64,000 nt of DNA, taken from Flavitalea plasmicola (GTDB taxonomy: Bacteria; Bacteroidota; Bacteroidia; Chitinophagales; Chitinophagaceae). The notes under the pieces were generated by a model. That model saw only the letters and a list, made by a program, of their open reading frames with translations, did no database searches and was not told where the DNA came from. Within the stretch, counting starts at the first letter, position 1. The number at the start of each line of letters is the position of its first letter. Shown here piece by piece: positions 1-64,000 of this stretch. The DNA is taken from positions 1-64,000 of the forward strand of contig NZ_JAUOTO010000004.1 in assembly GCF_030546645.1 (NCBI RefSeq). The letters are read 5' to 3'. A program made the position numbers and the translations under genes.

Positions 1-258
1 GACCGGTGGAAAGGAAAGGAAGGGTCGGAGGGAAAGAAAGAAGCGGTCAGTGAAGGAAAGAAGAGGCCGGTGGAAAGAAAAGGATGGGTCGGAAAGAAGG
101 GGCGGTGGAAAAGAAAGAAGCGGTCAGTGAAGGAAAGAAGAGGCCGGTGGAAAGAAAAGGAAGGGCCGGAGGGAGAAAAGGATGGGTCGGAGGGAGGAAA
201 GGATGGGCCGGTGGAAAGGAAAGGAAGGGTCGGAGGGACGGGACGGATGGGCAAGTAA
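1..258. repeat. Purine-rich imperfect tandem repeat
   Basis: Almost every base on the + strand is A or G. Units of about 20-22 bp repeat imperfectly, each made of an AAAGGA-like block followed by a GGGTCGGAGGG- or GGCCGGTGG-like block. A longer 44-base stretch beginning at 41 recurs exactly at 118, a 77-bp period. Short reading frames through it give only Lys/Arg/Gly/Glu-rich or Pro/Phe/Ser-rich low-complexity peptides, so I do not call a gene. It ends about 20 bp before pepP and continues past the left window edge. Confidence 0.8.
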
Positions 259-278
259 ATAGATCAACATAAAATCTT

Positions 279-1592
279 ATGAAGTATTTCGCGCAGCGGC
301 CGGAGCTTTTTACTGCCAACAGGGCCCGTTTTATCAAGGAGATGTTACCCGGCTCGATAGCTGTCTTTGTCAGCAATGATGAGATGCCTTCGAATGGGGA
401 TGCTCATTATCCTTTTCGTCAGAACAGCAATCTTTTCTGGTTGTCGGGCATCAGCCAGGAGGACAGCATGGTGATCTTTTTCCCTGACCATCCGGATGTG
501 CGCTACCGGGAAGTGTTGGTGTTGGTGCGTCCCAATGAAGTGAAGGAAAAATGGGATGGCAGGCGGCTGCGGGCGGATGAAGCCAGGGCGATATCGGGAA
601 TAAAGACCATTGTATGGCTGGATATGCTGGATACGCTGTTGCAGCAATGGGTACATCTGGCGGAGAACATCTATCTCAGCAGTAATGAGAATGATCGCAG
701 ATCGGGGCCTGCTTTGACGAGGGAGTACCGATTTATCATGGAGATGCAGGAGCGGTTCCCCCTGCACAGATATCTCCGGAGCGCCGTGATCATCAGGCAA
801 CTGCGGGCAGTGAAGACATCCATGGAGATCGGGCTGATGCAGACAGCCGTGGATATTACGCATACTGCTTTCGACCGTTTGCTGACCTTTATCCGGCCGG
901 GAGTGATGGAGTACGAGGTGGAGGCGGAAATCTACCATTCCTTTATTTCGCAAAAAAGTTCCGGTCCGGCATACAGTAGTATAGTCGCCTCCGGGGACCG
1001 GGCAAGGACCTTGCATTATATTACCAATGACCAGGAGTGTAAAGATGGGGAGCTGGTTTTAATGGATTTTGGCGCTGATTATTCCGGTTATAGCGCAGAT
1101 CTTACCCGTACGGTGCCGGTGAGCGGCAGGTTCACCAAAAGGCAGAAAGAGGTCTATAATGCCTGTTTGCATCTGCATCAATTTGCTAAAAGCTTGTTAA
1201 AGCCGGGATTGACTTTTTCCCATTACAATAAGAAAATAGGGGAGGAAGCGGGCAAGACCTTTGAGAAGATCGGATTGTTAACCAAGGCGGATATCAGGAA
1301 TCAGTCTCCTGAGCATCCGGCTTATTTCAAATATATGTATCATGGTATCTCGCATCACCTGGGGATCGATGTACACGATCTGGGACCGCGTGCAGGCGCT
1401 ATCGAGGAGGGGATGGTGCTAACAGTCGAGCCAGGTATCTACATAGAGGAGGAGCAGGTGGGGGTCAGGATCGAGAATGATGTTTGGATCACCAGGGGTG
1501 GGTGCAAGGACCTTATGGCCAAGGTCCCGATCACGGTGGAGGAGATCGAGGCGGCTATGAAAGGGAAGGCGAAGGAGGGGAGGAAAAGATAA
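279..1592 (+). CDS. pepP: Xaa-Pro aminopeptidase (M24B)
   Basis: Cytoplasmic metallopeptidase removing the N-terminal residue before proline. The 437-residue length fits aminopeptidase P. An N-terminal AMP_N-like domain covers roughly residues 1-170, followed by the pita-bread M24 domain. Metal ligands are visible: D263 and D274 in MDFGADYSGYSADLTRT, the histidine in HHLGIDVHD, the glutamate in TVEPGIYI and the final glutamate in VRIEND. ATG at 279 is the first start after the purine repeat and gives the usual N terminus. No signal peptide. It stands alone: the next gene begins 166 bp downstream. Confidence 0.95.
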   Translation: MKYFAQRPELFTANRARFIKEMLPGSIAVFVSNDEMPSNGDAHYPFRQNSNLFWLSGISQEDSMVIFFPDHPDVRYREVLVLVRPNEVKEKWDGRRLRADEARAISGIKTIVWLDMLDTLLQQWVHLAENIYLSSNENDRRSGPALTREYRFIMEMQERFPLHRYLRSAVIIRQLRAVKTSMEIGLMQTAVDITHTAFDRLLTFIRPGVMEYEVEAEIYHSFISQKSSGPAYSSIVASGDRARTLHYITNDQECKDGELVLMDFGADYSGYSADLTRTVPVSGRFTKRQKEVYNACLHLHQFAKSLLKPGLTFSHYNKKIGEEAGKTFEKIGLLTKADIRNQSPEHPAYFKYMYHGISHHLGIDVHDLGPRAGAIEEGMVLTVEPGIYIEEEQVGVRIENDVWITRGGCKDLMAKVPITVEEIEAAMKGKAKEGRKR

Positions 1593-1620
1593 CGGGGGGT
1601 GTATAGAAGATGGCAGTAAT

Positions 1621-1758
1621 GAAATAAAGTATTAATTTTCAGCCGGCAAAGATGAAATGAATGAGATCGAAGATCCCATTCGTCCAATAAAAAAGACATC
1701 AATTTTCGAATGAAATCGCAGATTCCATCTGGCAATAAAAAAAGACTTTGATATTCAG
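1621..1758 (+). repeat. Imperfect repeats upstream of pssA
   Basis: The pepP-pssA gap holds three related stretches, each containing an AATAAA(n)-type A-run, then an ATTTTC or ATATTC block, then ATGAAA (at 1652, 1710 and 1759). The third ATGAAA is the pssA start. Similarity is partial and spacing uneven (58 and 49 bp). This could be decayed duplication of a leader, or chance similarity in AT-rich DNA. Confidence 0.35.
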
Positions 1759-2517
1759 ATGAAAAATATACCTAACCTGTTCACCTTATTGAATTTGTTC
1801 TTCGGATGCATAGCGGTGATCTTTACGTTGCAGAATGGCATAGCTATCATGTATTATGCGGATGGTGCGCAGTACATAGGTATACCGGAACGGATGGGGG
1901 TGGCTTCTTTATTTATCGGCCTGGCTGGTCTGGTGGATTTCCTGGACGGACTGGTGGCCAGGATCTTCAAGGCCACTTCTCCGATGGGCAAGCAGCTGGA
2001 TTCCCTTGCTGACGTGGTGAGCTTTGGGGTTGCGCCGGGCATGATCCTTTATCAATTTCTCCGAATGAGCTTTGCCAGGCAGGAGAATGGATTGGATATT
2101 TCTCCCATTTGGTTCCTTCCGGCGTTGTTGTTTCCCTGTGCGGCTGCGTTCAGATTGGCCAAGTTCAATATTGACGAGACCCAACGGTATGGATTCAAGG
2201 GGGTGCCTACTCCCGCGGCGGGTATATTGGTGGCGAGCATTCCTCTCATTTACTGGTATTCGACCAATGACACGATAACTGCGCTTTTACTGAATAAATG
2301 GCTCCTTTACGGCGTGATCCTGGTGATGGCCTGGCTAATGACCAGCAATTTGCCCATCATGGCCCTGAAGTTTTCGGATTATACGATAAAGGGCAATCTT
2401 CCCAAGCTGATCCTGCTGGTGGTGGCGGTCCTTTCTGCCATCTTTTTGAAATGGCTTGCTGTGCCAGTGGTGTTCATTTTCTACATTATCGTATCTTTGC
2501 TGTCTGAAAAAAAATAA
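1759..2517 (+). CDS. pssA: CDP-diacylglycerol-serine O-phosphatidyltransferase
   Basis: Integral membrane enzyme that transfers phosphatidyl from CDP-diacylglycerol to L-serine, giving phosphatidylserine, the precursor of phosphatidylethanolamine. The CDP-alcohol phosphotransferase signature DG(x)2AR(x)8G(x)3D(x)3D is intact, reading DGLVAR, then G of SPMGKQLDSLAD, with both catalytic aspartates. The 252 residues contain several hydrophobic segments, and the N terminus (NIPNLFTLLNLFFG) is typical of the PssA branch. Five bases separate its stop from purS, so the two are probably cotranscribed. Confidence 0.95.
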   Translation: MKNIPNLFTLLNLFFGCIAVIFTLQNGIAIMYYADGAQYIGIPERMGVASLFIGLAGLVDFLDGLVARIFKATSPMGKQLDSLADVVSFGVAPGMILYQFLRMSFARQENGLDISPIWFLPALLFPCAAAFRLAKFNIDETQRYGFKGVPTPAAGILVASIPLIYWYSTNDTITALLLNKWLLYGVILVMAWLMTSNLPIMALKFSDYTIKGNLPKLILLVVAVLSAIFLKWLAVPVVFIFYIIVSLLSEKK

Positions 2518-2522
2518 TATAT

Positions 2523-2768
2523 ATGACATTTTCTGTTCAGGTGAAGGTTATGCCGCTTAAGGAGTTATTGGATCCGCAAGGAAAGGCGGTGATGAGTGGT
2601 CTGCAAAGCCTGGGGATCAGGAGTGTCAGCGACGTACGTATCGGCAAGAGCATTGCGCTGCAGGTGGAGGCCGGTTCAGCCGATGAGGCCCGGCAGATTG
2701 CCGAAGAGGCGGGTAAAAAACTGCTGGCCAATCCCGTCATGGAATACTTCGAGATAGCTGTAAACTAA
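2523..2768 (+). CDS. purS: Phosphoribosylformylglycinamidine synthase subunit PurS
   Basis: Small (81 residues) structural subunit of the three-part FGAM synthase PurLQS, fourth step of purine synthesis. The pattern matches PurS: a beta strand (FSVQVKVMPL), the segment DPQGKAVMSGLQSLG, VSDVRIGKSIALQVEA, and a C-terminal strand after MEYFEI. Neither PurL nor PurQ is in the window. It sits tightly between pssA (5 bp) and rsmI (8 bp). Confidence 0.92.
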   Translation: MTFSVQVKVMPLKELLDPQGKAVMSGLQSLGIRSVSDVRIGKSIALQVEAGSADEARQIAEEAGKKLLANPVMEYFEIAVN

Positions 2769-2776
2769 TACCGGCA

Positions 2777-3568
2777 TTGCTTTATATTGTTCCTTCTCCC
2801 ATCGGTAATCTGCAGGATATCACGTTGAGGGCGCTTGAGGTGTTGAAGAAAGCGGACCTTATCCTGGCGGAAGATACCCGGAATTCTTCCCGGCTGCTGA
2901 ATCATTACCAGATCATCAAGCCATTATCTCCTTATCACCAGCACAATGAGCATAAGATACTGCATCACCTAGTGGACCAGCTGCTGCAGGGTAAGACCAT
3001 GGCCCTGATAACGGATGCCGGCACGCCAGGCGTGTCCGATCCGGCTTTTTTGCTGGTGCGGGAATGCATCAAGACCGGGGTGAAGGTGGAATGTCTTCCC
3101 GGGGCGACTGCTTTTGTGCCGGCGCTGGTAAACAGCGGTTTGCCGATGCAGCGGTTTAGCTTCGAGGGGTTTCTTCCTATCAAAAAGGGGCGGCAGACCA
3201 TGCTGAAGCAGCTGGCCCAGGAGGAGCGTACGCTGGTATTTTATGAAAGTCCTATGAGATTGGTGAAGACATTGGAAGATTTTATTGTTTATTTTGGGGA
3301 GGATAGGGAGTGTTGTGTCAGCCGCGAGCTGACCAAAATATACGAGGAGAATATGCGGGGCAGTCTCAGGGAGGTGTGTGAACATTTCCGTGGGAAGGGT
3401 GTAAAGGGAGAGATCGTCATTACGGTGGCGGGATCCAGGAAGGCTGCAAGCGGCAGGCGGCATGCTGCAAGCGACGGGGAGCCTGCTGCAAGCGACAAGC
3501 TGCAAGCTGCAATTGGGGAAAGGGAGGAGGTGGAAGATCCGGAGGATGGGGAAGATGAAATAGGATAG
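2777..3568 (+). CDS. rsmI: 16S rRNA (cytidine-1402-2'-O)-methyltransferase, repeat-derived tail
   Basis: SAM-dependent tetrapyrrole-methylase-fold enzyme that 2'-O-methylates C1402 of 16S rRNA. Hallmarks are YIVPSPIGNLQDITLRAL at the N terminus, LAEDTRNSSRLL, ITDAGTPGVSDPA and LPGATAFVPALVNSGLP. The start appears to be TTG at 2777: it gives the family N terminus MLYIVPSPIG and no ATG is placed to do so. The core ends near residue 222 (GEIVITVAG). About 41 extra residues follow, with a seven-residue periodicity (AASGRRH, AASDGEP, AASDKLQ). They are encoded by the heptanucleotide repeat at 3440-3514 and then an acidic end. The tail is probably non-catalytic. Confidence 0.93.
   Translation: MLYIVPSPIGNLQDITLRALEVLKKADLILAEDTRNSSRLLNHYQIIKPLSPYHQHNEHKILHHLVDQLLQGKTMALITDAGTPGVSDPAFLLVRECIKTGVKVECLPGATAFVPALVNSGLPMQRFSFEGFLPIKKGRQTMLKQLAQEERTLVFYESPMRLVKTLEDFIVYFGEDRECCVSRELTKIYEENMRGSLREVCEHFRGKGVKGEIVITVAGSRKAASGRRHAASDGEPAASDKLQAAIGEREEVEDPEDGEDEIG
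3440..3514 (+). repeat. Heptanucleotide repeat inside the 3' end of rsmI
   Basis: About ten degenerate copies of a 7-bp unit close to AAGCTGC / AAGCGAC lie in a row. The same unit fills intergenic spaces at 12.6, 15.3, 16.6, 52.0 and 53.5 kb. Here it is in frame with rsmI; because 3 x 7 bp makes 7 codons, the protein shows a 7-residue repeat. Confidence 0.85.
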
Positions 3569-3747
3569 GAAGAATCCGGGAAAGGGAAGGTGAGAGGTTA
3601 GGAGGATCGTAGCCGACAGGGAGTGAAATGCTGCGGGAAGAAGAGATAAGATGGCGGATGGTTGTGCGGCGGACAGGTGAAAAGCTCAAGGAAGGAATGG
3701 ATTTTGTAGAAAGGAACTCAGTTAATTACCTTAAAATAAATGTTTTT

Positions 3748-4200
3748 ATGCAAAAGCTAGTATTATCCCTTTGTTTTATCTGCGGTCTCTTTTTTATAGC
3801 TTCCACATCCAATGCGCAGTTTAGAAAGATCCCGGGCGTGGTAACGGATTCATTCAAGGAGAAGTATCCCAATGCCAAAACTGTTTCCTGGAAAGATAAT
3901 GTAACTGCATTCACTGCCAGCTTTACCATGGACGGCGATCAATACCAGGCCAAATATAACAGCAAGGGGGAATGGCAGCAGACGGAAAAAAAGATCAAGC
4001 AGGAAGCTATTCCGGCATCTGTCAAGGACGGCCTTTCAAAAAGCAAGTATGCGGACTGGAAGATTGGAAACGTAACAGAGCGTTATCTGCCGGGTGACAA
4101 AGTGGAATACATCATTGGTGTGTCCAACGGCACGCTTTCCAAGCGGGTACTAACCTTCAACAGTGACGGGCAACTGCAGAAGGACGGCATCACTTTATAG
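3748..4200 (+). CDS. Secreted PepSY-like (BLIP-like) domain protein
   Basis: A 150-residue exported protein of unknown role. The ATG at 3748 is chosen because it gives a clean signal peptide (MQKLVLSLCFICGLFFIAST, cleavage near SNA-QF). The frame is open further upstream but adds a non-hydrophobic extension. The mature part resembles the PepSY-like/beta-lactamase-inhibitor-like fold common in Bacteroidota. It has two related halves, each with a strand-rich stretch ending in a Tyr/Gly/Lys motif (FKEKYPNAKTVSW and LSKSKYADWKIGNV). Substrate and partner are unknown. Confidence 0.75.
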   Translation: MQKLVLSLCFICGLFFIASTSNAQFRKIPGVVTDSFKEKYPNAKTVSWKDNVTAFTASFTMDGDQYQAKYNSKGEWQQTEKKIKQEAIPASVKDGLSKSKYADWKIGNVTERYLPGDKVEYIIGVSNGTLSKRVLTFNSDGQLQKDGITL

Positions 4201-4260
4201 TGTGCTGATGATCGGAGGACCCTATATCAAAACGGGATCACGGTCCCGGAACAATTCAAC

Positions 4261-6198
4261 ATGAACATGAGAACAATTCTTCTGACATGGGCAGCATTGT
4301 CCCTCCCGCACCTTTACGTTCAGGCACAACCGGACCGGTGGCAGCAGCGTGTGAAGTATACCATGGACGTCAATCTGGATGTCTCTACCAACCGGATGAC
4401 GGGGAAACAGTCACTGGCTTACACCAATAACTCTCCGGATACGCTGCGCAAGGTGTTCTATCACCTCTATTGGAATGCTTTTCAGCCGGGCAGTATGATG
4501 GATACGCGCAGCCAGGAACTGGGCAAGATCACTTACGGCAGGAGGGGGCATGAGCAGCAGGATTGGGATTCGCGTGTAAAGGACCGTATCGCACATCTTA
4601 AGCCGGATGAGATCGGGTATCAGAAAGTGCTGTCGCTGACGATGAATGGCGTTGTCCAGCCTTTTAAAGTAGATGAGACCATCCTGGAGGTGACGCTGAC
4701 CCGTCCCTTGTTGCCTAAGACGACAGTAGTCTTTGACATGCAATTCGAGGCGCAGGTGCCGTTGCAGGTGCGCCGGAGCGGGAGGGATAACCCGGAGACG
4801 GGCGTGAGATATTCCATGAGCCAGTGGTATCCGAAGATGTGCGAATACGATTATGAGGGATGGCATCCTACTCCTTATGTGGCCCGGGAATTTTATGGGG
4901 TATGGGGTGATTATGACGTAAAGATCAGCCTTGATAAAAGCTATATCATTGGCGGTACGGGGTATCTTCAAAATGCCGCCCAGGTGGGTTATGGATATGA
5001 GGGTGCCGGCGTAAAGGTTATGCGTCCTAATGGGGATAAGCTGGTCTGGCATTTTATAGCGCCCAATGTCCATGATTTTATGTGGGCTGCCGACCCCCAG
5101 TACCATCACCTGGTGCGTAAAACGGCCAGCGGACTTTTCATCCATGTACTGTACAAGAATAAGAACAACGACCCAAAACAGGATACGTTGTGGAATACGT
5201 TGGCGGATGGGGCGGTGATGGTATTACCTTATATAGAAAAGACATTTGGAGCCTATCCATACAAACAGTATTCCTTTGTGCATGGCGGGGATGGGGGCAT
5301 GGAATATCCCATGAGCACGCTGATCAAAAGTCCCAGCCTGGGTACTGCCTTTCACGAGTGGATGCATAGCTGGTACCAGGGAATGCTGGGCACCAATGAA
5401 TCTTTGTATCCCTGGATGGACGAAGGTTTTACCACGTATGCCGAAGGAAGGGTCTCCGGCTGGTACTATGAGCAGCAGCTGGCGCTTCATCCCGATAATC
5501 AGGGGCTGAAGGACATGGTGGCCAAGCGGCATGCAGCGTTGCCTGTCGACCAGGGTCCATCCTATGATTCGTATTTCGACCTGGAGCGGAGCGGTTACCA
5601 GGAACCGCTGACCACCCATGCGGACCATTACAACACCAATCTTGCCTATGGCATTGCCAGCTACTCCATGGGGGCTATGTTCCTGGAACAGCTGGGATAT
5701 ATCGTGAGTGATTCGGTGCGGGACAGGATCTTGCTGGAATACTACCGCGAGTGGCGTTTTAAGCATCCGAACGCCAGTGACTTCATGCGGGTGGCGGAAA
5801 AGGTCAGCGGACTCCAGCTGGACTGGTATAAGGAGTACTGGATCAGCTCTGTCAAAACCATCGACTATGGCATTGACAGCTTATGGGAGGAAAATGGGAA
5901 GTCAAAGATAAGGCTGCGTATGATCGGCGGGATACCTATGCCTATCGACGTGGTGATGACGTATAAGGATGGCAGTAAGGAAATGGCCTATATCCCGCAG
6001 TATTCCATGTTTGGGGGTAAGCCGCTGGAGGACCATACCATTCCCACTACGCGAAACGAGCCCTGGAAATGGACCAGTCCTACTTACACGTTTGAGGTGA
6101 GCCGTCGTCTGCTGGATCTCAGGGTCATCGAGATCGATCCTTCTCAGCGAATGGCGGACATTGAGCGAAAGAATAATAAGCTGGAGTTGAAGTGGTAG
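4261..6198 (+). CDS. M1 family zinc metallopeptidase, exported
   Basis: Predicted periplasmic or secreted gluzincin aminopeptidase of 645 residues. A signal peptide (ILLTWAALSLPHLYVQA) starts it, followed by an N-terminal beta-rich M1 domain. The substrate-binding motif reads GGDGGMEYP in place of the usual GAMEN. The zinc site is perfect: H365-E366-W-M-H369 with the third ligand E388 in WMDEGFTTYAE, the HExxH-x18-E spacing. The C-terminal part is beta-rich and has no recognised anchor. An ATG at 4267 is an equally possible start. A strong hairpin follows the stop. The natural substrate cannot be read from the sequence. Confidence 0.9.
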   Translation: MNMRTILLTWAALSLPHLYVQAQPDRWQQRVKYTMDVNLDVSTNRMTGKQSLAYTNNSPDTLRKVFYHLYWNAFQPGSMMDTRSQELGKITYGRRGHEQQDWDSRVKDRIAHLKPDEIGYQKVLSLTMNGVVQPFKVDETILEVTLTRPLLPKTTVVFDMQFEAQVPLQVRRSGRDNPETGVRYSMSQWYPKMCEYDYEGWHPTPYVAREFYGVWGDYDVKISLDKSYIIGGTGYLQNAAQVGYGYEGAGVKVMRPNGDKLVWHFIAPNVHDFMWAADPQYHHLVRKTASGLFIHVLYKNKNNDPKQDTLWNTLADGAVMVLPYIEKTFGAYPYKQYSFVHGGDGGMEYPMSTLIKSPSLGTAFHEWMHSWYQGMLGTNESLYPWMDEGFTTYAEGRVSGWYYEQQLALHPDNQGLKDMVAKRHAALPVDQGPSYDSYFDLERSGYQEPLTTHADHYNTNLAYGIASYSMGAMFLEQLGYIVSDSVRDRILLEYYREWRFKHPNASDFMRVAEKVSGLQLDWYKEYWISSVKTIDYGIDSLWEENGKSKIRLRMIGGIPMPIDVVMTYKDGSKEMAYIPQYSMFGGKPLEDHTIPTTRNEPWKWTSPTYTFEVSRRLLDLRVIEIDPSQRMADIERKNNKLELKW

Positions 6199-6222
6199 CT
6201 GCGGCTACCTAGTAGATATTGA

Positions 6223-6251
6223 TAAAGGGGTACACTTAGTGTGCCCCTTTA
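6223..6251 (+). terminator. Hairpin terminator after M1 peptidase
   Basis: A 13-bp stem (one G-T pair) with a 3-base loop: TAAAGGGGTACAC pairs with GTGTGCCCCTTTA, followed by a T-rich stretch. It lies 25 bp after the M1 stop codon. Confidence 0.75.
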
Positions 6252-6339
6252 TCTTATTGTTAAGTATGACGATCTGCGATCGCCGGATGGAAAAAAAATT
6301 AAGTTTTCTCTGTATTGTTGTGCGCATACACCGGACTGG

Positions 6340-6612
6340 CTCGTCACCCAGCTACGGACCCGTGCCGGTGCGCCGGCGGCTGCGGGCATTGATCCGGACG
6401 GGCTGCTGGACGAGCGTCTCCGGGAGCTTTCGTGGGCGGGCTGGCGCCGTAACGATCTGATAAGATTTGGCAAATTCGAAATAGACTATCCGTTGCCAAA
6501 TGACGTTCTTACTATGAGCAAGGATGTTACCAGGAGGTTGTTCCCTATTCCGATCATGGAGATACGATTGAATACGAACCTGGTACAGAATGAGGGGTAT
6601 CCCAAAAATTAA
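6340..6612 (+). pseudogene. Truncated SusD/RagB C-terminal fragment
   Basis: About 90 codons match only the extreme C terminus of SusD/RagB nutrient-binding lipoproteins. The order of signatures is that of the family: LRTRAGAP (helix before the loop), LLDERLRELSWAGWRRNDLIRFGKF (normally DERxRELxWEGhRRxDLIRFGKF), then RRLFPIPIMEIRLNTNL and QNEGY just before the stop. The lipoprotein signal, TPR region and about 400 N-terminal residues are absent, and no SusC neighbour is present. The frame is open back to an ATG at 6241, but residues before ~6340 do not look like SusD. Best read as a deletion remnant. Confidence 0.75.
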
Positions 6613-6632
6613 GGATGTTTTAAAAGATATAC

Positions 6633-7703
6633 ATGATGAAAACATTTTTAGGTATCGCTTTACTGGGGATGTTGCCCCTTTTCGACAAGGATCTTCCGGA
6701 GGATCTGCGGATCAACAGGATCCAGGTCATTGGCAGTCACAACAGTTACAAGAAGGCAATCGATCCTGTCCTGTTCAGAATGTTCCAGCAGCGGGATTCT
6801 GTCTCAGCCAGCAAGATCGATTATGAACATATTCCCCTGACGGAGCAGCTGGACATGGGTTTGCTGAACCTGGAGATCGATTGCTATGCGGACGAGCGGG
6901 GGGGCAGATACGCTCACCCGAAGGGGTTGGAATGGGTGAAGGGGCAGGCGCCTTATGATCCGGATGGGGTGATGAAGGAGCCGGGCTTTAAGATCCTGCA
7001 TATACCTGACCTGGATTTTCGCAGCGATGTATTGACGTTGAAGAAGTGTTTGTCGGAGCTGAGGGAATGGTCCGACAGGCACAGGGATCATTATCCTGTT
7101 TTTATTACGCTGGAGGCCAAGGACGGCGCCAGCCGGAAGGAGCTGACGGAGCCGGAGCCTTTTACGCCTGCATTGTTCGATGAGCTGGATAAGGCGCTGG
7201 AAGAGGGGTTGGGTAAGGAGCATTTGATCACGCCGGATATGGTACGCGGGCATTATGCGACCCTGGAGAACGCTGTCTTAAGCGGCAACTGGCCCAGCCT
7301 GAGGGCTGCGAGGGGAAAGTTCCTGTTTATCCTGGACGACCATGACAGGAAGCGGGACATGTATATAGCGGGACATCCTTCTTTGAAGGGGCGCATATTA
7401 TTTGTCAATGGGGAGCCGGGGATGCCCGAGGCTGCCACGATGATCCGGAATAATCCCACTCAGCCGGAGATAAAGGACCTGGTGGAGAAGGGGTATATTG
7501 TCCGGACGAGGGCTGATTCGGACACGAAGGAGGCGCGGATGAACGATAAAACGGATTTTATGGCGGCTTGCGCTTCGGGGGCGCAGATCATAACGACAGA
7601 TTATTACCAGAAGAGCACGCATTTCAAGTCTGAGTATGTGGTGAGATTTGAAGGGGGGAATAAATATGTGCGAATGGACCCGGTGTTTGAGAAGGGCAGG
7701 TGA
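6633..7703 (+). CDS. PI-PLC-like (calcium-dependent phosphoinositide PLC family) secreted protein
   Basis: A 356-residue putative phosphodiesterase of the PI-PLC TIM-barrel superfamily (PI-PLC-C1-like group). A short hydrophobic N terminus (KTFLGIALLGMLPLF) suggests export. The first catalytic region reads VIGSHNSYK, with the conserved histidine, followed by LTEQLDMGLLNLEIDCYAD carrying the acidic residues expected for metal or substrate binding. Later motifs are PVFITLEAKDG and FLFILDDHD. An ending motif IITTDYYQK is typical of GDPD/PLC folds. Actual substrate unknown. It starts 20 bp after the SusD fragment and ends before a bidirectional hairpin. Confidence 0.8.
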   Translation: MMKTFLGIALLGMLPLFDKDLPEDLRINRIQVIGSHNSYKKAIDPVLFRMFQQRDSVSASKIDYEHIPLTEQLDMGLLNLEIDCYADERGGRYAHPKGLEWVKGQAPYDPDGVMKEPGFKILHIPDLDFRSDVLTLKKCLSELREWSDRHRDHYPVFITLEAKDGASRKELTEPEPFTPALFDELDKALEEGLGKEHLITPDMVRGHYATLENAVLSGNWPSLRAARGKFLFILDDHDRKRDMYIAGHPSLKGRILFVNGEPGMPEAATMIRNNPTQPEIKDLVEKGYIVRTRADSDTKEARMNDKTDFMAACASGAQIITTDYYQKSTHFKSEYVVRFEGGNKYVRMDPVFEKGR

Positions 7704-7725
7704 AAGTTCTATTAAAACCATAATA

Positions 7726-7754
7726 AAAGGGTGAGATCTGATTTCTCACCCTTT
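7726..7754. terminator. Hairpin terminator after PI-PLC-like gene
   Basis: An 11-bp perfect stem, AAAGGGTGAGA with TCTCACCCTTT, and a 7-base loop, 22 bp after the stop codon. A-rich DNA precedes and a partly T-rich stretch follows, so it could serve either strand. Confidence 0.6.
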
Positions 7755-7853
7755 GTGCCTGATATAGGTTAGATAAGGTAAAATGACTAACGCATTTGAT
7801 TCTCTGAGCAGCCCCCGAGGGGTAAAGGTAATAACCCCCAGAGGGCAAAACAA

Positions 7854-7868
7854 TACCACTTTATGGTA
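7854..7868. promoter_or_regulatory. Palindrome TACCA-N5-TGGTA (downstream copy)
   Basis: TACCACTTTATGGTA followed by GTTTT lies 20 bp beyond the stop codon of the response-regulator gene. A near-identical site lies just upstream of that gene's start (8570-8584). This is a candidate binding site for a dimeric regulator. Confidence 0.45.
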
Positions 7869-7887
7869 GTTTTAAGTTCGTTGGGCC

Positions 7888-8535
7888 TTAACGGCCGTAG
7901 AATTTATTTATGGCCTCCACTCTATTGTTCACATGGAGTTTTTCGTATATATGGTATACGTGTTTGCGTACGGTTTCCTGGCTGATAAAGAGGCGGGCGG
8001 CTATTTCCTTGTAAAGCATGCCTTTAGCCAACAGCTCCAGGATCTCATTTTCCCTATTGGAAAGTATGCTGATGGATTTGCCCTGGGCTATGGGGTCGGC
8101 TGCGGCTGTACGGACCTGGAAGGCATTGACCACTTTGCGGGCGATCTGGCTGCTCATGGGGGCACCCCCTTCGTATAGTTCCCGGAGGGCATCCAGCAGC
8201 TTACCGGGAGCTGTTTTTTTCAGGATATAGCCGTTGGCACCTGCTGTCAGGGCTTCGAAGATCTTTTCATCTTCCTCATAGATCGTACACATCATGAAGA
8301 GGATCTCTGGGTGGAGGGGTTTCAGTTGCCGCACACAATCAATTCCACTTTCTCCGTTGCCCAGGTTGATATCCATGAGAACGACGTTGGGATTTGCGAG
8401 AGGTATTTTCTGCAGCGCCTCTTCCGCGTCCTGATAGCTGCCGGCAAGGGTGTAGCCTTCGGCCATCAGGACAATCTGCTCGAGAGCAGAGCGGATGTCC
8501 TTATTATCATCTACAATACAAACAGAAATATTCAT
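7888..8535 (-). CDS. NarL/LuxR-family response regulator (orphan)
   Basis: A 215-residue two-domain transcription regulator. The receiver domain (about 1-120) has the acidic pocket VDDN, phospho-acceptor D55 in VVLMDINLG, and the conserved lysine in ILKKTAPG. The C-terminal LuxR-type helix-turn-helix (about 150-212) reads LSNRENEILELLAKG, then YKEIAARLFISQETVRKHV. No histidine kinase is adjacent, so the partner must be elsewhere. Two copies of the palindrome TACCA-N5-TGGTA flank the gene, one about 35 bp before the start and one 20 bp after the stop, which suggests autoregulation. Confidence 0.93.
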   Translation of the reverse strand: MNISVCIVDDNKDIRSALEQIVLMAEGYTLAGSYQDAEEALQKIPLANPNVVLMDINLGNGESGIDCVRQLKPLHPEILFMMCTIYEEDEKIFEALTAGANGYILKKTAPGKLLDALRELYEGGAPMSSQIARKVVNAFQVRTAAADPIAQGKSISILSNRENEILELLAKGMLYKEIAARLFISQETVRKHVYHIYEKLHVNNRVEAINKFYGR

Positions 8536-8569
8536 ACAACAAAGGTGGGCTGCTTTGGTGAGAAAAAAA

Positions 8570-8584
8570 TACCATTTTGTGGTA
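8570..8584. promoter_or_regulatory. Palindrome TACCA-N5-TGGTA (upstream copy)
   Basis: TACCATTTTGTGGTA, again followed by GTTTT, about 35 bp upstream of the response-regulator ATG, where an operator would act. The match with the 7854 copy extends over TACCA, the TTT core, TGGTA and the following GTTTT. Confidence 0.5.
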
Positions 8585-8782
8585 GTTTTTGGGGTAGTTG
8601 GGTAGTGGGGTTGGCGGCGAGGGGGATAGGATGGTCCTGGGGGAGTAATGCCTCGGTTATTTATGTGATAAACAAGCTTCCCGGTATCCCCATCTCTATC
8701 CCTTAAATATTGCCTTCATCATCCATATAGGGCAACACGATTTTACTATCACGCACGTTGGTATTTTACCGGTGATAAATAA

Positions 8783-9052
8783 TCATTGGCGCCTCTTTGT
8801 ATGACGCCGGTGAGATGTGGAGTCGTTCTTTTTGGTGGCTGCTTTTGCCTTTTCTTTTACGTCGGGGGGTATTTCCCTTGTTTTCCTTTTCGAAGCAATG
8901 CTGTCGGAACTAAGACTGCTATAAGATTCTTCCAGATAGACCAGCCTTACATTACCGATGGCCTCCAGATTGTTTGGCAATGATATAACGATGGGATCGC
9001 GAATGACTCTCAATACGGTGCCCATTTTTGGCTCCTTAGCATAGAACTTCAC
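8783..9052 (-). CDS. Small hypothetical protein, overlapping start
   Basis: An 89-residue protein I do not recognise. The first half is mixed hydrophobic/polar (VIRDPIVISLPNNLEAIGNVR); the second half is very basic and probably disordered (many Lys/Arg/Ser, ending RRHTKRRQ). The start would be GTG at 9052, whose bases overlap the stop of the open frame upstream in the arrangement ATGTGA. Such overlap is usual for coupled gene pairs, and it is the main argument that both are real. No signal peptide or membrane segment. Confidence 0.4.
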   Translation of the reverse strand: MKFYAKEPKMGTVLRVIRDPIVISLPNNLEAIGNVRLVYLEESYSSLSSDSIASKRKTREIPPDVKEKAKAATKKNDSTSHRRHTKRRQ

Positions 9053-9351
9053 ATTTTTTTGACCTGATTTATCACGGCCTGCAAAGAGCGACGGTTGGTT
9101 TCGGGGTTCTCTTTGGTTATCCGGATGTACTCAAGCCGGACATAGGGTATCAGCTTGCAGGTTTCCGACTCCCCATCGTCCGGCCCATCCGGGAAAATAC
9201 TTGTCTGCTCTACTCTTCCCTCGAGGTAATTGAAGTCCAGATCAAAATGCAGCGTGTGGACAAAGCCGACGGCTATTGGTCTAACGGGCGTCTCTCTCTT
9301 TCTGTTGAAGGAGATTTCATAAATGTTAGTTTGAGATAAACGAAATAGATC
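9049..9351 (-). CDS. Hypothetical open frame lacking an ATG start
   Basis: After an in-frame TAA at 9352-9354, the minus strand is open for 100 codons, ending in TGA at 9049-9051. The product has protein-like composition (RPIAVGFVHTLHFDLDFNYLE, LIPYVRLEYIRITKENPET) but contains no ATG, GTG or TTG near its beginning; ATT at 9324 is a possible rare start. The stop overlaps the GTG start of the 8783-9052 frame by four bases. Either a non-canonical start is used, or this is the 3' part of a gene whose 5' end was lost. I do not recognise the family. Confidence 0.35.
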   Translation of the reverse strand, partial: DLFRLSQTNIYEISFNRKRETPVRPIAVGFVHTLHFDLDFNYLEGRVEQTSIFPDGPDDGESETCKLIPYVRLEYIRITKENPETNRRSLQAVINQVKKM

Positions 9352-9493
9352 TTACCCGTAAAGATCGGCGGAAGGATAGCAAAGAAAAAAGTTCAAAGGA
9401 GTGTACCTGTTACCAGGTGATATAACAATTATACAATTTGCCAGAAGACGGGGGAAAAATTATTTCCCTGCTCATCAACGGATGAAGACGGAA

Positions 9494-10189
9494 TTATGAT
9501 GGAACATACAGGAGGTATTTCTCCCGGAAGTAGTCCAGGGAGAAGATGTCATGGATCTCCATGATGCGGGGGCGCGTGCCGCTGTCGGCGATCTCGGCGG
9601 CAAGATCACCTCCTTTCAGGCAGATGAGGCCGTGAGGGACGGGCAGGCTATCGGGGGTATCGGGAGAGGCGGCGGAGGCGATGGGAGGGGCGGGTTGCCG
9701 GGAAGGTTTTTTCAATAAGGGTTTTGACCACAAGTGAAGGTCTTTCAGGGGGGCTACGGCGCGGGATACGGCGACATCGAACTTCCGGTTCTTTATTTCT
9801 TCAGCACGGGCGTGCTGGGTGGTGACGTTGGTCAGTCCTGTTGCTTCACGGACGGCCTCCACCACCTTTATTTTTTTTCCTATGCTGTCTACCAGGTGGA
9901 AGGCTGTGTCGGGGAAGAAAATGGCCAGGGGGATGCCGGGAAAGCCGCCGCCTGTGCCTATGTCGATGACCTGCATGTCTTTTTCGAACCGGAAGGCGGC
10001 TGCAATCGCCAGGGAATGAAGGACGTGCTTCTCATAAAGGCTGTCGATGTCCTTGCGGGAAATGACATTGATCTTGTTGTTCCATTCCTTGTACAGTTCC
10101 TCCAGGGCGGCAAGCTGTTGCAGCTGCCGCGGGGTGAAGTCGTCGAAATAACGAAGGATCAATTCCAGGTGGCCCGTGGTTTTTTCCAT
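9494..10189 (-). CDS. rsmG: 16S rRNA (guanine-527-N7)-methyltransferase
   Basis: SAM-dependent enzyme methylating G527 of 16S rRNA; loss is linked to low-level streptomycin resistance in other bacteria. ATG at 10189 is chosen because it gives the usual N terminus before LYKEWNNKINVISRKD. Motifs: SLYEKHVLHSLA, the SAM-binding IDIGTGGGFPGIPLAI, and VAVSRAVAPL. A proline- and alanine-rich insert of about 26 residues (PAPPIASAASPDTPDSLPVP) lies between LLKK and LICLKGGDL, where most relatives have only a short turn. The start lies inside the end of the glycosyltransferase gene, a 31-bp overlap. Confidence 0.94.
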   Translation of the reverse strand: MEKTTGHLELILRYFDDFTPRQLQQLAALEELYKEWNNKINVISRKDIDSLYEKHVLHSLAIAAAFRFEKDMQVIDIGTGGGFPGIPLAIFFPDTAFHLVDSIGKKIKVVEAVREATGLTNVTTQHARAEEIKNRKFDVAVSRAVAPLKDLHLWSKPLLKKPSRQPAPPIASAASPDTPDSLPVPHGLICLKGGDLAAEIADSGTRPRIMEIHDIFSLDYFREKYLLYVPS

Positions 10190-11283
10190 ATTGTGGGTGC
10201 AAAGATCAGATAATAAGCGAACATCCAGAGGTCCAGGAGCCACCACCAGGCAAAAAGATCTTTTTCCTGGAGTTTGTCCATGGCCTTGTAGTAGATATAG
10301 CCCTGGATCAGGAGCCGGATGCCGAAGAGCATGAGGGCGAAACGCCAATCAAAAAAGAGGCTGGCGATGAATAAGGGGTAGAACAGGACGTGGGAGAAGG
10401 AGTACAATCCCAGCAGGAATTTGTGCAGGGGTTTGTAATATTTAGCGGTGCTGTAGTGGCGTGTCTTTTGGCGGAACCATTCGCCGAATGTCTTTTTGGG
10501 TTCGGACATGGTGAAGGTATCGGGGTCGACTACGATGGCTGTATTTTCTTTGGTCGCGACTTTGTTGATGAACAGGTCGTCGTCGCCGCCGGGGAGGTGA
10601 TTGATGGCGGAGAAGCCTTTGTTCCTCAGGAAGACGTCCTTTTTATAGGACAGATTGCGACCGACTCCCATGTAGGGGAGGCCAGCCAGGGCGTAGGAGA
10701 AGTATTGAAGGGCTGTGTGGAAGGTGTCGAAGCGAATGATCTTATTGAGGAAACCGGGGCTCTTTTTGTAGGGGCTGTAGCCCAGCACCACTTCGATGCC
10801 GTTGTTATAGCCGTCCTGCATTTTCTGCATCCAGAATTCGCTGGCGGGTATGCAGTCTGCATCGGTGAGCAGGACGATCTCGTGCCTGGCTTCCTTGATG
10901 CCCATGCTGAGGGGATATTTTTTACCGGGGATGCCGATGGCTTCCTGTTCGAGGTTCACGATGTGCAGACCTTTGAAGGTCTTTTTAAACTCATCGAGGA
11001 GGAAGCGGGTTTCGTCCTGGCTGTTGTGATTAACGACGATGACCTCATGGGTGCTGGGATAGATCTGGCCCAGGGGGCCGAGGAGGTTGGTGACGAGCCT
11101 GGGTGCTTCGTCACGTGCGCAGATGATGACGCTGACGGGGTGTTGCTGCGATTGCCCTTTTTCGGCTGGGATGAAAAAAGCAAGGCGCCTGAAGAACCAC
11201 CCGTAATAGAACAGCTGGATCAGGGTGATCAGGAAAAACACTATAAAAACGATCTCACTCCAGGAGATGCCAAGTCTAGTCAT
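10159..11283 (-). CDS. Membrane glycosyltransferase family 2
   Basis: A 374-residue inner-membrane GT-A glycosyltransferase. One N-terminal membrane segment (IVFIVFFLITLIQLFYYGWFF) precedes a cytosolic catalytic domain with VSVIICARDEAP, VNHNSQDET, the metal-binding DxD in LLTDADCIPA, the acceptor motif GGDDDLF, and RQKTRHYS, a variant of the QxxRW motif of processive enzymes. Two or three hydrophobic segments form the C terminus. ATG at 11283 is preferred; the frame is open to 11322. The sugar donor and product cannot be told. It overlaps rsmG by 31 bp, so the two are cotranscribed. Confidence 0.88.
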   Translation of the reverse strand: MTRLGISWSEIVFIVFFLITLIQLFYYGWFFRRLAFFIPAEKGQSQQHPVSVIICARDEAPRLVTNLLGPLGQIYPSTHEVIVVNHNSQDETRFLLDEFKKTFKGLHIVNLEQEAIGIPGKKYPLSMGIKEARHEIVLLTDADCIPASEFWMQKMQDGYNNGIEVVLGYSPYKKSPGFLNKIIRFDTFHTALQYFSYALAGLPYMGVGRNLSYKKDVFLRNKGFSAINHLPGGDDDLFINKVATKENTAIVVDPDTFTMSEPKKTFGEWFRQKTRHYSTAKYYKPLHKFLLGLYSFSHVLFYPLFIASLFFDWRFALMLFGIRLLIQGYIYYKAMDKLQEKDLFAWWWLLDLWMFAYYLIFAPTIWKKPRATWN

Positions 11284-11461
11284 AAGCGTTCTACGATTGG
11301 TTCGGGCCAGGGACCGCTGCACCGGTGAGGGCTATGTCCATTTGCGAAAGTACGGATTACCGCCATTTTTTTTAAGGAAAATTCGATTTAGAGAAGTGAT
11401 TAAGTGGAAATCCGGGGTAGAAAATCCGGTGTAAGGCGGTATCTTGCACACTTTTTAGCAT

Positions 11462-12601
11462 ATGGCAGCATTAACATTTGCAATGGAGGGGACCTGTCCG
11501 CAGACGGGGGCGAGGGCGGGGAAGATGACGACGGATCATGGGGAGATACCTACGCCTATTTTCATGCCTGTGGGTACGGTGGGGAGCGTGAAGGCTGTCA
11601 GTCAGCAGCAGCTGAAGGAGGATGTCCAGGCCCGGATCATTTTGGGCAATACCTATCATTTGTATCTCCGTCCAGGACTTGAGGTGCTGGAGGCGGCGGG
11701 GGGCATTCACCAGTTTATCGGCTGGGACCGGCCTGTGCTGACCGACAGTGGGGGCTACCAGGTATTTTCCCTGGCGGGCACCCGGAAGATCCAGGAGGAC
11801 GGGGTGGTTTTCCAGTCTCATATCGATGGTTCCCGGCATCTGTTCAGCCCGGAGAAGGTGATGGATATCCAGCGGGTGATCGGGGGGGATATCATCATGG
11901 CTTTTGATGAATGTCCGCCTTATCCCAGCGAATATGCGTATGCGGAAAGGTCCATGCACCTTACGCACCGGTGGCTGGACCGGTGTATCGAGCGGTTTGG
12001 CAGTACGCCGGACAAATATGGCTATACCCAGAACCTTTTTCCCATTGTCCAGGGAAGTACTTTCAGCGATCTGCGGAAGGCGTCCTGTGCTTATGTGTCT
12101 TCGAAAGGGGCGGTGGGTAACGCCATTGGCGGGCTGAGCGTGGGAGAGCCGGAGGCGCAGCTGTATGACATCTGCGAAGCCTGCTGTTCCGACCTTCCTG
12201 TGGACAAGCCCCGATATCTCATGGGGGTGGGGACGCCCTGGAATATCCTGGAATGCATTGCCCGGGGCGTGGACATGTTCGATTGTGTGATGCCCACCCG
12301 GAATGGGCGGAATGCCATGCTTTTTACCTCGAAGGGGGTTATCAATATAGATAATAAGAAGTGGGAAAAGGACTTTTCTCCCATCGATGACGGGATTGAC
12401 AGCGAATGGAGCCAGTATTACAGCAAGGCGTACTTACGTCACCTGGTGAAGGGCAAGGAGATCCTGGGGCTGACCATTGCCAGCGTGCATAACCTGGCTT
12501 TTTACCTTTACCTGGTGCGGGAGGCCCGTAAGCATATTTTGAAGGGGGATTTTCTCAGCTGGAAGAATGAGCAGGTGCCGGTGCTGCAGACGAGGCTGTG
12601 A
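11462..12601 (+). CDS. tgt: tRNA-guanine transglycosylase, zinc-ligand cysteines absent
   Basis: Exchanges guanine-34 of GUN-anticodon tRNAs for a queuine precursor. The 379-residue TIM barrel shows LTDSGGYQVFSLA, AFDECPPYP, GGLSVGEPE and the nucleophile region GVDMFDCVMPTRNGRNA. In the C-terminal part the bacterial zinc motif CxCxxC is not present: where E. coli has cysteines this protein has GIDSEWSQYYSKAYLRHL. Only the later histidine in SVHNLAFYL remains. From memory, other Bacteroidota enzymes also lack these cysteines, so this is probably a lineage trait and not a defect. Confidence 0.95.
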   Translation: MAALTFAMEGTCPQTGARAGKMTTDHGEIPTPIFMPVGTVGSVKAVSQQQLKEDVQARIILGNTYHLYLRPGLEVLEAAGGIHQFIGWDRPVLTDSGGYQVFSLAGTRKIQEDGVVFQSHIDGSRHLFSPEKVMDIQRVIGGDIIMAFDECPPYPSEYAYAERSMHLTHRWLDRCIERFGSTPDKYGYTQNLFPIVQGSTFSDLRKASCAYVSSKGAVGNAIGGLSVGEPEAQLYDICEACCSDLPVDKPRYLMGVGTPWNILECIARGVDMFDCVMPTRNGRNAMLFTSKGVINIDNKKWEKDFSPIDDGIDSEWSQYYSKAYLRHLVKGKEILGLTIASVHNLAFYLYLVREARKHILKGDFLSWKNEQVPVLQTRL

Positions 12602-12712
12602 GCTGTGAGCTGCAAGCTGCAAGCTTCAGGCTGCAAGCCGGGAGTGGGTAAGTCTTAATGTGCTGATAATTTTTTCACTTGTAGCTTGTAGCTTGCAGCT
12701 TGCAGCTTAACT
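12601..12712. repeat. Inverted heptanucleotide-repeat module
   Basis: Left arm 12601-12641: about six copies of a 7-bp unit near AAGCTGC. Right arm 12680-12710: about four copies of GCTTGTA/GCTTGCA, the reverse complement. A spacer of about 40 bp separates them, so the RNA could form a long imperfect hairpin between tgt and the LptG-type gene. The right arm ends 12 bp before the next start codon. Confidence 0.8.
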
Positions 12713-12721
12713 TTGGCGCGC

Positions 12722-13816
12722 ATGCTTAAACTGCTCGACAGGTACATTCTCAAGAAGTTCATCGGCACCTTTGTATTCACCCTGCTGGTGATCACGGTGA
12801 TCGCTGTCGTGATCGATACCAGTGAGAAAGCGGATGATTTTGTCAAATCCGGAATGAGCGCCTGGCAACTGGTGATCCATTACTATATCGGGTTTGTCCC
12901 GTTTATCATGGCGATGATCTTTCCCCTGATGATCTTTATCGCTGTCATCTACTTCAGCAGTAAAATGGCGGGGCGGAGTGAGTTCATTGCCATTCTGGCG
13001 GGAGGGGTGAGATACAACCGGATGCTGCGGCCTTATTTTATCGGCTCTATATTCCTGGCGCTTATTTTCTGGCTGGCCAGCCAATATTGGGTGCCCAAGG
13101 CCAATGAGATCCGCACGGATTTTCAGGCGGTGTATGTGGATCGCAACAGCTCCTATAACTCCGACTATTACCGGACCAATAATTTTTATCTCCGTGTGGA
13201 TCCCAACACTTATGTGGGATTCCGTTATTACGACACTTCCAATAAGACAGCCAGCAATTTCTTCATGCAGAAGCTGAAGGACAACAAGGTCTATTACAAC
13301 CTGCGGTCCGAGACCATTAAATGGGATGCGCTTAAAAAAGACTGGAAGCTTACGGGTGTGATCGAGCGCAGGATCGACGGGTTGAAGGAGTCGGTGGATA
13401 AGAAGGACAGCCTGCATGTGAACCTGAATGTGCAGCCCAGGGAGCTTCGCCGGGATGATTATTTAAAAGATAAGCTGACTACGCCGGAGCTGCATCAGTT
13501 CATCCATATGGAGGAGGTGCGGGGTGCGGAGGGGTTGAATACTTTCAAGGTGGAGCTCTATCACCGGGATGCCACGCCTTTTTCTGTGATCATCATGACC
13601 CTGATGGGGGCTATTATTGGCACCCGTAAGATCAGGGGGGGCAGTGGTCTGCATCTTGCGATGGGAATTGTTATGGCTGCTATATTCGTGGTGATGGATA
13701 AGTTCTCCGTCACTTTTTCAACGAAAGGGAATTTTCCTCCATTGATCGCTGCCTGGCTGCCGAATGCTATTTTCACCGGGCTGGCCTTCTGGCTGTATGT
13801 GAGAACGCCGAAATAG
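12722..13816 (+). CDS. LptF/LptG (YjgP/YjgQ) family permease
   Basis: A 364-residue inner-membrane permease expected to join LptB in moving lipopolysaccharide from the inner membrane to the periplasmic Lpt bridge. The architecture is typical: membrane segments at the N terminus (FIGTFVFTLLVITVIAVVID, FIMAMIFPLMIFIAVIYF, and one near residue 105), a large periplasmic beta-jellyroll, then three C-terminal segments beginning with FSVIIMTLMGAIIGTRK. Bacteroidota often carry one such gene serving as a homodimer or two paralogs; only one is here. ATG at 12722 is preferred to a TTG three codons upstream. Confidence 0.9.
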   Translation: MLKLLDRYILKKFIGTFVFTLLVITVIAVVIDTSEKADDFVKSGMSAWQLVIHYYIGFVPFIMAMIFPLMIFIAVIYFSSKMAGRSEFIAILAGGVRYNRMLRPYFIGSIFLALIFWLASQYWVPKANEIRTDFQAVYVDRNSSYNSDYYRTNNFYLRVDPNTYVGFRYYDTSNKTASNFFMQKLKDNKVYYNLRSETIKWDALKKDWKLTGVIERRIDGLKESVDKKDSLHVNLNVQPRELRRDDYLKDKLTTPELHQFIHMEEVRGAEGLNTFKVELYHRDATPFSVIIMTLMGAIIGTRKIRGGSGLHLAMGIVMAAIFVVMDKFSVTFSTKGNFPPLIAAWLPNAIFTGLAFWLYVRTPK

Positions 13817-13882
13817 GGAATTTATTAGGCCGTGAGGACAATTTTATATGACATTAAAATAATCTAAAACCCGGAGAATCGT

Positions 13883-13913
13883 TTGTATCACAACGATTCG
13901 TATAGTAACTTTA
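13883..13913 (+). promoter_or_regulatory. Candidate Bacteroidota promoter for citrate synthase
   Basis: TTG at 13883-13885 (-33 box) and TAACTTTA at 13906-13913 (-7 box, one mismatch to TAnnTTTG), separated by 20 bp. Transcription would begin near 13920, 14-20 bp before the ATG at 13934. Confidence 0.45.
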
Positions 13914-13933
13914 GCGGGTTAAAATACCACGAC

Positions 13934-15259
13934 ATGGCAGTAATAAAGGAAAGGTTCAAGAGCAAGGCGGATACGGTGTCAGCCGAGATCAAGGAGTTGA
14001 TAAAGGAGCATGGCAATAAGAAAATAGGAGAGGTGACCCTTTCCCAGATATACCAGGGTATGCGTGGCATTACGGGGTTGGTGAGCGAGACCTCTTTACT
14101 GGATGCCCAGGAGGGGATCAGGTTCAGGGGCTATTCGATCCCGGAGCTGCAGAAAAAACTACCGAAAGCGAATGGGGGAACTGAACCGCTGCCCGAGGGG
14201 CTTTTCCATTTGATGCTGCTGGGCGAGCTGCCGACGGACCAGGATGTGCAGGAGATCACTTCAAACTGGCAGCGCAGGAGCCATGTTCCCAACCATGTTT
14301 TTGCTGCGATCGAGGCCTTGCCGAAAGACTCGCATCCCATGACGCAGTTTGTTATTGCCATCATGGCTTTACAGACGGAGAGCAAGTTTGCGAAGAAGTA
14401 TGCGGAGGGCCTGAATAAAAAAGATTACTGGGAGGCGATATTTGACGATTCGATGGACCTGATCGCCCGTCTTCCCCGGGTGGCGGCCTATATTTACCGT
14501 AGGAAATACAAGAATGAGGATCATATCCATCCCAACGGGCTGTTGGATTGGGCTGGTAATTTTGCGCACATGCTGGGTTATGAGGACGAAGCTTTCCGGG
14601 AGCTGATGCGGCTGTATATGACCATCCATGCGGATCATGAGGGAGGGAATGTAAGCGCCCACACCGTTCACCTGGTGGGTTCGGCGCTTAGCGATCCTTA
14701 CCTGAGCTTTGCTGCCGGGATGAATGGGCTGGCGGGGCCGTTGCATGGGCTGGCCAACCAGGAAGTGATCAAGTGGATACTGGATATGCGTAAAGAGTTG
14801 GGGGTAGACCTGCCCAGCAAGGAACAGATCGATGCGTATGTACGTAAGACCTTAAGTGAAGGGAAGGTGGTGCCGGGGTATGGTCATGCCGTGTTGCGCA
14901 AGACGGACCCAAGGTTTACGGCGCAGATGGAGTTTGGAAAGAAGCACATGGCTGATGATCCATTGGTACAGACGGTGTGGAATATATATGATACGGTACC
15001 GCCTATTCTGCAATCACTGGGAAAGATAAAGAACCCCTGGCCGAATGTGGATGCGCATAGCGGGGCTTTGCTGGTGCATTACGGGATGGTGGAATATGAG
15101 TTCTATACGGTGCTGTTCGGTGTGAGCCGGGCGTTGGGGGTATTGGCCAGCCTCTGCTGGGACCGGGCGCTGGGATTCCCGTTGGAGCGGCCGAAGTCGG
15201 TGACGACGGAGCTGGTGAAGGAGTGGTTGAAGGGGGAAGGGGAGATTTGGGGGGATTAG
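13934..15259 (+). CDS. gltA: Citrate synthase, eukaryotic (mitochondrial)-type
   Basis: Condenses oxaloacetate and acetyl-CoA at the entry of the TCA cycle. The 441-residue sequence follows the mitochondrial type closely and not the E. coli hexameric type: [83 protein letters not shown] and [12 protein letters not shown] are all present. Catalytic histidines (PLHG and GYGH) and the aspartate (NVDAHSG) are intact. ATG at 13934 fits the candidate promoter; an upstream in-frame TTG at 13883 would overlap it. Monocistronic, closed by the hairpin at 15327. Confidence 0.96.
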
Positions 15260-15261
15260 GA

Positions 15262-15318
15262 AGCTACAAGCTGCAAGCGACAAGCGATGAGATAAGAAAG
15301 CGACAAGCGACGAGATAA
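15262..15318 (+). repeat. Heptanucleotide repeat, single arm
   Basis: Units near AAGCTAC/AAGCTGC/AAGCGAC follow the citrate synthase stop at once, with a partial 28-bp duplication (AGCGACAAGCGA(T/C)GAGATAAGAAA-like) at the end. No clear inverted arm follows; the terminator comes directly after. Confidence 0.7.
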
Positions 15319-15326
15319 GAAATTGA

Positions 15327-15354
15327 AAGGGCCGGCATCCGCCGGCCCTTTTTT
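15327..15354. terminator. Terminator between convergent gltA and metZ
   Basis: A 10-bp GC-rich stem, AAGGGCCGGC with GCCGGCCCTT, and a 4-base loop, followed by a T-run on the + strand and with A-rich DNA on the other side. It probably serves both converging genes. Confidence 0.85.
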
Positions 15355-15369
15355 ATTATTTGAGGGTTT

Positions 15370-16533
15370 TTATTGGAGGGCTTGTAAGATGTCGTTCAGG
15401 ATATCGTCCTTATGTTCCAGTCCCACGGAAATGCGGATGAGGCCAGGCGTGATATTGACGGCGGCCCTTTCTTCCGGGCTAAGCTTGGCATGGGTGGTGC
15501 TGGCCGGGTGGGAGGCGATGCTGCGGGTGTCACCCAGGTTGGCAGTTTTCGACAGCATCTTCAGGCTATCCAGGAATTTGCGGCCGGCCGCGAGTCCTCC
15601 TTTCAGTTCGAAACAGAGGATCCCTCCGCCATTGAGCATTTGTTTTTTGGCGATGGCATGTTGGGGGTGGCTGGGGAGGAAGGGGTATCTGAGGAATGAA
15701 ATGGCGGGATGTTTTTCCAGCTTTTCCGCGATGTAGGCGGCGTTGGAAGAATGCCTTTCCATCCTTACGTCCAGGGTTTCCAGGCTGCGGCTGAGAATCC
15801 AGGCGTTGAAGGGGGAGAGGGAGGGTCCTGTACTGCGGCAGAACAGGTATACCTCGTGCACCAGCTCTTTTTTGCCTACGACCACGCCGCCCAGCACGCG
15901 GCCCTGGCCGTCCAGCCATTTGGTGGCGGAATGGACGACAAGGTCGGCGCCGTATTGGATGGGTAACTGGCCGATGGGGGTAGCGAAGCAGTTGTCTACG
16001 TTGAAGATCAGGTTGTGTTTGCGTGCCAGCTTGCCGGCGGCTTCCAGGTCGATGATGTCCAGCCCCGGGTTGGTGGGGGTCTCCAGGTAGAGCATTTTGG
16101 TGTTGGGGCGGATGGCTGCTTCCCATTGCTGCTGATCACCGGCGGGGACATAGGTATATTCGATGCCGAATTTCGGCAGGTATTTGGTGATGATGGTGTG
16201 GGTGCTGCCGAAGATGGAGCTGCAGGACAGCAGGTGGTCGCCTTTTTTCAGGAAGCTGAGGAAGGATGCCACGATGGCGCTCATCCCGGAGGCGGTGGCA
16301 AAGCCTGCTTCGGCGCCTTCGAGGGCGCACATGCGATCTACAAATTCCTGTACGGAAGGGTTGCTGAAGCGGCTGTATATATTGGCATCTGTCTCATCGG
16401 CAAAGGCGGCGCGCATTTCTTCTGCATCGTCGAAGCAAAAGCTGCTGGTGAGGAAGAGAGGGGAGGAGTGTTCTTTTTCTTCTGTCCTCTCTGTGCGGAT
16501 GCGGATGGCCTGGGTGATGCGGTGTTGTGGCAT
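15370..16533 (-). CDS. metZ: O-succinyl/acetylhomoserine sulfhydrylase (Cys/Met PLP enzyme)
   Basis: PLP enzyme (387 residues) of the cystathionine gamma-synthase family, predicted to make homocysteine from an activated homoserine and sulfide. Visible motifs: YSRFSNPSVQEFVDRMCALEG, GMSAIVASFLSFL, CSSIFGSTH, the PLP-contact VDNCFATP, and the Schiff-base lysine in HSATKWLDGQGRVLGG. The end (GLIRISVGLEH) is typical. MetZ-type, gamma-synthase-type and gamma-lyase-type members are hard to tell apart by eye; the nearby metX favours the biosynthetic reading. Confidence 0.85.
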   Translation of the reverse strand: MPQHRITQAIRIRTERTEEKEHSSPLFLTSSFCFDDAEEMRAAFADETDANIYSRFSNPSVQEFVDRMCALEGAEAGFATASGMSAIVASFLSFLKKGDHLLSCSSIFGSTHTIITKYLPKFGIEYTYVPAGDQQQWEAAIRPNTKMLYLETPTNPGLDIIDLEAAGKLARKHNLIFNVDNCFATPIGQLPIQYGADLVVHSATKWLDGQGRVLGGVVVGKKELVHEVYLFCRSTGPSLSPFNAWILSRSLETLDVRMERHSSNAAYIAEKLEKHPAISFLRYPFLPSHPQHAIAKKQMLNGGGILCFELKGGLAAGRKFLDSLKMLSKTANLGDTRSIASHPASTTHAKLSPEERAAVNITPGLIRISVGLEHKDDILNDILQALQ

Positions 16534-16547
16534 GGTAGTGATTGATT

Positions 16548-16625
16548 GTTGAGCTGCAAGCTGATAGCTGCAAGCTACAAGTGGAATGAATATATTAGCT
16601 TGAGGCTTGTTGCTTGTCGCTTGGG
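16548..16625. repeat. Inverted heptanucleotide-repeat module between metZ and osmC
   Basis: Left arm 16551-16580 (AGCTGCAAGCTGATAGCTGC and on) and right arm 16598-16624 (GCTTGAGGCTTGTTGCTTGT and on) face each other across a short AT-rich spacer. The right arm encodes, on the minus strand, the last residues and stop codon of the OsmC-family gene. Confidence 0.75.
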
Positions 16626-17041
16626 GCTACTTTCACTTCCCAGGTGATGCTGGCGTTGGCTGCCTTCAGGGTGGCGGCGACGGAGCAATATTTATCTATG
16701 GACAAAGCACAGGCTTTGTAGGCCTTATCCGGGTCGACATCCCCTTTCAGCTCGAAAATGATATGGATATTGGTCCAGAGGGAGGGCTCTTTACCGGCTT
16801 CGCGTTCGCCGTCTATGAGCATGCGGAAGCCTTCAACGGGCTGTCTTTGCTTTTTCAGGATGGATACAATGTCGATGCCACTGCAGCCGCCGAGGCCCAT
16901 CAGGAGCATTTGCATTGGGCGTATACCAAAGTTCTCCCCTCCTGTTTCCGGGCTGGTGTCCATGCGGGCAATGTGCCCTGCAGCGTCTTTTGCTTCAAAG
17001 CCATAATCGCCATTGACCCTGTTGACCTCTATATGGATCAT
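16595..17041 (-). CDS. OsmC-family peroxiredoxin-like protein
   Basis: A 148-residue OsmC/Ohr-fold protein, probably a thiol peroxidase for organic hydroperoxides. Both redox cysteines are visible: one in LLMGLGGCSGIDIVS and one in IDKYCSVAATLK, with the usual spacing of about 60 residues. The arginine near the N terminus (HIARMD) fits the YhfA/OsmC branch. The final residues (APSDKQQASS) are encoded by the heptanucleotide repeat and look accidental. It lies between metZ (same strand, 61 bp) and divergent metX, with a perfect -7 box just upstream. Confidence 0.88.
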   Translation of the reverse strand: MIHIEVNRVNGDYGFEAKDAAGHIARMDTSPETGGENFGIRPMQMLLMGLGGCSGIDIVSILKKQRQPVEGFRMLIDGEREAGKEPSLWTNIHIIFELKGDVDPDKAYKACALSIDKYCSVAATLKAANASITWEVKVAPSDKQQASS

Positions 17042-17055
17042 AATTTAAATTTCGG

Positions 17056-17063
17056 CAAAGGTA
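17056..17063 (-). promoter_or_regulatory. Candidate -7 box of the osmC-metZ unit
   Basis: On the minus strand the bases read TACCTTTG, an exact match to the Bacteroidota -7 consensus TAnnTTTG, 15 bp before the OsmC start codon. No clear -33 TTG is seen at the usual distance, so this is a partial match. Confidence 0.4.
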
Positions 17064-17097
17064 ACTCATGTTGTTAATTTGCACCTTATTTCTGTAC

Positions 17098-18111
17098 ATG
17101 AACCACCTTAAATATGAACAGTCTTTTGAACTCGAAAGCGGGGAATCCTTACCTGGTATAGAAATTACTTATCATGTATACGGCCATCTGAATGAGGATA
17201 AGACTAACGTTGTATGGGTTTGTCATGCGTTGACGGCCAATTCTAATGCGGGGGAGTGGTGGCCAGGGGTCGTGGGACCGGGGGGGGCGATCACGCCGGA
17301 TAAATATTTTATTGTCTGCGCCAATATACTGGGGTCCTGTTATGGGAGTACCGGGCCTTTGAGCACTGATCCCCGGACCGGCAAGCCCTATTATCATGAA
17401 TTCCCCATGATCACTATCCGAGACATGGTAAAGGCGCATATCCTGCTGCGCAAGCACCTGGGGATCGAGCGGATCCATCTGCTGATGGGCGGGAGCATGG
17501 GGGGGTACCAGGCATTGGAGTGGGCAGTAATGGAGAGGGAGCGGATCGACCGGCTGTTCCTCATTGCCACTTCGCCTACGGAAAGTGCCTGGGGGATCGC
17601 CATACATACGGCGCAAAGGCTGGCTATAGAGGCGGATGGCAGCTGGAGGAATGCTTCCCCGATGGCGGGGAGCGCCGGACTGAAGGCGGCCAGGGCCATT
17701 GGGATACTGACTTACCGGAACTACGGCATCATGGTGCAGAAGCAAACGGACCCAGACACGGAAAAGCTGGATAACTTCAAGGCTTCCTCCTATATCACCT
17801 ATCAGGGGGATAAACTGGTCAACCGGTTCAACGCCTATTGTTACTGGCTATTAACGAAGGCAATGGACAGCCATCAACTGGCCAGGGGGCGGGAGAAGAC
17901 GTTGGAGCAGGTGCTGGGAGGTATAACGCAACCGGCATTGGTCATCGGGATCGGAAGCGATATCCTTTGTCCCCTGGAGGAGCAGCGTTTCATTGTGAAG
18001 CATCTTCCGGATGCCACGCTGGTGGAGATCGATTCTGCGTATGGGCATGATGGATTCATGGTTGAGGGGGCGACTATCGGTAAGTATTTGGAGGAATGGA
18101 TGGGAAAGTAA
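17098..18111 (+). CDS. metX: Homoserine O-acyltransferase (MetX, alpha/beta hydrolase)
   Basis: Activates homoserine with acetyl-CoA (or succinyl-CoA in some relatives) in the first methionine-specific step. The 337-residue protein has the MetX order: VVWVCHALTANSNAGEWW, the oxyanion region ILGSCYGSTGPLS, DPRTGKPY, the nucleophile elbow GGSMGGYQALEWA with its serine, the acid in GIGSDILCPLEEQ, and the histidine in SAYGHDGFMVE. ATG at 17098 gives the normal N terminus; an upstream in-frame TTG would add ten hydrophobic residues. It is divergent from osmC-metZ, which places two methionine genes around one 56-bp promoter region. Confidence 0.93.
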   Translation: MNHLKYEQSFELESGESLPGIEITYHVYGHLNEDKTNVVWVCHALTANSNAGEWWPGVVGPGGAITPDKYFIVCANILGSCYGSTGPLSTDPRTGKPYYHEFPMITIRDMVKAHILLRKHLGIERIHLLMGGSMGGYQALEWAVMERERIDRLFLIATSPTESAWGIAIHTAQRLAIEADGSWRNASPMAGSAGLKAARAIGILTYRNYGIMVQKQTDPDTEKLDNFKASSYITYQGDKLVNRFNAYCYWLLTKAMDSHQLARGREKTLEQVLGGITQPALVIGIGSDILCPLEEQRFIVKHLPDATLVEIDSAYGHDGFMVEGATIGKYLEEWMGK

Positions 18112-18129
18112 GTGTAAGTTAGAAACTAA

Positions 18130-18720
18130 TTGCATATAGAGGAAAGATATACGGTCCCGGTCCTGCTGCGGCAAATCGCAGACGGAGATGAGAAAGCATT
18201 GGCGACCCTCGTCCGTCTTTACTGGAAGAATATTTATGGGCATGCGTTGTCCTGGCTGAAGTCGGCGGAGGAGGCGGAGGAAATTACCCAGGATGTCTTT
18301 CTCAAGATCTGGCATTCAAGGGACCAGGTCACCCAGTTGGACAATTTTGAGAATTGGATATTTATCATTTCCCGTAATACTATATTATCGGCTGTCAGGA
18401 AGAAGCTCAGCCGGCCAACTTTTCTCCAGGAGCAGGAGATGGAGGGACAGGCCCTGCGTCCTGACCAATGGCTGGAGAACAGGCAGCATTACCAGGTCCT
18501 GCTGAACGGCATCGATCTATTACCGGAGAAAAGACAGCAGATATTCCGGATGAGCAGGCTGGAGGGGCTTACCCATGAGCAGATAGCGGAACGGGTGGGG
18601 ATCCATAAGGATACGGTGGCCCAATATATTGTCAAGGCTGTCGCCTTTTTAAAAAGTTATTTACGGGAGCACATCGGAGATAGCCTGATCGTCATAATCC
18701 TGCTTGGCGGCAACTATTAA
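18130..18720 (+). CDS. ECF RNA polymerase sigma factor
   Basis: A 196-residue group IV sigma factor of the large Bacteroidota FecI-like family. Region 2 spans LVRLYWKNIYGHALSWLKS to EEITQDVFLKIW, and region 4 holds LPEKRQQIFRMSRLEGLTHEQIAERVGIHKDTV. An in-frame stop lies directly before TTG 18130 and no ATG is suitably placed, so TTG is taken as the start. The gene is followed 53 bp later by a FecR-type anti-sigma factor and an STN receptor, the classical cell-surface signalling trio. It starts only 18 bp after metX. Confidence 0.92.
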   Translation: MHIEERYTVPVLLRQIADGDEKALATLVRLYWKNIYGHALSWLKSAEEAEEITQDVFLKIWHSRDQVTQLDNFENWIFIISRNTILSAVRKKLSRPTFLQEQEMEGQALRPDQWLENRQHYQVLLNGIDLLPEKRQQIFRMSRLEGLTHEQIAERVGIHKDTVAQYIVKAVAFLKSYLREHIGDSLIVIILLGGNY

Positions 18721-18773
18721 AAAAATATTATTCTTTCACTACTCAGTAAATCCTTTTACCGGCGTCTTTAAGT

Positions 18774-19961
18774 ATGATGAGTGATCGTTTGCATCATTTG
18801 CTAAGTGTCTACCAATCGGGCCAGCTGACGGAAGATCAGCGCCGGGAGCTTGTCTCTTTGCTTGAGAACGAGGAGGGGGAGGCGTTGTTTGCCGGTGTTA
18901 TCGGTCAACAGCTGGCCAGCGGTATATTTTCCCTTGAAGGAGATCTGCCGGGGACTGAGGAAAGGATCGTAGAAGGTGTGATGGAAAAGGCCGGGACTGC
19001 AAGGAGGGCGCCCATCCGCCGTGTTCCTTTCGTCCGAAAATGGGGGTGGGCCGCGGCCGTGCTGCTGGTATTTGCCGGAGGTATTTACTGGTGGAAGGCC
19101 GGCAGCAAGGCTGATCGCTCTGTTGCCGCGGAACATCCGCATGAGCAGCATGATATTGCCCCGGGGAGCGATAAGGCCGTGCTGACCTTATCGGATGGAA
19201 CGTCGATCGTGCTGGACAGTGCCGCCAATGGCGCAGTTGCCAGGCAGGGCAATGTTGCGATCGTCAAGCTGGCTGGTGGGCAGCTGTCCTATTCTTCACA
19301 AGGCGCTGCGACGGGTGAGGTGATGATGAATGTCATGCGTACACCCCGTGGCGGGCAATACCGGCTGGCCCTTCCCGATGGAACCCAGGTCTGGCTTAAT
19401 GCGGCCAGCTCCATCTCTTACCCGGCCGCATTCGTGGAGAAAGTGCGGAGGGTGAGGATCAGCGGCGAGGTCTATTTCGAGGTAGCAAAAAATAAAGAGC
19501 AGCCATTTGTGGTAGATGTGGAAGGAGGGTCGTCGGTGGAGGTGGTGGGAACTAATTTCGATGTGAGCAGCTATGCAGATGAAGGGCAGGAGCGGACGAC
19601 GTTGCTGGAGGGCAGCGTCAGGGTGGTTGCCGGAGCATCTTCCAGTGTCGTGCTCCGGCCTGGTCAGCAGGCGAGCGTGCAGCTGAACCGGCTGAAGGTT
19701 GCCAGTAATGTCGATGTGGATAAGGTCATGGCCTGGAAGAATGGGTTATTCAATTTTGAGAATGCCAGTCTGGAAGAGGTCATGCGTCAGCTGGCGCGAT
19801 GGTACGACATTGAGGTCGTTTATGAACGGGGAGTCCCTCCTATTCAATTCCAGGGAGAAATCAGCAGGAATATAAATCTATCCAATCTTTTGAAAGTGCT
19901 TGCCAGGGCTGAAGTTAAATTCCGTATCGATGGCCGTAAACTGATCGTCTTGCCTAGTTAG
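18774..19961 (+). CDS. FecR-family anti-sigma factor
   Basis: A 395-residue single-pass inner-membrane protein. The cytosolic N-terminal part (about 1-85) should bind the sigma factor, a membrane segment follows near residues 88-103 (WGWAAAVLLVFAGGIYWW), and the periplasmic FecR domain reads TPRGGQYRLALPDGTQVWLNA, ISGEVYFEVAKNKEQPFVVD, and VEVVGTNFDVSSY. The C-terminal part, with LEEVMRQLARWYDIEVVYE and FQGEISRNINLSNLL, is the STN-like end expected to contact the receptor. A second ATG follows at once (18777). Confidence 0.93.
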   Translation: MMSDRLHHLLSVYQSGQLTEDQRRELVSLLENEEGEALFAGVIGQQLASGIFSLEGDLPGTEERIVEGVMEKAGTARRAPIRRVPFVRKWGWAAAVLLVFAGGIYWWKAGSKADRSVAAEHPHEQHDIAPGSDKAVLTLSDGTSIVLDSAANGAVARQGNVAIVKLAGGQLSYSSQGAATGEVMMNVMRTPRGGQYRLALPDGTQVWLNAASSISYPAAFVEKVRRVRISGEVYFEVAKNKEQPFVVDVEGGSSVEVVGTNFDVSSYADEGQERTTLLEGSVRVVAGASSSVVLRPGQQASVQLNRLKVASNVDVDKVMAWKNGLFNFENASLEEVMRQLARWYDIEVVYERGVPPIQFQGEISRNINLSNLLKVLARAEVKFRIDGRKLIVLPS

Positions 19962-20106
19962 CTATTTTACCTTATCGTATGTCTGCTCAATAAAAAAACC
20001 GCCATGGATTAGGGCCCATAGCGGCGATTTGTTGAGGGTCGACCCAATTCTGAAAAAGTCCAGGACAGACTATTTTCTCATTATCAACCCAAAACGTAAC
20101 GAAGTT

Positions 20107-23100
20107 ATGCAAAATGCTGCTTATTGTTTCCGGCCTGCCTGGCGGGGGCACTGGTGTATCAACCAAACTGTGTTAGTGATGAAGCTGACTTTTATTCTTT
20201 TGACGGCCGCGCTGCTGCAGGTGCAGGCCAGGGGCCTGTCCCAGTCCATTACGCTTTCGGGCAGGAATATGGATATGAGGCAGGTGTTTGCTGCCATCAA
20301 AAAGCAAACGGGCTATGTGGCATTCTTTAAAAAGGGGCTGCTGGATGACGCCCGGCCTGTATCCGTATCGGTGCATGACATGCCGCTGGCTGAATTCCTG
20401 GATATGGCGCTGAAGGACCAGCCTTTTACTTATCTGCTCCTGGATAAGACCATTTCCCTGTCCCGTAAAACCCCTCCGGTCATTGCCGTCCCTTTGGTTA
20501 CCCGCGTCGATACAGCCGGCGATGGGACAGGGAAGGTGTTACTGGCAGGAAGGATACTGGACGCCGACGGCAAGCCGCTGGCAGGGGCCACCATTGCCGT
20601 CCGGAAGTCGAAGAGTTCGGGCACTTCAGGCGTTGACGGCAGCTTTGCGCTGAATGTGAGTGCGGGGGATGTGCTGACGGTGAGCTATGTGGGGTTTGTA
20701 TCGCAGGAAGTGAGACTGAGAGCCCGTGAGTTACGGGATGCCCTGGTCATTCGTCTGCAACCGGGCAACAACAACCTTGACCAGGTGCAGATCACCGCTT
20801 ATGGTACGACCACCAAGCGTTTCAATCCCGGGGATGTGACGACCATCACTGCAAAAGAGATTGAAAAGAACCCGGTGAACAATGTACTGGAAGCCATCCA
20901 GGGGAAGGTGCCGGGATTGTTCATCGAACAGGGGACGGGGCAGCCCGGGGGCGCATTTACACTGCGGATGAGAAGCTCCCAGAACTTTAGTTCGGGTGCG
21001 ATAACGCCACTGATCATCGTAGACGGTGTGAGATATCCCACTGGTACGTTGCCTTTGTACGACAACAACAATTATGGCACCGGTAACTTTCTGCAGGGCG
21101 GCAACGGGCTAAATTATCTCAACCCCAATGATATTGCCAGCATCGATGTGCTGAAGGATGCGGATGCAACGGCGATATACGGATCGTCGGGCGCTTACGG
21201 GGTTATTATTATCACTACGAAGAAGGCAAAGCCGACGGCCCCGACGCTGAGCGCCAATATTTATACCGGCGTGTCGATCAAAGGGGAAATGCCCAAGCTG
21301 ATGAATACGCAGCAATATATTATGCTGCGAAAGGAGGCTGTAAAGAATGATGGTCTTACCATCGGGTCTTCTGACCTGGATATCAATGGTACCTGGCCTG
21401 CAGACCGGAGCCATGACTGGCGGAAGGTATATATGGGAGCTTCTGCCCAGTCTACCAACGCCAGTCTTTCCTACAACGGGGGAGCCAGGAACACCACCTA
21501 TGTGATCGGAGGAAGTCTGCAGGACTACGGCAATATCCAGCGGCATAAAGGCTCATTCAGGAACGGCTCGCTACGGTTCTCATTGAATACGGCAACAGTG
21601 GACAATAAATTCAACCTGTCCCTCAGCGGCAGCTGGGTTTCCTCGAAGAGCGATATGGTGCCTTATGATTTTTCACAGTCACTGGCACTCGATGCGCCCA
21701 ATGCTCCGCCTGCATTTTTACCGAATGGTAATATCGACTGGGTAGGAGCCGGCAGTGATCCCCAGGGGCCCAGTAGCGCCGCCAATATCAACAGGACCTA
21801 TAATAATCTGACCAGCAACCTGCTGGCCAATGCCACCCTGGAATATAAGCCTGTTAAAGGGGTGACGTTGCGATCTGTTTTCGGGTACAATGAGATCATG
21901 TCCAAAGAGCTCATCGGTTATCCCACGACCACGATGGCGCCCACCAATCAGGGGGCTGCCCAGGGCACGGTGAGCGTCTTCAATCACTATGATATCCGGA
22001 CGGTGACCGTCTCCCCGTATGCGGCATACGACAGGACCTTATGGAAAGGGGACCTGAGCATCAAGGCAGGGGGGGAGATCACCGACCGCCTGACTTATAA
22101 GGACAATATAACAGGCACGGGTTTCGCATCGGATGCGCTTTTGAGTAATCCGATGGCGGCCAATAGTACTACTTCCGCCTATGGCCAGACGCCTTTCCGG
22201 AGCCTGGGCTTTTATGGCATTGTGAAATATGTCTGGGACAAGAAATATATTGTTGACCTCAATGGCAGAAAGGACGGGTCGACAAAGTTTGGCCGCAACC
22301 ACCGGTTTGGCAATTTCGGTTCCATTGCAGCGGCATGGATATTCAGTGAAGAGCAATTTATCAAGGACCATCTCCCTTTTCTCAGCTTTGGGAAGCTGAG
22401 GGCCAGCACCGGCGTGGTGGGAGGAGATGCTATCAGAGATTATATGTACCTGAGCACCTATACCGCGATCAACGGAACCTATGACAACAAGCTGGGACTG
22501 GCGTCGGGCGGACTGGCCAACCCCAACCTGGAATGGGAAAAGAACAGGAACAAAGAGGTTGGCCTGGAGCTTTCCTTCTTTAAGGAGAGGATCTTTGTGG
22601 AAGGGAACTACTATCGGAATGTTGTTTCCAATCAACTGCTGGAGAGGCCTATTTCGACTGTTACCGGCTTTGGCGGGTATGCCCTGAATTCCGATGCGGT
22701 GATCCGGAACAGCGGTTGGGAAGTATCGCTGAGCACCACCAATATAAAGACGAAGGATTTCAACTGGACCACCCGCTGGAATATCTCCCTACCCACCAGC
22801 AAGCTGATCACGGCCCCCACGCTGCCCAAGCAGAATACCAATTATATTGTGGGCAAACCGTTGACGGGGATCCGGCTGTATAAATATGCGGGGGTCAATC
22901 CTGCCACCGGTCTTTTCAGTTTTACCAATGCGAAAGGGGTTACAGGGGATTATTACTACGAACTGACGGAGGATGACAAAACGGAATTCGTGGACCTGGC
23001 GCCCAAATACTACGGAGGTTTTTCCAACTCCTTTACCTATAAGCAGTGGTCGCTGGATGTATTTTTCTCCTTCACGAGCAGGAAAGGGTTTAATTCGCTG

Positions 23101-23484
23101 GCACAAGCCGGTTACTTGTTCGGGTATTGGGGTGTCAACGGCACAACGGACTGGCTACGCCGCTGGCAAAAACCGGGAGACAAGACAGACATGCCGAAGG
23201 TGAGCACGAACATTTTGGATGGGTATTTCCGGCTACAGTCTTTCAGGAGCAGCACGGGGGCTTACACGAACGCCACGTATGCACGGCTGCAAAACGTAAG
23301 CGTCCGCTATCATTTCGATCAGCGCCTGCTCAAAAAGCTGCATCTGGGCGACCTCACCGTCTACCTCCAGGGGCAGAACCTGCTGACCATTTCCAAATTC
23401 GGCGGACTGGACCCGGAGAACCTGAATGCTGCTGTCATACCCCCTTTGCGCGTATTTACGGGAGGGGTCAATCTTTCACTTTAA
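20107..23484 (+). CDS. SusC/RagA TonB-dependent receptor with STN domain
   Basis: A 1125-residue outer-membrane receptor. After a signal region comes an STN domain (RQVFAAIKKQTGYVAFF to DQPFTYLLLD), the part that talks to FecR-type anti-sigma factors. A carboxypeptidase-like regulatory domain (VLLAGRILDADGKPLAGATI) and a TonB box/plug follow, with NPVNNVLEAIQGKVPGL, LIIVDGVRYP and IDVLKDADATAIYGSSGAYG. The 22-strand barrel ends in LRVFTGGVNLSL. ATG 20107 is chosen over an upstream TTG; a later start at 20179 (VMKLTF) gives a cleaner signal peptide. Ligand unknown. Confidence 0.93.
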   Translation: MQNAAYCFRPAWRGHWCINQTVLVMKLTFILLTAALLQVQARGLSQSITLSGRNMDMRQVFAAIKKQTGYVAFFKKGLLDDARPVSVSVHDMPLAEFLDMALKDQPFTYLLLDKTISLSRKTPPVIAVPLVTRVDTAGDGTGKVLLAGRILDADGKPLAGATIAVRKSKSSGTSGVDGSFALNVSAGDVLTVSYVGFVSQEVRLRARELRDALVIRLQPGNNNLDQVQITAYGTTTKRFNPGDVTTITAKEIEKNPVNNVLEAIQGKVPGLFIEQGTGQPGGAFTLRMRSSQNFSSGAITPLIIVDGVRYPTGTLPLYDNNNYGTGNFLQGGNGLNYLNPNDIASIDVLKDADATAIYGSSGAYGVIIITTKKAKPTAPTLSANIYTGVSIKGEMPKLMNTQQYIMLRKEAVKNDGLTIGSSDLDINGTWPADRSHDWRKVYMGASAQSTNASLSYNGGARNTTYVIGGSLQDYGNIQRHKGSFRNGSLRFSLNTATVDNKFNLSLSGSWVSSKSDMVPYDFSQSLALDAPNAPPAFLPNGNIDWVGAGSDPQGPSSAANINRTYNNLTSNLLANATLEYKPVKGVTLRSVFGYNEIMSKELIGYPTTTMAPTNQGAAQGTVSVFNHYDIRTVTVSPYAAYDRTLWKGDLSIKAGGEITDRLTYKDNITGTGFASDALLSNPMAANSTTSAYGQTPFRSLGFYGIVKYVWDKKYIVDLNGRKDGSTKFGRNHRFGNFGSIAAAWIFSEEQFIKDHLPFLSFGKLRASTGVVGGDAIRDYMYLSTYTAINGTYDNKLGLASGGLANPNLEWEKNRNKEVGLELSFFKERIFVEGNYYRNVVSNQLLERPISTVTGFGGYALNSDAVIRNSGWEVSLSTTNIKTKDFNWTTRWNISLPTSKLITAPTLPKQNTNYIVGKPLTGIRLYKYAGVNPATGLFSFTNAKGVTGDYYYELTEDDKTEFVDLAPKYYGGFSNSFTYKQWSLDVFFSFTSRKGFNSLAQAGYLFGYWGVNGTTDWLRRWQKPGDKTDMPKVSTNILDGYFRLQSFRSSTGAYTNATYARLQNVSVRYHFDQRLLKKLHLGDLTVYLQGQNLLTISKFGGLDPENLNAAVIPPLRVFTGGVNLSL

Positions 23485-23496
23485 TGCTTTTATCAA

Positions 23497-24921
23497 ATGA
23501 GAAAAACAATTCAACTTCTTATATCGATGGTTCTGTCAGCCGTCCTGGCGGGTTGCAACAAGTATTTGGATACCCCCCTGCCTGCCGGCACTATTTCAGA
23601 GGAAAATGTATACATCTCGGATAATTCCGTGTCGGCCGTTGTGACGGGAAATTTTTTATCACTGGTGAAATCGAGCCTGTCCACCGGCAGTCTGTCCAAT
23701 TCGACAGGACTGTATGTGGATGAGCTGCTGGACCTCAACACGGGCTTTCCCAATCCCTACTATTCGAATGCCATACAGGCCGCCAATGCAGGGCAATGGA
23801 CGGATGCGTATGCCAACCTGTATTATGTCAATTCCGCGCTGGAGGGCATTCGCGGCACCGCTGCGCAGCTGTATTTTAAGAACCAATGGCTGGGCGAGAC
23901 CTATTTTCTCCGGGGGGTGCTGTATTTCCACCTGACCAATCTCTACGGGGATGTGCCTTTGGCCCTGACCCCGGACTATGCGATCAATAACAAGCTGAGC
24001 AGGGCCCCGCAGAGCCAGGTGTATAATCAAATCGTGTCGGATCTTACGCAGGCAAAGGACCTGTTGAACAGCGGTTATACGGATGGATATGGCGCTGCTA
24101 CTTCTCACCGGGTAAGGCCCAACAGGTATGCGGCCATGGCCATGCTGGGGAAAGTATATTTGTACCTGCAAAAATGGGATAGTGCCTCGGCCATGGCGGA
24201 TTCTGTGATAGCTAACGCCGGAGTCTATTCGCTGGAGCCGGTCGATAAGGTATTCGGGACAAGCAGCATGGAGACGATCTGGAGCCTGGCGCTGCCCTCC
24301 AATGAAAGCAAAGGGTACCAGTACGGCTATTATAATAACGGGATGCCGAACCCGATCGTATCGCCCAATACGCCCGGGACCTATAACGTCTATGCGTCCC
24401 TGAACACGGACCTGGTGAATACTTTTGAAGCCGGGGACCTCCGGCTGAGCAATTGGGTGCGTGAGGTGCCTGTGACGGGCGTCACTCCTGCCGTCACCTA
24501 TTATTTCCCTGGCAAGTATACGGCTCCGGCGGCCAGTGATGAGAATGAGATCATGCTGCGTCTGGCAGAGATCTATCTCATCCGGGCGGAAGCGCGTGCT
24601 CACCTGACGGATATTGCAGGGGCGCAGTCGGATCTGAATAGGGTGAGGACCAGAGCAGGACTTGCGAACACCACGGCGACGGATGCAACAGCGTTGTTGG
24701 ATGCCATTCTGCGCGAGCGGAGAGTAGAGTTGTTCACGGAAGGGGCCAGCAGGTTCTTCGATCTGAAAAGGACAGGCAATATCGACCCTGTGATGACCGC
24801 GTTTGCGCCTACAAAGATCAGGGTCGCGACCTGGAGCCATTATATGCAGCTGTTCCCTATCCCATTGAACGATCTTATACAGGACCCCAATTTAACCCCT
24901 AACCCTGGTTATCAACATTAA
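23497..24921 (+). CDS. SusD/RagB nutrient-binding lipoprotein
   Basis: A 474-residue surface lipoprotein that forms the lid of the SusC transporter. The lipobox is LAGC (SAVLAGCNKYLD). The TPR-containing body is recognisable (YFLRGVLYFHLTNLYGDVPL, LGKVYLYLQKWDSASAMADS), followed by LRLAEIYLIRAEARAHLTD and the C-terminal RRVELFTEGASRFFDLKRTG and LFPIPLNDLIQDPNLTPNPGY. It begins 12 bp after the STN receptor. The complete C terminus here gives the pattern by which the fragment at 6340 was recognised. Confidence 0.93.
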   Translation: MRKTIQLLISMVLSAVLAGCNKYLDTPLPAGTISEENVYISDNSVSAVVTGNFLSLVKSSLSTGSLSNSTGLYVDELLDLNTGFPNPYYSNAIQAANAGQWTDAYANLYYVNSALEGIRGTAAQLYFKNQWLGETYFLRGVLYFHLTNLYGDVPLALTPDYAINNKLSRAPQSQVYNQIVSDLTQAKDLLNSGYTDGYGAATSHRVRPNRYAAMAMLGKVYLYLQKWDSASAMADSVIANAGVYSLEPVDKVFGTSSMETIWSLALPSNESKGYQYGYYNNGMPNPIVSPNTPGTYNVYASLNTDLVNTFEAGDLRLSNWVREVPVTGVTPAVTYYFPGKYTAPAASDENEIMLRLAEIYLIRAEARAHLTDIAGAQSDLNRVRTRAGLANTTATDATALLDAILRERRVELFTEGASRFFDLKRTGNIDPVMTAFAPTKIRVATWSHYMQLFPIPLNDLIQDPNLTPNPGYQH

Positions 24922-24931
24922 ATTATAACAG

Positions 24932-26080
24932 ATGAAGAAAGGAATTTGGATAGCGTTGGCGCTGGCTCCCCTGTTGAGCCGGGCCCAGGATCCTGCATGC
25001 AGGATCACGGTGAATTTAACCGGTTTGAAGGCACCTGCACGGGCCTACCTGGTGAAAGAGTTTGGAATGAACGTTCAGCAGACGCTGGACTCGGCCCGCA
25101 TGAAGGAAGGGAAGCTCTTTTTAACAGGAAAGGTGACAGATATGCCCCAGAAGGCGGAGATCGTGGTGGATCATACCGGACAGGGGCTGGCGAACCTGGG
25201 TAGAAAAGCGGATGTGCTGGTGGTATACCTTGAGAAGGGACGGTTGTCGGTGAGCGGGAGAGATTCGGTGAAGTATGCAACTGTTATGGGCTCCCGGCTC
25301 AATATAGCATATGCACGGTATCGAGCGGCTGTGCTTGAGGGGCCTCAAAAGATGATGGACGAGCTCGATGCTGCCTATGTAGTGGCTGCGGGGAGCCCGA
25401 AAAAAGATACTGCCATTGTGGTTGCCATCATGAACAAGGCAAGACGTGTATTAGAACAGCTGGATTCCTTAAAGTATGTCTATATCCATGGACATCCGGA
25501 TTCCTATTTCAGCCTGGAGGCATTGGAGGAAGTGGCGGGTGAGGATATCGATCCGGGTAATATAGAGCCGTTGTTCAACGGATTGTCCGAAAGGCTCCGT
25601 AGCACCAAAGCCGGGGTGGCTTTTGAAAGAAGGATCCATGAGCAAAGCGTTACTTCCATCGGAGCGATGGCGCCGGATTTTGTGCAGAACGATACGGATG
25701 GAAGGCCGGTGAAATTGTCCGACTTCAGGGGAAAGTATGTGCTTGTGGATTTCTGGGCATCCTGGTGCGGCCCCTGTCGCGGGGAAAATCCCAATGTGGT
25801 CAAGGCTTATAATAAATACAGGGAGCGGAATTTCACTGTCCTGGGCGTTTCGCTGGATGGTAAGAAAGCCGCCTGGCTGGCTGCTATCAAAGCGGACAGT
25901 CTGACCTGGACGCAGGTGTCGGATCTACGGGCCTGGGAGAATGCTGCCGCCAGCCAGTATGGCATTAAGGCTATCCCTCAGAATTTCCTGATCGACCCTG
26001 CGGGGAAGATCATTGCCAGGAACCTTCGGGGAAGGGAGCTGGAAGAGAAGCTGGAGAAGCTGCTGGCATCAGGCAGCTAG
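24932..26080 (+). CDS. TlpA-like thioredoxin-fold protein with DUF4369-like N domain
   Basis: A 382-residue exported thiol-disulfide oxidoreductase. The signal peptide (GIWIALALAPLLSRAQ) leads into a beta-rich DUF4369-like domain (about 20-130), a helical linker, and a C-terminal thioredoxin domain from about 245. The active site is FWASWCGPCRGENPN, and the cis-proline lies in KAIPQNFLIDPAG. It follows susD by 10 bp, so it is the last gene of the sigma-fecR-susC-susD unit. A role in reducing or repairing thiols of the imported ligand or the receptor is inferred only. Confidence 0.9.
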   Translation: MKKGIWIALALAPLLSRAQDPACRITVNLTGLKAPARAYLVKEFGMNVQQTLDSARMKEGKLFLTGKVTDMPQKAEIVVDHTGQGLANLGRKADVLVVYLEKGRLSVSGRDSVKYATVMGSRLNIAYARYRAAVLEGPQKMMDELDAAYVVAAGSPKKDTAIVVAIMNKARRVLEQLDSLKYVYIHGHPDSYFSLEALEEVAGEDIDPGNIEPLFNGLSERLRSTKAGVAFERRIHEQSVTSIGAMAPDFVQNDTDGRPVKLSDFRGKYVLVDFWASWCGPCRGENPNVVKAYNKYRERNFTVLGVSLDGKKAAWLAAIKADSLTWTQVSDLRAWENAAASQYGIKAIPQNFLIDPAGKIIARNLRGRELEEKLEKLLASGS

Positions 26081-26104
26081 TCTTGTATCCTCCGATGAAA
26101 AGGG

Positions 26105-26143
26105 ACAAAAAACCTGGTAAGAGGGGAAACCTCTTTTACCAGG
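26105..26143 (-). terminator. Terminator of the efflux cluster
   Basis: ACCTGGTAA-GAGG pairs with CCTC-TT-TTACCAGGT. Read on the minus strand, the stem is followed by six T residues. The tolC stop codon (26136-26138) lies within the stem. On the + strand the same hairpin closes the TlpA-like gene, which stops 31 bp before it. It is the clear end of the minus-strand exporter cluster. Confidence 0.85.
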
Positions 26144-27596
26144 TAAGCTTCCCCTGGTAGTAATCCAGCACTTTGGTGCGGAATATGTACGTGTATTTTG
26201 CAGCCGACAGGTTGACATTGGCTGCATCTGTTCGGTTCTTCGCCAGTATATATACATCTGAATTGATGACGCCTTCGGTAAAGCGGATCTCCGTGGTGCG
26301 GAAAGATTCTGCGTAGGCTGCCGCCTGATCCATATAGGACTTATACTGTTTGTAGGCTGCGATCATATTCTGATAAGCTGTCTCCACATTCTGCTGAAGG
26401 ACGAGACGGGTGTTCTCGGAAAGCAGCTGTTGATTTCTCAGGTTGATCCTTGCCTGTTTTACCCTGTTGCGTACCTGGAGGTAATTGAGGATGGGGATAT
26501 TCAGCTGCAGGCCGAACTGTGTGTATTTATTGTTCCTGAACTGGTCGCCGAAGGGGATCATATGGTCTGCGAAGTTCTGGTTCTTTGCTATGACATCGTA
26601 ATTGGTGCCACCTACGGTGACAAATTGGTTGGTGACGTCATTGGATATGCTGGTGGGGATCTTCGTCGTTGCCTGATTGGAATAGGAAGTATTGATGCTG
26701 CCGAAGAAAGACAAGTTGGGGTAATAAGCGCCTTTCGCTGCCAGCACTGCTTTCTGGTACGCGTTGACCCTCAGCTCGGCTGCGCGGATGGAGGGCATGG
26801 TCTGCAAGGACCTGCCATACACGCTGTCAGGGTTGTCGTTGTATTCGGATACATTGAGTGTAAAAGCATTGGGATCGTATTCGACATCGCGCTTGTAAGG
26901 GACATTCAGCAGATTGAAGAGATTGATCTTGGCTGCCTCGAGGTTGTTGGTAGCGGTGGCGATATTCGCCAGGTCGCCAGCATACTGGCCTTTCAGGTCC
27001 GTGAGGTTCGACAGGAGCAGCAGGGCGCCGGATTGGTTGAGGGTGTCCAGTCTGGCCAGCTGTACGGCATCGACGTTGGCCTGTTCCTTTGCTATGGCCA
27101 GCAGGTCGCGGCTGCTGAGGATCTGCAAATAGGCCAGCAGGACGTTGAGCGTGATGTTATTCTTTTGCTGCTGCAAATCCATTTTATTGGCTTCGTAGGC
27201 AAAGCGATATTGCCTGATACCATTCTGGATGACGAAGCCATTGAAAAGGGTTAGATTGGTATTGACCCCATAGTTGCCTGAGTTTACCTGGGTATTGGTG
27301 TATTGATAGGTATAGGGGTTCAGGCTTCGACCGTTGCTGATGGCCTGGCTGGCGGAGCCATTGAGGGTAGGCAGCATATAGTCCCATGCCTGGTTGTAGC
27401 TGACCTTGCCTGACTGCAGCTGGACATCTGCCTGATTGACCAGGAGATTGTGTTTGATGGCAATAGCAACGGCCTGCTGGAGGCTGAGAGAACTACCCAC
27501 CCGATCGGCGGTGTCGGAGCCGAGGGTGGTCTGGGCCTGGGTCCTGGTAAGCGAAAAGAGTACGGCTATGCTTAGAAATAGATGTTTGCAATTCAT
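26136..27596 (-). CDS. TolC-family outer membrane channel
   Basis: A 486-residue outer-membrane efflux protein. A signal peptide (FLSIAVLFSLTRTQAQ) is followed by two repeats of the OEP fold with long alpha-helical stretches (LSLQQAVAIAIKHNLLVNQAD; NNLEAAKINLFNLLN; VKQARINLRNQQLLSENTRL). NLTLFNGFVIQNGIRQ is the usual TolC signature near the first hairpin. It should form the trimeric duct through which the cluster's inner-membrane permeases and adaptor expel substrate. It is the last gene, 12 bp after ATPase 2, and shares that gene's own candidate promoter. Confidence 0.93.
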   Translation of the reverse strand: MNCKHLFLSIAVLFSLTRTQAQTTLGSDTADRVGSSLSLQQAVAIAIKHNLLVNQADVQLQSGKVSYNQAWDYMLPTLNGSASQAISNGRSLNPYTYQYTNTQVNSGNYGVNTNLTLFNGFVIQNGIRQYRFAYEANKMDLQQQKNNITLNVLLAYLQILSSRDLLAIAKEQANVDAVQLARLDTLNQSGALLLLSNLTDLKGQYAGDLANIATATNNLEAAKINLFNLLNVPYKRDVEYDPNAFTLNVSEYNDNPDSVYGRSLQTMPSIRAAELRVNAYQKAVLAAKGAYYPNLSFFGSINTSYSNQATTKIPTSISNDVTNQFVTVGGTNYDVIAKNQNFADHMIPFGDQFRNNKYTQFGLQLNIPILNYLQVRNRVKQARINLRNQQLLSENTRLVLQQNVETAYQNMIAAYKQYKSYMDQAAAYAESFRTTEIRFTEGVINSDVYILAKNRTDAANVNLSAAKYTYIFRTKVLDYYQGKLTW

Positions 27597-27608
27597 GTCT
27601 TGTTCTTA

Positions 27609-28277
27609 TTAGATATTGTTGTCGATCCTGCCGTCCAGGAGGTTGATGATCCTGGAACCGTAGGCTGCATTTTTCTCCGAGTGGGTCACTTGTATGATCG
27701 TTACTCCTTCATTGTTCAATTGTTTGAATAGCTCCATGATCTCTTCGCCTTGTTTGGAGTTGAGGTTGCCGGTGGGTTCATCCGCGAGCAGGAGCTTGGG
27801 TTTGCCGATGAGGGCCCGGGCGATGCCCACCAATTGCTGCTGTCCCCCGGACAGCTGGGTGGGGAAAAGGCCTTTTTTTCCTACGATCTGGAACCTGTCG
27901 AGGATATCGGCTACCATGGCCTGTCTTTCGGAGCTTTTGATGTTCTGATAGATGAGGGGCGTTTCGATGTTCTCATAAACCGTGAGCTCATCAATGAGAT
28001 GGTAGGCCTGGAATACGAACCCGATGTACTGCTTGTATAGCTGGGAGCGTTGTTTTTCTTTCAGTGTATGTACGGCCTGGCTCAGGAAATAATACTCACC
28101 TTCGGAGGCGTCGTCCAGCATGCCGATGACGTTGAGCAGGCTGGATTTACCTGAGCCGGAGGGCCCCATGATGGAGACGAACTCCCCTTCCCTGATCTCC
28201 AGGTTGATGTCCTTCAGAATAAAATTAGGCTTACCGCCTACGTTGACCCATTTTGAAATGCGCTTTAGTTCGATCAT
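27609..28277 (-). CDS. MacB/LolD-type ABC transporter ATPase 2
   Basis: A 222-residue soluble ATP-binding subunit for FtsX-type permeases. Walker A is GPSGSGKSS, the Q-loop region [16 protein letters not shown], the signature LSGGQQQ, Walker [11 protein letters not shown], and the H-loop VTHSEKN. Two positions differ from ATPase 1 (47935): the D-loop reads GNLNS instead of GNLDS, and the segment after the signature is [11 protein letters not shown] where an arginine is normal. The Walker B glutamate is intact, so it is probably active. It is separated from the permease upstream by 155 bp carrying its own promoter-like element. Confidence 0.93.
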
Positions 28278-28313
28278 TTTGTTTAATTAGTGAGTTAAAC
28301 CGATTAATGTTCT

Positions 28314-28328
28314 TTCAATCATATGCCA
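28314..28328 (-). promoter_or_regulatory. -24/-12-like promoter element upstream of ATPase 2
   Basis: On the minus strand: TGGCATATGATTGAA, 36 bp before the ATPase 2 start codon. It matches the element at 50304-50318 in 11 of 15 positions, including TGGCAT and TTG. It resembles the sigma-54 consensus TGGCAC-N5-TTGC but is one base shorter between the two blocks. Confidence 0.5.
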
Positions 28329-28378
28329 GAATGCTAACTGACTGTAATATAGGTATTTATGCCTAAATGGCCGGGCTA

Positions 28379-28419
28379 ACAGTCCTCTTTCGATACATGG
28401 ACTGTACGATTTCGATACA
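28379..28419 (-). promoter_or_regulatory. Paired direct repeat, putative activator site (copy 2)
   Basis: Two 19-bp copies at a 22-bp period (28379-28397 and 28401-28419), each ending in TTTCGATACA on the + strand and each with an ACWGT block near the start. The same pair occurs upstream of the adaptor gene. The proximal edge of the CGATACA core lies 63 bp from the -24-like block. Probable enhancer for the sigma-54 activator encoded at 50617. Confidence 0.6.
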
Positions 28420-28432
28420 GGTGATTGCCGGG

Positions 28433-30880
28433 TCACTCCGTTCTCAGGCTTTCCACCGGATTGGCATTAGCGGCCCTGATGGTCTGTATGCTGAGGGTTA
28501 GCAGGGCGATCAGCAGCATGGTCAGTCCGCTGAGCGCGTAGGTCCACCAGCTTATCGTCGCCCTGTAAACGAAGCTTTCCATCCATCGATGGGCGCCGTA
28601 CCAGGCGATGGGGACTGCGATGGCGAACGCAATGCAGACCAATTTTACAAAGTCTTTTGATAATAAGGAAACAATTTGTGTCACGGAGGCGCCCAGGACC
28701 TTGCGGACACCTATTTCTTTGGTGCGCAGGCTGGTGGAATAGATGACGAGGCCCAGCAGTCCCAGGCAGCTGATGAAGATGGTGAGACCGGTGGCCCAGC
28801 GCAGGAGGCTGGACATATGTTGTTCGGCGGTATAGAATTTTGCAATGCTCTCATCCAGGAAAGTGTATTCGAAGTCCTCTCCGGGAAAAACTTCTTTATA
28901 TGCCTTTTCTGCGGCGGCAATGGTGGCTTTCCAGCTGGCGCGTCCTGCCGGGCTATTGGGTAGGGCGATGTGGATGCTTTGGTTCAACGCTGCTTTGTTG
29001 AAGACGAAGGCCATGGGCCTGATGGCTTTATGAAAAGATGCCTGGTGAAAATCCTCCATGATGCCAATGATGCGGTCTTTGTTCTTATTCAAGGTCTTGC
29101 CCAGGGCCTGCCGCGGATCTGTAAGGCCCAATATTCCTGCGTAGGTGCGATTGATCACCAGCTGGCGGGCACTATCGGGACAGAGGACGACGTTGTGGCC
29201 AGCCAATAGTTTAAGGCCATACAGGTGCATATAGGCTGTGTCGACAATCATAATCTGCACGTCCGTGCGGATCTCTTTTTTCCCATCCATGTAGGTGATG
29301 ATCTCGGAGTTGACCGAATTTGAAGCGGGCGGGCTTGCGCCCAGGGAGAGCTCGGCGATGCCGGGAATTTTGTGGAGCTTGTTCATCAGCAATGCGCAAT
29401 TCTCCTGCAAATGGGGCGCCGCATAGGGCGTATTGAAGAAAATGATCGCCTCTTTTTTGAATCCCATATCCTTATCCAGGAAGTAATGGATCTGACTGCC
29501 TACGATGAGGGTGCCGATGATAAAGACTTGTGCGATGACGAACTGGAAGGCGGTGAGAGATTGACGGAGGATAGCATTGCGGGTAGAACTCTTACCGGAC
29601 CAGGCCTGGTTTTTCAGTGCTATGACGGGGCTGAAGCGGGACAATACCCGGGCGGGATAAAAGCCGGATAGCAGGCTGACGGTGAGGATCAGGGCTCCGA
29701 GGAACAAGTAGATATGGGGCAGGCTCTTAAGGTTGAAATGGAGGTTTTTCGGAATGAAGTCTGAGAAGAGCTTCATCAGCCAGGGTGTAACGGCCAGGGA
29801 GAGGAGGGTGCTGATCAGGGTGAGAAGGAAGGCTTCGCCGAGGAACTGCAGGACGAGCTGCCGGCGGGAGCTGCCCATGGTCTTGCGGATGCCGATCTCC
29901 TTGGCTCTTTTACCGGCCTGGGCGGTGGCGAGATTGATGAAGTTGATGCTGCCCAGGGTGAGCAGGAAGGCGGCCACTACCAGGAGACCGTATAAGACGG
30001 GTTTGCTGGCCTGCCGCTGTCCGTAGTTGTCATAGGGCCCTGTGAAATGTATATCTGTGAATGGCTGCAGCTTGTGGGCCGCCTTGTTAGCAGTGTCTTT
30101 GGCATCGTCACTGTGTATCTTACGGAGCGTGGCGAGCTGCTGTTCAACCTGGAGGGGAGAGGTCCCTTTTTCCAACCGGACGTAGAATTGGTTGCTGGAG
30201 GTGACGGAGCCCCAGTCGGGGTCGGTCATTCCACTGTTGGCACTGCGTTTTAAAGTGGGGAGCGAGATGAAGACTTTAAAGACGAGGTCCGTATTTTCTT
30301 TTACGTCTTTCACTATACCTGTAACGGTACAGACCAGGGAGTCATCGTAGATGATGGTCTTGCCGATGGCCTGTGAGGGACTGAGGCCGGGAAAATATAT
30401 ATTGGCGCGGTCCTGGCTGAGCACTACATGGTACAGTTGATCAAGGGAAGAGGGTGAGCCTGCCAGCCATTGGTAGTCAGGGAAGACGTCGAAGTAATGA
30501 CTGTCGGCATAGGCGAGATCGTAGACGTGCTTAACAATGACGGGGGCGGCGCCCAATTTGGGAACAGCTGCTTTTGCGCCGATGGCAAAAATGTTGGCGG
30601 AGGCTTCGATCCCGTGCACTTCCTTACGGGCGGCGTCTATAATGGGATAGGGCACACCGGAATTCGGGAAAGTGGAATTGGAGAAGCTCATCATCGTAAC
30701 GACGCGATAGGTATTGTCTTTGTCCTTACGGAATTGTTCGAAGCTAAAATCGTATTGGACGATGAGATAGATGATCAATGCGGCACTGATGCCAATGGAC
30801 AGGCCAAGAACATTGATCAGGGAGGAGACCTTGTTGCGGCGCAGGGTCCGGAAGGCGGTGATCAAATAGTTTATTATCAT
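28433..30880 (-). CDS. Double-FtsX MacB-like ABC permease 8
   Basis: An 815-residue permease, last of eight in the array. A cytosolic helix (NYLITAFRTLRRNK) and first membrane segment (about 20-40) precede a MacB-type periplasmic domain, then three membrane segments, and the arrangement repeats in the second half, so one chain equals a full permease dimer. The two ATPase-coupling motifs are KRAKEIGIRKTMG and LRTKEIGVRKVLG. The C terminus is NPVESLRTE. Substrate unknown. A 155-bp gap with regulatory repeats separates it from ATPase 2. Confidence 0.93.
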   Translation of the reverse strand: MIINYLITAFRTLRRNKVSSLINVLGLSIGISAALIIYLIVQYDFSFEQFRKDKDNTYRVVTMMSFSNSTFPNSGVPYPIIDAARKEVHGIEASANIFAIGAKAAVPKLGAAPVIVKHVYDLAYADSHYFDVFPDYQWLAGSPSSLDQLYHVVLSQDRANIYFPGLSPSQAIGKTIIYDDSLVCTVTGIVKDVKENTDLVFKVFISLPTLKRSANSGMTDPDWGSVTSSNQFYVRLEKGTSPLQVEQQLATLRKIHSDDAKDTANKAAHKLQPFTDIHFTGPYDNYGQRQASKPVLYGLLVVAAFLLTLGSINFINLATAQAGKRAKEIGIRKTMGSSRRQLVLQFLGEAFLLTLISTLLSLAVTPWLMKLFSDFIPKNLHFNLKSLPHIYLFLGALILTVSLLSGFYPARVLSRFSPVIALKNQAWSGKSSTRNAILRQSLTAFQFVIAQVFIIGTLIVGSQIHYFLDKDMGFKKEAIIFFNTPYAAPHLQENCALLMNKLHKIPGIAELSLGASPPASNSVNSEIITYMDGKKEIRTDVQIMIVDTAYMHLYGLKLLAGHNVVLCPDSARQLVINRTYAGILGLTDPRQALGKTLNKNKDRIIGIMEDFHQASFHKAIRPMAFVFNKAALNQSIHIALPNSPAGRASWKATIAAAEKAYKEVFPGEDFEYTFLDESIAKFYTAEQHMSSLLRWATGLTIFISCLGLLGLVIYSTSLRTKEIGVRKVLGASVTQIVSLLSKDFVKLVCIAFAIAVPIAWYGAHRWMESFVYRATISWWTYALSGLTMLLIALLTLSIQTIRAANANPVESLRTE

Positions 30881-30899
30881 GTGACGGCTTGGGTTTTTA

Positions 30900-33245
30900 T
30901 CAGGTGCGCAAGGTTTTGACGGGATTCACCAGCGCCGCCTTCAGGGCCAGCAAGCTGATGACGGACAAGGCGATCAGCAGGAGCACGGATTCGGTGATAA
31001 AAAAGATCCAGACGCTGATGGAGACGCGGTAGGCGAAATTATCCAGCCAGCGGTGCACCAGCCACCAGCTCAGCGGCAGGGCGATGGCCGAGGCAAGGAA
31101 TGTGAGCCGGATAAAGTCTTTCGATACCAGGGAGAGGATATCGGGAACGGTAGCGCCGAGGACTTTACGGATACCGATCTCCCGGGCGCGTCTTTCGATG
31201 TTGAACAGCGTAAGCCCTGTCAGGCCCAGCGTTGCCAGGATGATGGCCAGGATGGTGAAAAAGCCGATGGCATTGCCCAGCAGCTTGTCCTTTGCCGCCA
31301 GCTGCCGGAAGTTGTCATCCAGGAAGCTGATGGCCAGTGGCGCGTCGGGCATGAATTGTTTGCCTGTAGCCTGCAGCCATTCGAGAAATGCGGCGGTATG
31401 ACCGCCCCGGATCCTGATAGCAAGGATATTGCCCTGAGGTGAGTAGCGCAGTATCGCGGGCGCGATCTTTTCGTGGAGGGAATTGAAGTTAAAGTCTTTG
31501 ATCACTCCGATGATGCGTTCGCTGCCATTAAGGGAAGCGCCAATAGGGTTGAAGAGGCCCAGCGCTGCCACGGCGGATTCGTTCAGGATGAGTGAATTGG
31601 TGTCAGTGACCAGGTTTTTAGAAAAGTTCCTTCCGCCTGTGAGGCGAATGCCCATTGTCGTGAGATATGCGTCGTCTACGGGGAAGGTCTGGACTGTCAT
31701 GGCTTCTTTCATGGTAGCGGTGCGGTACATGTTCATCCAGATGCTTTTGCCTGCCGGTGTCCTGTTGCAGAAGCTGGTGCTGACCACCTGTGACTGCTGG
31801 TCGATCAGGCGCCGGAAAGCTTCCTGGTTGGGAAGGTCTTTCAGGTTGTCTACCAGCAATACACCTTCACCCCGGAAGCCTTTATCCTTATGGTTGATGT
31901 ATTGCAGCTGGCTATATACGACGAAGGACGCGAAGACCAGGGCGGCGGCGATGGTGAATTGTACCAGCACGAGGACGTTGCGGACCTTGGGATTGCTCTT
32001 TCCGAGGCTACCCGCCAGTGGTCTCAGGGAGAGGATGGGCTTAAGGGCGGTGAGGTAAAATGCGGGATAGAGGCCTGCGACCAGGCCTACTGCCAGGGAG
32101 AACAGGAGCAGCCATCCATAATGGGCGAGCATCAGGGGGAGGGCGCCTGTCAGAGAGGCGCCGGTGGCATAGTGATAGAGCAAGGCGATGACCCGGATGA
32201 GTCCGCAGGACAGGAGCATGGCCAGCAGGCTGAACAAAAGCGATTCTATGATGATCTGTCCCGCCAGCTGGCGGCGGGAAGCGCCGAAGGTCTTTTTCAC
32301 CCCGAATTCCTTGTTGCGGGTGGAGGAGCGGGCGGTAACCAAGTTGACATAATTGATGATGGCCAGCAATACCAGGAACAGGCCGATGGCGCTGAGCAGC
32401 TTGACCTGGGTGAGGTTGCCGCCCGGGGTAAGTTCCTGTTTGAGGTCGGAGTGAAAATAGATATCCCGGAGCGGCTGGATGATGAATTGCACGTTCATGT
32501 ACGCGTCGGAGGGGCTGATCAGCTTTTTTCTTATCCGGTCCAGCGTGGCTTTTACGCCTGTCAATGAACCGCCTTTATTTAGCTTGACATAATTATAGAC
32601 GGAGGAAGAGGCCCAGACCTGGGGGTAGGCGTCGCGCTGGGCAACGGTCATGGGCAGCAGGACATGGGGGTCGAGGTGCGATCTTTCAAAGTTCTCTTTC
32701 AAAACGGCGACCACTTTGTAAGGCGTATTTTCCTTGCCCACCAGCAGGGTCTTTCCGATGGGGTCTTCATGGCTGAAGAAGCGGCGGGCGTTGGTCTCGG
32801 AGATGATCATTTCTCCGGGGGCCAGCCCTTTTCCGGGGATGGCGCCTGCGACGGTGCCGTAGTCGAAGACCTTGAAAAAGGCAGTGTCGATGTAATAGGG
32901 GTGGATGTCTGTGTAGGCCCTTTCATTGGAGGAGAGCCTTACCGGGACCTCTTCATATGATTTATCGAAAGAAGTGGCATATTGTACGTCCTTACATGCG
33001 CCCTGCAGCAAGTCGCGCAATGGGGCCTGGCTTTTTGCGAAACCGCCCATATTGAAAAAGTCGGTGCCGATGCGGGCGATCTTGTCTGCATCCCGGAACC
33101 CGCTGTCTGTGCTGATCTCTCTCCCGGAGTATACCAATAGAATGAAGGAGGCGGCGATACCTACGGACAGGCCACCCAGGTTGATCAGGGAGAATACGGG
33201 ATATTTCCGGAGATTGCGTAGTGCGGGTTTGAATAGCGTGATCAT
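30900..33245 (-). CDS. Double-FtsX MacB-like ABC permease 7
   Basis: The shortest member (781 residues), with the same two-half plan: N-terminal helix (LFKPALRNLRKYP), membrane segment, periplasmic MacB-like domain, three membrane segments, then again. It differs in the first coupling loop: RNKEFGVKKTFGASRRQL replaces the usual KE(I/V)GIRK(V/I)LGA. The second (RRAREIGIRKVLGA) is standard. If real coupling depends on this loop, its first half may contact the ATPase differently. It lies 19 bp upstream of permease 8. Confidence 0.92.
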   Translation of the reverse strand: MITLFKPALRNLRKYPVFSLINLGGLSVGIAASFILLVYSGREISTDSGFRDADKIARIGTDFFNMGGFAKSQAPLRDLLQGACKDVQYATSFDKSYEEVPVRLSSNERAYTDIHPYYIDTAFFKVFDYGTVAGAIPGKGLAPGEMIISETNARRFFSHEDPIGKTLLVGKENTPYKVVAVLKENFERSHLDPHVLLPMTVAQRDAYPQVWASSSVYNYVKLNKGGSLTGVKATLDRIRKKLISPSDAYMNVQFIIQPLRDIYFHSDLKQELTPGGNLTQVKLLSAIGLFLVLLAIINYVNLVTARSSTRNKEFGVKKTFGASRRQLAGQIIIESLLFSLLAMLLSCGLIRVIALLYHYATGASLTGALPLMLAHYGWLLLFSLAVGLVAGLYPAFYLTALKPILSLRPLAGSLGKSNPKVRNVLVLVQFTIAAALVFASFVVYSQLQYINHKDKGFRGEGVLLVDNLKDLPNQEAFRRLIDQQSQVVSTSFCNRTPAGKSIWMNMYRTATMKEAMTVQTFPVDDAYLTTMGIRLTGGRNFSKNLVTDTNSLILNESAVAALGLFNPIGASLNGSERIIGVIKDFNFNSLHEKIAPAILRYSPQGNILAIRIRGGHTAAFLEWLQATGKQFMPDAPLAISFLDDNFRQLAAKDKLLGNAIGFFTILAIILATLGLTGLTLFNIERRAREIGIRKVLGATVPDILSLVSKDFIRLTFLASAIALPLSWWLVHRWLDNFAYRVSISVWIFFITESVLLLIALSVISLLALKAALVNPVKTLRT

Positions 33246-33299
33246 AATCTTTCCTTTGAATGGTTGTACAGGGCCCGAAGGCCACTGCGGTAAAACTAA

Positions 33300-35690
33300 T
33301 TATTCAATTCGTAAATTCTTCACCGGATTGGCCCTGGCGGCGCCCAGGGACTGGCTGCTGACCGTCAGCAGCGCGATGAGGATATCCAGTCCACCCGCAA
33401 CCGCGAATACCCAGGCATTCAGGGGAATATGATAAGCGAAATCCTGCAACCATTTGCTCATTGCCCACCAGGCGATGGGAGTGGCGATGAGGACTGATAG
33501 CAGCACAAGCCGGATGAAATCGCGGGACAGCAGGGACATGATATCCGTGACAGTGGCGCCCAACACTTTGCGGATGCCTATTTCCTTTACCCGCTGGCGT
33601 GCGGTGAAAGCGGCCAGGCCGAAAAGGCCGAAACAGGATATGAGGATAGCGATGACGGAAAACAGCAGGATCAGGCTGGATATCTTGCTATCCGCCTTAT
33701 AGAGGCTATCGAACTGTTCGTCAAGGAAGGAGTAATCGAAGGGTTTGTCCGGCGCATAGTTTTGCCAGATCCTGCGTGCGGCGGCCAATGCCGCGGTGGT
33801 CTTGCCGGGATCCGTTCGTATGAAGAAAGCTGCCCGCCAGCGTTCGTTATTGAGGATCACGAGCGGTTTTATCTTTTGATGAAGGCTGGCGAAATGAAAA
33901 TCTTTCACGACACCGATGATCTTCCCCGTATCGCCCTGGAAGGCGAAGCGCTGACCCAGTACGGGCTTGCGGATATTGAACTCGCCCACGGCCGTCTCAT
34001 TGAGGATAAAATTCTTCTGATCCGTGGCATTCAGGGGATCGTACCAGCGGCCCTGCTGCATCTGAAGGTGAAGGACCTTCAGATAGTCCTCGTCGGCGGA
34101 AAGCTGGAAGACGGTGGGTACGAAGTTCTTATCGCGACCATCCCAGTCGGCGGAGCCGGAGTTGCTGCTGTGCAGATCCACGAGGGACTGGCTGGCAACG
34201 GTGACCCCGGAGATGCCTGTCTGATTGGTCAGCTGTTGTTTCACGCCGGCGATGAGGGAGTGGAACTCCTTGTCTTCTTTTCTAGCGTAGAGGGTAAAGG
34301 GCAGGCGGAAATAGAAGACCTGGCTGCGGTCGTAGCCGGCATCGATATGCTGGATATAGCTCAGCTGCCGTTGAATGATCAGGGTGCCGGCGATGAGGAT
34401 GATGGAAAAGGTAAACTGGAGAACGAACAGTCCCTTCCGGAGGTAGACGTCTTTGAAATTCAGTATGGTGGATCCTTTCAGGACATTGAGCGGGCGGAAG
34501 GAGGAGAGGATCAGCGCGGGGTAGATACCATTGAGGACGGTGGCCGCGAGTAAGGTGATGCCCAGTATCTGCCAGGTAGCGGAGGAAGCCAGCGGCATGG
34601 GAAAATTCTTATCTGTCAGCTCCCGGAAGAGGGGCATCAGCTGCCAAACGAGAAGGACGGTGATGCACAGTGAGATAGCGCTCACCAATACGGATTCGAG
34701 CATGAACTGGAGGAAGAGGCTTTTCTTACCGGCGCCGACGATCTTGCGGATGCCTACTTCCTTAGCCCGGACGCTGGCCATGGCCGTGGTGATATTGACA
34801 TAGTTGATGCAGGCGATGACCAGCAGGAAAATGCCGAGGACGCTGAAGATATAAACCGTTTTTTTATTGACGTGCTCAATTGTTCCGCCGGAGGTGAGAT
34901 CGGTTTCGAAGTGGATGTCCCTGAGCGGGGTCAGGGATATGGCATTCCCGACTTCTTTTTTACCGGCAGCCATGATCCGGTTGGCACCGGCGGCGACTTT
35001 TGCCGGACTGGCTGTGGGCCGGAGTTTAAGGAAGGTCTGGTAGTTAAAATTATTATAGGTTTCTTCGTTCTTCCTGGTTTTGGGATCGGCGAGCAGGGCA
35101 TCCAGGGGCATGAGCATATCGAAGCGGAAACTGGAGTTCGCCGGGACATCCCTGACAACGGCCGCGATGCGGTAGTCGATGGTGTCGATGCGTATGGTGC
35201 GGCCGATGGGGTCTTTGTCGCCGAAATATTTCTTTGCCCTGGTCTGGGTGAGGAGGACGCTGAAGGGATGGCTGAAGAAGTTGGCGGGGTTACCTTCGAT
35301 AAAATCGTAATGGAACATCCCGAACCAGCCGCTGTCGACATACGCCGTATGTTTTTCGATGAACAGCTCGTTGCCGAGGCGGAAAGTGGTGCTGTAGGAT
35401 GGCTGGAGGCATGCGACGGCTTCCAGTTCGGGGACTTCCCGGGACATGGCAGATGCCAGTGGCAGCGGGGTGGTCTCCCATGTCCATTTGGCTTTGGTGA
35501 GGTGGGCGGTGAGGCGATAGATGCGGGCTGCGTCCGGATGATAGCCATCGTAAGACATTTCATTCTGCACCCAGAGAAAGATGAGTACGGCGGCCGTCAT
35601 GCCAGCGGAGAGGCCGATGATATTGAGGATGCCGACAGGCCTGTTCTTCATCAGGGTTCGCCAGGCTATTTTCAGGTGGTTCTTTATCAC
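33300..35690 (-). CDS. Double-FtsX MacB-like ABC permease 6
   Basis: A 796-residue inner-membrane permease with two FtsX halves. N-terminal WRTLMKNRPVGILN and the first membrane segment (LSAGMTAAVLIFLW) are followed by a periplasmic domain of about 240 residues, membrane segments near 280-410, a seventh-strand-like second periplasmic domain, and the final three segments. Coupling loops are RAKEVGIRKIVGAG and RVKEIGIRKVLGAT. It ends GAARANPVKNLRIE. The gap to the next permease is 54 bp, the second largest between permeases in the array. Confidence 0.92.
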   Translation of the reverse strand: MIKNHLKIAWRTLMKNRPVGILNIIGLSAGMTAAVLIFLWVQNEMSYDGYHPDAARIYRLTAHLTKAKWTWETTPLPLASAMSREVPELEAVACLQPSYSTTFRLGNELFIEKHTAYVDSGWFGMFHYDFIEGNPANFFSHPFSVLLTQTRAKKYFGDKDPIGRTIRIDTIDYRIAAVVRDVPANSSFRFDMLMPLDALLADPKTRKNEETYNNFNYQTFLKLRPTASPAKVAAGANRIMAAGKKEVGNAISLTPLRDIHFETDLTSGGTIEHVNKKTVYIFSVLGIFLLVIACINYVNITTAMASVRAKEVGIRKIVGAGKKSLFLQFMLESVLVSAISLCITVLLVWQLMPLFRELTDKNFPMPLASSATWQILGITLLAATVLNGIYPALILSSFRPLNVLKGSTILNFKDVYLRKGLFVLQFTFSIILIAGTLIIQRQLSYIQHIDAGYDRSQVFYFRLPFTLYARKEDKEFHSLIAGVKQQLTNQTGISGVTVASQSLVDLHSSNSGSADWDGRDKNFVPTVFQLSADEDYLKVLHLQMQQGRWYDPLNATDQKNFILNETAVGEFNIRKPVLGQRFAFQGDTGKIIGVVKDFHFASLHQKIKPLVILNNERWRAAFFIRTDPGKTTAALAAARRIWQNYAPDKPFDYSFLDEQFDSLYKADSKISSLILLFSVIAILISCFGLFGLAAFTARQRVKEIGIRKVLGATVTDIMSLLSRDFIRLVLLSVLIATPIAWWAMSKWLQDFAYHIPLNAWVFAVAGGLDILIALLTVSSQSLGAARANPVKNLRIE

Positions 35691-35714
35691 AAGAATAGTT
35701 TATTTAAGATTAGA

Positions 35715-38126
35715 TTATTCTGAACGAAGGCTTTTCGCGGGATTAGCCGAGGCAGCTTTCAGGGTTTGTGTACTGATGGTTAGCAAGGCGATCATTAAAA
35801 TGAGCAGGGCGGGCAGAACGAACATCCAGGGTGTGGGCGAGATCCGGAAGGTATAGTTCTCCAGCCATTTCTGCAGAAGGTAATAAGTAACGGGCGTTGC
35901 GATCAGGAAGGAGATCAGCACTGGCCGGATGAAGTCTTTGGTAAGAAGCAAAAGGATATTCGGGAGGTTGGCGCCTACGATCTTGCGGATGCCGATCTCT
36001 TTCGTGCGTTGGCTGGTGACGAAGGCCGCCAGTCCCAGGAGGCCCAGGCAGGAGACGAAGATGGCGAGACCGGCGAAGAGGCCGAAGGTCTGTCCGAATT
36101 GCCTGTCAGCCTTATATTGTTCGGCGAAATGTTCGTCGAGGAAGAAATATTCAAAGGGGTTGCCCGGGAAGAAGGTTTTCCATTGCTGTCTTACGGAGGT
36201 TATCAGATCCGGCCAGTTATTGTTGTCGGCCGTCAGTTTCAGGGAATAGTAGGCGTTCGCATCGGAAAAATAACGGAAGATATGGGCATCGTAATCCTGT
36301 TTGAGGGATTCCTGGTGGTGATTGGAGACCACTCCCACAATGGTATATTGTTTACCCCAGAATTCGATCTTTTTGTTGAGTGCGTCTTCGGGATGGTTGA
36401 AGCCGATTTTCTTAATAGCTGCTTCGTTGAAGAGGACGGCCTGGGAGTCCACCAGGCCTGTGTAAAAATTTCTGCCTTTCAGCAGTCTCAAACCAAAGGC
36501 GTCCAGGAAATTATTATCGATCCCGATGATCCTGTATTGATTGCTTTGAGTGGGATCGCTGCCTACCAGGTGGATGCCGCCGGCATTCCAGCCCACTTTA
36601 CCGCCGGGGACCTCGGTGGATGCGGACAGCTGCCTGACCCCGGGAAGACGCAGCATTTCTGTTTTGAATGCGTTCAATTTATTCGTGTAGGTGGAATCGA
36701 GGACACCGGGTCCTTTGAGGACCAGGGTCTGGTTGATCTGAACGCCCAGGTCCTGGCGTTGCATAAAATGCAACTGCTGGTATACGGAGAAGGTGCCCAC
36801 CATCAGGATGAGGGAAGCGGCAAACTGGATAATGACGAGGGATTGGCGCAGGAAGGCGCCGTGGCCTGTTTTCGATAGTTTGCCTTTCAATACGGCGATG
36901 GGTTTGAAGGAAGAGAGCACGAAGGCCGGGTAGAGGCCGGAGAGGAAGGTGCCTGTGATGAACAGCATGGCTAAGATGAGCCAGGAGACCGGATCTTTCA
37001 GCAGGGAGAAGTGGAGTTCTTTGCCAGTGATATAATTAAACAGCGGCAGGCACGATAGTATCAGCAGGAAGGCCAGGATGACGGCGAGCCCGTTGATGAG
37101 CAGTGATTCAAAGAGGAACTGACCGATCAGCTGCCGTCGAATGGAGCCCAGCACTTTACGGATGCCCACTTCTTTGGCCCTGTTGATGGAACGGGCGGTG
37201 GCCAGGTTGATGTAATTGATCCAGGCGATGACGATGATAAAGACGGCGATGGCAAGCAGGAAATATACGGCTTTCCCATCCCCATTGACTTCTGCCTCGA
37301 ACATATAATGTGAATAGAGGTGGATATCCGGCAGTGCCTGGAGATGGAAGATCATGTTTGAATGCTCTGCCCGCATTTCCGCTCCGAACTTAGCCTGTAC
37401 GGTGCTGTTGATCTTCTTTTCCAGGAGAGCGGGATCTGTTCCGGGCCGGACCAGGATATAAGTCAGAAATGCATCCCAGTTCATTTGTGTTTCCAGGTCG
37501 GGGCCTGCTCTTTTTACGAGGGTAGGCCAGGACAGGAGGAAATCGAATTTCAGGTGCGTGTTGGGCGGGGGGTCGGGTACGACGGCAGTGATCTTGTAAT
37601 CCACGCTTTTGTTCATGCTGATGGTCTTCCCTATCGGATCTTCGGTCCCGAAAAATTTGCGGGCTGTGGAAGTAGTAATGACGACCGCATTAACATCCTT
37701 CAGGGCGCCGGCGGAGGAGCCTGCCAGCGCTTTATAGGCGAACATGGAGAGGAAGGCGTCATTGGCGAAGTACATCCTGGTTTCCCTGAATTCGCGGTCT
37801 TTGTAGGATGCGACGGTGGTGCCGGCCTCCCGGAGGCGGGCGAAGGATTCCACTTCGGGAAGGGCCTCTTTAACGACCGGGCCGATGCCTGCGGCTCCGG
37901 CGGCCCACTGGGTACTTAGCTTGCCATTGTTGTACCTGTCCAGCTGAAGGCGATAGATGCGGCCGGAATCCGGCTGGAAGCGATCGTAGCTCAGTTCATA
38001 CCGGGCGTACTGGAAGATCAGCAGGCTGGCGGCGATGCCGATGGCGAGCCCGAAGATATTGATGAAAGAGAAGGCCTTATGTGAAAGGAGATTTCTCCGT
38101 GCGATGGTAAAGAAGTTGGCGATCAT
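35715..38126 (-). CDS. Double-FtsX MacB-like ABC permease 5
   Basis: An 803-residue permease. The start IANFFTIARRNLLSHKAFS leads into a membrane segment and an N-terminal periplasmic domain. Coupling loops: NRAKEVGIRKVLGSIRRQL and QRTKEIGIRKIVGAN. By eye it is closest to permease 4 (shared IAWINYINLATARSINRAK-type stretch, and LNKKIEFWG in the second periplasmic domain), which suggests the two arose from one duplication. C terminus ANPAKSLRSE. Neighbouring stops and starts are 24 and 36 bp apart. Confidence 0.93.
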   Translation of the reverse strand: MIANFFTIARRNLLSHKAFSFINIFGLAIGIAASLLIFQYARYELSYDRFQPDSGRIYRLQLDRYNNGKLSTQWAAGAAGIGPVVKEALPEVESFARLREAGTTVASYKDREFRETRMYFANDAFLSMFAYKALAGSSAGALKDVNAVVITTSTARKFFGTEDPIGKTISMNKSVDYKITAVVPDPPPNTHLKFDFLLSWPTLVKRAGPDLETQMNWDAFLTYILVRPGTDPALLEKKINSTVQAKFGAEMRAEHSNMIFHLQALPDIHLYSHYMFEAEVNGDGKAVYFLLAIAVFIIVIAWINYINLATARSINRAKEVGIRKVLGSIRRQLIGQFLFESLLINGLAVILAFLLILSCLPLFNYITGKELHFSLLKDPVSWLILAMLFITGTFLSGLYPAFVLSSFKPIAVLKGKLSKTGHGAFLRQSLVIIQFAASLILMVGTFSVYQQLHFMQRQDLGVQINQTLVLKGPGVLDSTYTNKLNAFKTEMLRLPGVRQLSASTEVPGGKVGWNAGGIHLVGSDPTQSNQYRIIGIDNNFLDAFGLRLLKGRNFYTGLVDSQAVLFNEAAIKKIGFNHPEDALNKKIEFWGKQYTIVGVVSNHHQESLKQDYDAHIFRYFSDANAYYSLKLTADNNNWPDLITSVRQQWKTFFPGNPFEYFFLDEHFAEQYKADRQFGQTFGLFAGLAIFVSCLGLLGLAAFVTSQRTKEIGIRKIVGANLPNILLLLTKDFIRPVLISFLIATPVTYYLLQKWLENYTFRISPTPWMFVLPALLILMIALLTISTQTLKAASANPAKSLRSE

Positions 38127-38162
38127 GGTCTAAGTTTATACCGATTCGTTGTTGCCGTCTGA

Positions 38163-40589
38163 TTACTCCGTTCTCAGGCTTTTCACTGGATTGGTCAGGG
38201 CTGCCTTCAGTGCCTGAAAGCCTACCGTGGCTAATGCGATGAGAACGGCGAGCACACCGGCAAATGCGAATACCCACCATTGGATGGATATCCTGTAGGC
38301 GAAATCCTGCAGCCAGCTGTTCATCACCCACCAGGTGAGGGGGACGGCTATGATCAGGGAGAAGAGCACGAGATAAAGGAACTCCTTCGACAGCGTAAAG
38401 ACGAGGTGCTGTACGGAGGCCCCCAGTACTTTGCGGATGCCGATCTCTTTCGTGCGCTGCAATACGTTGTATGCTGAAAGGCCCAGCAGGCCGAAGCAGG
38501 CGATGAGGATGGCCAGCGAGGCGAAGAGGCCGAATACTTTTCCAAAGCGGATGTCAGCCTTATACTGCTGAGCAAAGGATTCGTCCAGGAAGAAATAATT
38601 GAAGGGGTCGTCAGGGAAGTATTTATTCCAGCGTTTTTCTACGGCGGCGATGATCTGCTGCGGGCTTGAAGAAATCTTTATGGAATAGTAGCTACGTTGG
38701 TTGGGGCGCAGCAGGACGATCATGGGCTCGATGGCTTTCTGCAGGCCCTGATGATGGTAATCGGCGATGACGCCTATGACAGAAGCGGTGTCGCCTCCGT
38801 GCCGGATCTTTTTATTGAGGGCATCGGCGTCGTTTTCAAATCCCAGCACCTGGACCGCCCGATGGTTGAGAAGGACGGCCTTTTTGTCTGTTGAGAAATC
38901 TTTTGAGAAGTTCCTTCCGGCGGCCAGCTTCAGTTCGTAGGCGGGAAGGAAATCATAATCGATGCCCAGGTGATAGAGTGTAGATGCCCTATTATTTCCA
39001 TCCAGTCGTTGAGCGCCGTTGGTCCAGTAGATCTCCTGTCCCATCACATTGGAAGAAGCGGTGACGTTGCGGATGCCCGGCTGTTGGAGCAATTCGGTTT
39101 TGAAAGGCAGGAAAGCTTCCTGGTAGATGGAGTCTTGCTGAGAGCGGGCGCCTTCGATGACCAGGGTTTGGTTGATATTGGCGCCCAGGTTCCGGCTGCG
39201 CATGAATTGCACCTGCTGGTAGACAAGGATGGTCCCTGCGATGAGGATCACCGATACGGCGAACTGACCGATGATGAGCGACTTGCGGAGTACCTGGCCC
39301 TGGGTACTGTTGCGAAACATGCCTTTCAACACTTTTATAGGTTGGTAGCCGGAGAGGACGAAGGCCGGGTAGGCGCCTGAGATGAATGTGCCTGTCAGGA
39401 AGAGGGCTGCGAAACCAAGGGCATAGGTCAATGGCAGGTGGAAGCCAGCAGCCTGCCCGGATCCGATCAGGTCATTGAATGGACGGGCCAGCAGGACGGC
39501 GGCCAGCAGAGCGATGGCCAGGGACACGATGTTGAGCAAGAGGCTTTCTGTCAGGAACTGTAAGACAAGGTCACGCTTTATGGCGCCCAAGACTTTACGG
39601 ACGCCCACTTCTTTGGCTCTTTCCAATGACCGGGAAGTAGCCAGGTTGGTGTAGTTAACCCAGGCGATGATAATAATAAAGAAGGCTATGAGGAAGAGGA
39701 AGCCTACGGCCTTTCCATTGCCATTCACTTCTGCCTCCTGGTTGAAATTGGAATAAAGGTGGATGTCGGTAAGCGGGATAACAAAGAGGTAATTCTTATT
39801 GGGGTTTTTCGGGTCTTTATTCATATGCCGGTCAGCAAAAGCAGGTAGCTTGGACTGCAGGGTTTTCCAGTCGGCGCCGGGTTTTAGTTTTATATAGGCA
39901 TAGAAATCGTACCATCCCCAGGAAGTTTCCGCGGGCATGGACGAGTCGCCGCCCTGCCTGATCTGCTCGTTGAGGGTGGCATAGGAGATAAGGTGGTTAA
40001 GGACGAGGTGGGAGTTGGCGGGATAGTCCTTGTAGACGCCGGATACTTCCAGGTAGATGGGCTTACCATCCTTCACGGTGAGCCTTTTTCCCACAGGGTC
40101 CTCATTCCCGAAATATTTCCTGGCCATGGTCTGGGAGAGGAGGATCTTATTCGGCCCGTCCAGCGCTGAGGCTGGATTGCCTTTCACCAGGCGTATGCCC
40201 AGTATGTTCAAGGCGGAAGGATCTGCAAAGTAGCCCTGGGTCTCTTTAATTTTGACGTGGTTGGCGTCATTGGCCATGAGGAAATTGCCATCGATGAGGC
40301 GACAGAAGTCTTCCACTTCAGGGAGCTCTTTTTTCAGGGTGGGGGCGATGGCTGGATAGACGGTGGCGGATTGCCAGGACAGCTTGCCTTGCTGCCAGTA
40401 GTCCAGGCGCAGGCGGACGACTTGTCCGGCAACGGGGTTGAAGCTTTCATAGCTTCTTTCGTCGGCTACATGTTGAAAGATCAGCAGGCAGCAGGCGATG
40501 CCGATGGCCAGGCCGAGGATGTTCAGGGACGAATAGCCTTTTCGTTTGAACAGGTTGCGTATGGCGAGTTGCAGGTGATTTTTTAACAT
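38163..40589 (-). CDS. Double-FtsX MacB-like ABC permease 4
   Basis: An 808-residue permease with the common plan: NHLQLAIRNLFKRKGYSSLN before the first membrane segment (about 21-40), a periplasmic domain to about 285, membrane segments to about 410, a second membrane anchor (IIGQFAVSVILIAGTILVYQQ), a second periplasmic domain, and three final segments. Coupling loops: ERAKEVGVRKVLGAIKRDL and QRTKEIGIRKVLGAS. C terminus TNPVKSLRTE. Closest visible relative in the array is permease 5. It starts 15 bp after permease 3 ends. Confidence 0.93.
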   Translation of the reverse strand: MLKNHLQLAIRNLFKRKGYSSLNILGLAIGIACCLLIFQHVADERSYESFNPVAGQVVRLRLDYWQQGKLSWQSATVYPAIAPTLKKELPEVEDFCRLIDGNFLMANDANHVKIKETQGYFADPSALNILGIRLVKGNPASALDGPNKILLSQTMARKYFGNEDPVGKRLTVKDGKPIYLEVSGVYKDYPANSHLVLNHLISYATLNEQIRQGGDSSMPAETSWGWYDFYAYIKLKPGADWKTLQSKLPAFADRHMNKDPKNPNKNYLFVIPLTDIHLYSNFNQEAEVNGNGKAVGFLFLIAFFIIIIAWVNYTNLATSRSLERAKEVGVRKVLGAIKRDLVLQFLTESLLLNIVSLAIALLAAVLLARPFNDLIGSGQAAGFHLPLTYALGFAALFLTGTFISGAYPAFVLSGYQPIKVLKGMFRNSTQGQVLRKSLIIGQFAVSVILIAGTILVYQQVQFMRSRNLGANINQTLVIEGARSQQDSIYQEAFLPFKTELLQQPGIRNVTASSNVMGQEIYWTNGAQRLDGNNRASTLYHLGIDYDFLPAYELKLAAGRNFSKDFSTDKKAVLLNHRAVQVLGFENDADALNKKIRHGGDTASVIGVIADYHHQGLQKAIEPMIVLLRPNQRSYYSIKISSSPQQIIAAVEKRWNKYFPDDPFNYFFLDESFAQQYKADIRFGKVFGLFASLAILIACFGLLGLSAYNVLQRTKEIGIRKVLGASVQHLVFTLSKEFLYLVLFSLIIAVPLTWWVMNSWLQDFAYRISIQWWVFAFAGVLAVLIALATVGFQALKAALTNPVKSLRTE

Positions 40590-40604
40590 GGTTGTATTTT
40601 AAAT

Positions 40605-43010
40605 TTATTCGGACCTAAGACTTTTTACCGGATTGGCCAGGCCGGCGCGAATGGTCTGGAAGCTGACGGTGGCCAGCGCGATCAACAGGGCGAGGAATAT
40701 CACCGCACCGAACATCCACCAGGATAGCGTTATGTGATAAACGAATCCATCCAGCCATTTGCTCATGGCCCACCAGGAAATGGGGAAGGCGATGAGGGAG
40801 GCGATGGCCACCAACTTCAGGAAGTCTTTGGAAAGCATGCCTGCGAGGCTGGTGAGGGAAGCGCCCAATATTTTTCGGATGCCAATTTCCTTTGTTCTTT
40901 GTGCGGTGGTGAAAGCGGCCAGTGCGAAGAGGCCCAGGCAGGCCAGCAGGATCGCTGTGACGGCGAAAGTTCCGAACAATTGGCTTGTGCGGACCTCTGT
41001 TTTGTACAGGGCGTTGTAATCATCATCCAGGAAATGGTATTCGAAGGGATATTGGGGCGCGTATGTTTTCCAGACGGTTTGCAGGCGGCTGATGGTCGCT
41101 GGAAGCTGTTGGCCGGAGACTTTTACATATATCCTGCTGATCCATTGTGTGTCCTGGAACAGGACCAGCGGACCAATGGCCTCGTGCATGGAGGAAAAAT
41201 GAAAGTCTTTTACCACGGCCCTTACGATGCCTGGATTACCTTTTGTCACGGTCCTGCCGATGGCCTGTTCCGGTGTCCATCCCAGGGCCTTAACGGCTGA
41301 TTCGTTGAGCATGAAAGTATACCGGAAATTCTTTTCATTGTCCGAGGTGTCCAGCATGTGCATGTCAGCGGGATTGAAGTTAGCGCCGGCGATGATCTGC
41401 ATCCCCAGGGTTCTTACAAAGTCTGCGTCACAGGGGATGGCCTTGATCGTGAAGTTCTTTTTTCCTGTTTCGGTGTTGGCGGTGAGACCGTCTGTCCATT
41501 CCACGTAGGCGGGTGTTCCGGAAGCGCCGCCTGCATCGACCACCTGGGGGATTTGTTTGACGGCTGCCTTGACGGCATTGTAGCTATTATGGATCTCCTC
41601 ATTGGCGGGTAATACCAATACATGCTCCTTATCGTAGCCCAGTTTTTTGTTTTGTATATAAGATAGCTGTTGCAGGATCACCATGGTGGAGATCATTAAA
41701 AAGACGGAGATGACGAACTGAAAGACGATGAGGGACTTGCGGAGATTGCCTCCGGAGGAAGACAACCTGAATCCGGACCGGAGTATGCTCATGAGCCTGA
41801 TGTTGGACAAGATGGAGGCCGGATAAGCGCCTGCCAGGAGGCTTACCAGCAGACCCAGCAGGAGCAGGGCTGCGATGGGCAAGGGTTTGAACAGGGATGC
41901 GGCTGAAAGTGATTTGCCGGTGAGTTCATTGAGCAAGGGCAGCAGCTGGATGCTGATGGCCGTGGCCAGTATGAGCGCGATGAAGGTAAGCATCGTCGAT
42001 TCTCCGAGGTATTGCCGGAAAAGCTGTCCTTTTTGAGCGCCCAGGACCTTCCGGATGCTGATCTCGCCTGTTCTTCCCTGGGACTGTGCGGTGGCCAGGT
42101 TGATGTAATTCACGCAGGCGATGATAAGTATCAGGATGGCAATGCCTCCCAGGATATAGATATAGGTGATGTTCCCATTGGGCTCCAGGCCATCCAGGGA
42201 GGAGTGGAGGTGCACTTGCGTCAGCGGTTCCAGGTTGAAAGTAAGGTGCCTGTCCTGGCCATCCTGGCTGGTCTCACGCCGGATCTTATCGGTGGCCATG
42301 TAAGCGGTGATCTGCCGTTGGACGGCGGGGAGGTCCTGTGGGCGGGCCAGCAGGACATAAGTGACATAGTTGGCCGTCCACCATATCTCTTCGCGTGAAA
42401 CGCGTGTAGAGGAGAAGGAGGCAACGCAGTTGAAATGGATCTGCGAGTTTTCAGGGGGGTCTTTTGCGATGCCTGTGATCGTAAAATCTCTGGCGTTATT
42501 GACCTTTAGCGTCTTGCCGATGGGGTCGATCGTGCCGAAGTACTTCCTTGCCATTTTTTCGGTGATGACCAACTGGCCGGGAGCAGCGAGTGCTGTTGCC
42601 GGATCGCCTTTTACCAGGGGGAAGGTGAAAATGGTAAAGAAGGCGGAGTCGGCGTAGAGAAAATTGGGTTCATTGAAAACTTTATTTTCTGTGGATACCA
42701 GATTAGTGTACTGCATGGTCCTGGTATAGGCGGTGATGGCAGGGAAGGTACGATGCAGCTGGGGGCCTACTTTGGTGCCGGTGACGGCAGCGGAACGTGC
42801 GTCGCCGCTACCGTTGGTATATTGCATGGTGACGCGGGCGATCCTGTCTGCCTTGACATTGAACTTATCGTAGCTGAGCTCCTGGGAGATGTACAGGCCG
42901 ATGAGGATGCAGCTGACGATGCCGACGGTGAGGCCTATGATATTTACAAAGGTATAAAGCTTGTTCTTTTTCAGGTTGCGCCAGGCGATCTTTACATAGC
43001 TTTTTATCAT
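40605..43010 (-). CDS. Double-FtsX MacB-like ABC permease 3
   Basis: An 801-residue permease with two FtsX halves. The first coupling loop is altered (GRTGEISIRKVLGAQ: the usual K before E is G, and the glycine after I is serine), while the second (RTKEIGIRKILGAS) is standard. Its second periplasmic domain contains a conserved WTPEQAIGRTVTKG-type stretch shared with permease 8 in outline. C terminus ANPVKSLRSE. A 76-bp gap separates it from permease 2, the largest inside the permease run. Confidence 0.93.
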   Translation of the reverse strand: MIKSYVKIAWRNLKKNKLYTFVNIIGLTVGIVSCILIGLYISQELSYDKFNVKADRIARVTMQYTNGSGDARSAAVTGTKVGPQLHRTFPAITAYTRTMQYTNLVSTENKVFNEPNFLYADSAFFTIFTFPLVKGDPATALAAPGQLVITEKMARKYFGTIDPIGKTLKVNNARDFTITGIAKDPPENSQIHFNCVASFSSTRVSREEIWWTANYVTYVLLARPQDLPAVQRQITAYMATDKIRRETSQDGQDRHLTFNLEPLTQVHLHSSLDGLEPNGNITYIYILGGIAILILIIACVNYINLATAQSQGRTGEISIRKVLGAQKGQLFRQYLGESTMLTFIALILATAISIQLLPLLNELTGKSLSAASLFKPLPIAALLLLGLLVSLLAGAYPASILSNIRLMSILRSGFRLSSSGGNLRKSLIVFQFVISVFLMISTMVILQQLSYIQNKKLGYDKEHVLVLPANEEIHNSYNAVKAAVKQIPQVVDAGGASGTPAYVEWTDGLTANTETGKKNFTIKAIPCDADFVRTLGMQIIAGANFNPADMHMLDTSDNEKNFRYTFMLNESAVKALGWTPEQAIGRTVTKGNPGIVRAVVKDFHFSSMHEAIGPLVLFQDTQWISRIYVKVSGQQLPATISRLQTVWKTYAPQYPFEYHFLDDDYNALYKTEVRTSQLFGTFAVTAILLACLGLFALAAFTTAQRTKEIGIRKILGASLTSLAGMLSKDFLKLVAIASLIAFPISWWAMSKWLDGFVYHITLSWWMFGAVIFLALLIALATVSFQTIRAGLANPVKSLRSE

Positions 43011-43086
43011 GTGATTATTCTGATTTGAGGTTTTTGCCGGATCAGTAAGTGCTGACTGTACGGACCTATAGCCGACAGTTTTGGGT

Positions 43087-45477
43087 TTATTCGGACCTCA
43101 AGCTTCTCACCGGATTGGCCAGTGCGGAGCGGAGGGTCCTGTATCCAATTGTCAAGGTTGCAATGACGACAGTTGAGAAAAGGGCCATTAAAAAGACCTG
43201 TGCGTTCAAGGGTATCCTGTAAACGAAATCCTGCAGCCACCGGTGCATGAACCATCCGCCGACGGGCGCGGCCACCAAAAATGCCAGGACCAGCAGCCGG
43301 AGGAATTCTTTGCCGAAGATCCAGAGGATATCGGGTATGCCTGCGCCCAGCACCTTACGCACGCCGATCTCTTTTGTTTTTTGCATCGCCATGAAGGAAA
43401 CCATGCCGTACAGTCCGAGACAGCCTATCAGGATGGCGATGGCTGCAAATATTTCTATCAACGTCAGCAGGACCGTCTCTGACTGGTAGAAGTCGGCGAT
43501 GCTATCATCCATGAACTGGTAAGTATAGTTGTATTCCGGGTAGGTGTTGTTCCATAATTTTTCGAAGGCGGGCAGGAGGCCTCCCGCTCTTGCCAGGTTG
43601 AGCTTGACGGCGCAGACGGCATATGATCTGTAGTCCTGGGAGATGCAGACCGGGGAAATTTCTCCCTTGAAGGAGTTGTTATGAAAATCTTTTAGAACGC
43701 CGACGACCGTGCCGCGGGCTCCTTGCTCAATGGCAATGGACTTACCGATGATGTCCTGAGGGGCTTTAAGGTTCAGCTTATGGACCAGCGTCTCATTGAC
43801 GAGAAATTCATGGGCTGAGTCGGATCGAAAGAAGTTCCTGCCGGCGATGAGGGTAAGGCCGAATGCGGAGACGTATTGGTCATCACCATTTTTAACATTG
43901 ATATTAAAGGGCTCGGCTTTTGGTCTGTTGTCGAAGGAGAAGCCATCGAGCTCATTGTCGCTGGTGGCCGGGGGGGTGAAGCATAGGGAAGTTTTTTCCA
44001 CACCTGTCATTGCTGACAGGCTATTGCGCAGGTGGTCCATTTTGGTCCTGTCGGGTGCAGGGACGGGCAATAGTACGATGCCTTCCTTGTTGAAACCGAG
44101 GTCGGTCTTACGCGAATAGTGGATCTGGCCGGCTATGACGATGGTGGTGATGATAAGCAGCTGTGAAATGGCGAATTGACCGGTGACCAGGATCCTGCGG
44201 ACGGAGAAACCGCCGATGTGCTGCTGATTTAATTTTCCTTTCAGCGCAAGCACGGGTTGGAAGCCGGCGAGGATGAGACCGGGGTAGGAGCCGGCGAGGA
44301 AGGTGACGCTCGTCAGCAGGAGGACGAGGAAGATGACCAGCCAGGTGTCTCCGATGAATGGGATGGAGAGGCGCATGTCAAGCAACCGGTTGACAAAGGG
44401 AAGGGATTGCTGTGCCAGGCAGAATGCCAATATGGTTGCGAACAGCGCGATGAGGGCTGTTTCGGCGATGAATTGCCAGAAGAGCTGCATCCGCATGCCT
44501 CCCAGGACCTTTCTTATGCCCACTTCTTTGGAGCGGGTGAGGGCTTGTGCCGTGGCGAGGTTGACAAAATTCATGCAGGCGGTGGCGATGAGGAAGAGGC
44601 CGATGAGCGCAAGCGCCCAGATGTATTTTTTTTCTACTGCTCCAGAATAGTTTGGATTGAAGTGGATGTCAGACAGGGGTTGAAGCCTGAAGCGGAAGAC
44701 ATTGTGTCCCCTGGTGTCTGCGTAGTATTTGTCCATCAGCGCAGGGAAGAGCTTTTCAACGGCGGCGGGGCTGGTCCCTTTTTTCAGCAGGAGAAAGGTC
44801 TGCATGTTGTTATTGATGCCGGACCACCTGTTGGGGCCGGCGAGAGATGAGTCAAAGTCTTTCAGGTTGACATAGGATAAATAGATCTCCTGGCTACGGT
44901 CTGTGTTGACGGGGATGTCCCTGAGGATACCTGTGACGGTGAAGTTCATGCTGTTCCCGATGCGGAGGGACTGTCCCATGGGATCTTGTCCGGGGAAGTA
45001 TTTATGGGCCAGCTTCTCTGTAATAAAGGCTGTATTGGGGTTGGCCAGCGCGGACCTGTCGCCTTTTACCAGGGGGAAGCTGAAAATTTGGAAGAATTCG
45101 GGCTCTGCGAGGGCGAGTCCCTCTTGCTCTACAAATTTATGGATGTCTTTCCCGGTGTTAACGGTGATGAGAGGGCTCCCGAATACTCTTACACAGGCTA
45201 TTTTGTCGGCGAAGGAATAATCATTGCGGAGGGCTTTGCCCAATGGGGCCGGGGTGCCGGAGGTATAGCTAAGGTTGTCGTGGTGTATCTCGGTGACTAC
45301 GCGGTAGGTGTTGTTCGTGTCCGGATGAAAGTCTTCGAAGCTGAGGTGATAGCGGACGAGGGTAAAGATGAGGATGCTGCAGGTGATGCCCAGGGTTAGG
45401 CCTGCCACATTGATAAAGGCGTAGGACTTGTTGCGTTGAAGGTGCCGCCACGCTATTTTGAAATAGTTCTTTATCAT
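43087..45477 (-). CDS. Double-FtsX MacB-like ABC permease 2
   Basis: A 796-residue permease. ATG at 45477 is chosen because it gives the shared N terminus (IKNYFKIAWRHLQRNKS); the frame is open upstream to 45609 but that extension lies over the end of permease 1. First membrane segment VAGLTLGITCSILIFTLV; coupling loops TRSKEVGIRKVLGGMRMQL and QKTKEIGVRKVLGAG. C terminus ANPVRSLRSE. It lies 14 bp after permease 1. Confidence 0.93.
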   Translation of the reverse strand: MIKNYFKIAWRHLQRNKSYAFINVAGLTLGITCSILIFTLVRYHLSFEDFHPDTNNTYRVVTEIHHDNLSYTSGTPAPLGKALRNDYSFADKIACVRVFGSPLITVNTGKDIHKFVEQEGLALAEPEFFQIFSFPLVKGDRSALANPNTAFITEKLAHKYFPGQDPMGQSLRIGNSMNFTVTGILRDIPVNTDRSQEIYLSYVNLKDFDSSLAGPNRWSGINNNMQTFLLLKKGTSPAAVEKLFPALMDKYYADTRGHNVFRFRLQPLSDIHFNPNYSGAVEKKYIWALALIGLFLIATACMNFVNLATAQALTRSKEVGIRKVLGGMRMQLFWQFIAETALIALFATILAFCLAQQSLPFVNRLLDMRLSIPFIGDTWLVIFLVLLLTSVTFLAGSYPGLILAGFQPVLALKGKLNQQHIGGFSVRRILVTGQFAISQLLIITTIVIAGQIHYSRKTDLGFNKEGIVLLPVPAPDRTKMDHLRNSLSAMTGVEKTSLCFTPPATSDNELDGFSFDNRPKAEPFNINVKNGDDQYVSAFGLTLIAGRNFFRSDSAHEFLVNETLVHKLNLKAPQDIIGKSIAIEQGARGTVVGVLKDFHNNSFKGEISPVCISQDYRSYAVCAVKLNLARAGGLLPAFEKLWNNTYPEYNYTYQFMDDSIADFYQSETVLLTLIEIFAAIAILIGCLGLYGMVSFMAMQKTKEIGVRKVLGAGIPDILWIFGKEFLRLLVLAFLVAAPVGGWFMHRWLQDFVYRIPLNAQVFLMALFSTVVIATLTIGYRTLRSALANPVRSLRSE

Positions 45478-45491
45478 GTGTAGACAGGTTT

Positions 45492-47924
45492 TTATTCTGT
45501 TCGCAGGCTTTTCACTGGCGGCGACATAGCGGCCCGGATGGCCTGGAAGCCGATGGTGATCAGGGCAACGGCCGAAGCCAGGATGCCTGCCACCAGAAAG
45601 ATCCACCATTGGATGGAGATCCTGTAGGCAAAATCGCTGAGCCAGTTATGCATAGCGTACCATGCAACGGGGAAGGCGATGAGGGCGCCGATGGCGACCA
45701 GCTTCAGGAAATCTTTCGACAGCAGGGAGACGATGCTGGTGGTGCTTGCGCCCAGCACTTTCCGGACGCCGATCTCTTTGATGCGTTGGGATATGGCGAA
45801 GGCGGAGAGTCCCAGCAGCCCCAGGCAGGCTATGAAAATGGCGATACCGGAGAAGGAGGTGAACAGCGTCCCTTGTCTTTGTTCCGAACGATAGAGCTGT
45901 TGGAATTTCTCGTCCAGGAAGGTGTATTCGAAGGGAGTCTGGGGAAGGTATTTTTTCCAGGTCTTTTCCAGGTGGGCGAGTCCGCCGTTGATATTGTTGC
46001 CGGCGATCTTGACGGAGAGCCAGTTCAGGTGGAACCCTGCGTTATTATTGTCGGGGGCCATGACGAGGACCAGGGGTACGATCTGCTGGTGCATGGATTC
46101 GAAGTGGAAGTCGCCCAGTACGCCTACGATCTTACCTTTTATACCGCCGTATTCAAAGTTATGTCCTACGGCCTGTTCGGGGCGTTGTACGCCCAGTGCG
46201 CGGGTAGCTGCCGCATTCAGTATGAAGGAGCTTGAGTCGGTGGCGTAGTCGCGGGAAAAATTCCTTCCTGCGATGACGGACATACCATACGTGGGGACGA
46301 AGTCAAAATCGGCCGTAACGTATTTGATATCTGCACTGACAGGCCGGAGCGAGTCGCCGCTCTCCGTAGAGGCGCCTTGTTCGTCCAGCAGCCGGCCACT
46401 GGGAATACGGGATGACCGGCCTGCGTCCCTGATATAAGTGCTGCTGCGTAATTCGTTGCGGAAGGCGTTGTAGGTGTTGCCGAGGCTTCTGTCATATCCA
46501 ATGGTGACGATCCTTTCCTTATCGAAGCCCAGGGATTTATCCTGCATAAAATGCAATTGCTGGAATACGATGGCTGTGCAGATGATGAGGATGATGGAGA
46601 TGGAGAACTGCGTTACCACGAGCACTTTCCGGAAAGAGATGCTGCCATTGCCTGCCTTGAAGAGGCCTTTCAGCACTTGAACGGGCTTGAAGGAAGACAT
46701 GAACAGCGCAGGGTAGATACCAGAAAGGATGCCAACCACGAAGGGGGTAAGCAGGAGCGGTATGATCACCTTGAGGGTGAAGAGGCTACGGATGGAGAGG
46801 CTTTGATCAATGACGCCGTTCAGCGCCGGCAGGGTTAGCCAGGTGACGCCGATGGCCAGAACGGTAGCCAGGGCGGTGATCACCACGGATTCGCTGAGGA
46901 ACTGGATAATGATCTCGTTGCGCTGGGCGCCGGAAGTTTTGCGAATGCCGATCTCTTTGGCGCGCAGCGCTGAGCGGGCCGTAGAGAGGTTCATATAATT
47001 GATGCAGGCAATGAGTAAGATAAAAAGTGCGATGGCGCTGAAAATGTAGACGCGTTTGATATCTCCATTATCTTCCAATTCTGCATCAAGATGGGAGGTG
47101 AGGTGGATATCTGTCAGCCGTTGTATGTATAGTTTGGTCCAGCTGGAGGGTTTGGAATCGCCCGGCTGACCCATATACTTATCCAGGAAGGCGGGGAAGC
47201 GCGCTTCGATGTTCTTCACGGGATAGTTCGGAGGCAGCAGCAAGTAGGTGAAGAAGGAATTGTTTCCCCAATTGGTCTGCAGGGCTCTTTCTCCATAGAT
47301 GGCGGTGTCCTTCAGGGTGGCGAAGGACAGCATCATCCGTGGATGCAGATGGGCGGCATCGGGGAAGGGTTTAAAGATCCCTGTTACTTTAAAGTTATAC
47401 TGGTTATTGAGCCGGATCACCTTGTTTATCGGGTCGTCATTGCCGAAGTATCTTTTGGCGATGTCCTCGGTAAGGATGACGGAGTAGGGGTCGGTCAGGG
47501 CGGTGCGCGGGTTGCCTTTCAGGAGGGTCACGTCGAAGATGCCGAAGAGGTTCTCGTCGGCATAGTACAGGTCCTTTTCATTGAATATCTTTTCTTCATA
47601 ACGTGTGGGGACGGTGCCGACGGGAAATATGCGGGTGACCTTCTCGATATCGGGGAATTCGTTCTGCAGCAGAGGTCCGAAAGGAGGCGCCACTGAGCCC
47701 AGGTGAAGGGAGGTGATGCCTTCTTTATTATTAAAGCTGCGGGTGACGCGGTAGATGCGATCGGCCTTGCTGTTGTATTTGTCATAGCTGACCTCATGGA
47801 TAATGTAGGTCACGATGAGCAGGCAGCAGGAGATGCCGACCGTAAGTCCGAACAGGTTAATAAAGGAAATAACCTTATGTTTCGCCATGTTACGCAGGGC
47901 GATCTTGAGATAGTTCCTCAGCAT
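45492..47924 (-). CDS. Double-FtsX MacB-like ABC permease 1
   Basis: First of the eight permeases (810 residues), 10 bp after ATPase 1 and therefore its most likely direct partner. N terminus LRNYLKIALRNMAKHKVIS, first membrane segment LTVGISCCLLIVTYII. Coupling loops: LRAKEIGIRKTSGAQRNEI and QRIKEIGVRKVLGAS. Two MacB-type periplasmic domains lie between the membrane blocks. C terminus SPPVKSLRTE, lacking the ANP seen in most of the others. Confidence 0.93.
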   Translation of the reverse strand: MLRNYLKIALRNMAKHKVISFINLFGLTVGISCCLLIVTYIIHEVSYDKYNSKADRIYRVTRSFNNKEGITSLHLGSVAPPFGPLLQNEFPDIEKVTRIFPVGTVPTRYEEKIFNEKDLYYADENLFGIFDVTLLKGNPRTALTDPYSVILTEDIAKRYFGNDDPINKVIRLNNQYNFKVTGIFKPFPDAAHLHPRMMLSFATLKDTAIYGERALQTNWGNNSFFTYLLLPPNYPVKNIEARFPAFLDKYMGQPGDSKPSSWTKLYIQRLTDIHLTSHLDAELEDNGDIKRVYIFSAIALFILLIACINYMNLSTARSALRAKEIGIRKTSGAQRNEIIIQFLSESVVITALATVLAIGVTWLTLPALNGVIDQSLSIRSLFTLKVIIPLLLTPFVVGILSGIYPALFMSSFKPVQVLKGLFKAGNGSISFRKVLVVTQFSISIILIICTAIVFQQLHFMQDKSLGFDKERIVTIGYDRSLGNTYNAFRNELRSSTYIRDAGRSSRIPSGRLLDEQGASTESGDSLRPVSADIKYVTADFDFVPTYGMSVIAGRNFSRDYATDSSSFILNAAATRALGVQRPEQAVGHNFEYGGIKGKIVGVLGDFHFESMHQQIVPLVLVMAPDNNNAGFHLNWLSVKIAGNNINGGLAHLEKTWKKYLPQTPFEYTFLDEKFQQLYRSEQRQGTLFTSFSGIAIFIACLGLLGLSAFAISQRIKEIGVRKVLGASTTSIVSLLSKDFLKLVAIGALIAFPVAWYAMHNWLSDFAYRISIQWWIFLVAGILASAVALITIGFQAIRAAMSPPVKSLRTE

Positions 47925-47934
47925 AAGAACGATT

Positions 47935-48612
47935 TTAGACGAGTATGTTCTCCGTAACCGTTTGTCCGTCCAGCATGCGAATGATGCGATGGCTGTAGCG
48001 GGAGTCGTGTTCGGAGTGTGTTACCATGATGATCGTGGTGCCCTGTTCATTCAGATCGGTGAGGAGCTGCATCACTTCATTACCGTTGGACGAGTCCAGG
48101 TTACCAGTAGGTTCATCGGCCAGGATCAGCTTGGGGTTATTGACGACTGCGCGGGCTACGGCTACACGTTGTTGCTGACCGCCGGACAGCTGCTGAGGGT
48201 AGTGATTACGACGGTGCATGATCTGCATTTTATCCAGGACGGCTTCTACGCGTTGTTTGCGTTCGGGACCTTTCACGCCAAGATAGATCAGGGGCAGCTC
48301 GACATTTTCGAACACGGTGAGCTCGTCGATGAGGTTGAAGCTCTGGAATACGAAGCCGATGTTACGTTTGCGAAGATCGGCCCTCTTGCGTTCGTTGAAA
48401 TGCGCCACTTCAGTGCCATTGAAGATAAAGCTGCCGCCATCAGGATCATCGAGCAGGCCCAGGATATTAAGGAGTGTGGATTTCCCGCAGCCGGAGGGGC
48501 CCATAACAGATACGAACTCGCCTTCCTTGACTTCAAAGCTGAGGTGATTCAACGCGACGGTTTCCACTTCTTCAGTACGGTATACTTTTTGGAGGTCACT
48601 GATCTTGATCAT
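47935..48612 (-). CDS. MacB/LolD-type ABC transporter ATPase 1
   Basis: A 225-residue ATP-binding subunit with all hallmarks: Walker A GPSGCGKST, Q-loop IGFVFQSFNLIDELT, signature LSGGQQQRVAVARA, Walker [14 protein letters not shown] and H-loop VTHSEHD. It precedes the permease array by 10 bp and has a complete consensus, unlike ATPase 2. I infer that it energises most or all of the eight permeases, since only two ATPases exist for eight full-length permeases. Confidence 0.95.
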   Translation of the reverse strand: MIKISDLQKVYRTEEVETVALNHLSFEVKEGEFVSVMGPSGCGKSTLLNILGLLDDPDGGSFIFNGTEVAHFNERKRADLRKRNIGFVFQSFNLIDELTVFENVELPLIYLGVKGPERKQRVEAVLDKMQIMHRRNHYPQQLSGGQQQRVAVARAVVNNPKLILADEPTGNLDSSNGNEVMQLLTDLNEQGTTIIMVTHSEHDSRYSHRIIRMLDGQTVTENILV

Positions 48613-48670
48613 GTTTTTAGCGTTTAAGTGAATAGTGTAGTTGTAGTTGAGTCGTTTGTTGTATTATAAA

Positions 48671-48871
48671 TTATATGTATAGGAATTTAACGAACTGAAA
48701 GGTAGAAAATTCCTGCTTTTCTTCAGATATCTCTTTTGACAGCTCTTTTGCACGGTGACCTTTATCACATTGACCGGAGTCACGGATGGGGTGGGCACAT
48801 TCATTCCTGGATGAGGCGAAAGCGCTCATGCAGAGTATGAGGACCAGCGTGTAAAGGAGTTTGAGTCGCAT
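48671..48871 (-). CDS. Small putative secreted peptide in the efflux cluster
   Basis: A 66-residue frame between the adaptor gene (58 bp) and ATPase 1 (58 bp). The N terminus is a convincing signal peptide (RLKLLYTLVLILCMSAFASS). The mature part is short and charged with two cysteines 11 residues apart (ECAHPIRDSGQC) and Lys/Glu-rich downstream. I recognise no family. Position within the operon is the main support. It could be a small periplasmic accessory factor, an exported substrate, or a chance frame. Confidence 0.5.
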   Translation of the reverse strand: MRLKLLYTLVLILCMSAFASSRNECAHPIRDSGQCDKGHRAKELSKEISEEKQEFSTFQFVKFLYI

Positions 48872-48929
48872 GATGTTGTTTTTTGCTTTGTTAGCTATTA
48901 TGGACGCGGCGGGCCGTCCGAATGTTACA

Positions 48930-50186
48930 TTATTTTTTCAATACCAGTTCCTGCATGTTTCCATAGTTCTCGTAGCTGGAGGTGACGACTTTGTCTCCAG
49001 GCTTGAGGCCGGAAAGAACTTCATAGTAGTCGGTGTTCTGGCGTCCCAGCTGAATATCCACTCTATAGGCAGTCTTGCCGTCTTCGCTGACCTTGAAGAT
49101 CCAGTTACCACCTGTCTGCTGATAGAAGCCGCCTTTGGGGACCAGAATGGCGGTGGTCTCGTCGCTCAGCGCCAGCGTGATCTGCAGCGTCTGCCCTTTG
49201 CGGATGCCTTTGGGAACCTCTCCCACGAAGGCCATATCCACCTGGAAGCGGCCATTAGTGACCTGGGTATAGACTTTGATGATCTTGAGCTTATAGGCCT
49301 TTTCGGCAAAGCTGAAAGTTCCTGTCAGTCCGGTGAAAACCCGGGAGATATAATGTTCGTCCACGTCGGACAGTCTCACCTTGAATCCGTCCAGCACGTC
49401 CAGCTGGCCGAGGGAGGCACCGGGGGTCTTGGATTGGCCGATCTCCGCGTCCAGGGAGGTAAGCTGGCCGTCCTGGGGGGCGCGGATGATGAGTCCGTCG
49501 ACCTTTCTCTTAAGGATCTCCATGGTATTTTGAGCGCGTTGGAAAGATTCCTTGTCCTGTTGTTCCTGTGCGCTTCGGGAAACGGTGTCATTATGCAGGA
49601 TGCTTTGGGCCAGGGTTCTTTTTTGCAGGTAATAGTTATAGTTATTCTCTGCCTGTTTGAATTCCTGGGAGCCGATGACCTTCTGCGCATATAGTTTTTT
49701 ATCCAATGTATAAACGCGTTCGGCTTCTTTGAACAGGCTTTCCACGTCGGCCATTTGGGTCAACTTGTTAACTGTATTCTGGTCGGCATTGACCCGGCTC
49801 AGCTGTGTCTGGGCCAACATGGAAGAGACATTGGTCATCTGGTTGGAAAGGTTCAGCTCCAGGTCGGTGTTGGACAATTTCAGGATGGGGTCGCCCTTTT
49901 TCAGGATGGCGCCGTCCTCGACGAATTTTTGTTCCACCCGGCCCCCATCGGGGGTTACCAGGTAGATCGTTGTCAGGGGGAGTACGGTGCCGTTCTGGGG
50001 TATGGATTCCTGGAAGTTGCCTTTCGTGATATCGCTAATCGTAATGCGCTCTGTATCAACGTTTAATTTAGATTTTCCGGAGGTGAAATAAAAACTTCCC
50101 GCGATCAATAGAACTAAAGCTGAGATCCCGCCAATGGTCATCAGGCGTTTTGTCGTCCATGTTTTCTTTGGAATTACTCTGTCCAC
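48930..50186 (-). CDS. HlyD/MacA-family periplasmic adaptor
   Basis: A 418-residue membrane-fusion protein linking inner-membrane permeases to TolC. An N-terminal membrane anchor (LMTIGGISALVLLIAGSFYF) is followed by a first half-lipoyl segment (VEQKFVEDGAILKKGDPILKL), a long alpha-helical hairpin (about 100-235), the second half-lipoyl part (GLIIRAPQDGQL), a beta-barrel domain, and a C-terminal membrane-proximal domain (VLSGLKPGDKVVTSSYENYG). It is the first gene of the minus-strand cluster, 120 bp after the -24/-12-like element, and divergent from the sigma-54 activator. Confidence 0.94.
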   Translation of the reverse strand: MDRVIPKKTWTTKRLMTIGGISALVLLIAGSFYFTSGKSKLNVDTERITISDITKGNFQESIPQNGTVLPLTTIYLVTPDGGRVEQKFVEDGAILKKGDPILKLSNTDLELNLSNQMTNVSSMLAQTQLSRVNADQNTVNKLTQMADVESLFKEAERVYTLDKKLYAQKVIGSQEFKQAENNYNYYLQKRTLAQSILHNDTVSRSAQEQQDKESFQRAQNTMEILKRKVDGLIIRAPQDGQLTSLDAEIGQSKTPGASLGQLDVLDGFKVRLSDVDEHYISRVFTGLTGTFSFAEKAYKLKIIKVYTQVTNGRFQVDMAFVGEVPKGIRKGQTLQITLALSDETTAILVPKGGFYQQTGGNWIFKVSEDGKTAYRVDIQLGRQNTDYYEVLSGLKPGDKVVTSSYENYGNMQELVLKK

Positions 50187-50303
50187 GATAAAGAATTTAA
50201 TTTTTTAAGTTTTCCCTTTTAGTTGCTCGTTTTTTTAAAAAGCCACCCAGCATAGAAATGCCAGGCGGTCTACTACACATGAGAAAATTCTTATCGTATC
50301 CAT

Positions 50304-50318
50304 AACAAACACATGCCA
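50304..50318 (-). promoter_or_regulatory. -24/-12-like promoter element upstream of the adaptor gene
   Basis: On the minus strand: TGGCATGTGTTTGTT. It is similar to the element before ATPase 2 in sequence and in its distance (64 bp) from the paired repeat. Leader length to the HlyD start would be about 110 bp. The spacing between GG and TTG is one base shorter than the sigma-54 consensus, so the assignment to sigma-54 rests on the neighbouring activator gene and on the duplicated geometry. Confidence 0.5.
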
Positions 50319-50369
50319 GAAATGAAATGCCTATGATTTACAGGCTATTAGCCTGGATTCGACCGGTTT

Positions 50370-50410
50370 ATAGTTCACTTTCGATACAGGAACTGTCCGC
50401 TTTTGATACA
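50370..50410 (-). promoter_or_regulatory. Paired direct repeat, putative activator site (copy 1)
   Basis: Two 19-bp copies at a 22-bp period (50370-50388 and 50392-50410), ending TTTCGATACA and TTTTGATACA on the + strand. About two helical turns separate them, so two activator dimers would bind the same face. The 430-bp region 50187-50616 otherwise holds no gene; it must also contain the + strand promoter of the regulator gene, which I could not identify. Confidence 0.6.
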
Positions 50411-50616
50411 CCCCCATTTCGGGCGGCTTTGACGTAAAAAATTAATTGCCATGCGATTATATTTAGGGTATACTTGTAGTTAGAATTTTGCTGCCGGAAT
50501 GGCGTCCCCGGATAGGACTATTTCGGCGACAATGGCTTAACATTGTCTTGTCTTAGGGAAAAGACGGCTACAGCGTATTTCTGTTGCATCTAACCAATTA
50601 TATTTTTTGAATTGAT

Positions 50617-51981
50617 ATGAACTTAAAAAATGCCTCTATTCTGGCAATTGATGATGACCCGGACGTACTTACGGCGGTAAGATTATTACTTAAAACGGAA
50701 GCAGCTGAAGTGGTGACGGAGAAGAACCCGGAGAACATGCGATCCCTGCTTTCCAAGAAGCCTTTTGACCTGATCCTGCTGGACATGAATTTCAACAGCA
50801 GTATCAATACGGGGAATGAGGGACTTTTCTGGCTGCGGAAGATAAAGGAACTGGGGTCTGAGGCAGCGGTGATCATGATCACGGCCTATGGGGACATCGA
50901 TCTGGCTGTTCGCTGTTTGAAGGAGGGGGCCGCGGATTTTGTCGTGAAGCCCTGGCATAATGAGCGGTTGATCGTTACGATCAAGGAGGCGCTGAAGAAG
51001 AATGACTCAAAGAAGGCGGGCGGAAGCTATGCGGCGGCGGGGGATTCGGTGATCGGTTCAGAGCTGCTGGGTGAGTCGGAAGTGATGCAGGATATTTTTT
51101 TCAAGCTGGTGAAGATCGCGCCTACGGATGCGAATATTCTCATATTGGGAGAGAATGGTACGGGGAAGGACCTTATAGCGAAGGCCATCCACCAGCATTC
51201 CCTAAGGGCTGAGAAGCCCTATATCAAAGTTGACGTGGGAGCATTGACGGAGAGTCTGTTCGAGAGCGAGCTGTTCGGTCACAAGAAGGGGGCTTTTACG
51301 GATGCCCGTGAGGACCGGATGGGGCGGTTTGAGGCGGGCAACGGGGGGACATTGTTCCTGGATGAGATCGGTAATATTTCTTTGCATCAGCAGGCGAAGC
51401 TATTGTCGGTGCTGCAGAACAGGATGGTGACCCGGCTGGGGTCCAATCAACCTTCGCCGATTGACATACGGCTGATCTGTGCGACGAATGTCCCTTTGAG
51501 TGAGCTGGCGAATGAGAGCCGGTTCCGGAAGGATCTTATCTACCGTATCAATACGGTGGAGATCACGGTACCTCCCTTGCGGAAGCGGGAGGAGGATATC
51601 GTTCTGCTGGCCCGCCATTTTGCCCGGACCTATACGAGTAAGTACATGAAGCCTTCGCTGGATTTCGACAGCAAGGCCGTTGAAAAATTGAAGAGCTATC
51701 ATTATCCGGGCAATGTCCGGGAGCTGCAGTACACCATCGAGCGTGCGGTGATCATGGCGGACGGGGATGTGCTGCAGGCGAAGGACCTTATTTTTTCGCC
51801 TATCGAGTCGGGGCGGCCGCCTGCGGGGGATGAGCCGCAGGAGCTGAAGCTCAGCACCATAGAGAAAAACGCCATTCTGAAAGTGATAGAAAAGCACAAC
51901 GGCAATATTTCCAAGGCTGCCAAGGAGTTGGGGCTGACGAGGACTGCACTGTACAGGAGGCTGTCGAAGTATGATATTTAG
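50617..51981 (+). CDS. Sigma-54-dependent response regulator (NtrC family)
   Basis: A 454-residue enhancer-binding activator. Receiver domain with phospho-acceptor D56 (LILLDMNF) and conserved lysine (VVKPWH); AAA+ domain with Walker A GENGTGKD, the sigma-54 contact loop ELFGHKKGAFTDARED (GAFTDA instead of GAFTGA), Walker B GGTLFLDEIGN and the arginine-finger region NESRFRKDLIYRIN; Fis-type helix-turn-helix at the end (NGNISKAAKELGLTRTALYRRL). The kinase gene follows. Divergent from the efflux cluster, it is the natural candidate to bind the paired repeats at 50370 and 28379. Confidence 0.95.
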   Translation: MNLKNASILAIDDDPDVLTAVRLLLKTEAAEVVTEKNPENMRSLLSKKPFDLILLDMNFNSSINTGNEGLFWLRKIKELGSEAAVIMITAYGDIDLAVRCLKEGAADFVVKPWHNERLIVTIKEALKKNDSKKAGGSYAAAGDSVIGSELLGESEVMQDIFFKLVKIAPTDANILILGENGTGKDLIAKAIHQHSLRAEKPYIKVDVGALTESLFESELFGHKKGAFTDAREDRMGRFEAGNGGTLFLDEIGNISLHQQAKLLSVLQNRMVTRLGSNQPSPIDIRLICATNVPLSELANESRFRKDLIYRINTVEITVPPLRKREEDIVLLARHFARTYTSKYMKPSLDFDSKAVEKLKSYHYPGNVRELQYTIERAVIMADGDVLQAKDLIFSPIESGRPPAGDEPQELKLSTIEKNAILKVIEKHNGNISKAAKELGLTRTALYRRLSKYDI

Positions 51982-51982
51982 C

Positions 51983-52105
51983 GGCGAGCGGCGAGCTTCG
52001 AGCTGTGAGCTGCAAGCTTCAAGCTTCAAGCTTCAAGGGGTTTGATTAGGTGATTAATGTTTTAAAAAAGCTGGCTAGTAGCTAATAGCTTGTAGCTTGC
52101 AGCTG
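51983..52105. repeat. Inverted heptanucleotide-repeat module between regulator and kinase genes
   Basis: Left arm 51983-52036: about seven units of AAGCTTC/GAGCTGC type. Right arm 52069-52104: GCTAGTAGCTAATAGCTTGTAGCTTGCAGCT. The module fills the 131-bp gap of an otherwise normal two-gene operon and ends 9 bp before the kinase start. Confidence 0.8.
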
Positions 52106-52112
52106 TTTTATT

Positions 52113-53453
52113 ATGATATTTAAGAGGTACCAGGAAAGAATCTTGATAAGGGTATTGTTTATGTTCGTCACCTTGTCGGCGGCCAGCTACCTGCTGGTGA
52201 AAGGGCGGTATGAGTTCCTTGCTGCCCTGATACCCCTGATCATTTATCAGCTGGTGGACTTTTACAATTTTCACAAGAAGGCGCAGACGGAGGTGGAGCA
52301 ATTCGTAGAGTCCATCCATTACAGGGATTTCTCACGTCATTTCGATGTGAAGGATGCGCCTGTGGAGGTTCAATCGCTGCGCCAGGGGTTCAACGATATC
52401 AACTCGACTTTCAAGAATATCAGCCGGGAGCGGGAGACGCAGTACCAGTATCTGCAAAAGATATTGGAGCTGGTGAATACGGGCATTCTCTCTTATGAGC
52501 ATAAGAGCGGGGATATCAGCTGGATGAATGAGTCTTTAAAGAGCATGCTGGGGGTACCTTATCTGAAAACGATCCATTCTCTGGAGCGGAGGGATGCGGG
52601 GCTTTACCAGGAGGTGTTGAATTTGCGTCCGGGGGAGAGCAAGGTGGTGTCCATCGTGAAGGAAAGTAATACATTCAAGGCCCTGATGGCTGTTACGGCC
52701 TTTCAGACGGATGGTAAAATATATAAGCTGATCGCTTTTCAGAATGTCAATGAAGCCCTGGATGAGACGGAGGCGAAGGCCTGGCAGAAGCTGTTGAGCG
52801 TAATGACGCATGAGATCATGAATTCGGTGGCTCCTATTTCATCTTTGGCCGAAACGTTGTCGCACCGGCTGCAGGCTTCGGCTGCGTTGCTGGAGGGGCA
52901 GCCCCAGGCGTTGGATGACCTGCAGGTGGGTATCGGGACGATCAGGCGAAGGAGCGAAGGTTTATTGAAGTTTGCCGAAACTTACCGCAGTCTGAATAAG
53001 ATAACCACGCTGAGCCTGAAGAAAGTGTATGCGAGGGACCTTTTTGAGAACCTGCATGTGCTGATGGAGCCCACATTCGAACAGAAGAATATCGAGATGG
53101 AGATCATTTTGAAGGACCCTGATCTGTCGCTGGATGCCGATACGAGCCTGATCGAGCAGGTGTTGATCAACCTGGTGGTGAATGCGGTGGAGGCGGTGAA
53201 GGAGAGTCCCGAGCCGAGGATCACGTTGCTGGGGACGACCTATAACGGGAGGGCGCTGATCAAGGTGGGTGACAATGGGACGGGGATGTCGCCGGAGGTA
53301 ATGGAGAATATATTCATCCCGTTCTTCAGCACGAAGAAAACGGGAAGCGGGATTGGGTTAAGTCTTTGTAAGCAGATCATGCTGTTGCATAAGGGGAATA
53401 TACAGGTACAGTCGATAGAGGGGGAGGGGAGCTCGTTTTTGCTCCACTTTTAG
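52113..53453 (+). CDS. Membrane sensor histidine kinase (NtrB-like partner)
   Basis: A 446-residue sensor kinase, the expected phosphodonor of the sigma-54 regulator upstream. Two N-terminal membrane helices (about 12-30 and 35-50, with hardly any periplasmic loop) are followed by a coiled-coil linker, a PAS-like domain (about 120-225), the H-box MTHEIMNSVAPISSLAETL, and the ATPase domain with NLVVNAVEAV (N box), VGDNGTGMS (G1), IPFFSTKKTGSGIGLSL (F and G2). The tiny periplasmic part suggests it senses a signal in the membrane or cytoplasm. Confidence 0.94.
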   Translation: MIFKRYQERILIRVLFMFVTLSAASYLLVKGRYEFLAALIPLIIYQLVDFYNFHKKAQTEVEQFVESIHYRDFSRHFDVKDAPVEVQSLRQGFNDINSTFKNISRERETQYQYLQKILELVNTGILSYEHKSGDISWMNESLKSMLGVPYLKTIHSLERRDAGLYQEVLNLRPGESKVVSIVKESNTFKALMAVTAFQTDGKIYKLIAFQNVNEALDETEAKAWQKLLSVMTHEIMNSVAPISSLAETLSHRLQASAALLEGQPQALDDLQVGIGTIRRRSEGLLKFAETYRSLNKITTLSLKKVYARDLFENLHVLMEPTFEQKNIEMEIILKDPDLSLDADTSLIEQVLINLVVNAVEAVKESPEPRITLLGTTYNGRALIKVGDNGTGMSPEVMENIFIPFFSTKKTGSGIGLSLCKQIMLLHKGNIQVQSIEGEGSSFLLHF

Positions 53454-53541
53454 AAAGCTGCAAGCTGTGAGCTGCAAGCTACAAGTTGGTTTTTATAAGT
53501 CCTTAGCTTGCGGCTTGAAGCTTGTAGCTTGAGGCTTGTTT
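53454..53541. repeat. Inverted heptanucleotide-repeat module between convergent kinase and LytTR genes
   Basis: Left arm 53455-53485 (AAGCTGCAAGCTGTGAGCTG and on), right arm 53502-53540 (AGCTTGCGGCTTGAAGCTTG and on), spacer about 16 bp. It lies between two convergent genes and could fold into a transcript hairpin from either side. Confidence 0.8.
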
Positions 53542-54295
53542 AGATCTCGCCGATCCATTTTTTGAAGGAGGCTGAATTTTCCTGGCTGATGATGATCTCT
53601 TCGCTAACGGGGAGGGTCAGTTCGACGCTGATCTTGCTTCTTTCCAGCGGTTTGAAGCGTTTGACATAATTGGCGTTGATGATATATTTCCTGTTGGCTC
53701 TATAGAAAATATTCCTGTCCAGCTCTTCTTCCAGCTCACTGAGGTTGTTCTTTTCTGCCATGTACTTCCTGTTTTCCTTGTCGACGAGGAAAACCAATTT
53801 ATGTTCCGTGAAGAAGTAGCCTGTATCTTCCACGCGGACTGTCTGGAACTCCATGCCTTTTTTGACGAGGATCCTGGACCTTTTTTTGTCATGGTTGTTC
53901 AGGTAATCCTGCATTCCGTGGAGGTTGCTGGTGAAGTGGCTCTGGAGGTTCTTGTATTTCCGGATGGCATTTTTCAGCTTATCCTGGCTGATGGGTTTGA
54001 GGAGATAGTCGATGCTGCAATATTCGAATGCCTGACCGAGGTATTTGTCATAGGCGGTGGTAAAGATGACGGGGCAGGTGACCTGGACGGCTTTGAAGAT
54101 ATTAAATGAGAGGCCGTCCGATAGTTGAATGTCCATCAAGATCAGATCCGGCTGCGGGTTCTTGTTGAGCCAGCGGACACATTCGTCGACGCTGGTACAG
54201 CCTGCCATCACATTGATGTTCTCGTCTATGGCTTGCAATTCTTCAACCATGTTCTCGAAAGCGGGTCGTTCATCTTCTACAATTAACACTTTCAT
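53540..54295 (-). CDS. LytTR-family response regulator
   Basis: A 251-residue regulator with an N-terminal receiver domain (VEDERPAFENM, phospho-acceptor D55 in LILMDIQLSDG, lysine in LLKPIS) and a C-terminal LytTR DNA-binding domain (about 150-251; YFFTEHKLVFLVD, NIFYRANRKYIINANYVKRF). ATG at 54295 is chosen as it gives MKVLIVEDE; the frame is open to 54355. The kinase upstream (100 bp) is its partner. LytTR proteins bind direct repeats, which makes the repeats at 60612-60670 a possible target. Confidence 0.94.
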   Translation of the reverse strand: MKVLIVEDERPAFENMVEELQAIDENINVMAGCTSVDECVRWLNKNPQPDLILMDIQLSDGLSFNIFKAVQVTCPVIFTTAYDKYLGQAFEYCSIDYLLKPISQDKLKNAIRKYKNLQSHFTSNLHGMQDYLNNHDKKRSRILVKKGMEFQTVRVEDTGYFFTEHKLVFLVDKENRKYMAEKNNLSELEEELDRNIFYRANRKYIINANYVKRFKPLERSKISVELTLPVSEEIIISQENSASFKKWIGEI

Positions 54296-54395
54296 GTGAC
54301 TCGGTTTAGACCTTACAAAGGTAGGGTGTTTTGGGTTTTTTTCCTTACCGTCCATACATATGTCGGTGGTTTTGATTGAAATGTTGCATAAGGCT

Positions 54396-55430
54396 TTAAA
54401 ATTTTATGATCGGTAATTTCACCGTGAAAGTCTTGAAATTATTCTCGATGATGATATTTCGTTTGGTGATGAGCTTATACCTATTATCCAGGTTGCCCAG
54501 GCCGATGCGCGAGGTGGGGGCGGCATAGGTCCTGAGGTTGATGATATTCTTCACGATGGCATAGTTGGAGGATACGGATACATTGATGGTCAGGGGAGTT
54601 TTCTCGTTGAATTCATTGTGTTTGATGGCATTTTCCACGAGCGCCTGCATAGAGATGGGAGGGATGAGAAAATCTTCGGAGGAGAGGTCGGTGATCTCGA
54701 TGATCATGCTGATGGCATCGCCGAAGCGGATCTTCAGCAGATAGAAATAATTGCTGATGAATTCCACTTCTTCTTTCAGCAGCACGAGGTCTTTTTCCTT
54801 GTTGCTGAGGATATATCGATAGACTTTGGCCAGGGTGTCGTTGTAGAGGCGGGCATTTTGGGGGTCGCGGGTAATGAGGAAGGAGAGGGTATTGAGGGAG
54901 TTGAAGATGAAGTGCGGGTCTATCTGGTTTTTCAGGGCTTCCAGCTCGGCCTGGGCTTTGGCGATGTTGAGCTGTTCGACCCGGGAGCGGCTGTCCTCTC
55001 TTTCCCGGTTGAGAAAGATGATCTCGTATATATTGGTAATAAAGCAGGCTGCGATGATGATGATGAGCGTGGCGCTGATGAGGGGGCCGTTGTGAACATG
55101 CGCTTCGCGTGAGAGGGTTTTCCAGCAATTGAGCAGGAGGCCTGCGAGGGCCCCGGAATAAACGATATTGACGAAGAAGAGAGAGATGATGATCTTATGG
55201 TATTGCCGGAAGGACCAGGTGTACCTTTTCCTTATGTAGTGCATGAGCCAGACGTTGCCTTGCCAGACGAGGAAGGAGACAAGGGTGAAAAAGGCGTAGC
55301 TGGCAATCAGTTCGGGGTAAGTGTAGAGCCCGTTGGTGATGATGCCGGAAAGATTAGGAATTAAGAGCCCCAATGCAGGTATGCCGATCAGCCTGATCAT
55401 CCTGTCGTCGAAAGCATTTTTTTTGTCCAT
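54396..55430 (-). CDS. LytS-type (His_kinase family) sensor kinase
   Basis: A 344-residue sensor kinase paired with the LytTR regulator. Four hydrophobic segments fill the N-terminal half, then a short coiled coil. The catalytic part starts with QIDPHFIFNSLNTLSFL, where the histidine is phosphorylated, and includes LKEEVEFISNYFYLLKIRFG, PISMQALVENAIKHNEF (N box) and IGLGNLDNRYKLI. ATG at 55430 is preferred; a TTG at 55469 would extend it by 13 residues. Confidence 0.93.
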   Translation of the reverse strand: MDKKNAFDDRMIRLIGIPALGLLIPNLSGIITNGLYTYPELIASYAFFTLVSFLVWQGNVWLMHYIRKRYTWSFRQYHKIIISLFFVNIVYSGALAGLLLNCWKTLSREAHVHNGPLISATLIIIIAACFITNIYEIIFLNREREDSRSRVEQLNIAKAQAELEALKNQIDPHFIFNSLNTLSFLITRDPQNARLYNDTLAKVYRYILSNKEKDLVLLKEEVEFISNYFYLLKIRFGDAISMIIEITDLSSEDFLIPPISMQALVENAIKHNEFNEKTPLTINVSVSSNYAIVKNIINLRTYAAPTSRIGLGNLDNRYKLITKRNIIIENNFKTFTVKLPIIKF

Positions 55431-55888
55431 AGCAGTTGGGGTTAGGGCAATAGCGCCTAATTCAGTCAAGATTGTTTTAAGGGAAATGTGTTTTTACGCA
55501 GGGTATGGCCTGTGCATTGCTATGTGTAGTAAAAGGATAACGAAAGATGCCCATTTACCCTGTGATAGAAAAGTTAATTAATTGCAAAAGGGGGATTATA
55601 AGGACAAAGGTCCCGGGATTGAGGATGGTGGTAGTCGCCTTTCGGCCGTTGAAAAGGACCGTTCGGTAGGTTATTAGCGGTCTTCAGTCAGATAGTCGTT
55701 GGTAGGGGTTAATTATTAGGTATCTTGGCCGCAGACTTAATAGTTTTTTCCGGGGAAATAAATTTTTCTAAAAGGCAACTTCCCCGGATTTTCAAAAGTT
55801 GCCGATAGAAGTTTTCTCATGTGACTCGCAGGTGGTTTCTACCACCTGCTTTTTGTGTGTCAGGGTGGGTAGGGACAGGGGTGGTGTA
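55431..55888. other. Intergenic region between LytS kinase and SusD gene
   Basis: No gene seen in 458 bp. It holds a hairpin at 55774-55803 (GGCAACTT with AAGTTGCC, 14-base loop; on the minus strand followed by a T-rich stretch) and a second hairpin at 55828-55849 (GCAGGTGGT with ACCACCTGC, 4-base loop) followed by TTTTT on the + strand. The promoter of the kinase must lie near 55440-55560 but no clear -7 box was identified. Confidence 0.5.
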
Positions 55889-55917
55889 TAAAAAAGGCTA
55901 CCTGGATAAGGCAGCCT
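55889..55917 (-). terminator. Terminator of the minus-strand SusC-SusD pair
   Basis: On the minus strand AGGCTGCCT pairs with AGGTAGCCT (one G-T pair) around a 5-base loop, then runs into six T residues. It lies 31 bp after the SusD stop codon. Confidence 0.75.
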
Positions 55918-55947
55918 CTAAGTGGCAGTCAATTAATTACTTATAAA

Positions 55948-57393
55948 CTAAGGAGCATCCCACCATACACGATCGGTAATTGCGGCGCTTTGTTCCGGCT
56001 GGGGATTGGCCGATATTTCCGCTAAAGGATAAGGAAATCTCCTGGGGATGGTGGGCACGTAAGGGCTGTTTACGATGTTGAGGGCGGGAAACCCGGTCCT
56101 TCTCCAGTCGTTGTAATTTTCCATATTCAGGAAGTTGGCGATGGATTTTTCCTCCATGATCCTTTGCAGGGCATTGCCGGCGGTGAGGGGTAATCTTGAA
56201 GCTACATAGGCTGTGACGGCAGCTGAAGTGGTGTCCAGTCCAAGTTTGGCCATATGGCTATTGATCCCGTTGATGAACACTGGCTGGGCGGCGGCGGCGC
56301 CGGCAGTGCGGAAAAGAGCTTCTGCCTCTATGAACAGGATCTCCGAATAATTGAAAATATAGCTGGGAGCATCTGCGGCAGCGTAAAAGTCATTGATCAA
56401 AGAATAGACCCTGTAGTTGGTCGCTATTTCCGTACCGATGACCCGTCCAGTATCGGTGCCTCCTGAGCCTTTTGTGACCAGAATGGGGAGCCTGGGGTCA
56501 TTCGTGCTTTTAAGATTATTGATGAGCGTGGAGGCCATTACAACGCCGCCCTGCCCTGGGTCGATGTTCTCGTACCAGGGGCCTTCCTGGCCACCTTGAC
56601 TTGTATACAAACTGTTTTTGGCTTCTTCATCATTGGAGGCGAAGCTTTTTGAGGCGGCGTCCAGGGCAAGACCGGCCTGAGTTGCTGCATCATAGCCGGG
56701 CGCCTTGGTCAGGTGAATATAATATCTTGCCTTCAAGGCGTAGGCGAATTTCTTCCAAAGGCTCATATCTCCTCCATAAAGGGCATCATCGCTGCCGGGA
56801 GTGTGTATACCCGGTTCCAGGGTTTGGTTCACTATAGCATCGGCCATCAAGATCGCACTGTCCAGCATCGACTGCATAGCTTTGTAAACGTCTTCCTGTT
56901 TGTCGTAAGGTACCACCACCTTGCCATCAAGGCCCTTGGAATAAGGTATGTCTCCCCAATGGTCCGTCATGATACCCAGGCAATAGGCAGTCAAAGTCTT
57001 GGCGGTTACGGTATAGGCATAATTCTTATTGGCCCGCGAGTTACGGTCAAGAATAAGCAGGTTTTGCAGGCCGGTGCTGTACGCCGTGAGGAATACCTGG
57101 TCCACGTCGGCGGGCCGTATCTGGTATACATCCACCTGCGGAGGGGGCTGGTTCAGCGCCAGCTGCTGGGTCCAGTAGGCGTCCGTCACAGCGATGGTGG
57201 TAAAATTCCCACTGGTCAGGGATCCACCTGCGATGGCAGTGGAAAGGGCCATTTCCACCGGGAACAGGATCAGGGATTCCTGTACATTGGCCGGGTTATT
57301 CGGATCATGATTCACGTCCAGGTATTTCTTGCAGCCAGCACTGCCCGCCAGGATAAACAACAACAATGGGATGCTATATATATACTTTTTCAT
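55948..57393 (-). CDS. SusD/RagB-type (SusD-like 2) lipoprotein
   Basis: A 481-residue surface lipoprotein. The signal peptide ends in the lipobox AGSAGCKKYLD. After HDPNNPANV, the family-typical opening (LLFPVEMALSTAIAGG) and the TPR-like body follow (LTAYCLGIMTDHWGDIPYSKG, MQSMLDSAILMADAI, KFAYALKARYYIHLT). The C-terminal part contains FNYSEILFIEAEALFR, IMEEKSIANFLNMENYNDWRRTGFP and the ending PRRFPYPLAEISANP. This is the SusD-like_2 branch, distinct in detail from the SusD at 23497. It follows its SusC gene by 22 bp. Confidence 0.93.
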   Translation of the reverse strand: MKKYIYSIPLLLFILAGSAGCKKYLDVNHDPNNPANVQESLILFPVEMALSTAIAGGSLTSGNFTTIAVTDAYWTQQLALNQPPPQVDVYQIRPADVDQVFLTAYSTGLQNLLILDRNSRANKNYAYTVTAKTLTAYCLGIMTDHWGDIPYSKGLDGKVVVPYDKQEDVYKAMQSMLDSAILMADAIVNQTLEPGIHTPGSDDALYGGDMSLWKKFAYALKARYYIHLTKAPGYDAATQAGLALDAASKSFASNDEEAKNSLYTSQGGQEGPWYENIDPGQGGVVMASTLINNLKSTNDPRLPILVTKGSGGTDTGRVIGTEIATNYRVYSLINDFYAAADAPSYIFNYSEILFIEAEALFRTAGAAAAQPVFINGINSHMAKLGLDTTSAAVTAYVASRLPLTAGNALQRIMEEKSIANFLNMENYNDWRRTGFPALNIVNSPYVPTIPRRFPYPLAEISANPQPEQSAAITDRVWWDAP

Positions 57394-57415
57394 TTTTCTG
57401 ATTTATTGGTTAAGA

Positions 57416-60400
57416 TTAAAGACCCAGTTTAACCCCGAGAATGAAGTTGCGGGTGGTCGGGGTCATATAGTTGGTGACGCCCTGGCCGTTGCCGTTGCCT
57501 GAAATGCTTGCTTCGGGATCGGGGCTGGTGAAATGGGGTTTATAAATGAATAAGTTGGTGCCGCTGAGCGTGACGATAACGGACTTGAAAGGCGACTTTC
57601 TCAGCGTTTCCGGAGTGATAGAATAAGAGAGGCTGGCAGTCCTCAGTTTTACATAAGTTCCTTTTTCAACACAGGCTTCGTCGATGTTACTGACATTGGT
57701 GAAATACTGTTGGGCCGAGATGCTAATGTCATTCGGCTTTGAATTGTCGCTGGCCAGGACTCCTTTCAGGACCCTTGGGGCGCGGTTTTCCGTGGCTTTG
57801 GGAGTACCGTAGAACCAGTTGTAATGATCGTCCAGGTTAAAGATATCTCCGCCTTGTCTCCAGTCGAACAGGAAGCTAACGGTAATTGCTTTATAGGTGA
57901 AGGTGTTCGTCAGACCTGCCAGGAAGTCCGGGTTGGTGTTGCCGATGATGGCAAGGTCGCCTATCAGCGGAGTGCCATAGGAGGCACTGCTGGGATCATC
58001 ATCGATGATGATATTGCCTTTTCCATCCCGGAGGTAGGTGGAACCGTAGAGCATGCCGTAGGGTTGGCCGGCGAATGCATAGGTGCCGCCGCCGCCGCCA
58101 AATCCGCCGAACTGGATATTGGAGACATTTGGCGCCAGTTTCAACACCTTATTCCGGATCCTGGTGAAGGTAGCCAGCACCTCCCAGGAGAAGTCCCTGG
58201 TCATGACGGGGGTGCCGCTGACGAGCAGCTCAATACCTTTGTCCTGCATGCTACCCGCATTGAGATTATAGGTGAAGTATCCGGAAGATGGACCGATGGG
58301 CACAGGCGTAAGCAGGTCCTTTGTCTTGCGGATGAAATAGGAACCCTCGAAGGAAAGGCGATTGTGCATGAATTTCAATTCCAGCCCTGTCTCGAATTCC
58401 GTCAGGCTTTCATTTTTCAGATTGGGATTTCCTAAAACATTAGAAATGAGGAATGCGCTTTGTCCATTATAGGGATAGCTGATGTTGTTGGCTGTTCCGG
58501 TGGCCGGTGCGAAATTGGTGGTCAGGGCATAGGGAGCCAGGTTGTCATTTCCCACCGCGGAATAGGAAACCCTGATCTTTCCGAAGCTGAGGGAAGCAGG
58601 ATTACCCTTGAGCAGCTCGGAGAAGATGAAGCCACCAGCAACGGAACCATAAGGATAGTAGCTCTTGTCGGTGTTGAGTACGGATGTCCCGTCATAGCGG
58701 CCGGTGAGGGCCAGGTTCAGCATTTTTTTATACTCCAGGTTGGCCTGGGCATAAAAACCTACTTTTCTATACCGGCTAATGTTGTCGGTGCTGGTGACGG
58801 TGCCGAAAGTGGCGATGTTGTAAAAATTGTCTACGTTCTGGCCTAGCCCGGTTTCTGTATTGAACCGGGAATACCGGGACAGCAAGTTGGTACCTACCAG
58901 GAAGGACCCGTTCAGGTCGCTGGTGAGGTCCTTATGCATTTCAACGATGAAGTCGTTGTTGAACTGCCGGTAATTCTGAGTCCTGTTGGAGACGCCTCCG
59001 TTGTTGAAGAAGGTGCCATTGATGATCCTGCTGGACTCATGATAGGTGGACTGGTCTGTATAGATATCCGCACCGATCCTTTCCGTAATGGTCAGCCAGG
59101 GCAGGGCATTGTAGGAGAAGGTAGCCGTCGGCAGGAAGCGGTTGACAGTCGATACGAAGCCGGTGTTGTCCAGCGTGAAATAGGAGTTATTCCTCGACTG
59201 GGAGCGGTAGAGATTCTGGGTGCCATCGGGCAGGGTATCCGGATGGGGATTCCAGGTGATGGGAGCCGCAAAGACCGTCCACAAAGGGTTGGCGAGTCCA
59301 TTGCCTTCATTGACCCTGTTGTTGACGGTGTTGATATAGTTCATCTGGAAATTGGCTGTGACCTTGCTTCCCAACTGGTTTGTGAATTTCGCGAAGACGG
59401 AATGCCTGGTGAAATCGGTGTGGGGAGTGATCCCATCATTTTTCAGATAAGAATAGGAGAACAGGTACCTGGATTTGTCGTTGGCGCCGGAAACGCTGAT
59501 GTTGTTATCGGTGGTATGGCCTGTCCTGAAGAACATCTTCTGCTGATCGTAGGTCTTTACCAGCTGACCGTTGGCGCCGTGGAGAGTGTCTACTGCGGGG
59601 CCCCAGCTGAAAGAAGATTTACTGGGGCCATTACCATCGATAAAGACGCCCTGGCTTCCCTGGGCCCATTTGTTCTGCACGTCATAATAGAGAGGCTTGC
59701 TGATACTATAGCTGCTGCTTACCGAGACCTGTGGTTTGCCCGAGCGGGCGCCTTGCTTCGTGGTGATGATGATGGCTCCTCTGGCGGCAGCGGCTCCGTA
59801 TAGGGCCGTGGCAGCGGCACCTTTCAGTACCGTCACGGACTCGATGATATTGGGGTCGAGGTCGATTCCCCTGTTGGAGGAGCTGCCCTGGTTGAGCGCT
59901 GCATTATTGGCTCCTACGCCGGTGGCGTCGATGGAACCTGCTTCATTATTGTCGATGGGTACGCCGTCCACAACAAACAGCGGCTGATTTTCCTGGGTGA
60001 GCGAGGTAGCTCCCCGGATGACGATGCGGGAGGAACTGCCTGGCATGCCGGTAGTGTTGGTGATCTGGACGCCTGAGACCTTACCGGCCAGGCCATTGAC
60101 GATGTTGTCCTGCTTGGCCGCGACGAGTGATTCGCCTTTGATCTCCTGGGCACTGTAGGTCAGATTTCTTTTTTCTCTGCGAATACCCAGGGAGGTGACG
60201 ACTACTTCGTTTAAGGTGCTTGTGCTGGAATGCAGCTGGATGAAGAAATCGGCGCTGCCGGCGCTGATCTCCCGGGGTTCAAATCCTACGGCGCTGATGA
60301 TCAGGGTAGCGTTGGACGGAGCCGTAATTTTGAAAGTCCCGTCGGCAGAAGCGCTGGTGCCTCTTTGAATGCCTTTTATTTTAATTGATGCTCCGGCAAT

Positions 60401-60508
60401 TGGCGCCCCGGTGGAGTCAGTAATCTTTCCTGTGATATCCTTCGTTTGAGGAAATGCCCAAATGGAGGAAAGCAGGAGAATAACAGTTAATCTTAGTGTT
60501 TTTCTCAT
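57416..60508 (-). CDS. SusC/RagA TonB-dependent receptor
   Basis: A 1030-residue outer-membrane receptor. Signal peptide (LTVILLLSSIWAFPQ), then a carboxypeptidase-D-like regulatory domain (ITGKITDSTGAPIAGASI), the SusC signature region LNEVVVTSLGIRREKRNLTYS, the plug with NIVNGLAGKVSGVQI, LFVVDGVPIDN and ESVTVLKGAAATALYG, and the barrel ending NFILGVKLGL. No STN domain, so unlike the receptor at 20107 it has no direct link to an anti-sigma factor. Substrate unknown. Confidence 0.94.
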   Translation of the reverse strand: MRKTLRLTVILLLSSIWAFPQTKDITGKITDSTGAPIAGASIKIKGIQRGTSASADGTFKITAPSNATLIISAVGFEPREISAGSADFFIQLHSSTSTLNEVVVTSLGIRREKRNLTYSAQEIKGESLVAAKQDNIVNGLAGKVSGVQITNTTGMPGSSSRIVIRGATSLTQENQPLFVVDGVPIDNNEAGSIDATGVGANNAALNQGSSSNRGIDLDPNIIESVTVLKGAAATALYGAAAARGAIIITTKQGARSGKPQVSVSSSYSISKPLYYDVQNKWAQGSQGVFIDGNGPSKSSFSWGPAVDTLHGANGQLVKTYDQQKMFFRTGHTTDNNISVSGANDKSRYLFSYSYLKNDGITPHTDFTRHSVFAKFTNQLGSKVTANFQMNYINTVNNRVNEGNGLANPLWTVFAAPITWNPHPDTLPDGTQNLYRSQSRNNSYFTLDNTGFVSTVNRFLPTATFSYNALPWLTITERIGADIYTDQSTYHESSRIINGTFFNNGGVSNRTQNYRQFNNDFIVEMHKDLTSDLNGSFLVGTNLLSRYSRFNTETGLGQNVDNFYNIATFGTVTSTDNISRYRKVGFYAQANLEYKKMLNLALTGRYDGTSVLNTDKSYYPYGSVAGGFIFSELLKGNPASLSFGKIRVSYSAVGNDNLAPYALTTNFAPATGTANNISYPYNGQSAFLISNVLGNPNLKNESLTEFETGLELKFMHNRLSFEGSYFIRKTKDLLTPVPIGPSSGYFTYNLNAGSMQDKGIELLVSGTPVMTRDFSWEVLATFTRIRNKVLKLAPNVSNIQFGGFGGGGGTYAFAGQPYGMLYGSTYLRDGKGNIIIDDDPSSASYGTPLIGDLAIIGNTNPDFLAGLTNTFTYKAITVSFLFDWRQGGDIFNLDDHYNWFYGTPKATENRAPRVLKGVLASDNSKPNDISISAQQYFTNVSNIDEACVEKGTYVKLRTASLSYSITPETLRKSPFKSVIVTLSGTNLFIYKPHFTSPDPEASISGNGNGQGVTNYMTPTTRNFILGVKLGL

Positions 60509-60611
60509 ACATCAGTTTTTGGTTTTGTGAACATTAGATATAAATAGCGAGTTGGGGACTGTACTATCCATAACTCAGTCACTACCTAAATGACGCATTC
60601 GATAGTTCAAC

Positions 60612-60670
60612 CAGTACCAAACAACCCTGGTGTTGCACCAAAATTGTTGATATTGCATCAAAATTGTATA
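60612..60670. promoter_or_regulatory. Phased direct repeats between two SusC genes
   Basis: TTGCACCAAAATTGT at 60633 and TTGCATCAAAATTGT at 60653 match in 14 of 15 bases with an exact 20-bp period. A weaker third copy sharing ACCAAA lies 21 bp further left (from 60612). The site is about 105-160 bp upstream of the minus-strand SusC gene. The remaining 60509-61086 contains no convincing gene. Confidence 0.5.
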
Positions 60671-61086
60671 TGACTGCCTATTATAAGACAAAAAATTGGG
60701 CGAAATGCGGCCATAGATAAGGTCAAAATAACTGAAGGGGGAAAAATGACTGCTGAAGCAGGAAATAACGCATCTGAAAAAACAATCATGTATATTCTGC
60801 TATTTATGATCGGCTATTAATTGGTTCAAGCGGTTCTTGACTTTCAAGCCGTTGATGTTGTCCGGATGACCATTAGGAAACCCATTTTAACAATTGGTAT
60901 TAGATGGACATTTTCAAGTGGTCTTTTTCCCGCTTCAGCTGTTCTTTTTCCCAGTTGGGTCATTAGCCTTCTTCCGGATGCGTCAGAAAAGTTAATTTTT
61001 TTGTCTGATTTTATAACCGGCCTGTGATGGTGATAAACGGGCAGTTACTTGAGTCAACACACACATTAACGAAAAACGACAGCAAA

Positions 61087-64000
61087 ATGAGAAAATGTTT
61101 GGTTCTAACCATTCTATTATTGGCTATTGCCTATCTGAGTCCTGCTCAGAACAGAGAGGTGACCGGCAAGGTCACTGATTCGACTGGTACCCCGATTTCC
61201 GGGGCCTCTATCAATGTCAAAGGTAAAAGGACGGGGGTGAGTGCAAATGCGGACGGATCTTTTCGTCTTATGGCCCCTGACAATGCTATACTGGTAATAA
61301 GCGCCATTGGTTTTACATCCAGGGAGGTTGCTGTGAAAGGGCAAGGCGATATAGCTGTGCAGCTATTTGCCAACAGGGGTATTATGAACGAAGTGGTCGT
61401 TACGGCATTGGGTATCAGAAGGGAAAAAAGGGAGTTGGGGACGGCCACCCAGACGGTGAGCGCTGATGCGCTGAACAGATCAGGAACCGGCAATGCGCTG
61501 GGGGAACTGGAAGGTAAGGCTTCCGGCCTGCAGGTGATTACAAGCACGGGTGATCCTGGCGGCGGCGTTTATTTCCGTTTGCGCGGCGTTACTTCCATTA
61601 CGGGTAGCAACCAACCCCTGATGGTGGTGGATGGCGTGCCCATCGACAACTCGGTCAACAATTTTGACCCTACCAATGCAGGGGCTCTCGCAGGCGGACC
61701 TGGAGCGGACCTTACGGGTGGGGCGCAGCCGACCAACCGTGGTTCCGACCTGAACCCGGATGATATCGAATCGATCAATATATTGAAAGGTCCTGCGGCT
61801 ACTGCCTTATATGGCATCCAGGCTGCCAGTGGCGCCATCATTATCACGACGAAGAAGGGTTCCAACCGCAAGGGTGTGGGCATAACGTTCAACAGTTCGG
61901 TTACGTTGGACAAGGTGAGTAATCTACCACCATTGCAGAGCCGGTGGGCGCAGGGGTCCGATGGAGAATATGCAGGTCCGGCCACGGGGGCTTCCATTTC
62001 CTGGGGACCTAGCATAGACACGCTTTACTGGGACGGGAATACGAATTACAAATGGGACAAACATGGAGATATCGTCGGGAAGTCCGATCCGACGGCAAAG
62101 ACCAAGGTGGTGCCCTACGACCGGTATAAGTTCTTCCAGCATGGCTTTACCTACAACAATAATATTGCCGTATCCGGCGGGAATGATAGAAGCGCCTATC
62201 GTATGTCGTTAGGTAATATCGAGCAGACCGGCATTATTCCTAAGAGTAAATATGTAAAGACCACTTTCAGCCTGAACGGACAGAGCAGGCTAAGCGACCG
62301 GCTGAGTGTTATGGGCGGAGCGACTTACACTAACTCGGACAATCATAAAGTACACCAGGGTTCCAGTCTTTCCGGCGTAACGCTGGGGCTGTTCCGTACG
62401 CCGGCTACTTTTGACAATGCAAATGGCCATACAAAAAATGCGGCGGATTATCTGGATGCCTATCAGTTCCAGGACGGTACAGGCCGCCAGCGGAGCTATC
62501 GTGGGTTTGGCAGATATGACAACCCGTATTGGGTAGTGAATAAAGAGCCATTTACTTCAAAGCTGAACCGTGTTTTCGGGTACGGCCAGGCGGTGCTCAA
62601 GGCGCTGGATTGGATGGACCTCTCCTGGAGGGTAGGCGGTGACGTCTATACCCAGTCAGATAAGGATGCGTATGACCTCAACTCCGCGAATTTTGTAAAC
62701 GGCGCCGTCTATTCGAACCATTATACCAACCAACAGTTCAATTCTGACTTTACGGTGAATATGCGTCATCGTTTCTCGGATGACCTGTCGGGTACTTTGC
62801 TGGTAGGGCACAATTATTTTACGACGACCAATAATATCCAGTTCGCTTCGGGTACTTCTTTCAATATTCCCGGATTCCTTGATATTTCCAATGCTTCCTC
62901 GTACCTGGCCAGTGAAACGCAGGCCCACAAGCGGACGATGGCGTTCTATGCGGAGGCTACTTTGAAATACAGGGAAATGTATTATCTGACTGTTACCGGT
63001 CGCCGGGAAACTTCTTCCACCCTCCCGGCTGCGAACAATACCTTCTTTTATCCTTCGGTAAACTTCTCCTGGGTATTCTCCGAACTGGAAGGTGTGAAGA
63101 GCAGCAACCTGATCTCTTTTGGCAAGGTGCGGGCTTCATTCGCACAGGTGGGCAAGGATGCGCCCATTTACGGACTGCGGACATACCTGATCCCGGCAAG
63201 CACCAAGGACGGTTTTACCACAGGTATTACGTTCCCCGTCGACGGCATAGCCGGTTACCAGATCAGCAATGTCAATACGACCATCGGCAACAAGGACCTG
63301 AAGCCTGAGAACACCTACTCTTACGAACTCGGTACGGACCTGTCCTTCCTGAAGAACAGGATAACGTTGAATGCAACGGCTTACTACAGCCGTTCGAAGG
63401 ACGTTATTTTCCCTGTTTCGGTGGCCTATTCTTCCGGCTATGCGGGCAAATTGCTGAATGCTGCTACCATCGACAACAAGGGATTGGAGCTGACGTTGCA
63501 GACAACGCCGATCAAGACCACTTATGGCCTTCGCTGGGACGTGACTTTCAACTGGAGCCGAAACCTGAATAAGGTGATCTCACTTGCACCGGGCATCGAC
63601 CGCTTCTTCGTAGCCGGCTTTGGCGGCGGCGAGGCCGAGATAGATGCCGTGGCGGGCAAGCCTTTCGGCATGATCTATGGAAACACCTATGTTCACACGG
63701 ATCCCAAGAACCTGAAGAGTCCCATCGTCATCCAGGATAACGGGGGCGTTGGAGGCGGACAATATCAGCCATTGACCGGAGGTCCCAACGAGGTGATCGG
63801 TAATACGAACCCCGACTGGATCGGATCAGCCATCAGCAGCGTATCCTACAAGGGGCTGACTTTCGGATTCCAGATCGACGTAAGGCATGGCAGCGATATG
63901 TGGAATGGTACCAGGGGCGCTTTGGCGAATAAGGGTACTGCCGCAGAAACCAGCAATCGTTATACGGCACATACCTGGACGGGCCCGCTGGGGCACCTTG
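61087..64000 (+). CDS. SusC/RagA TonB-dependent receptor, cut by window edge
   Basis: A third SusC-type receptor, reading from ATG 61087 to the end of the window without a stop (971 complete codons). N-terminal signal peptide (LVLTILLLAIAYLSPAQ), regulatory domain (VTGKVTDSTGTPISGASINV), signature MNEVVVTALGIRREKRELG, plug motifs ALGELEGKASGLQVI, LMVVDGVPIDNS and ESINILKGPAATALYG, then a long barrel. Its first 200 residues resemble the divergent receptor at 57416 (both have GIRREKR and similar regulatory domains). A SusD partner is expected just beyond the edge. The leader 61028-61086 is AT-rich. Confidence 0.92.
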   Translation, partial: MRKCLVLTILLLAIAYLSPAQNREVTGKVTDSTGTPISGASINVKGKRTGVSANADGSFRLMAPDNAILVISAIGFTSREVAVKGQGDIAVQLFANRGIMNEVVVTALGIRREKRELGTATQTVSADALNRSGTGNALGELEGKASGLQVITSTGDPGGGVYFRLRGVTSITGSNQPLMVVDGVPIDNSVNNFDPTNAGALAGGPGADLTGGAQPTNRGSDLNPDDIESINILKGPAATALYGIQAASGAIIITTKKGSNRKGVGITFNSSVTLDKVSNLPPLQSRWAQGSDGEYAGPATGASISWGPSIDTLYWDGNTNYKWDKHGDIVGKSDPTAKTKVVPYDRYKFFQHGFTYNNNIAVSGGNDRSAYRMSLGNIEQTGIIPKSKYVKTTFSLNGQSRLSDRLSVMGGATYTNSDNHKVHQGSSLSGVTLGLFRTPATFDNANGHTKNAADYLDAYQFQDGTGRQRSYRGFGRYDNPYWVVNKEPFTSKLNRVFGYGQAVLKALDWMDLSWRVGGDVYTQSDKDAYDLNSANFVNGAVYSNHYTNQQFNSDFTVNMRHRFSDDLSGTLLVGHNYFTTTNNIQFASGTSFNIPGFLDISNASSYLASETQAHKRTMAFYAEATLKYREMYYLTVTGRRETSSTLPAANNTFFYPSVNFSWVFSELEGVKSSNLISFGKVRASFAQVGKDAPIYGLRTYLIPASTKDGFTTGITFPVDGIAGYQISNVNTTIGNKDLKPENTYSYELGTDLSFLKNRITLNATAYYSRSKDVIFPVSVAYSSGYAGKLLNAATIDNKGLELTLQTTPIKTTYGLRWDVTFNWSRNLNKVISLAPGIDRFFVAGFGGGEAEIDAVAGKPFGMIYGNTYVHTDPKNLKSPIVIQDNGGVGGGQYQPLTGGPNEVIGNTNPDWIGSAISSVSYKGLTFGFQIDVRHGSDMWNGTRGALANKGTAAETSNRYTAHTWTGPLGHL

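Follow-up and report, generated by a model that had tools for sequence, protein, structure and literature searches.

The window, a 64,000-nt stretch of the Flavitalea plasmicola genome, carries a cluster of exporter genes and, divergent from it, a two-component system. A two-part regulatory module occurs twice within this cluster. This raises the question of which regulator and which sigma factor read the module, and whether the control it confers ends at the cluster. Here, we describe the genes and the modules, their conservation among relatives and their occurrence elsewhere in the genome, and weigh the possible explanations.

Two modules in an exporter gene cluster

The exporter genes lie on the minus strand. 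Unit 1 starts with a HlyD-type periplasmic adaptor (MFP; 48930..50186), followed by a 66-aa ORF with a signal-peptide-like start (48671..48871) and by ABC ATPase 1 (47935..48612). The build of the small ORF is conserved, and a Pfam search with it gave zero matches. Eight ORFs of 781–840 aa (28433..47924) are duplicated MacB/FtsX-type permeases, as judged from Pfam searches on two, NCBIfam searches on three and a genome search with MacB_PCD that found seven. ABC ATPase 2 (27609..28277) is the first gene past module 2 and precedes a TolC-type outer membrane channel (26136..27596). The adaptor, both ATPases and the channel were assigned by domain matches, and the ATPases are stand-alone proteins of 222 and 225 aa.

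On the plus strand, divergent from module 1, an NtrC-type response regulator (50617..51981) combines a receiver, a sigma-54 AAA+ domain (Sigma54_activat, PF00158, E 2.4e-64) and a Fis-type HTH (HTH_8), in agreement with the first-pass annotation, which had placed a sigma-54 activator here. Its activator loop reads GAFTDA, while most other activators of the same genome have GAFTGA or GSFTGA; in 78 of 80 orthologs the loop likewise ends in -TDA. For Desulfovibrio, PMC4641369 lists targets of a regulator with GAFTDA, and PMC10714721 leaves it as an open question whether GAFTDA accounts for the missing sigma-54 interaction of VfmH. The histidine kinase gene that follows (52113..53453, plus strand; HATPase_c) has counterparts among relatives: in 76 of 80 related loci, a homolog comes after the regulator. 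We presume that this kinase is the partner of the regulator, and that the regulator is the protein that binds the dyads of the modules.

Each module consists of two 17-bp dyads, 22 bp apart, with the consensus TGTATCRAAANCGNACA, and a minus-strand CTGGCAY-N4-TTG about 91 bp downstream. In module 1, the putative outer (distal) activator dyad (TGTATCAAAAGCGGACA, an exact match; 50394..50410, minus strand) is accompanied by a degenerate, putative inner (proximal) dyad 22 bp away (50372..50388, minus strand). The corresponding putative dyads of module 2 lie at 28403..28419 (TGTATCGAAATCGTACA) and 28381..28397, also on the minus strand. With repeat units ending at 28397 and 28419 in module 2 and at 50388 and 50410 in module 1, the positions and the 22-bp period given earlier hold at both sites; the last bases of the outer 50-kb unit are TTTTGATACA rather than the TTTCGATACA that had been claimed. 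Predicted sigma-54-type promoters follow on the minus strand at 50304..50318 for the adaptor unit (TGGCATGTGTTTG at 50306-50318, a -24/-12 element one base under the classical length) and at 28314..28328 for the ATPase 2-TolC unit (TGGCATATGATTG at 28316-28328). These two sequences are the sole zero-mismatch matches to TGGCATNTGNTTG in the 64-kb window.

Counted from the first base of the outer dyad up to the T of TGGCA, the distance is 91 bp in the 28-kb module and 92 bp in the 50-kb module, so the geometry of the modules is equal to within one base, and the agreement in sequence, spacing and orientation noted in the first pass stands. Between enhancer and -24, module 1 has a middle element, YTGNNAATCA (50334..50343, minus strand), whose distance to the dyads is fixed and conserved. 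Its position and its make-up, compared with the IHF consensus, resemble those of an IHF site, for which it is a candidate. Module 2 was said to occupy the only gap above 100 bp in the cluster. This is correct only if the 66-aa ORF is counted as a gene; otherwise, the 317-bp gap between the adaptor and ATPase 1 is longer.

Conservation of the module among relatives

Including the window and 67 relatives, 64 of 68 loci have the module before the adaptor and beside the same sigma-54 response regulator; the other 13 of 80 regulator loci were left out because the divergent adaptor was missing, off the contig end or moved. The outer dyad is near-invariant across the 64 loci, and its distance to TGGCA is 89–93 bp in 63 of them and 99 bp in one. 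The logo built from these loci excludes L077, L089, L101 and L103, which fall outside the module definition. L101 and L103 still have TGGCA near a dyad.

A family-wide search, as had been suggested, found the exact module (outer dyad plus TGGCAY at fixed distance) in 64 of 195 genomes and its reversed pattern in 0 of 195. Within the 8.73-Mb own genome, the dyad pair at up to three mismatches is found five times, as is its reversed control, and the zero-mismatch pair is found in the two window copies only. Chance, already considered unlikely in the first pass, was rejected as the origin of the pair on the basis of the family-wide counts and the mismatch-free copies. A PSSM scan of 1.47 Mb gave 76 modules at 25 bits or more, most of them training sites, versus 0 in reversed sequence.

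The module goes together with the adaptor: 63 of the 64 genomes with the exact module have an adaptor ortholog (Fisher p 9e-27), and 55 of 78 modules lie less than 400 bp upstream of one. Outside the own genome, 18 of 22 other modules stand before a gene of the system (ATPase, permease or adaptor); for the remaining four a system gene downstream is absent. The exact module is absent from 30 of 93 adaptor-bearing genomes. Among 17 adaptor upstream regions lacking it (from 16 of these 30 genomes plus G065), ten have a clear relaxed module, six have mainly the dyad and one has neither. Upstream of a second adaptor paralog, the module was not found. When dyads were collected from the 80 hub-centred related loci, 75 of 78 preceded system genes; among the three exceptions are two from contigs that stop short of the adaptor.

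Dyads in front of scattered permease genes

At up to one mismatch, the own genome (8.73 Mb) contains 29 dyads, versus two in the control. All 27 outside the window lie 147–267 bp upstream of a MacB/FtsX permease N-domain, 25 in the orientation of the permease gene and two facing the opposite way. With the -24 element picked without any distance preference (an earlier tally favouring 69.5 bp was biased), 19 of the 27 sites have NGGCAY at 68–71 bp from the dyad, compared with seven matches over the rest of the 20–160 bp range; eight dyad-bearing permeases have none at 68–71 bp. The scoring model and the logo, which has 24 rows, were built without three of the 27 orphan modules (L314, L319 and L328). 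In the 21 dyad-bearing scattered permeases checked, an ATPase gene alongside was not found.

The genome has 81 long MacB/FtsX-type permease ORFs by our count, in a list that omits second-domain matches, and of the 74 duplicated permeases outside the window, 34 lack a module that scores above all controls. Going by these sites, the regulon would comprise the window cluster and at least 27, probably about 40, orphan permeases. The two co-regulated units of the first-pass annotation are thus far too few. Wide occurrence of the pair away from sigma-54 activators had been named there as evidence against the reading. Formally, the single dyad does occur in this way in the own genome, but every such site precedes the same permease family, which extends the regulon rather than refuting it.

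Promoter spacing and alternative explanations

The -24/-12 spacing had been described as one base short, and this is so for the adaptor and ATPase promoter class. Adaptor-unit promoters have GG in 64 of 64 loci and TT at positions 11-12 in 54, with G13 in 35 and the classical G14 in a single one. The suggestion of a lineage variant was dropped: G14 is present in 17 of the 19 sister promoters of the own genome that have NGGCAY at 68–71 bp, textbook GG-N10-GC sites occur elsewhere in the same family, and spacing is classical in 9 of 9 matches in G174, 6 of 6 in G097 and 7 of 8 in G140. When 30 genomes were scanned strictly for YTGGCACG-N2-5-TTGCW, most of the matches inspected were intragenic, and the scan is uninformative alone. 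The GAFTDA loop was rejected as the cause of the short spacing, as -TDA loops are also found in orthologs whose promoters are classical.

Distant orthologs were compared at 21 loci with an adjacent adaptor, accepting any base before GG. In families f16, f23 and f26 the divergent layout is the same, dyad pairs were spotted by eye, and T12T13G14 is present in 13 of 13 intergenic regions (four nearly identical). A -24/-12-like site was not found in the one intergenic region of f29 (G14 0 of 1). Because the module is conserved and orthologous loci in distant families have classical -24/-12 promoters, an enhancer pair with a sigma-54 promoter under the neighbouring regulator, as first proposed from the sequence, is well supported by comparative evidence. 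Since the orthologous promoters are classically spaced, the other sigma factor that had been invoked is unneeded.

Could another polymerase form nevertheless read the promoter, with the 50617 regulator still binding the dyads? The main Bacteroidota sigma factor recognizes a -7 box, TAnnTTTG (PMC9723704), which promoter positions 6-13 (YRNNKTTG) approach in many loci, e.g. TATGTTTG in L037 and TATTGTTG in others, and TGGC would then be an accessory contact. However, position 6 is C (TGGCAC) in 25 of the 64 loci, where the TA of this box is thus impossible, the GG never varies, a trait of sigma-54 -24 elements, the orthologous f23 promoters are mostly TTGGCAC-N5-TTG, and the regulator is of the sigma-54 activator type; we consider this explanation very unlikely. 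An altered RpoN paralog that now prefers the shortened promoter would fit the two rpoN copies of F. plasmicola (rpoN was found in 193 of 195 family genomes) and the consistent one-base shortening of adaptor-unit promoters. Dependence on a second RpoN was rejected, however, because single-rpoN genomes such as G007, G016, G028 and G055 have the module, and G016, with its one rpoN, has both the module and a site of classical spacing. Moreover, RpoN1, the copy that was aligned, is gap-free against solved sigma-54 between the HTH and the RpoN box, leaving a changed paralog as a barely credible cause.

A further possibility concerns the scattered sites: the orphan-permease dyads might be bound by another regulator whose DNA site is similar, placing them and the window cluster under separate control. 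Candidates are available, as 20 of the 25 other PF00158 matches in the genome score above 160 bits, and the strong dyad is about 70 bp from -24 in orphan modules versus about 91 bp in adaptor modules. We nevertheless find this unlikely: the dyad consensus, the middle element and the overall distances coincide, full adaptor-type modules precede permeases in other genomes, and dyads at the hub-centred loci nearly all precede system genes. We are quite confident in the remaining explanation, in which a single sigma-54 regulon takes in both modules, as its enhancer-promoter units, and at least 27 scattered permease genes.

Relation to known systems

NtrC-type regulons combine an activator of receiver-AAA+-Fis HTH architecture, a tandem dyad enhancer and a -24/-12 promoter, with an IHF-like site in between. 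With its predicted enhancer and promoter, the Flavitalea system resembles the two-component sigma-54 regulons of NtrC, AtoC and ZraR in these features. In contrast to them, its predicted targets are one exporter hub and dozens of scattered permeases, and it has a near-rigid enhancer-promoter distance, the GAFTDA loop and a shortened -12 spacing at the hub promoters.

In the open-licence literature searched, no description of the regulator or module was found, and nothing relevant came up on the spacing of sigma-54 promoters. The closest work, as far as the relevant portion of PMC12316311 goes, predicts sigma-54 promoters before COG0577 FtsX-type permeases in Bacteroidia with the consensus TGGCAC-N5-7-TTGCT. 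This consensus would miss the N4 hub promoters, and the activator, its binding site and a hub with orphan permeases are, as far as we know, unnamed there.

The exporter itself is like MacAB-TolC in bringing together an adaptor, MacB_PCD/FtsX permeases, an ABC ATPase and TolC. It differs in that permease and ATPase are separate genes, rather than a MacB with fused ATPase, and in having two ATPases, eight permease-size ORFs and many more permeases elsewhere in the genome. The window permeases align over their full length with the ADOP duplicated permeases (TIGR03434), but the three tested scored 280, 277 and 285 bits, below the cut-off of 622.3. The adaptor, ATPase 2 and the permeases also resemble DarC, DarD and DarB of the darobactin exporter DarBCD, with NCBIfam scores that are all under the cut-offs (155 against 450, 244 against 375 and 127–166 against 700 bits, respectively).

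A proposed hub-and-spoke regulon

Sequence elements, conservation, gene neighbours and regulator domains form the observed side of the one-regulon explanation; from them we infer dyad binding, phosphorylation, use of sigma-54, DNA bending and the extent of the operons. Once phosphorylated, the 50617 regulator would bind the two dyads, 22 bp apart, at about -116 to -77. At the middle element, the DNA would bend in an IHF/HU-like manner, so that the regulator meets the sigma-54 RNA polymerase at the TGGCAY/TTG promoter and opens the promoter complex with its AAA+ domain. Module 1 would then drive the adaptor, the ORF for the small secreted peptide, ATPase 1 and the permeases, while ATPase 2-TolC would be driven by module 2. 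For the scattered permease genes, at least 27 in number, expression would depend on the same dyad, which there lies mostly about 70 bp from -24. As the dyad is common to the hub and the scattered permeases, we propose that the hub machine and alternative permeases are made together.

The orphan permeases would, in turn, employ the ATPases, adaptor and TolC of the hub. More tentatively, and with some doubt on our side, one adaptor, two ATPases and one TolC might serve about 40 interchangeable orphan permeases, kept in step by a single enhancer code that is read by the kinase-regulator pair. The small secreted peptide within the hub operon may be a cargo or a signal.

If true, the hub-and-spoke arrangement would explain where the orphan permeases obtain their ATPase. 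The enhancer code ties 27, probably about 40, permeases to the cluster that holds their missing parts, making the question of their partners directly testable. In addition, closely matched promoters that have the -12 G at either of two positions, apparently under one activator, would offer a probe of how strict sigma-54 is about spacing.

Architecture of the two modules

Direct reading of both sites confirmed the two modules proposed in the first-pass annotation, one before the adaptor gene (50 kb, minus strand) and one before the ATPase 2 and TolC genes (28 kb, minus strand). In each, a 17-bp unit, TGTATCRAAANCGNACA in minus-strand reading, occurs twice, with starts 22 bp apart. The distance between TGGCAT-N4-TTG and the outer unit start is 91 bp at 28 kb and 92 bp at 50 kb. 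Because the two ends of the unit mirror each other imperfectly (TGT...ACA), each 'direct repeat' may be better regarded as a single dyad for a dimer. In a pattern search of the 8.73-Mb genome, the zero-mismatch pair occurs only as the two window copies; allowing up to three mismatches gives five matches, the same number as in the reversed control. Between the dyads and the -24 element, adaptor modules contain TAA-N4-YTG-NN-AATCA, which keeps a fixed distance to the dyads even where the -24 distance shifts by one base, and which is weak in the 28-kb copy. In the modules of orphan permeases (scattered MacB/FtsX-type genes elsewhere in the genome), this place is taken by about TTGATTWTCAA-N4-TT, which is near the IHF consensus. 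The middle element is a putative bend site.

Genes of the cluster and its regulator

Besides an HlyD-type adaptor and a TolC-type channel, the cluster comprises two ABC ATPases and eight permease-size ORFs, of which the first and last, the two tested against Pfam, consist of MacB_PCD plus FtsX. The gene divergent from the adaptor (50617-51981, plus strand) encodes a response regulator that combines a receiver domain, a sigma-54 activator domain and a Fis-type HTH. Its loop, GAFTDA, is the only one of its kind among the 21 activator loci of the genome: 13 others have GAFTGA or GSFTGA (two loci overlap), one GSFTSA and one GSFPGA, and five are unmatched by the loop search expression. The histidine kinase encoded next (52113-53453, plus strand) shows, by eye, two hydrophobic segments at its N-terminus that are joined with hardly any loop, a build like that of the intramembrane-sensing kinases of peptide-exporter systems.

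A 66-aa ORF (48671-48871, minus strand) with a signal-peptide-like start lies between adaptor and ATPase 1 and found no match in a Pfam search. Among the window and those relatives with a gap of 150-900 nt there (n=58), a Met-ORF of at least 45 aa is present on the gene strand in 54/58, compared with 18/58 antisense and 11% of shuffles. By eye, most of these ORFs look alike in build, with a signal peptide, a Cys-containing middle and a hydrophobic end. The 66-aa product is possibly a cargo, signal or accessory peptide.

Elsewhere in the genome, a second adaptor paralog (G000:C15:388748-389998, stretch L402) is 60% identical and adjoins a permease; no module is detectable upstream of it. There are also two rpoN paralogs (contigs C16 and C12, loci L112 and L113), both keeping the RpoN box ARRTVAKYRE and, by eye, clearly different outside it.

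Conservation of the modules in relatives

We fetched 80 regulator orthologs (76-96% identity, mostly Chitinophagaceae). The adaptor is divergent from the regulator in the window and 67/80 ortholog loci, and 64 of these 68 have the module, with 89-93 bp between outer dyad and TGGCA in 63 loci and 99 bp in one. An extra TTCGTA word is seen in 22/64 loci (L044, L047, L048, L056, L069 and others), in 18 of them at exactly the same offset, 41 bp past the start of the outer dyad. Scanning 1.47 Mb returned 76 modules of at least 25 bits, most of them training sites, versus none in reversed sequence. The exact pattern occurs in 64/195 family genomes (38/101 genera; control 0) and, across the phylum, in 4/296 sampled genomes, one of the four outside the family. 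An adaptor ortholog is present in 63 of the 64 family genomes carrying it, and 55/78 modules lie within 400 bp upstream of one.

The exact module is absent from 30/93 genomes having the adaptor. Seventeen adaptor upstreams lacking it were fetched, from 16 of those 30 genomes plus G065, a genome with an exact match elsewhere: ten contain a relaxed module above 30 bits, six mainly the dyad and one neither, and the reversed sequences yielded nothing. Another 22 modules, from other genomes and not at an adaptor, were fetched for their downstream genes. ATPase 2 and TolC follow directly in 7/22 (L185, L194-L199), as in the window, so the two-unit layout recurs. A permease comes first in 9/22 (L182, L184, L186-L189, L191-L193); it is followed by ATPase 2 in L186 and L193, and in L187 this ATPase lies at a greater distance. 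L201 has ATPase 1 downstream and L181 has the adaptor, and no system gene was found downstream in L180, L183, L190 and L200.

Short and classical promoter spacing

The annotation's mechanism, an enhancer plus a -24/-12 promoter, was mostly right, while its scale and its interpretation of the spacing needed correction. The adaptor-module promoters have GG in 64/64, TT at 11-12 in 54/64, G13 in 35/64 and the classical G14 in 1/64; a greedily thinned set (n=39) gives the same picture, with TT at 11-12 in 31 and at 12-13 only in none. Short spacing as a rule of the lineage was nevertheless rejected, as classical-spacing sites occur in the same family. TTTGGCACR-N3/4-TTGCW has 60 matches in the 195 family genomes, 35 classical and 25 one base shorter, versus 27 in the control. 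Classical spacing accounts for 9/9 matches in G174, 6/6 in G097 and 7/8 in G140, which look like real classical regulons. These three genomes have 6 to 9 sites each of type TTTGGCACGATTTTTGCT, some of those in G140 at contig ends. Genome G016, which has a single rpoN, carries the module as well as a classical site ahead of a short ORF.

Elsewhere in the phylum, in families whose regulators are 51-63% identical, the adaptor and the regulator-kinase pair often keep their divergent arrangement. A -24/-12-like site with T12T13G14 is present in 13/13 intergenic regions from families f16 (2), f23 (10, four of them nearly identical) and f26 (1), the f23 promoters being mostly TTGGCAC-N5-TTG; the single f29 region examined yielded no -24/-12-like site. 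Class-mates are mixed: f8 (2) is classical, f9 (1) has classical TT without G14, f5 (2) is short and the f3 pair is ambiguous. By this distribution, the one-base shortening is probably a derived state of the adaptor promoter in part of the class. Typical -24/-12 elements with mapped starts are described for Bacteroidota sigma-54 promoters in Flavobacterium psychrophilum (PMC9723704).

Dyads before orphan permeases

At up to one mismatch, the single dyad occurs 29 times in the genome versus twice in the reversed control. Apart from the two window modules, every one of these dyads (27/27) is located upstream of a MacB_PCD N-domain, 147-267 bp from its start, and 25/27 have the same orientation. 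A hand-compiled list has 88 such N-domains, 81 of which lie in open frames of 780 codons or more, and since the 500-bp stretches before these 88 genes cover only about 0.5% of the genome, 27/27 is far beyond chance. In a search that favoured no distance, NGGCAY stands 68-71 bp from the dyad in 19/27, compared with only seven occurrences at all other distances within 20-160 bp. This strong dyad stands where adaptor modules have their weaker inner dyad, and a CGGACA-like half-site is still present 22 bp further out in many orphan modules. The 19 promoters have G14 in 17 and G13 in nine; among modelled orphan rows, G14 is found in 22/24 versus 1/64 adaptor promoters (Fisher p 2e-17).

In leave-one-out scoring, 25 of the 27 permeases exceeded 26 bits, 24 at the same dyad, and L314 and L328 failed. 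The remaining 47 duplicated permeases outside the window include 17 that score above the 99% level of 987 control scans, and 13 of these also exceed the highest control. Judged by sequence, the code would be carried by about 40 (27 + 13) of the 74 duplicated permeases outside the window, leaving 34 without it.

A possible hub for scattered permeases

Sigma-54 promoters have been predicted before COG0577 permeases in Bacteroidia, in what that work terms the first evidence of the link (PMC12316311); the general connection is therefore already in print. Its consensus is TGGCAC-N5-7-TTGCT, whereas the N4 hub promoters fall outside it, and the parts covered here name neither the present activator nor its binding site, nor a hub arrangement. 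The literature searched gave no description of the activator, the dyad code or the hub-spoke layout.

Surrounding 21 of the 27 permeases with a dyad, mostly single genes, 20 stretches of 5.5-17 kb were compared with both hub ATPases and gave no match at E 1e-5; the second adaptor paralog also lies in one of them. Since the hub cluster provides ATPases, adaptor and TolC, co-regulation with it suggests that the orphan permeases may use these components.
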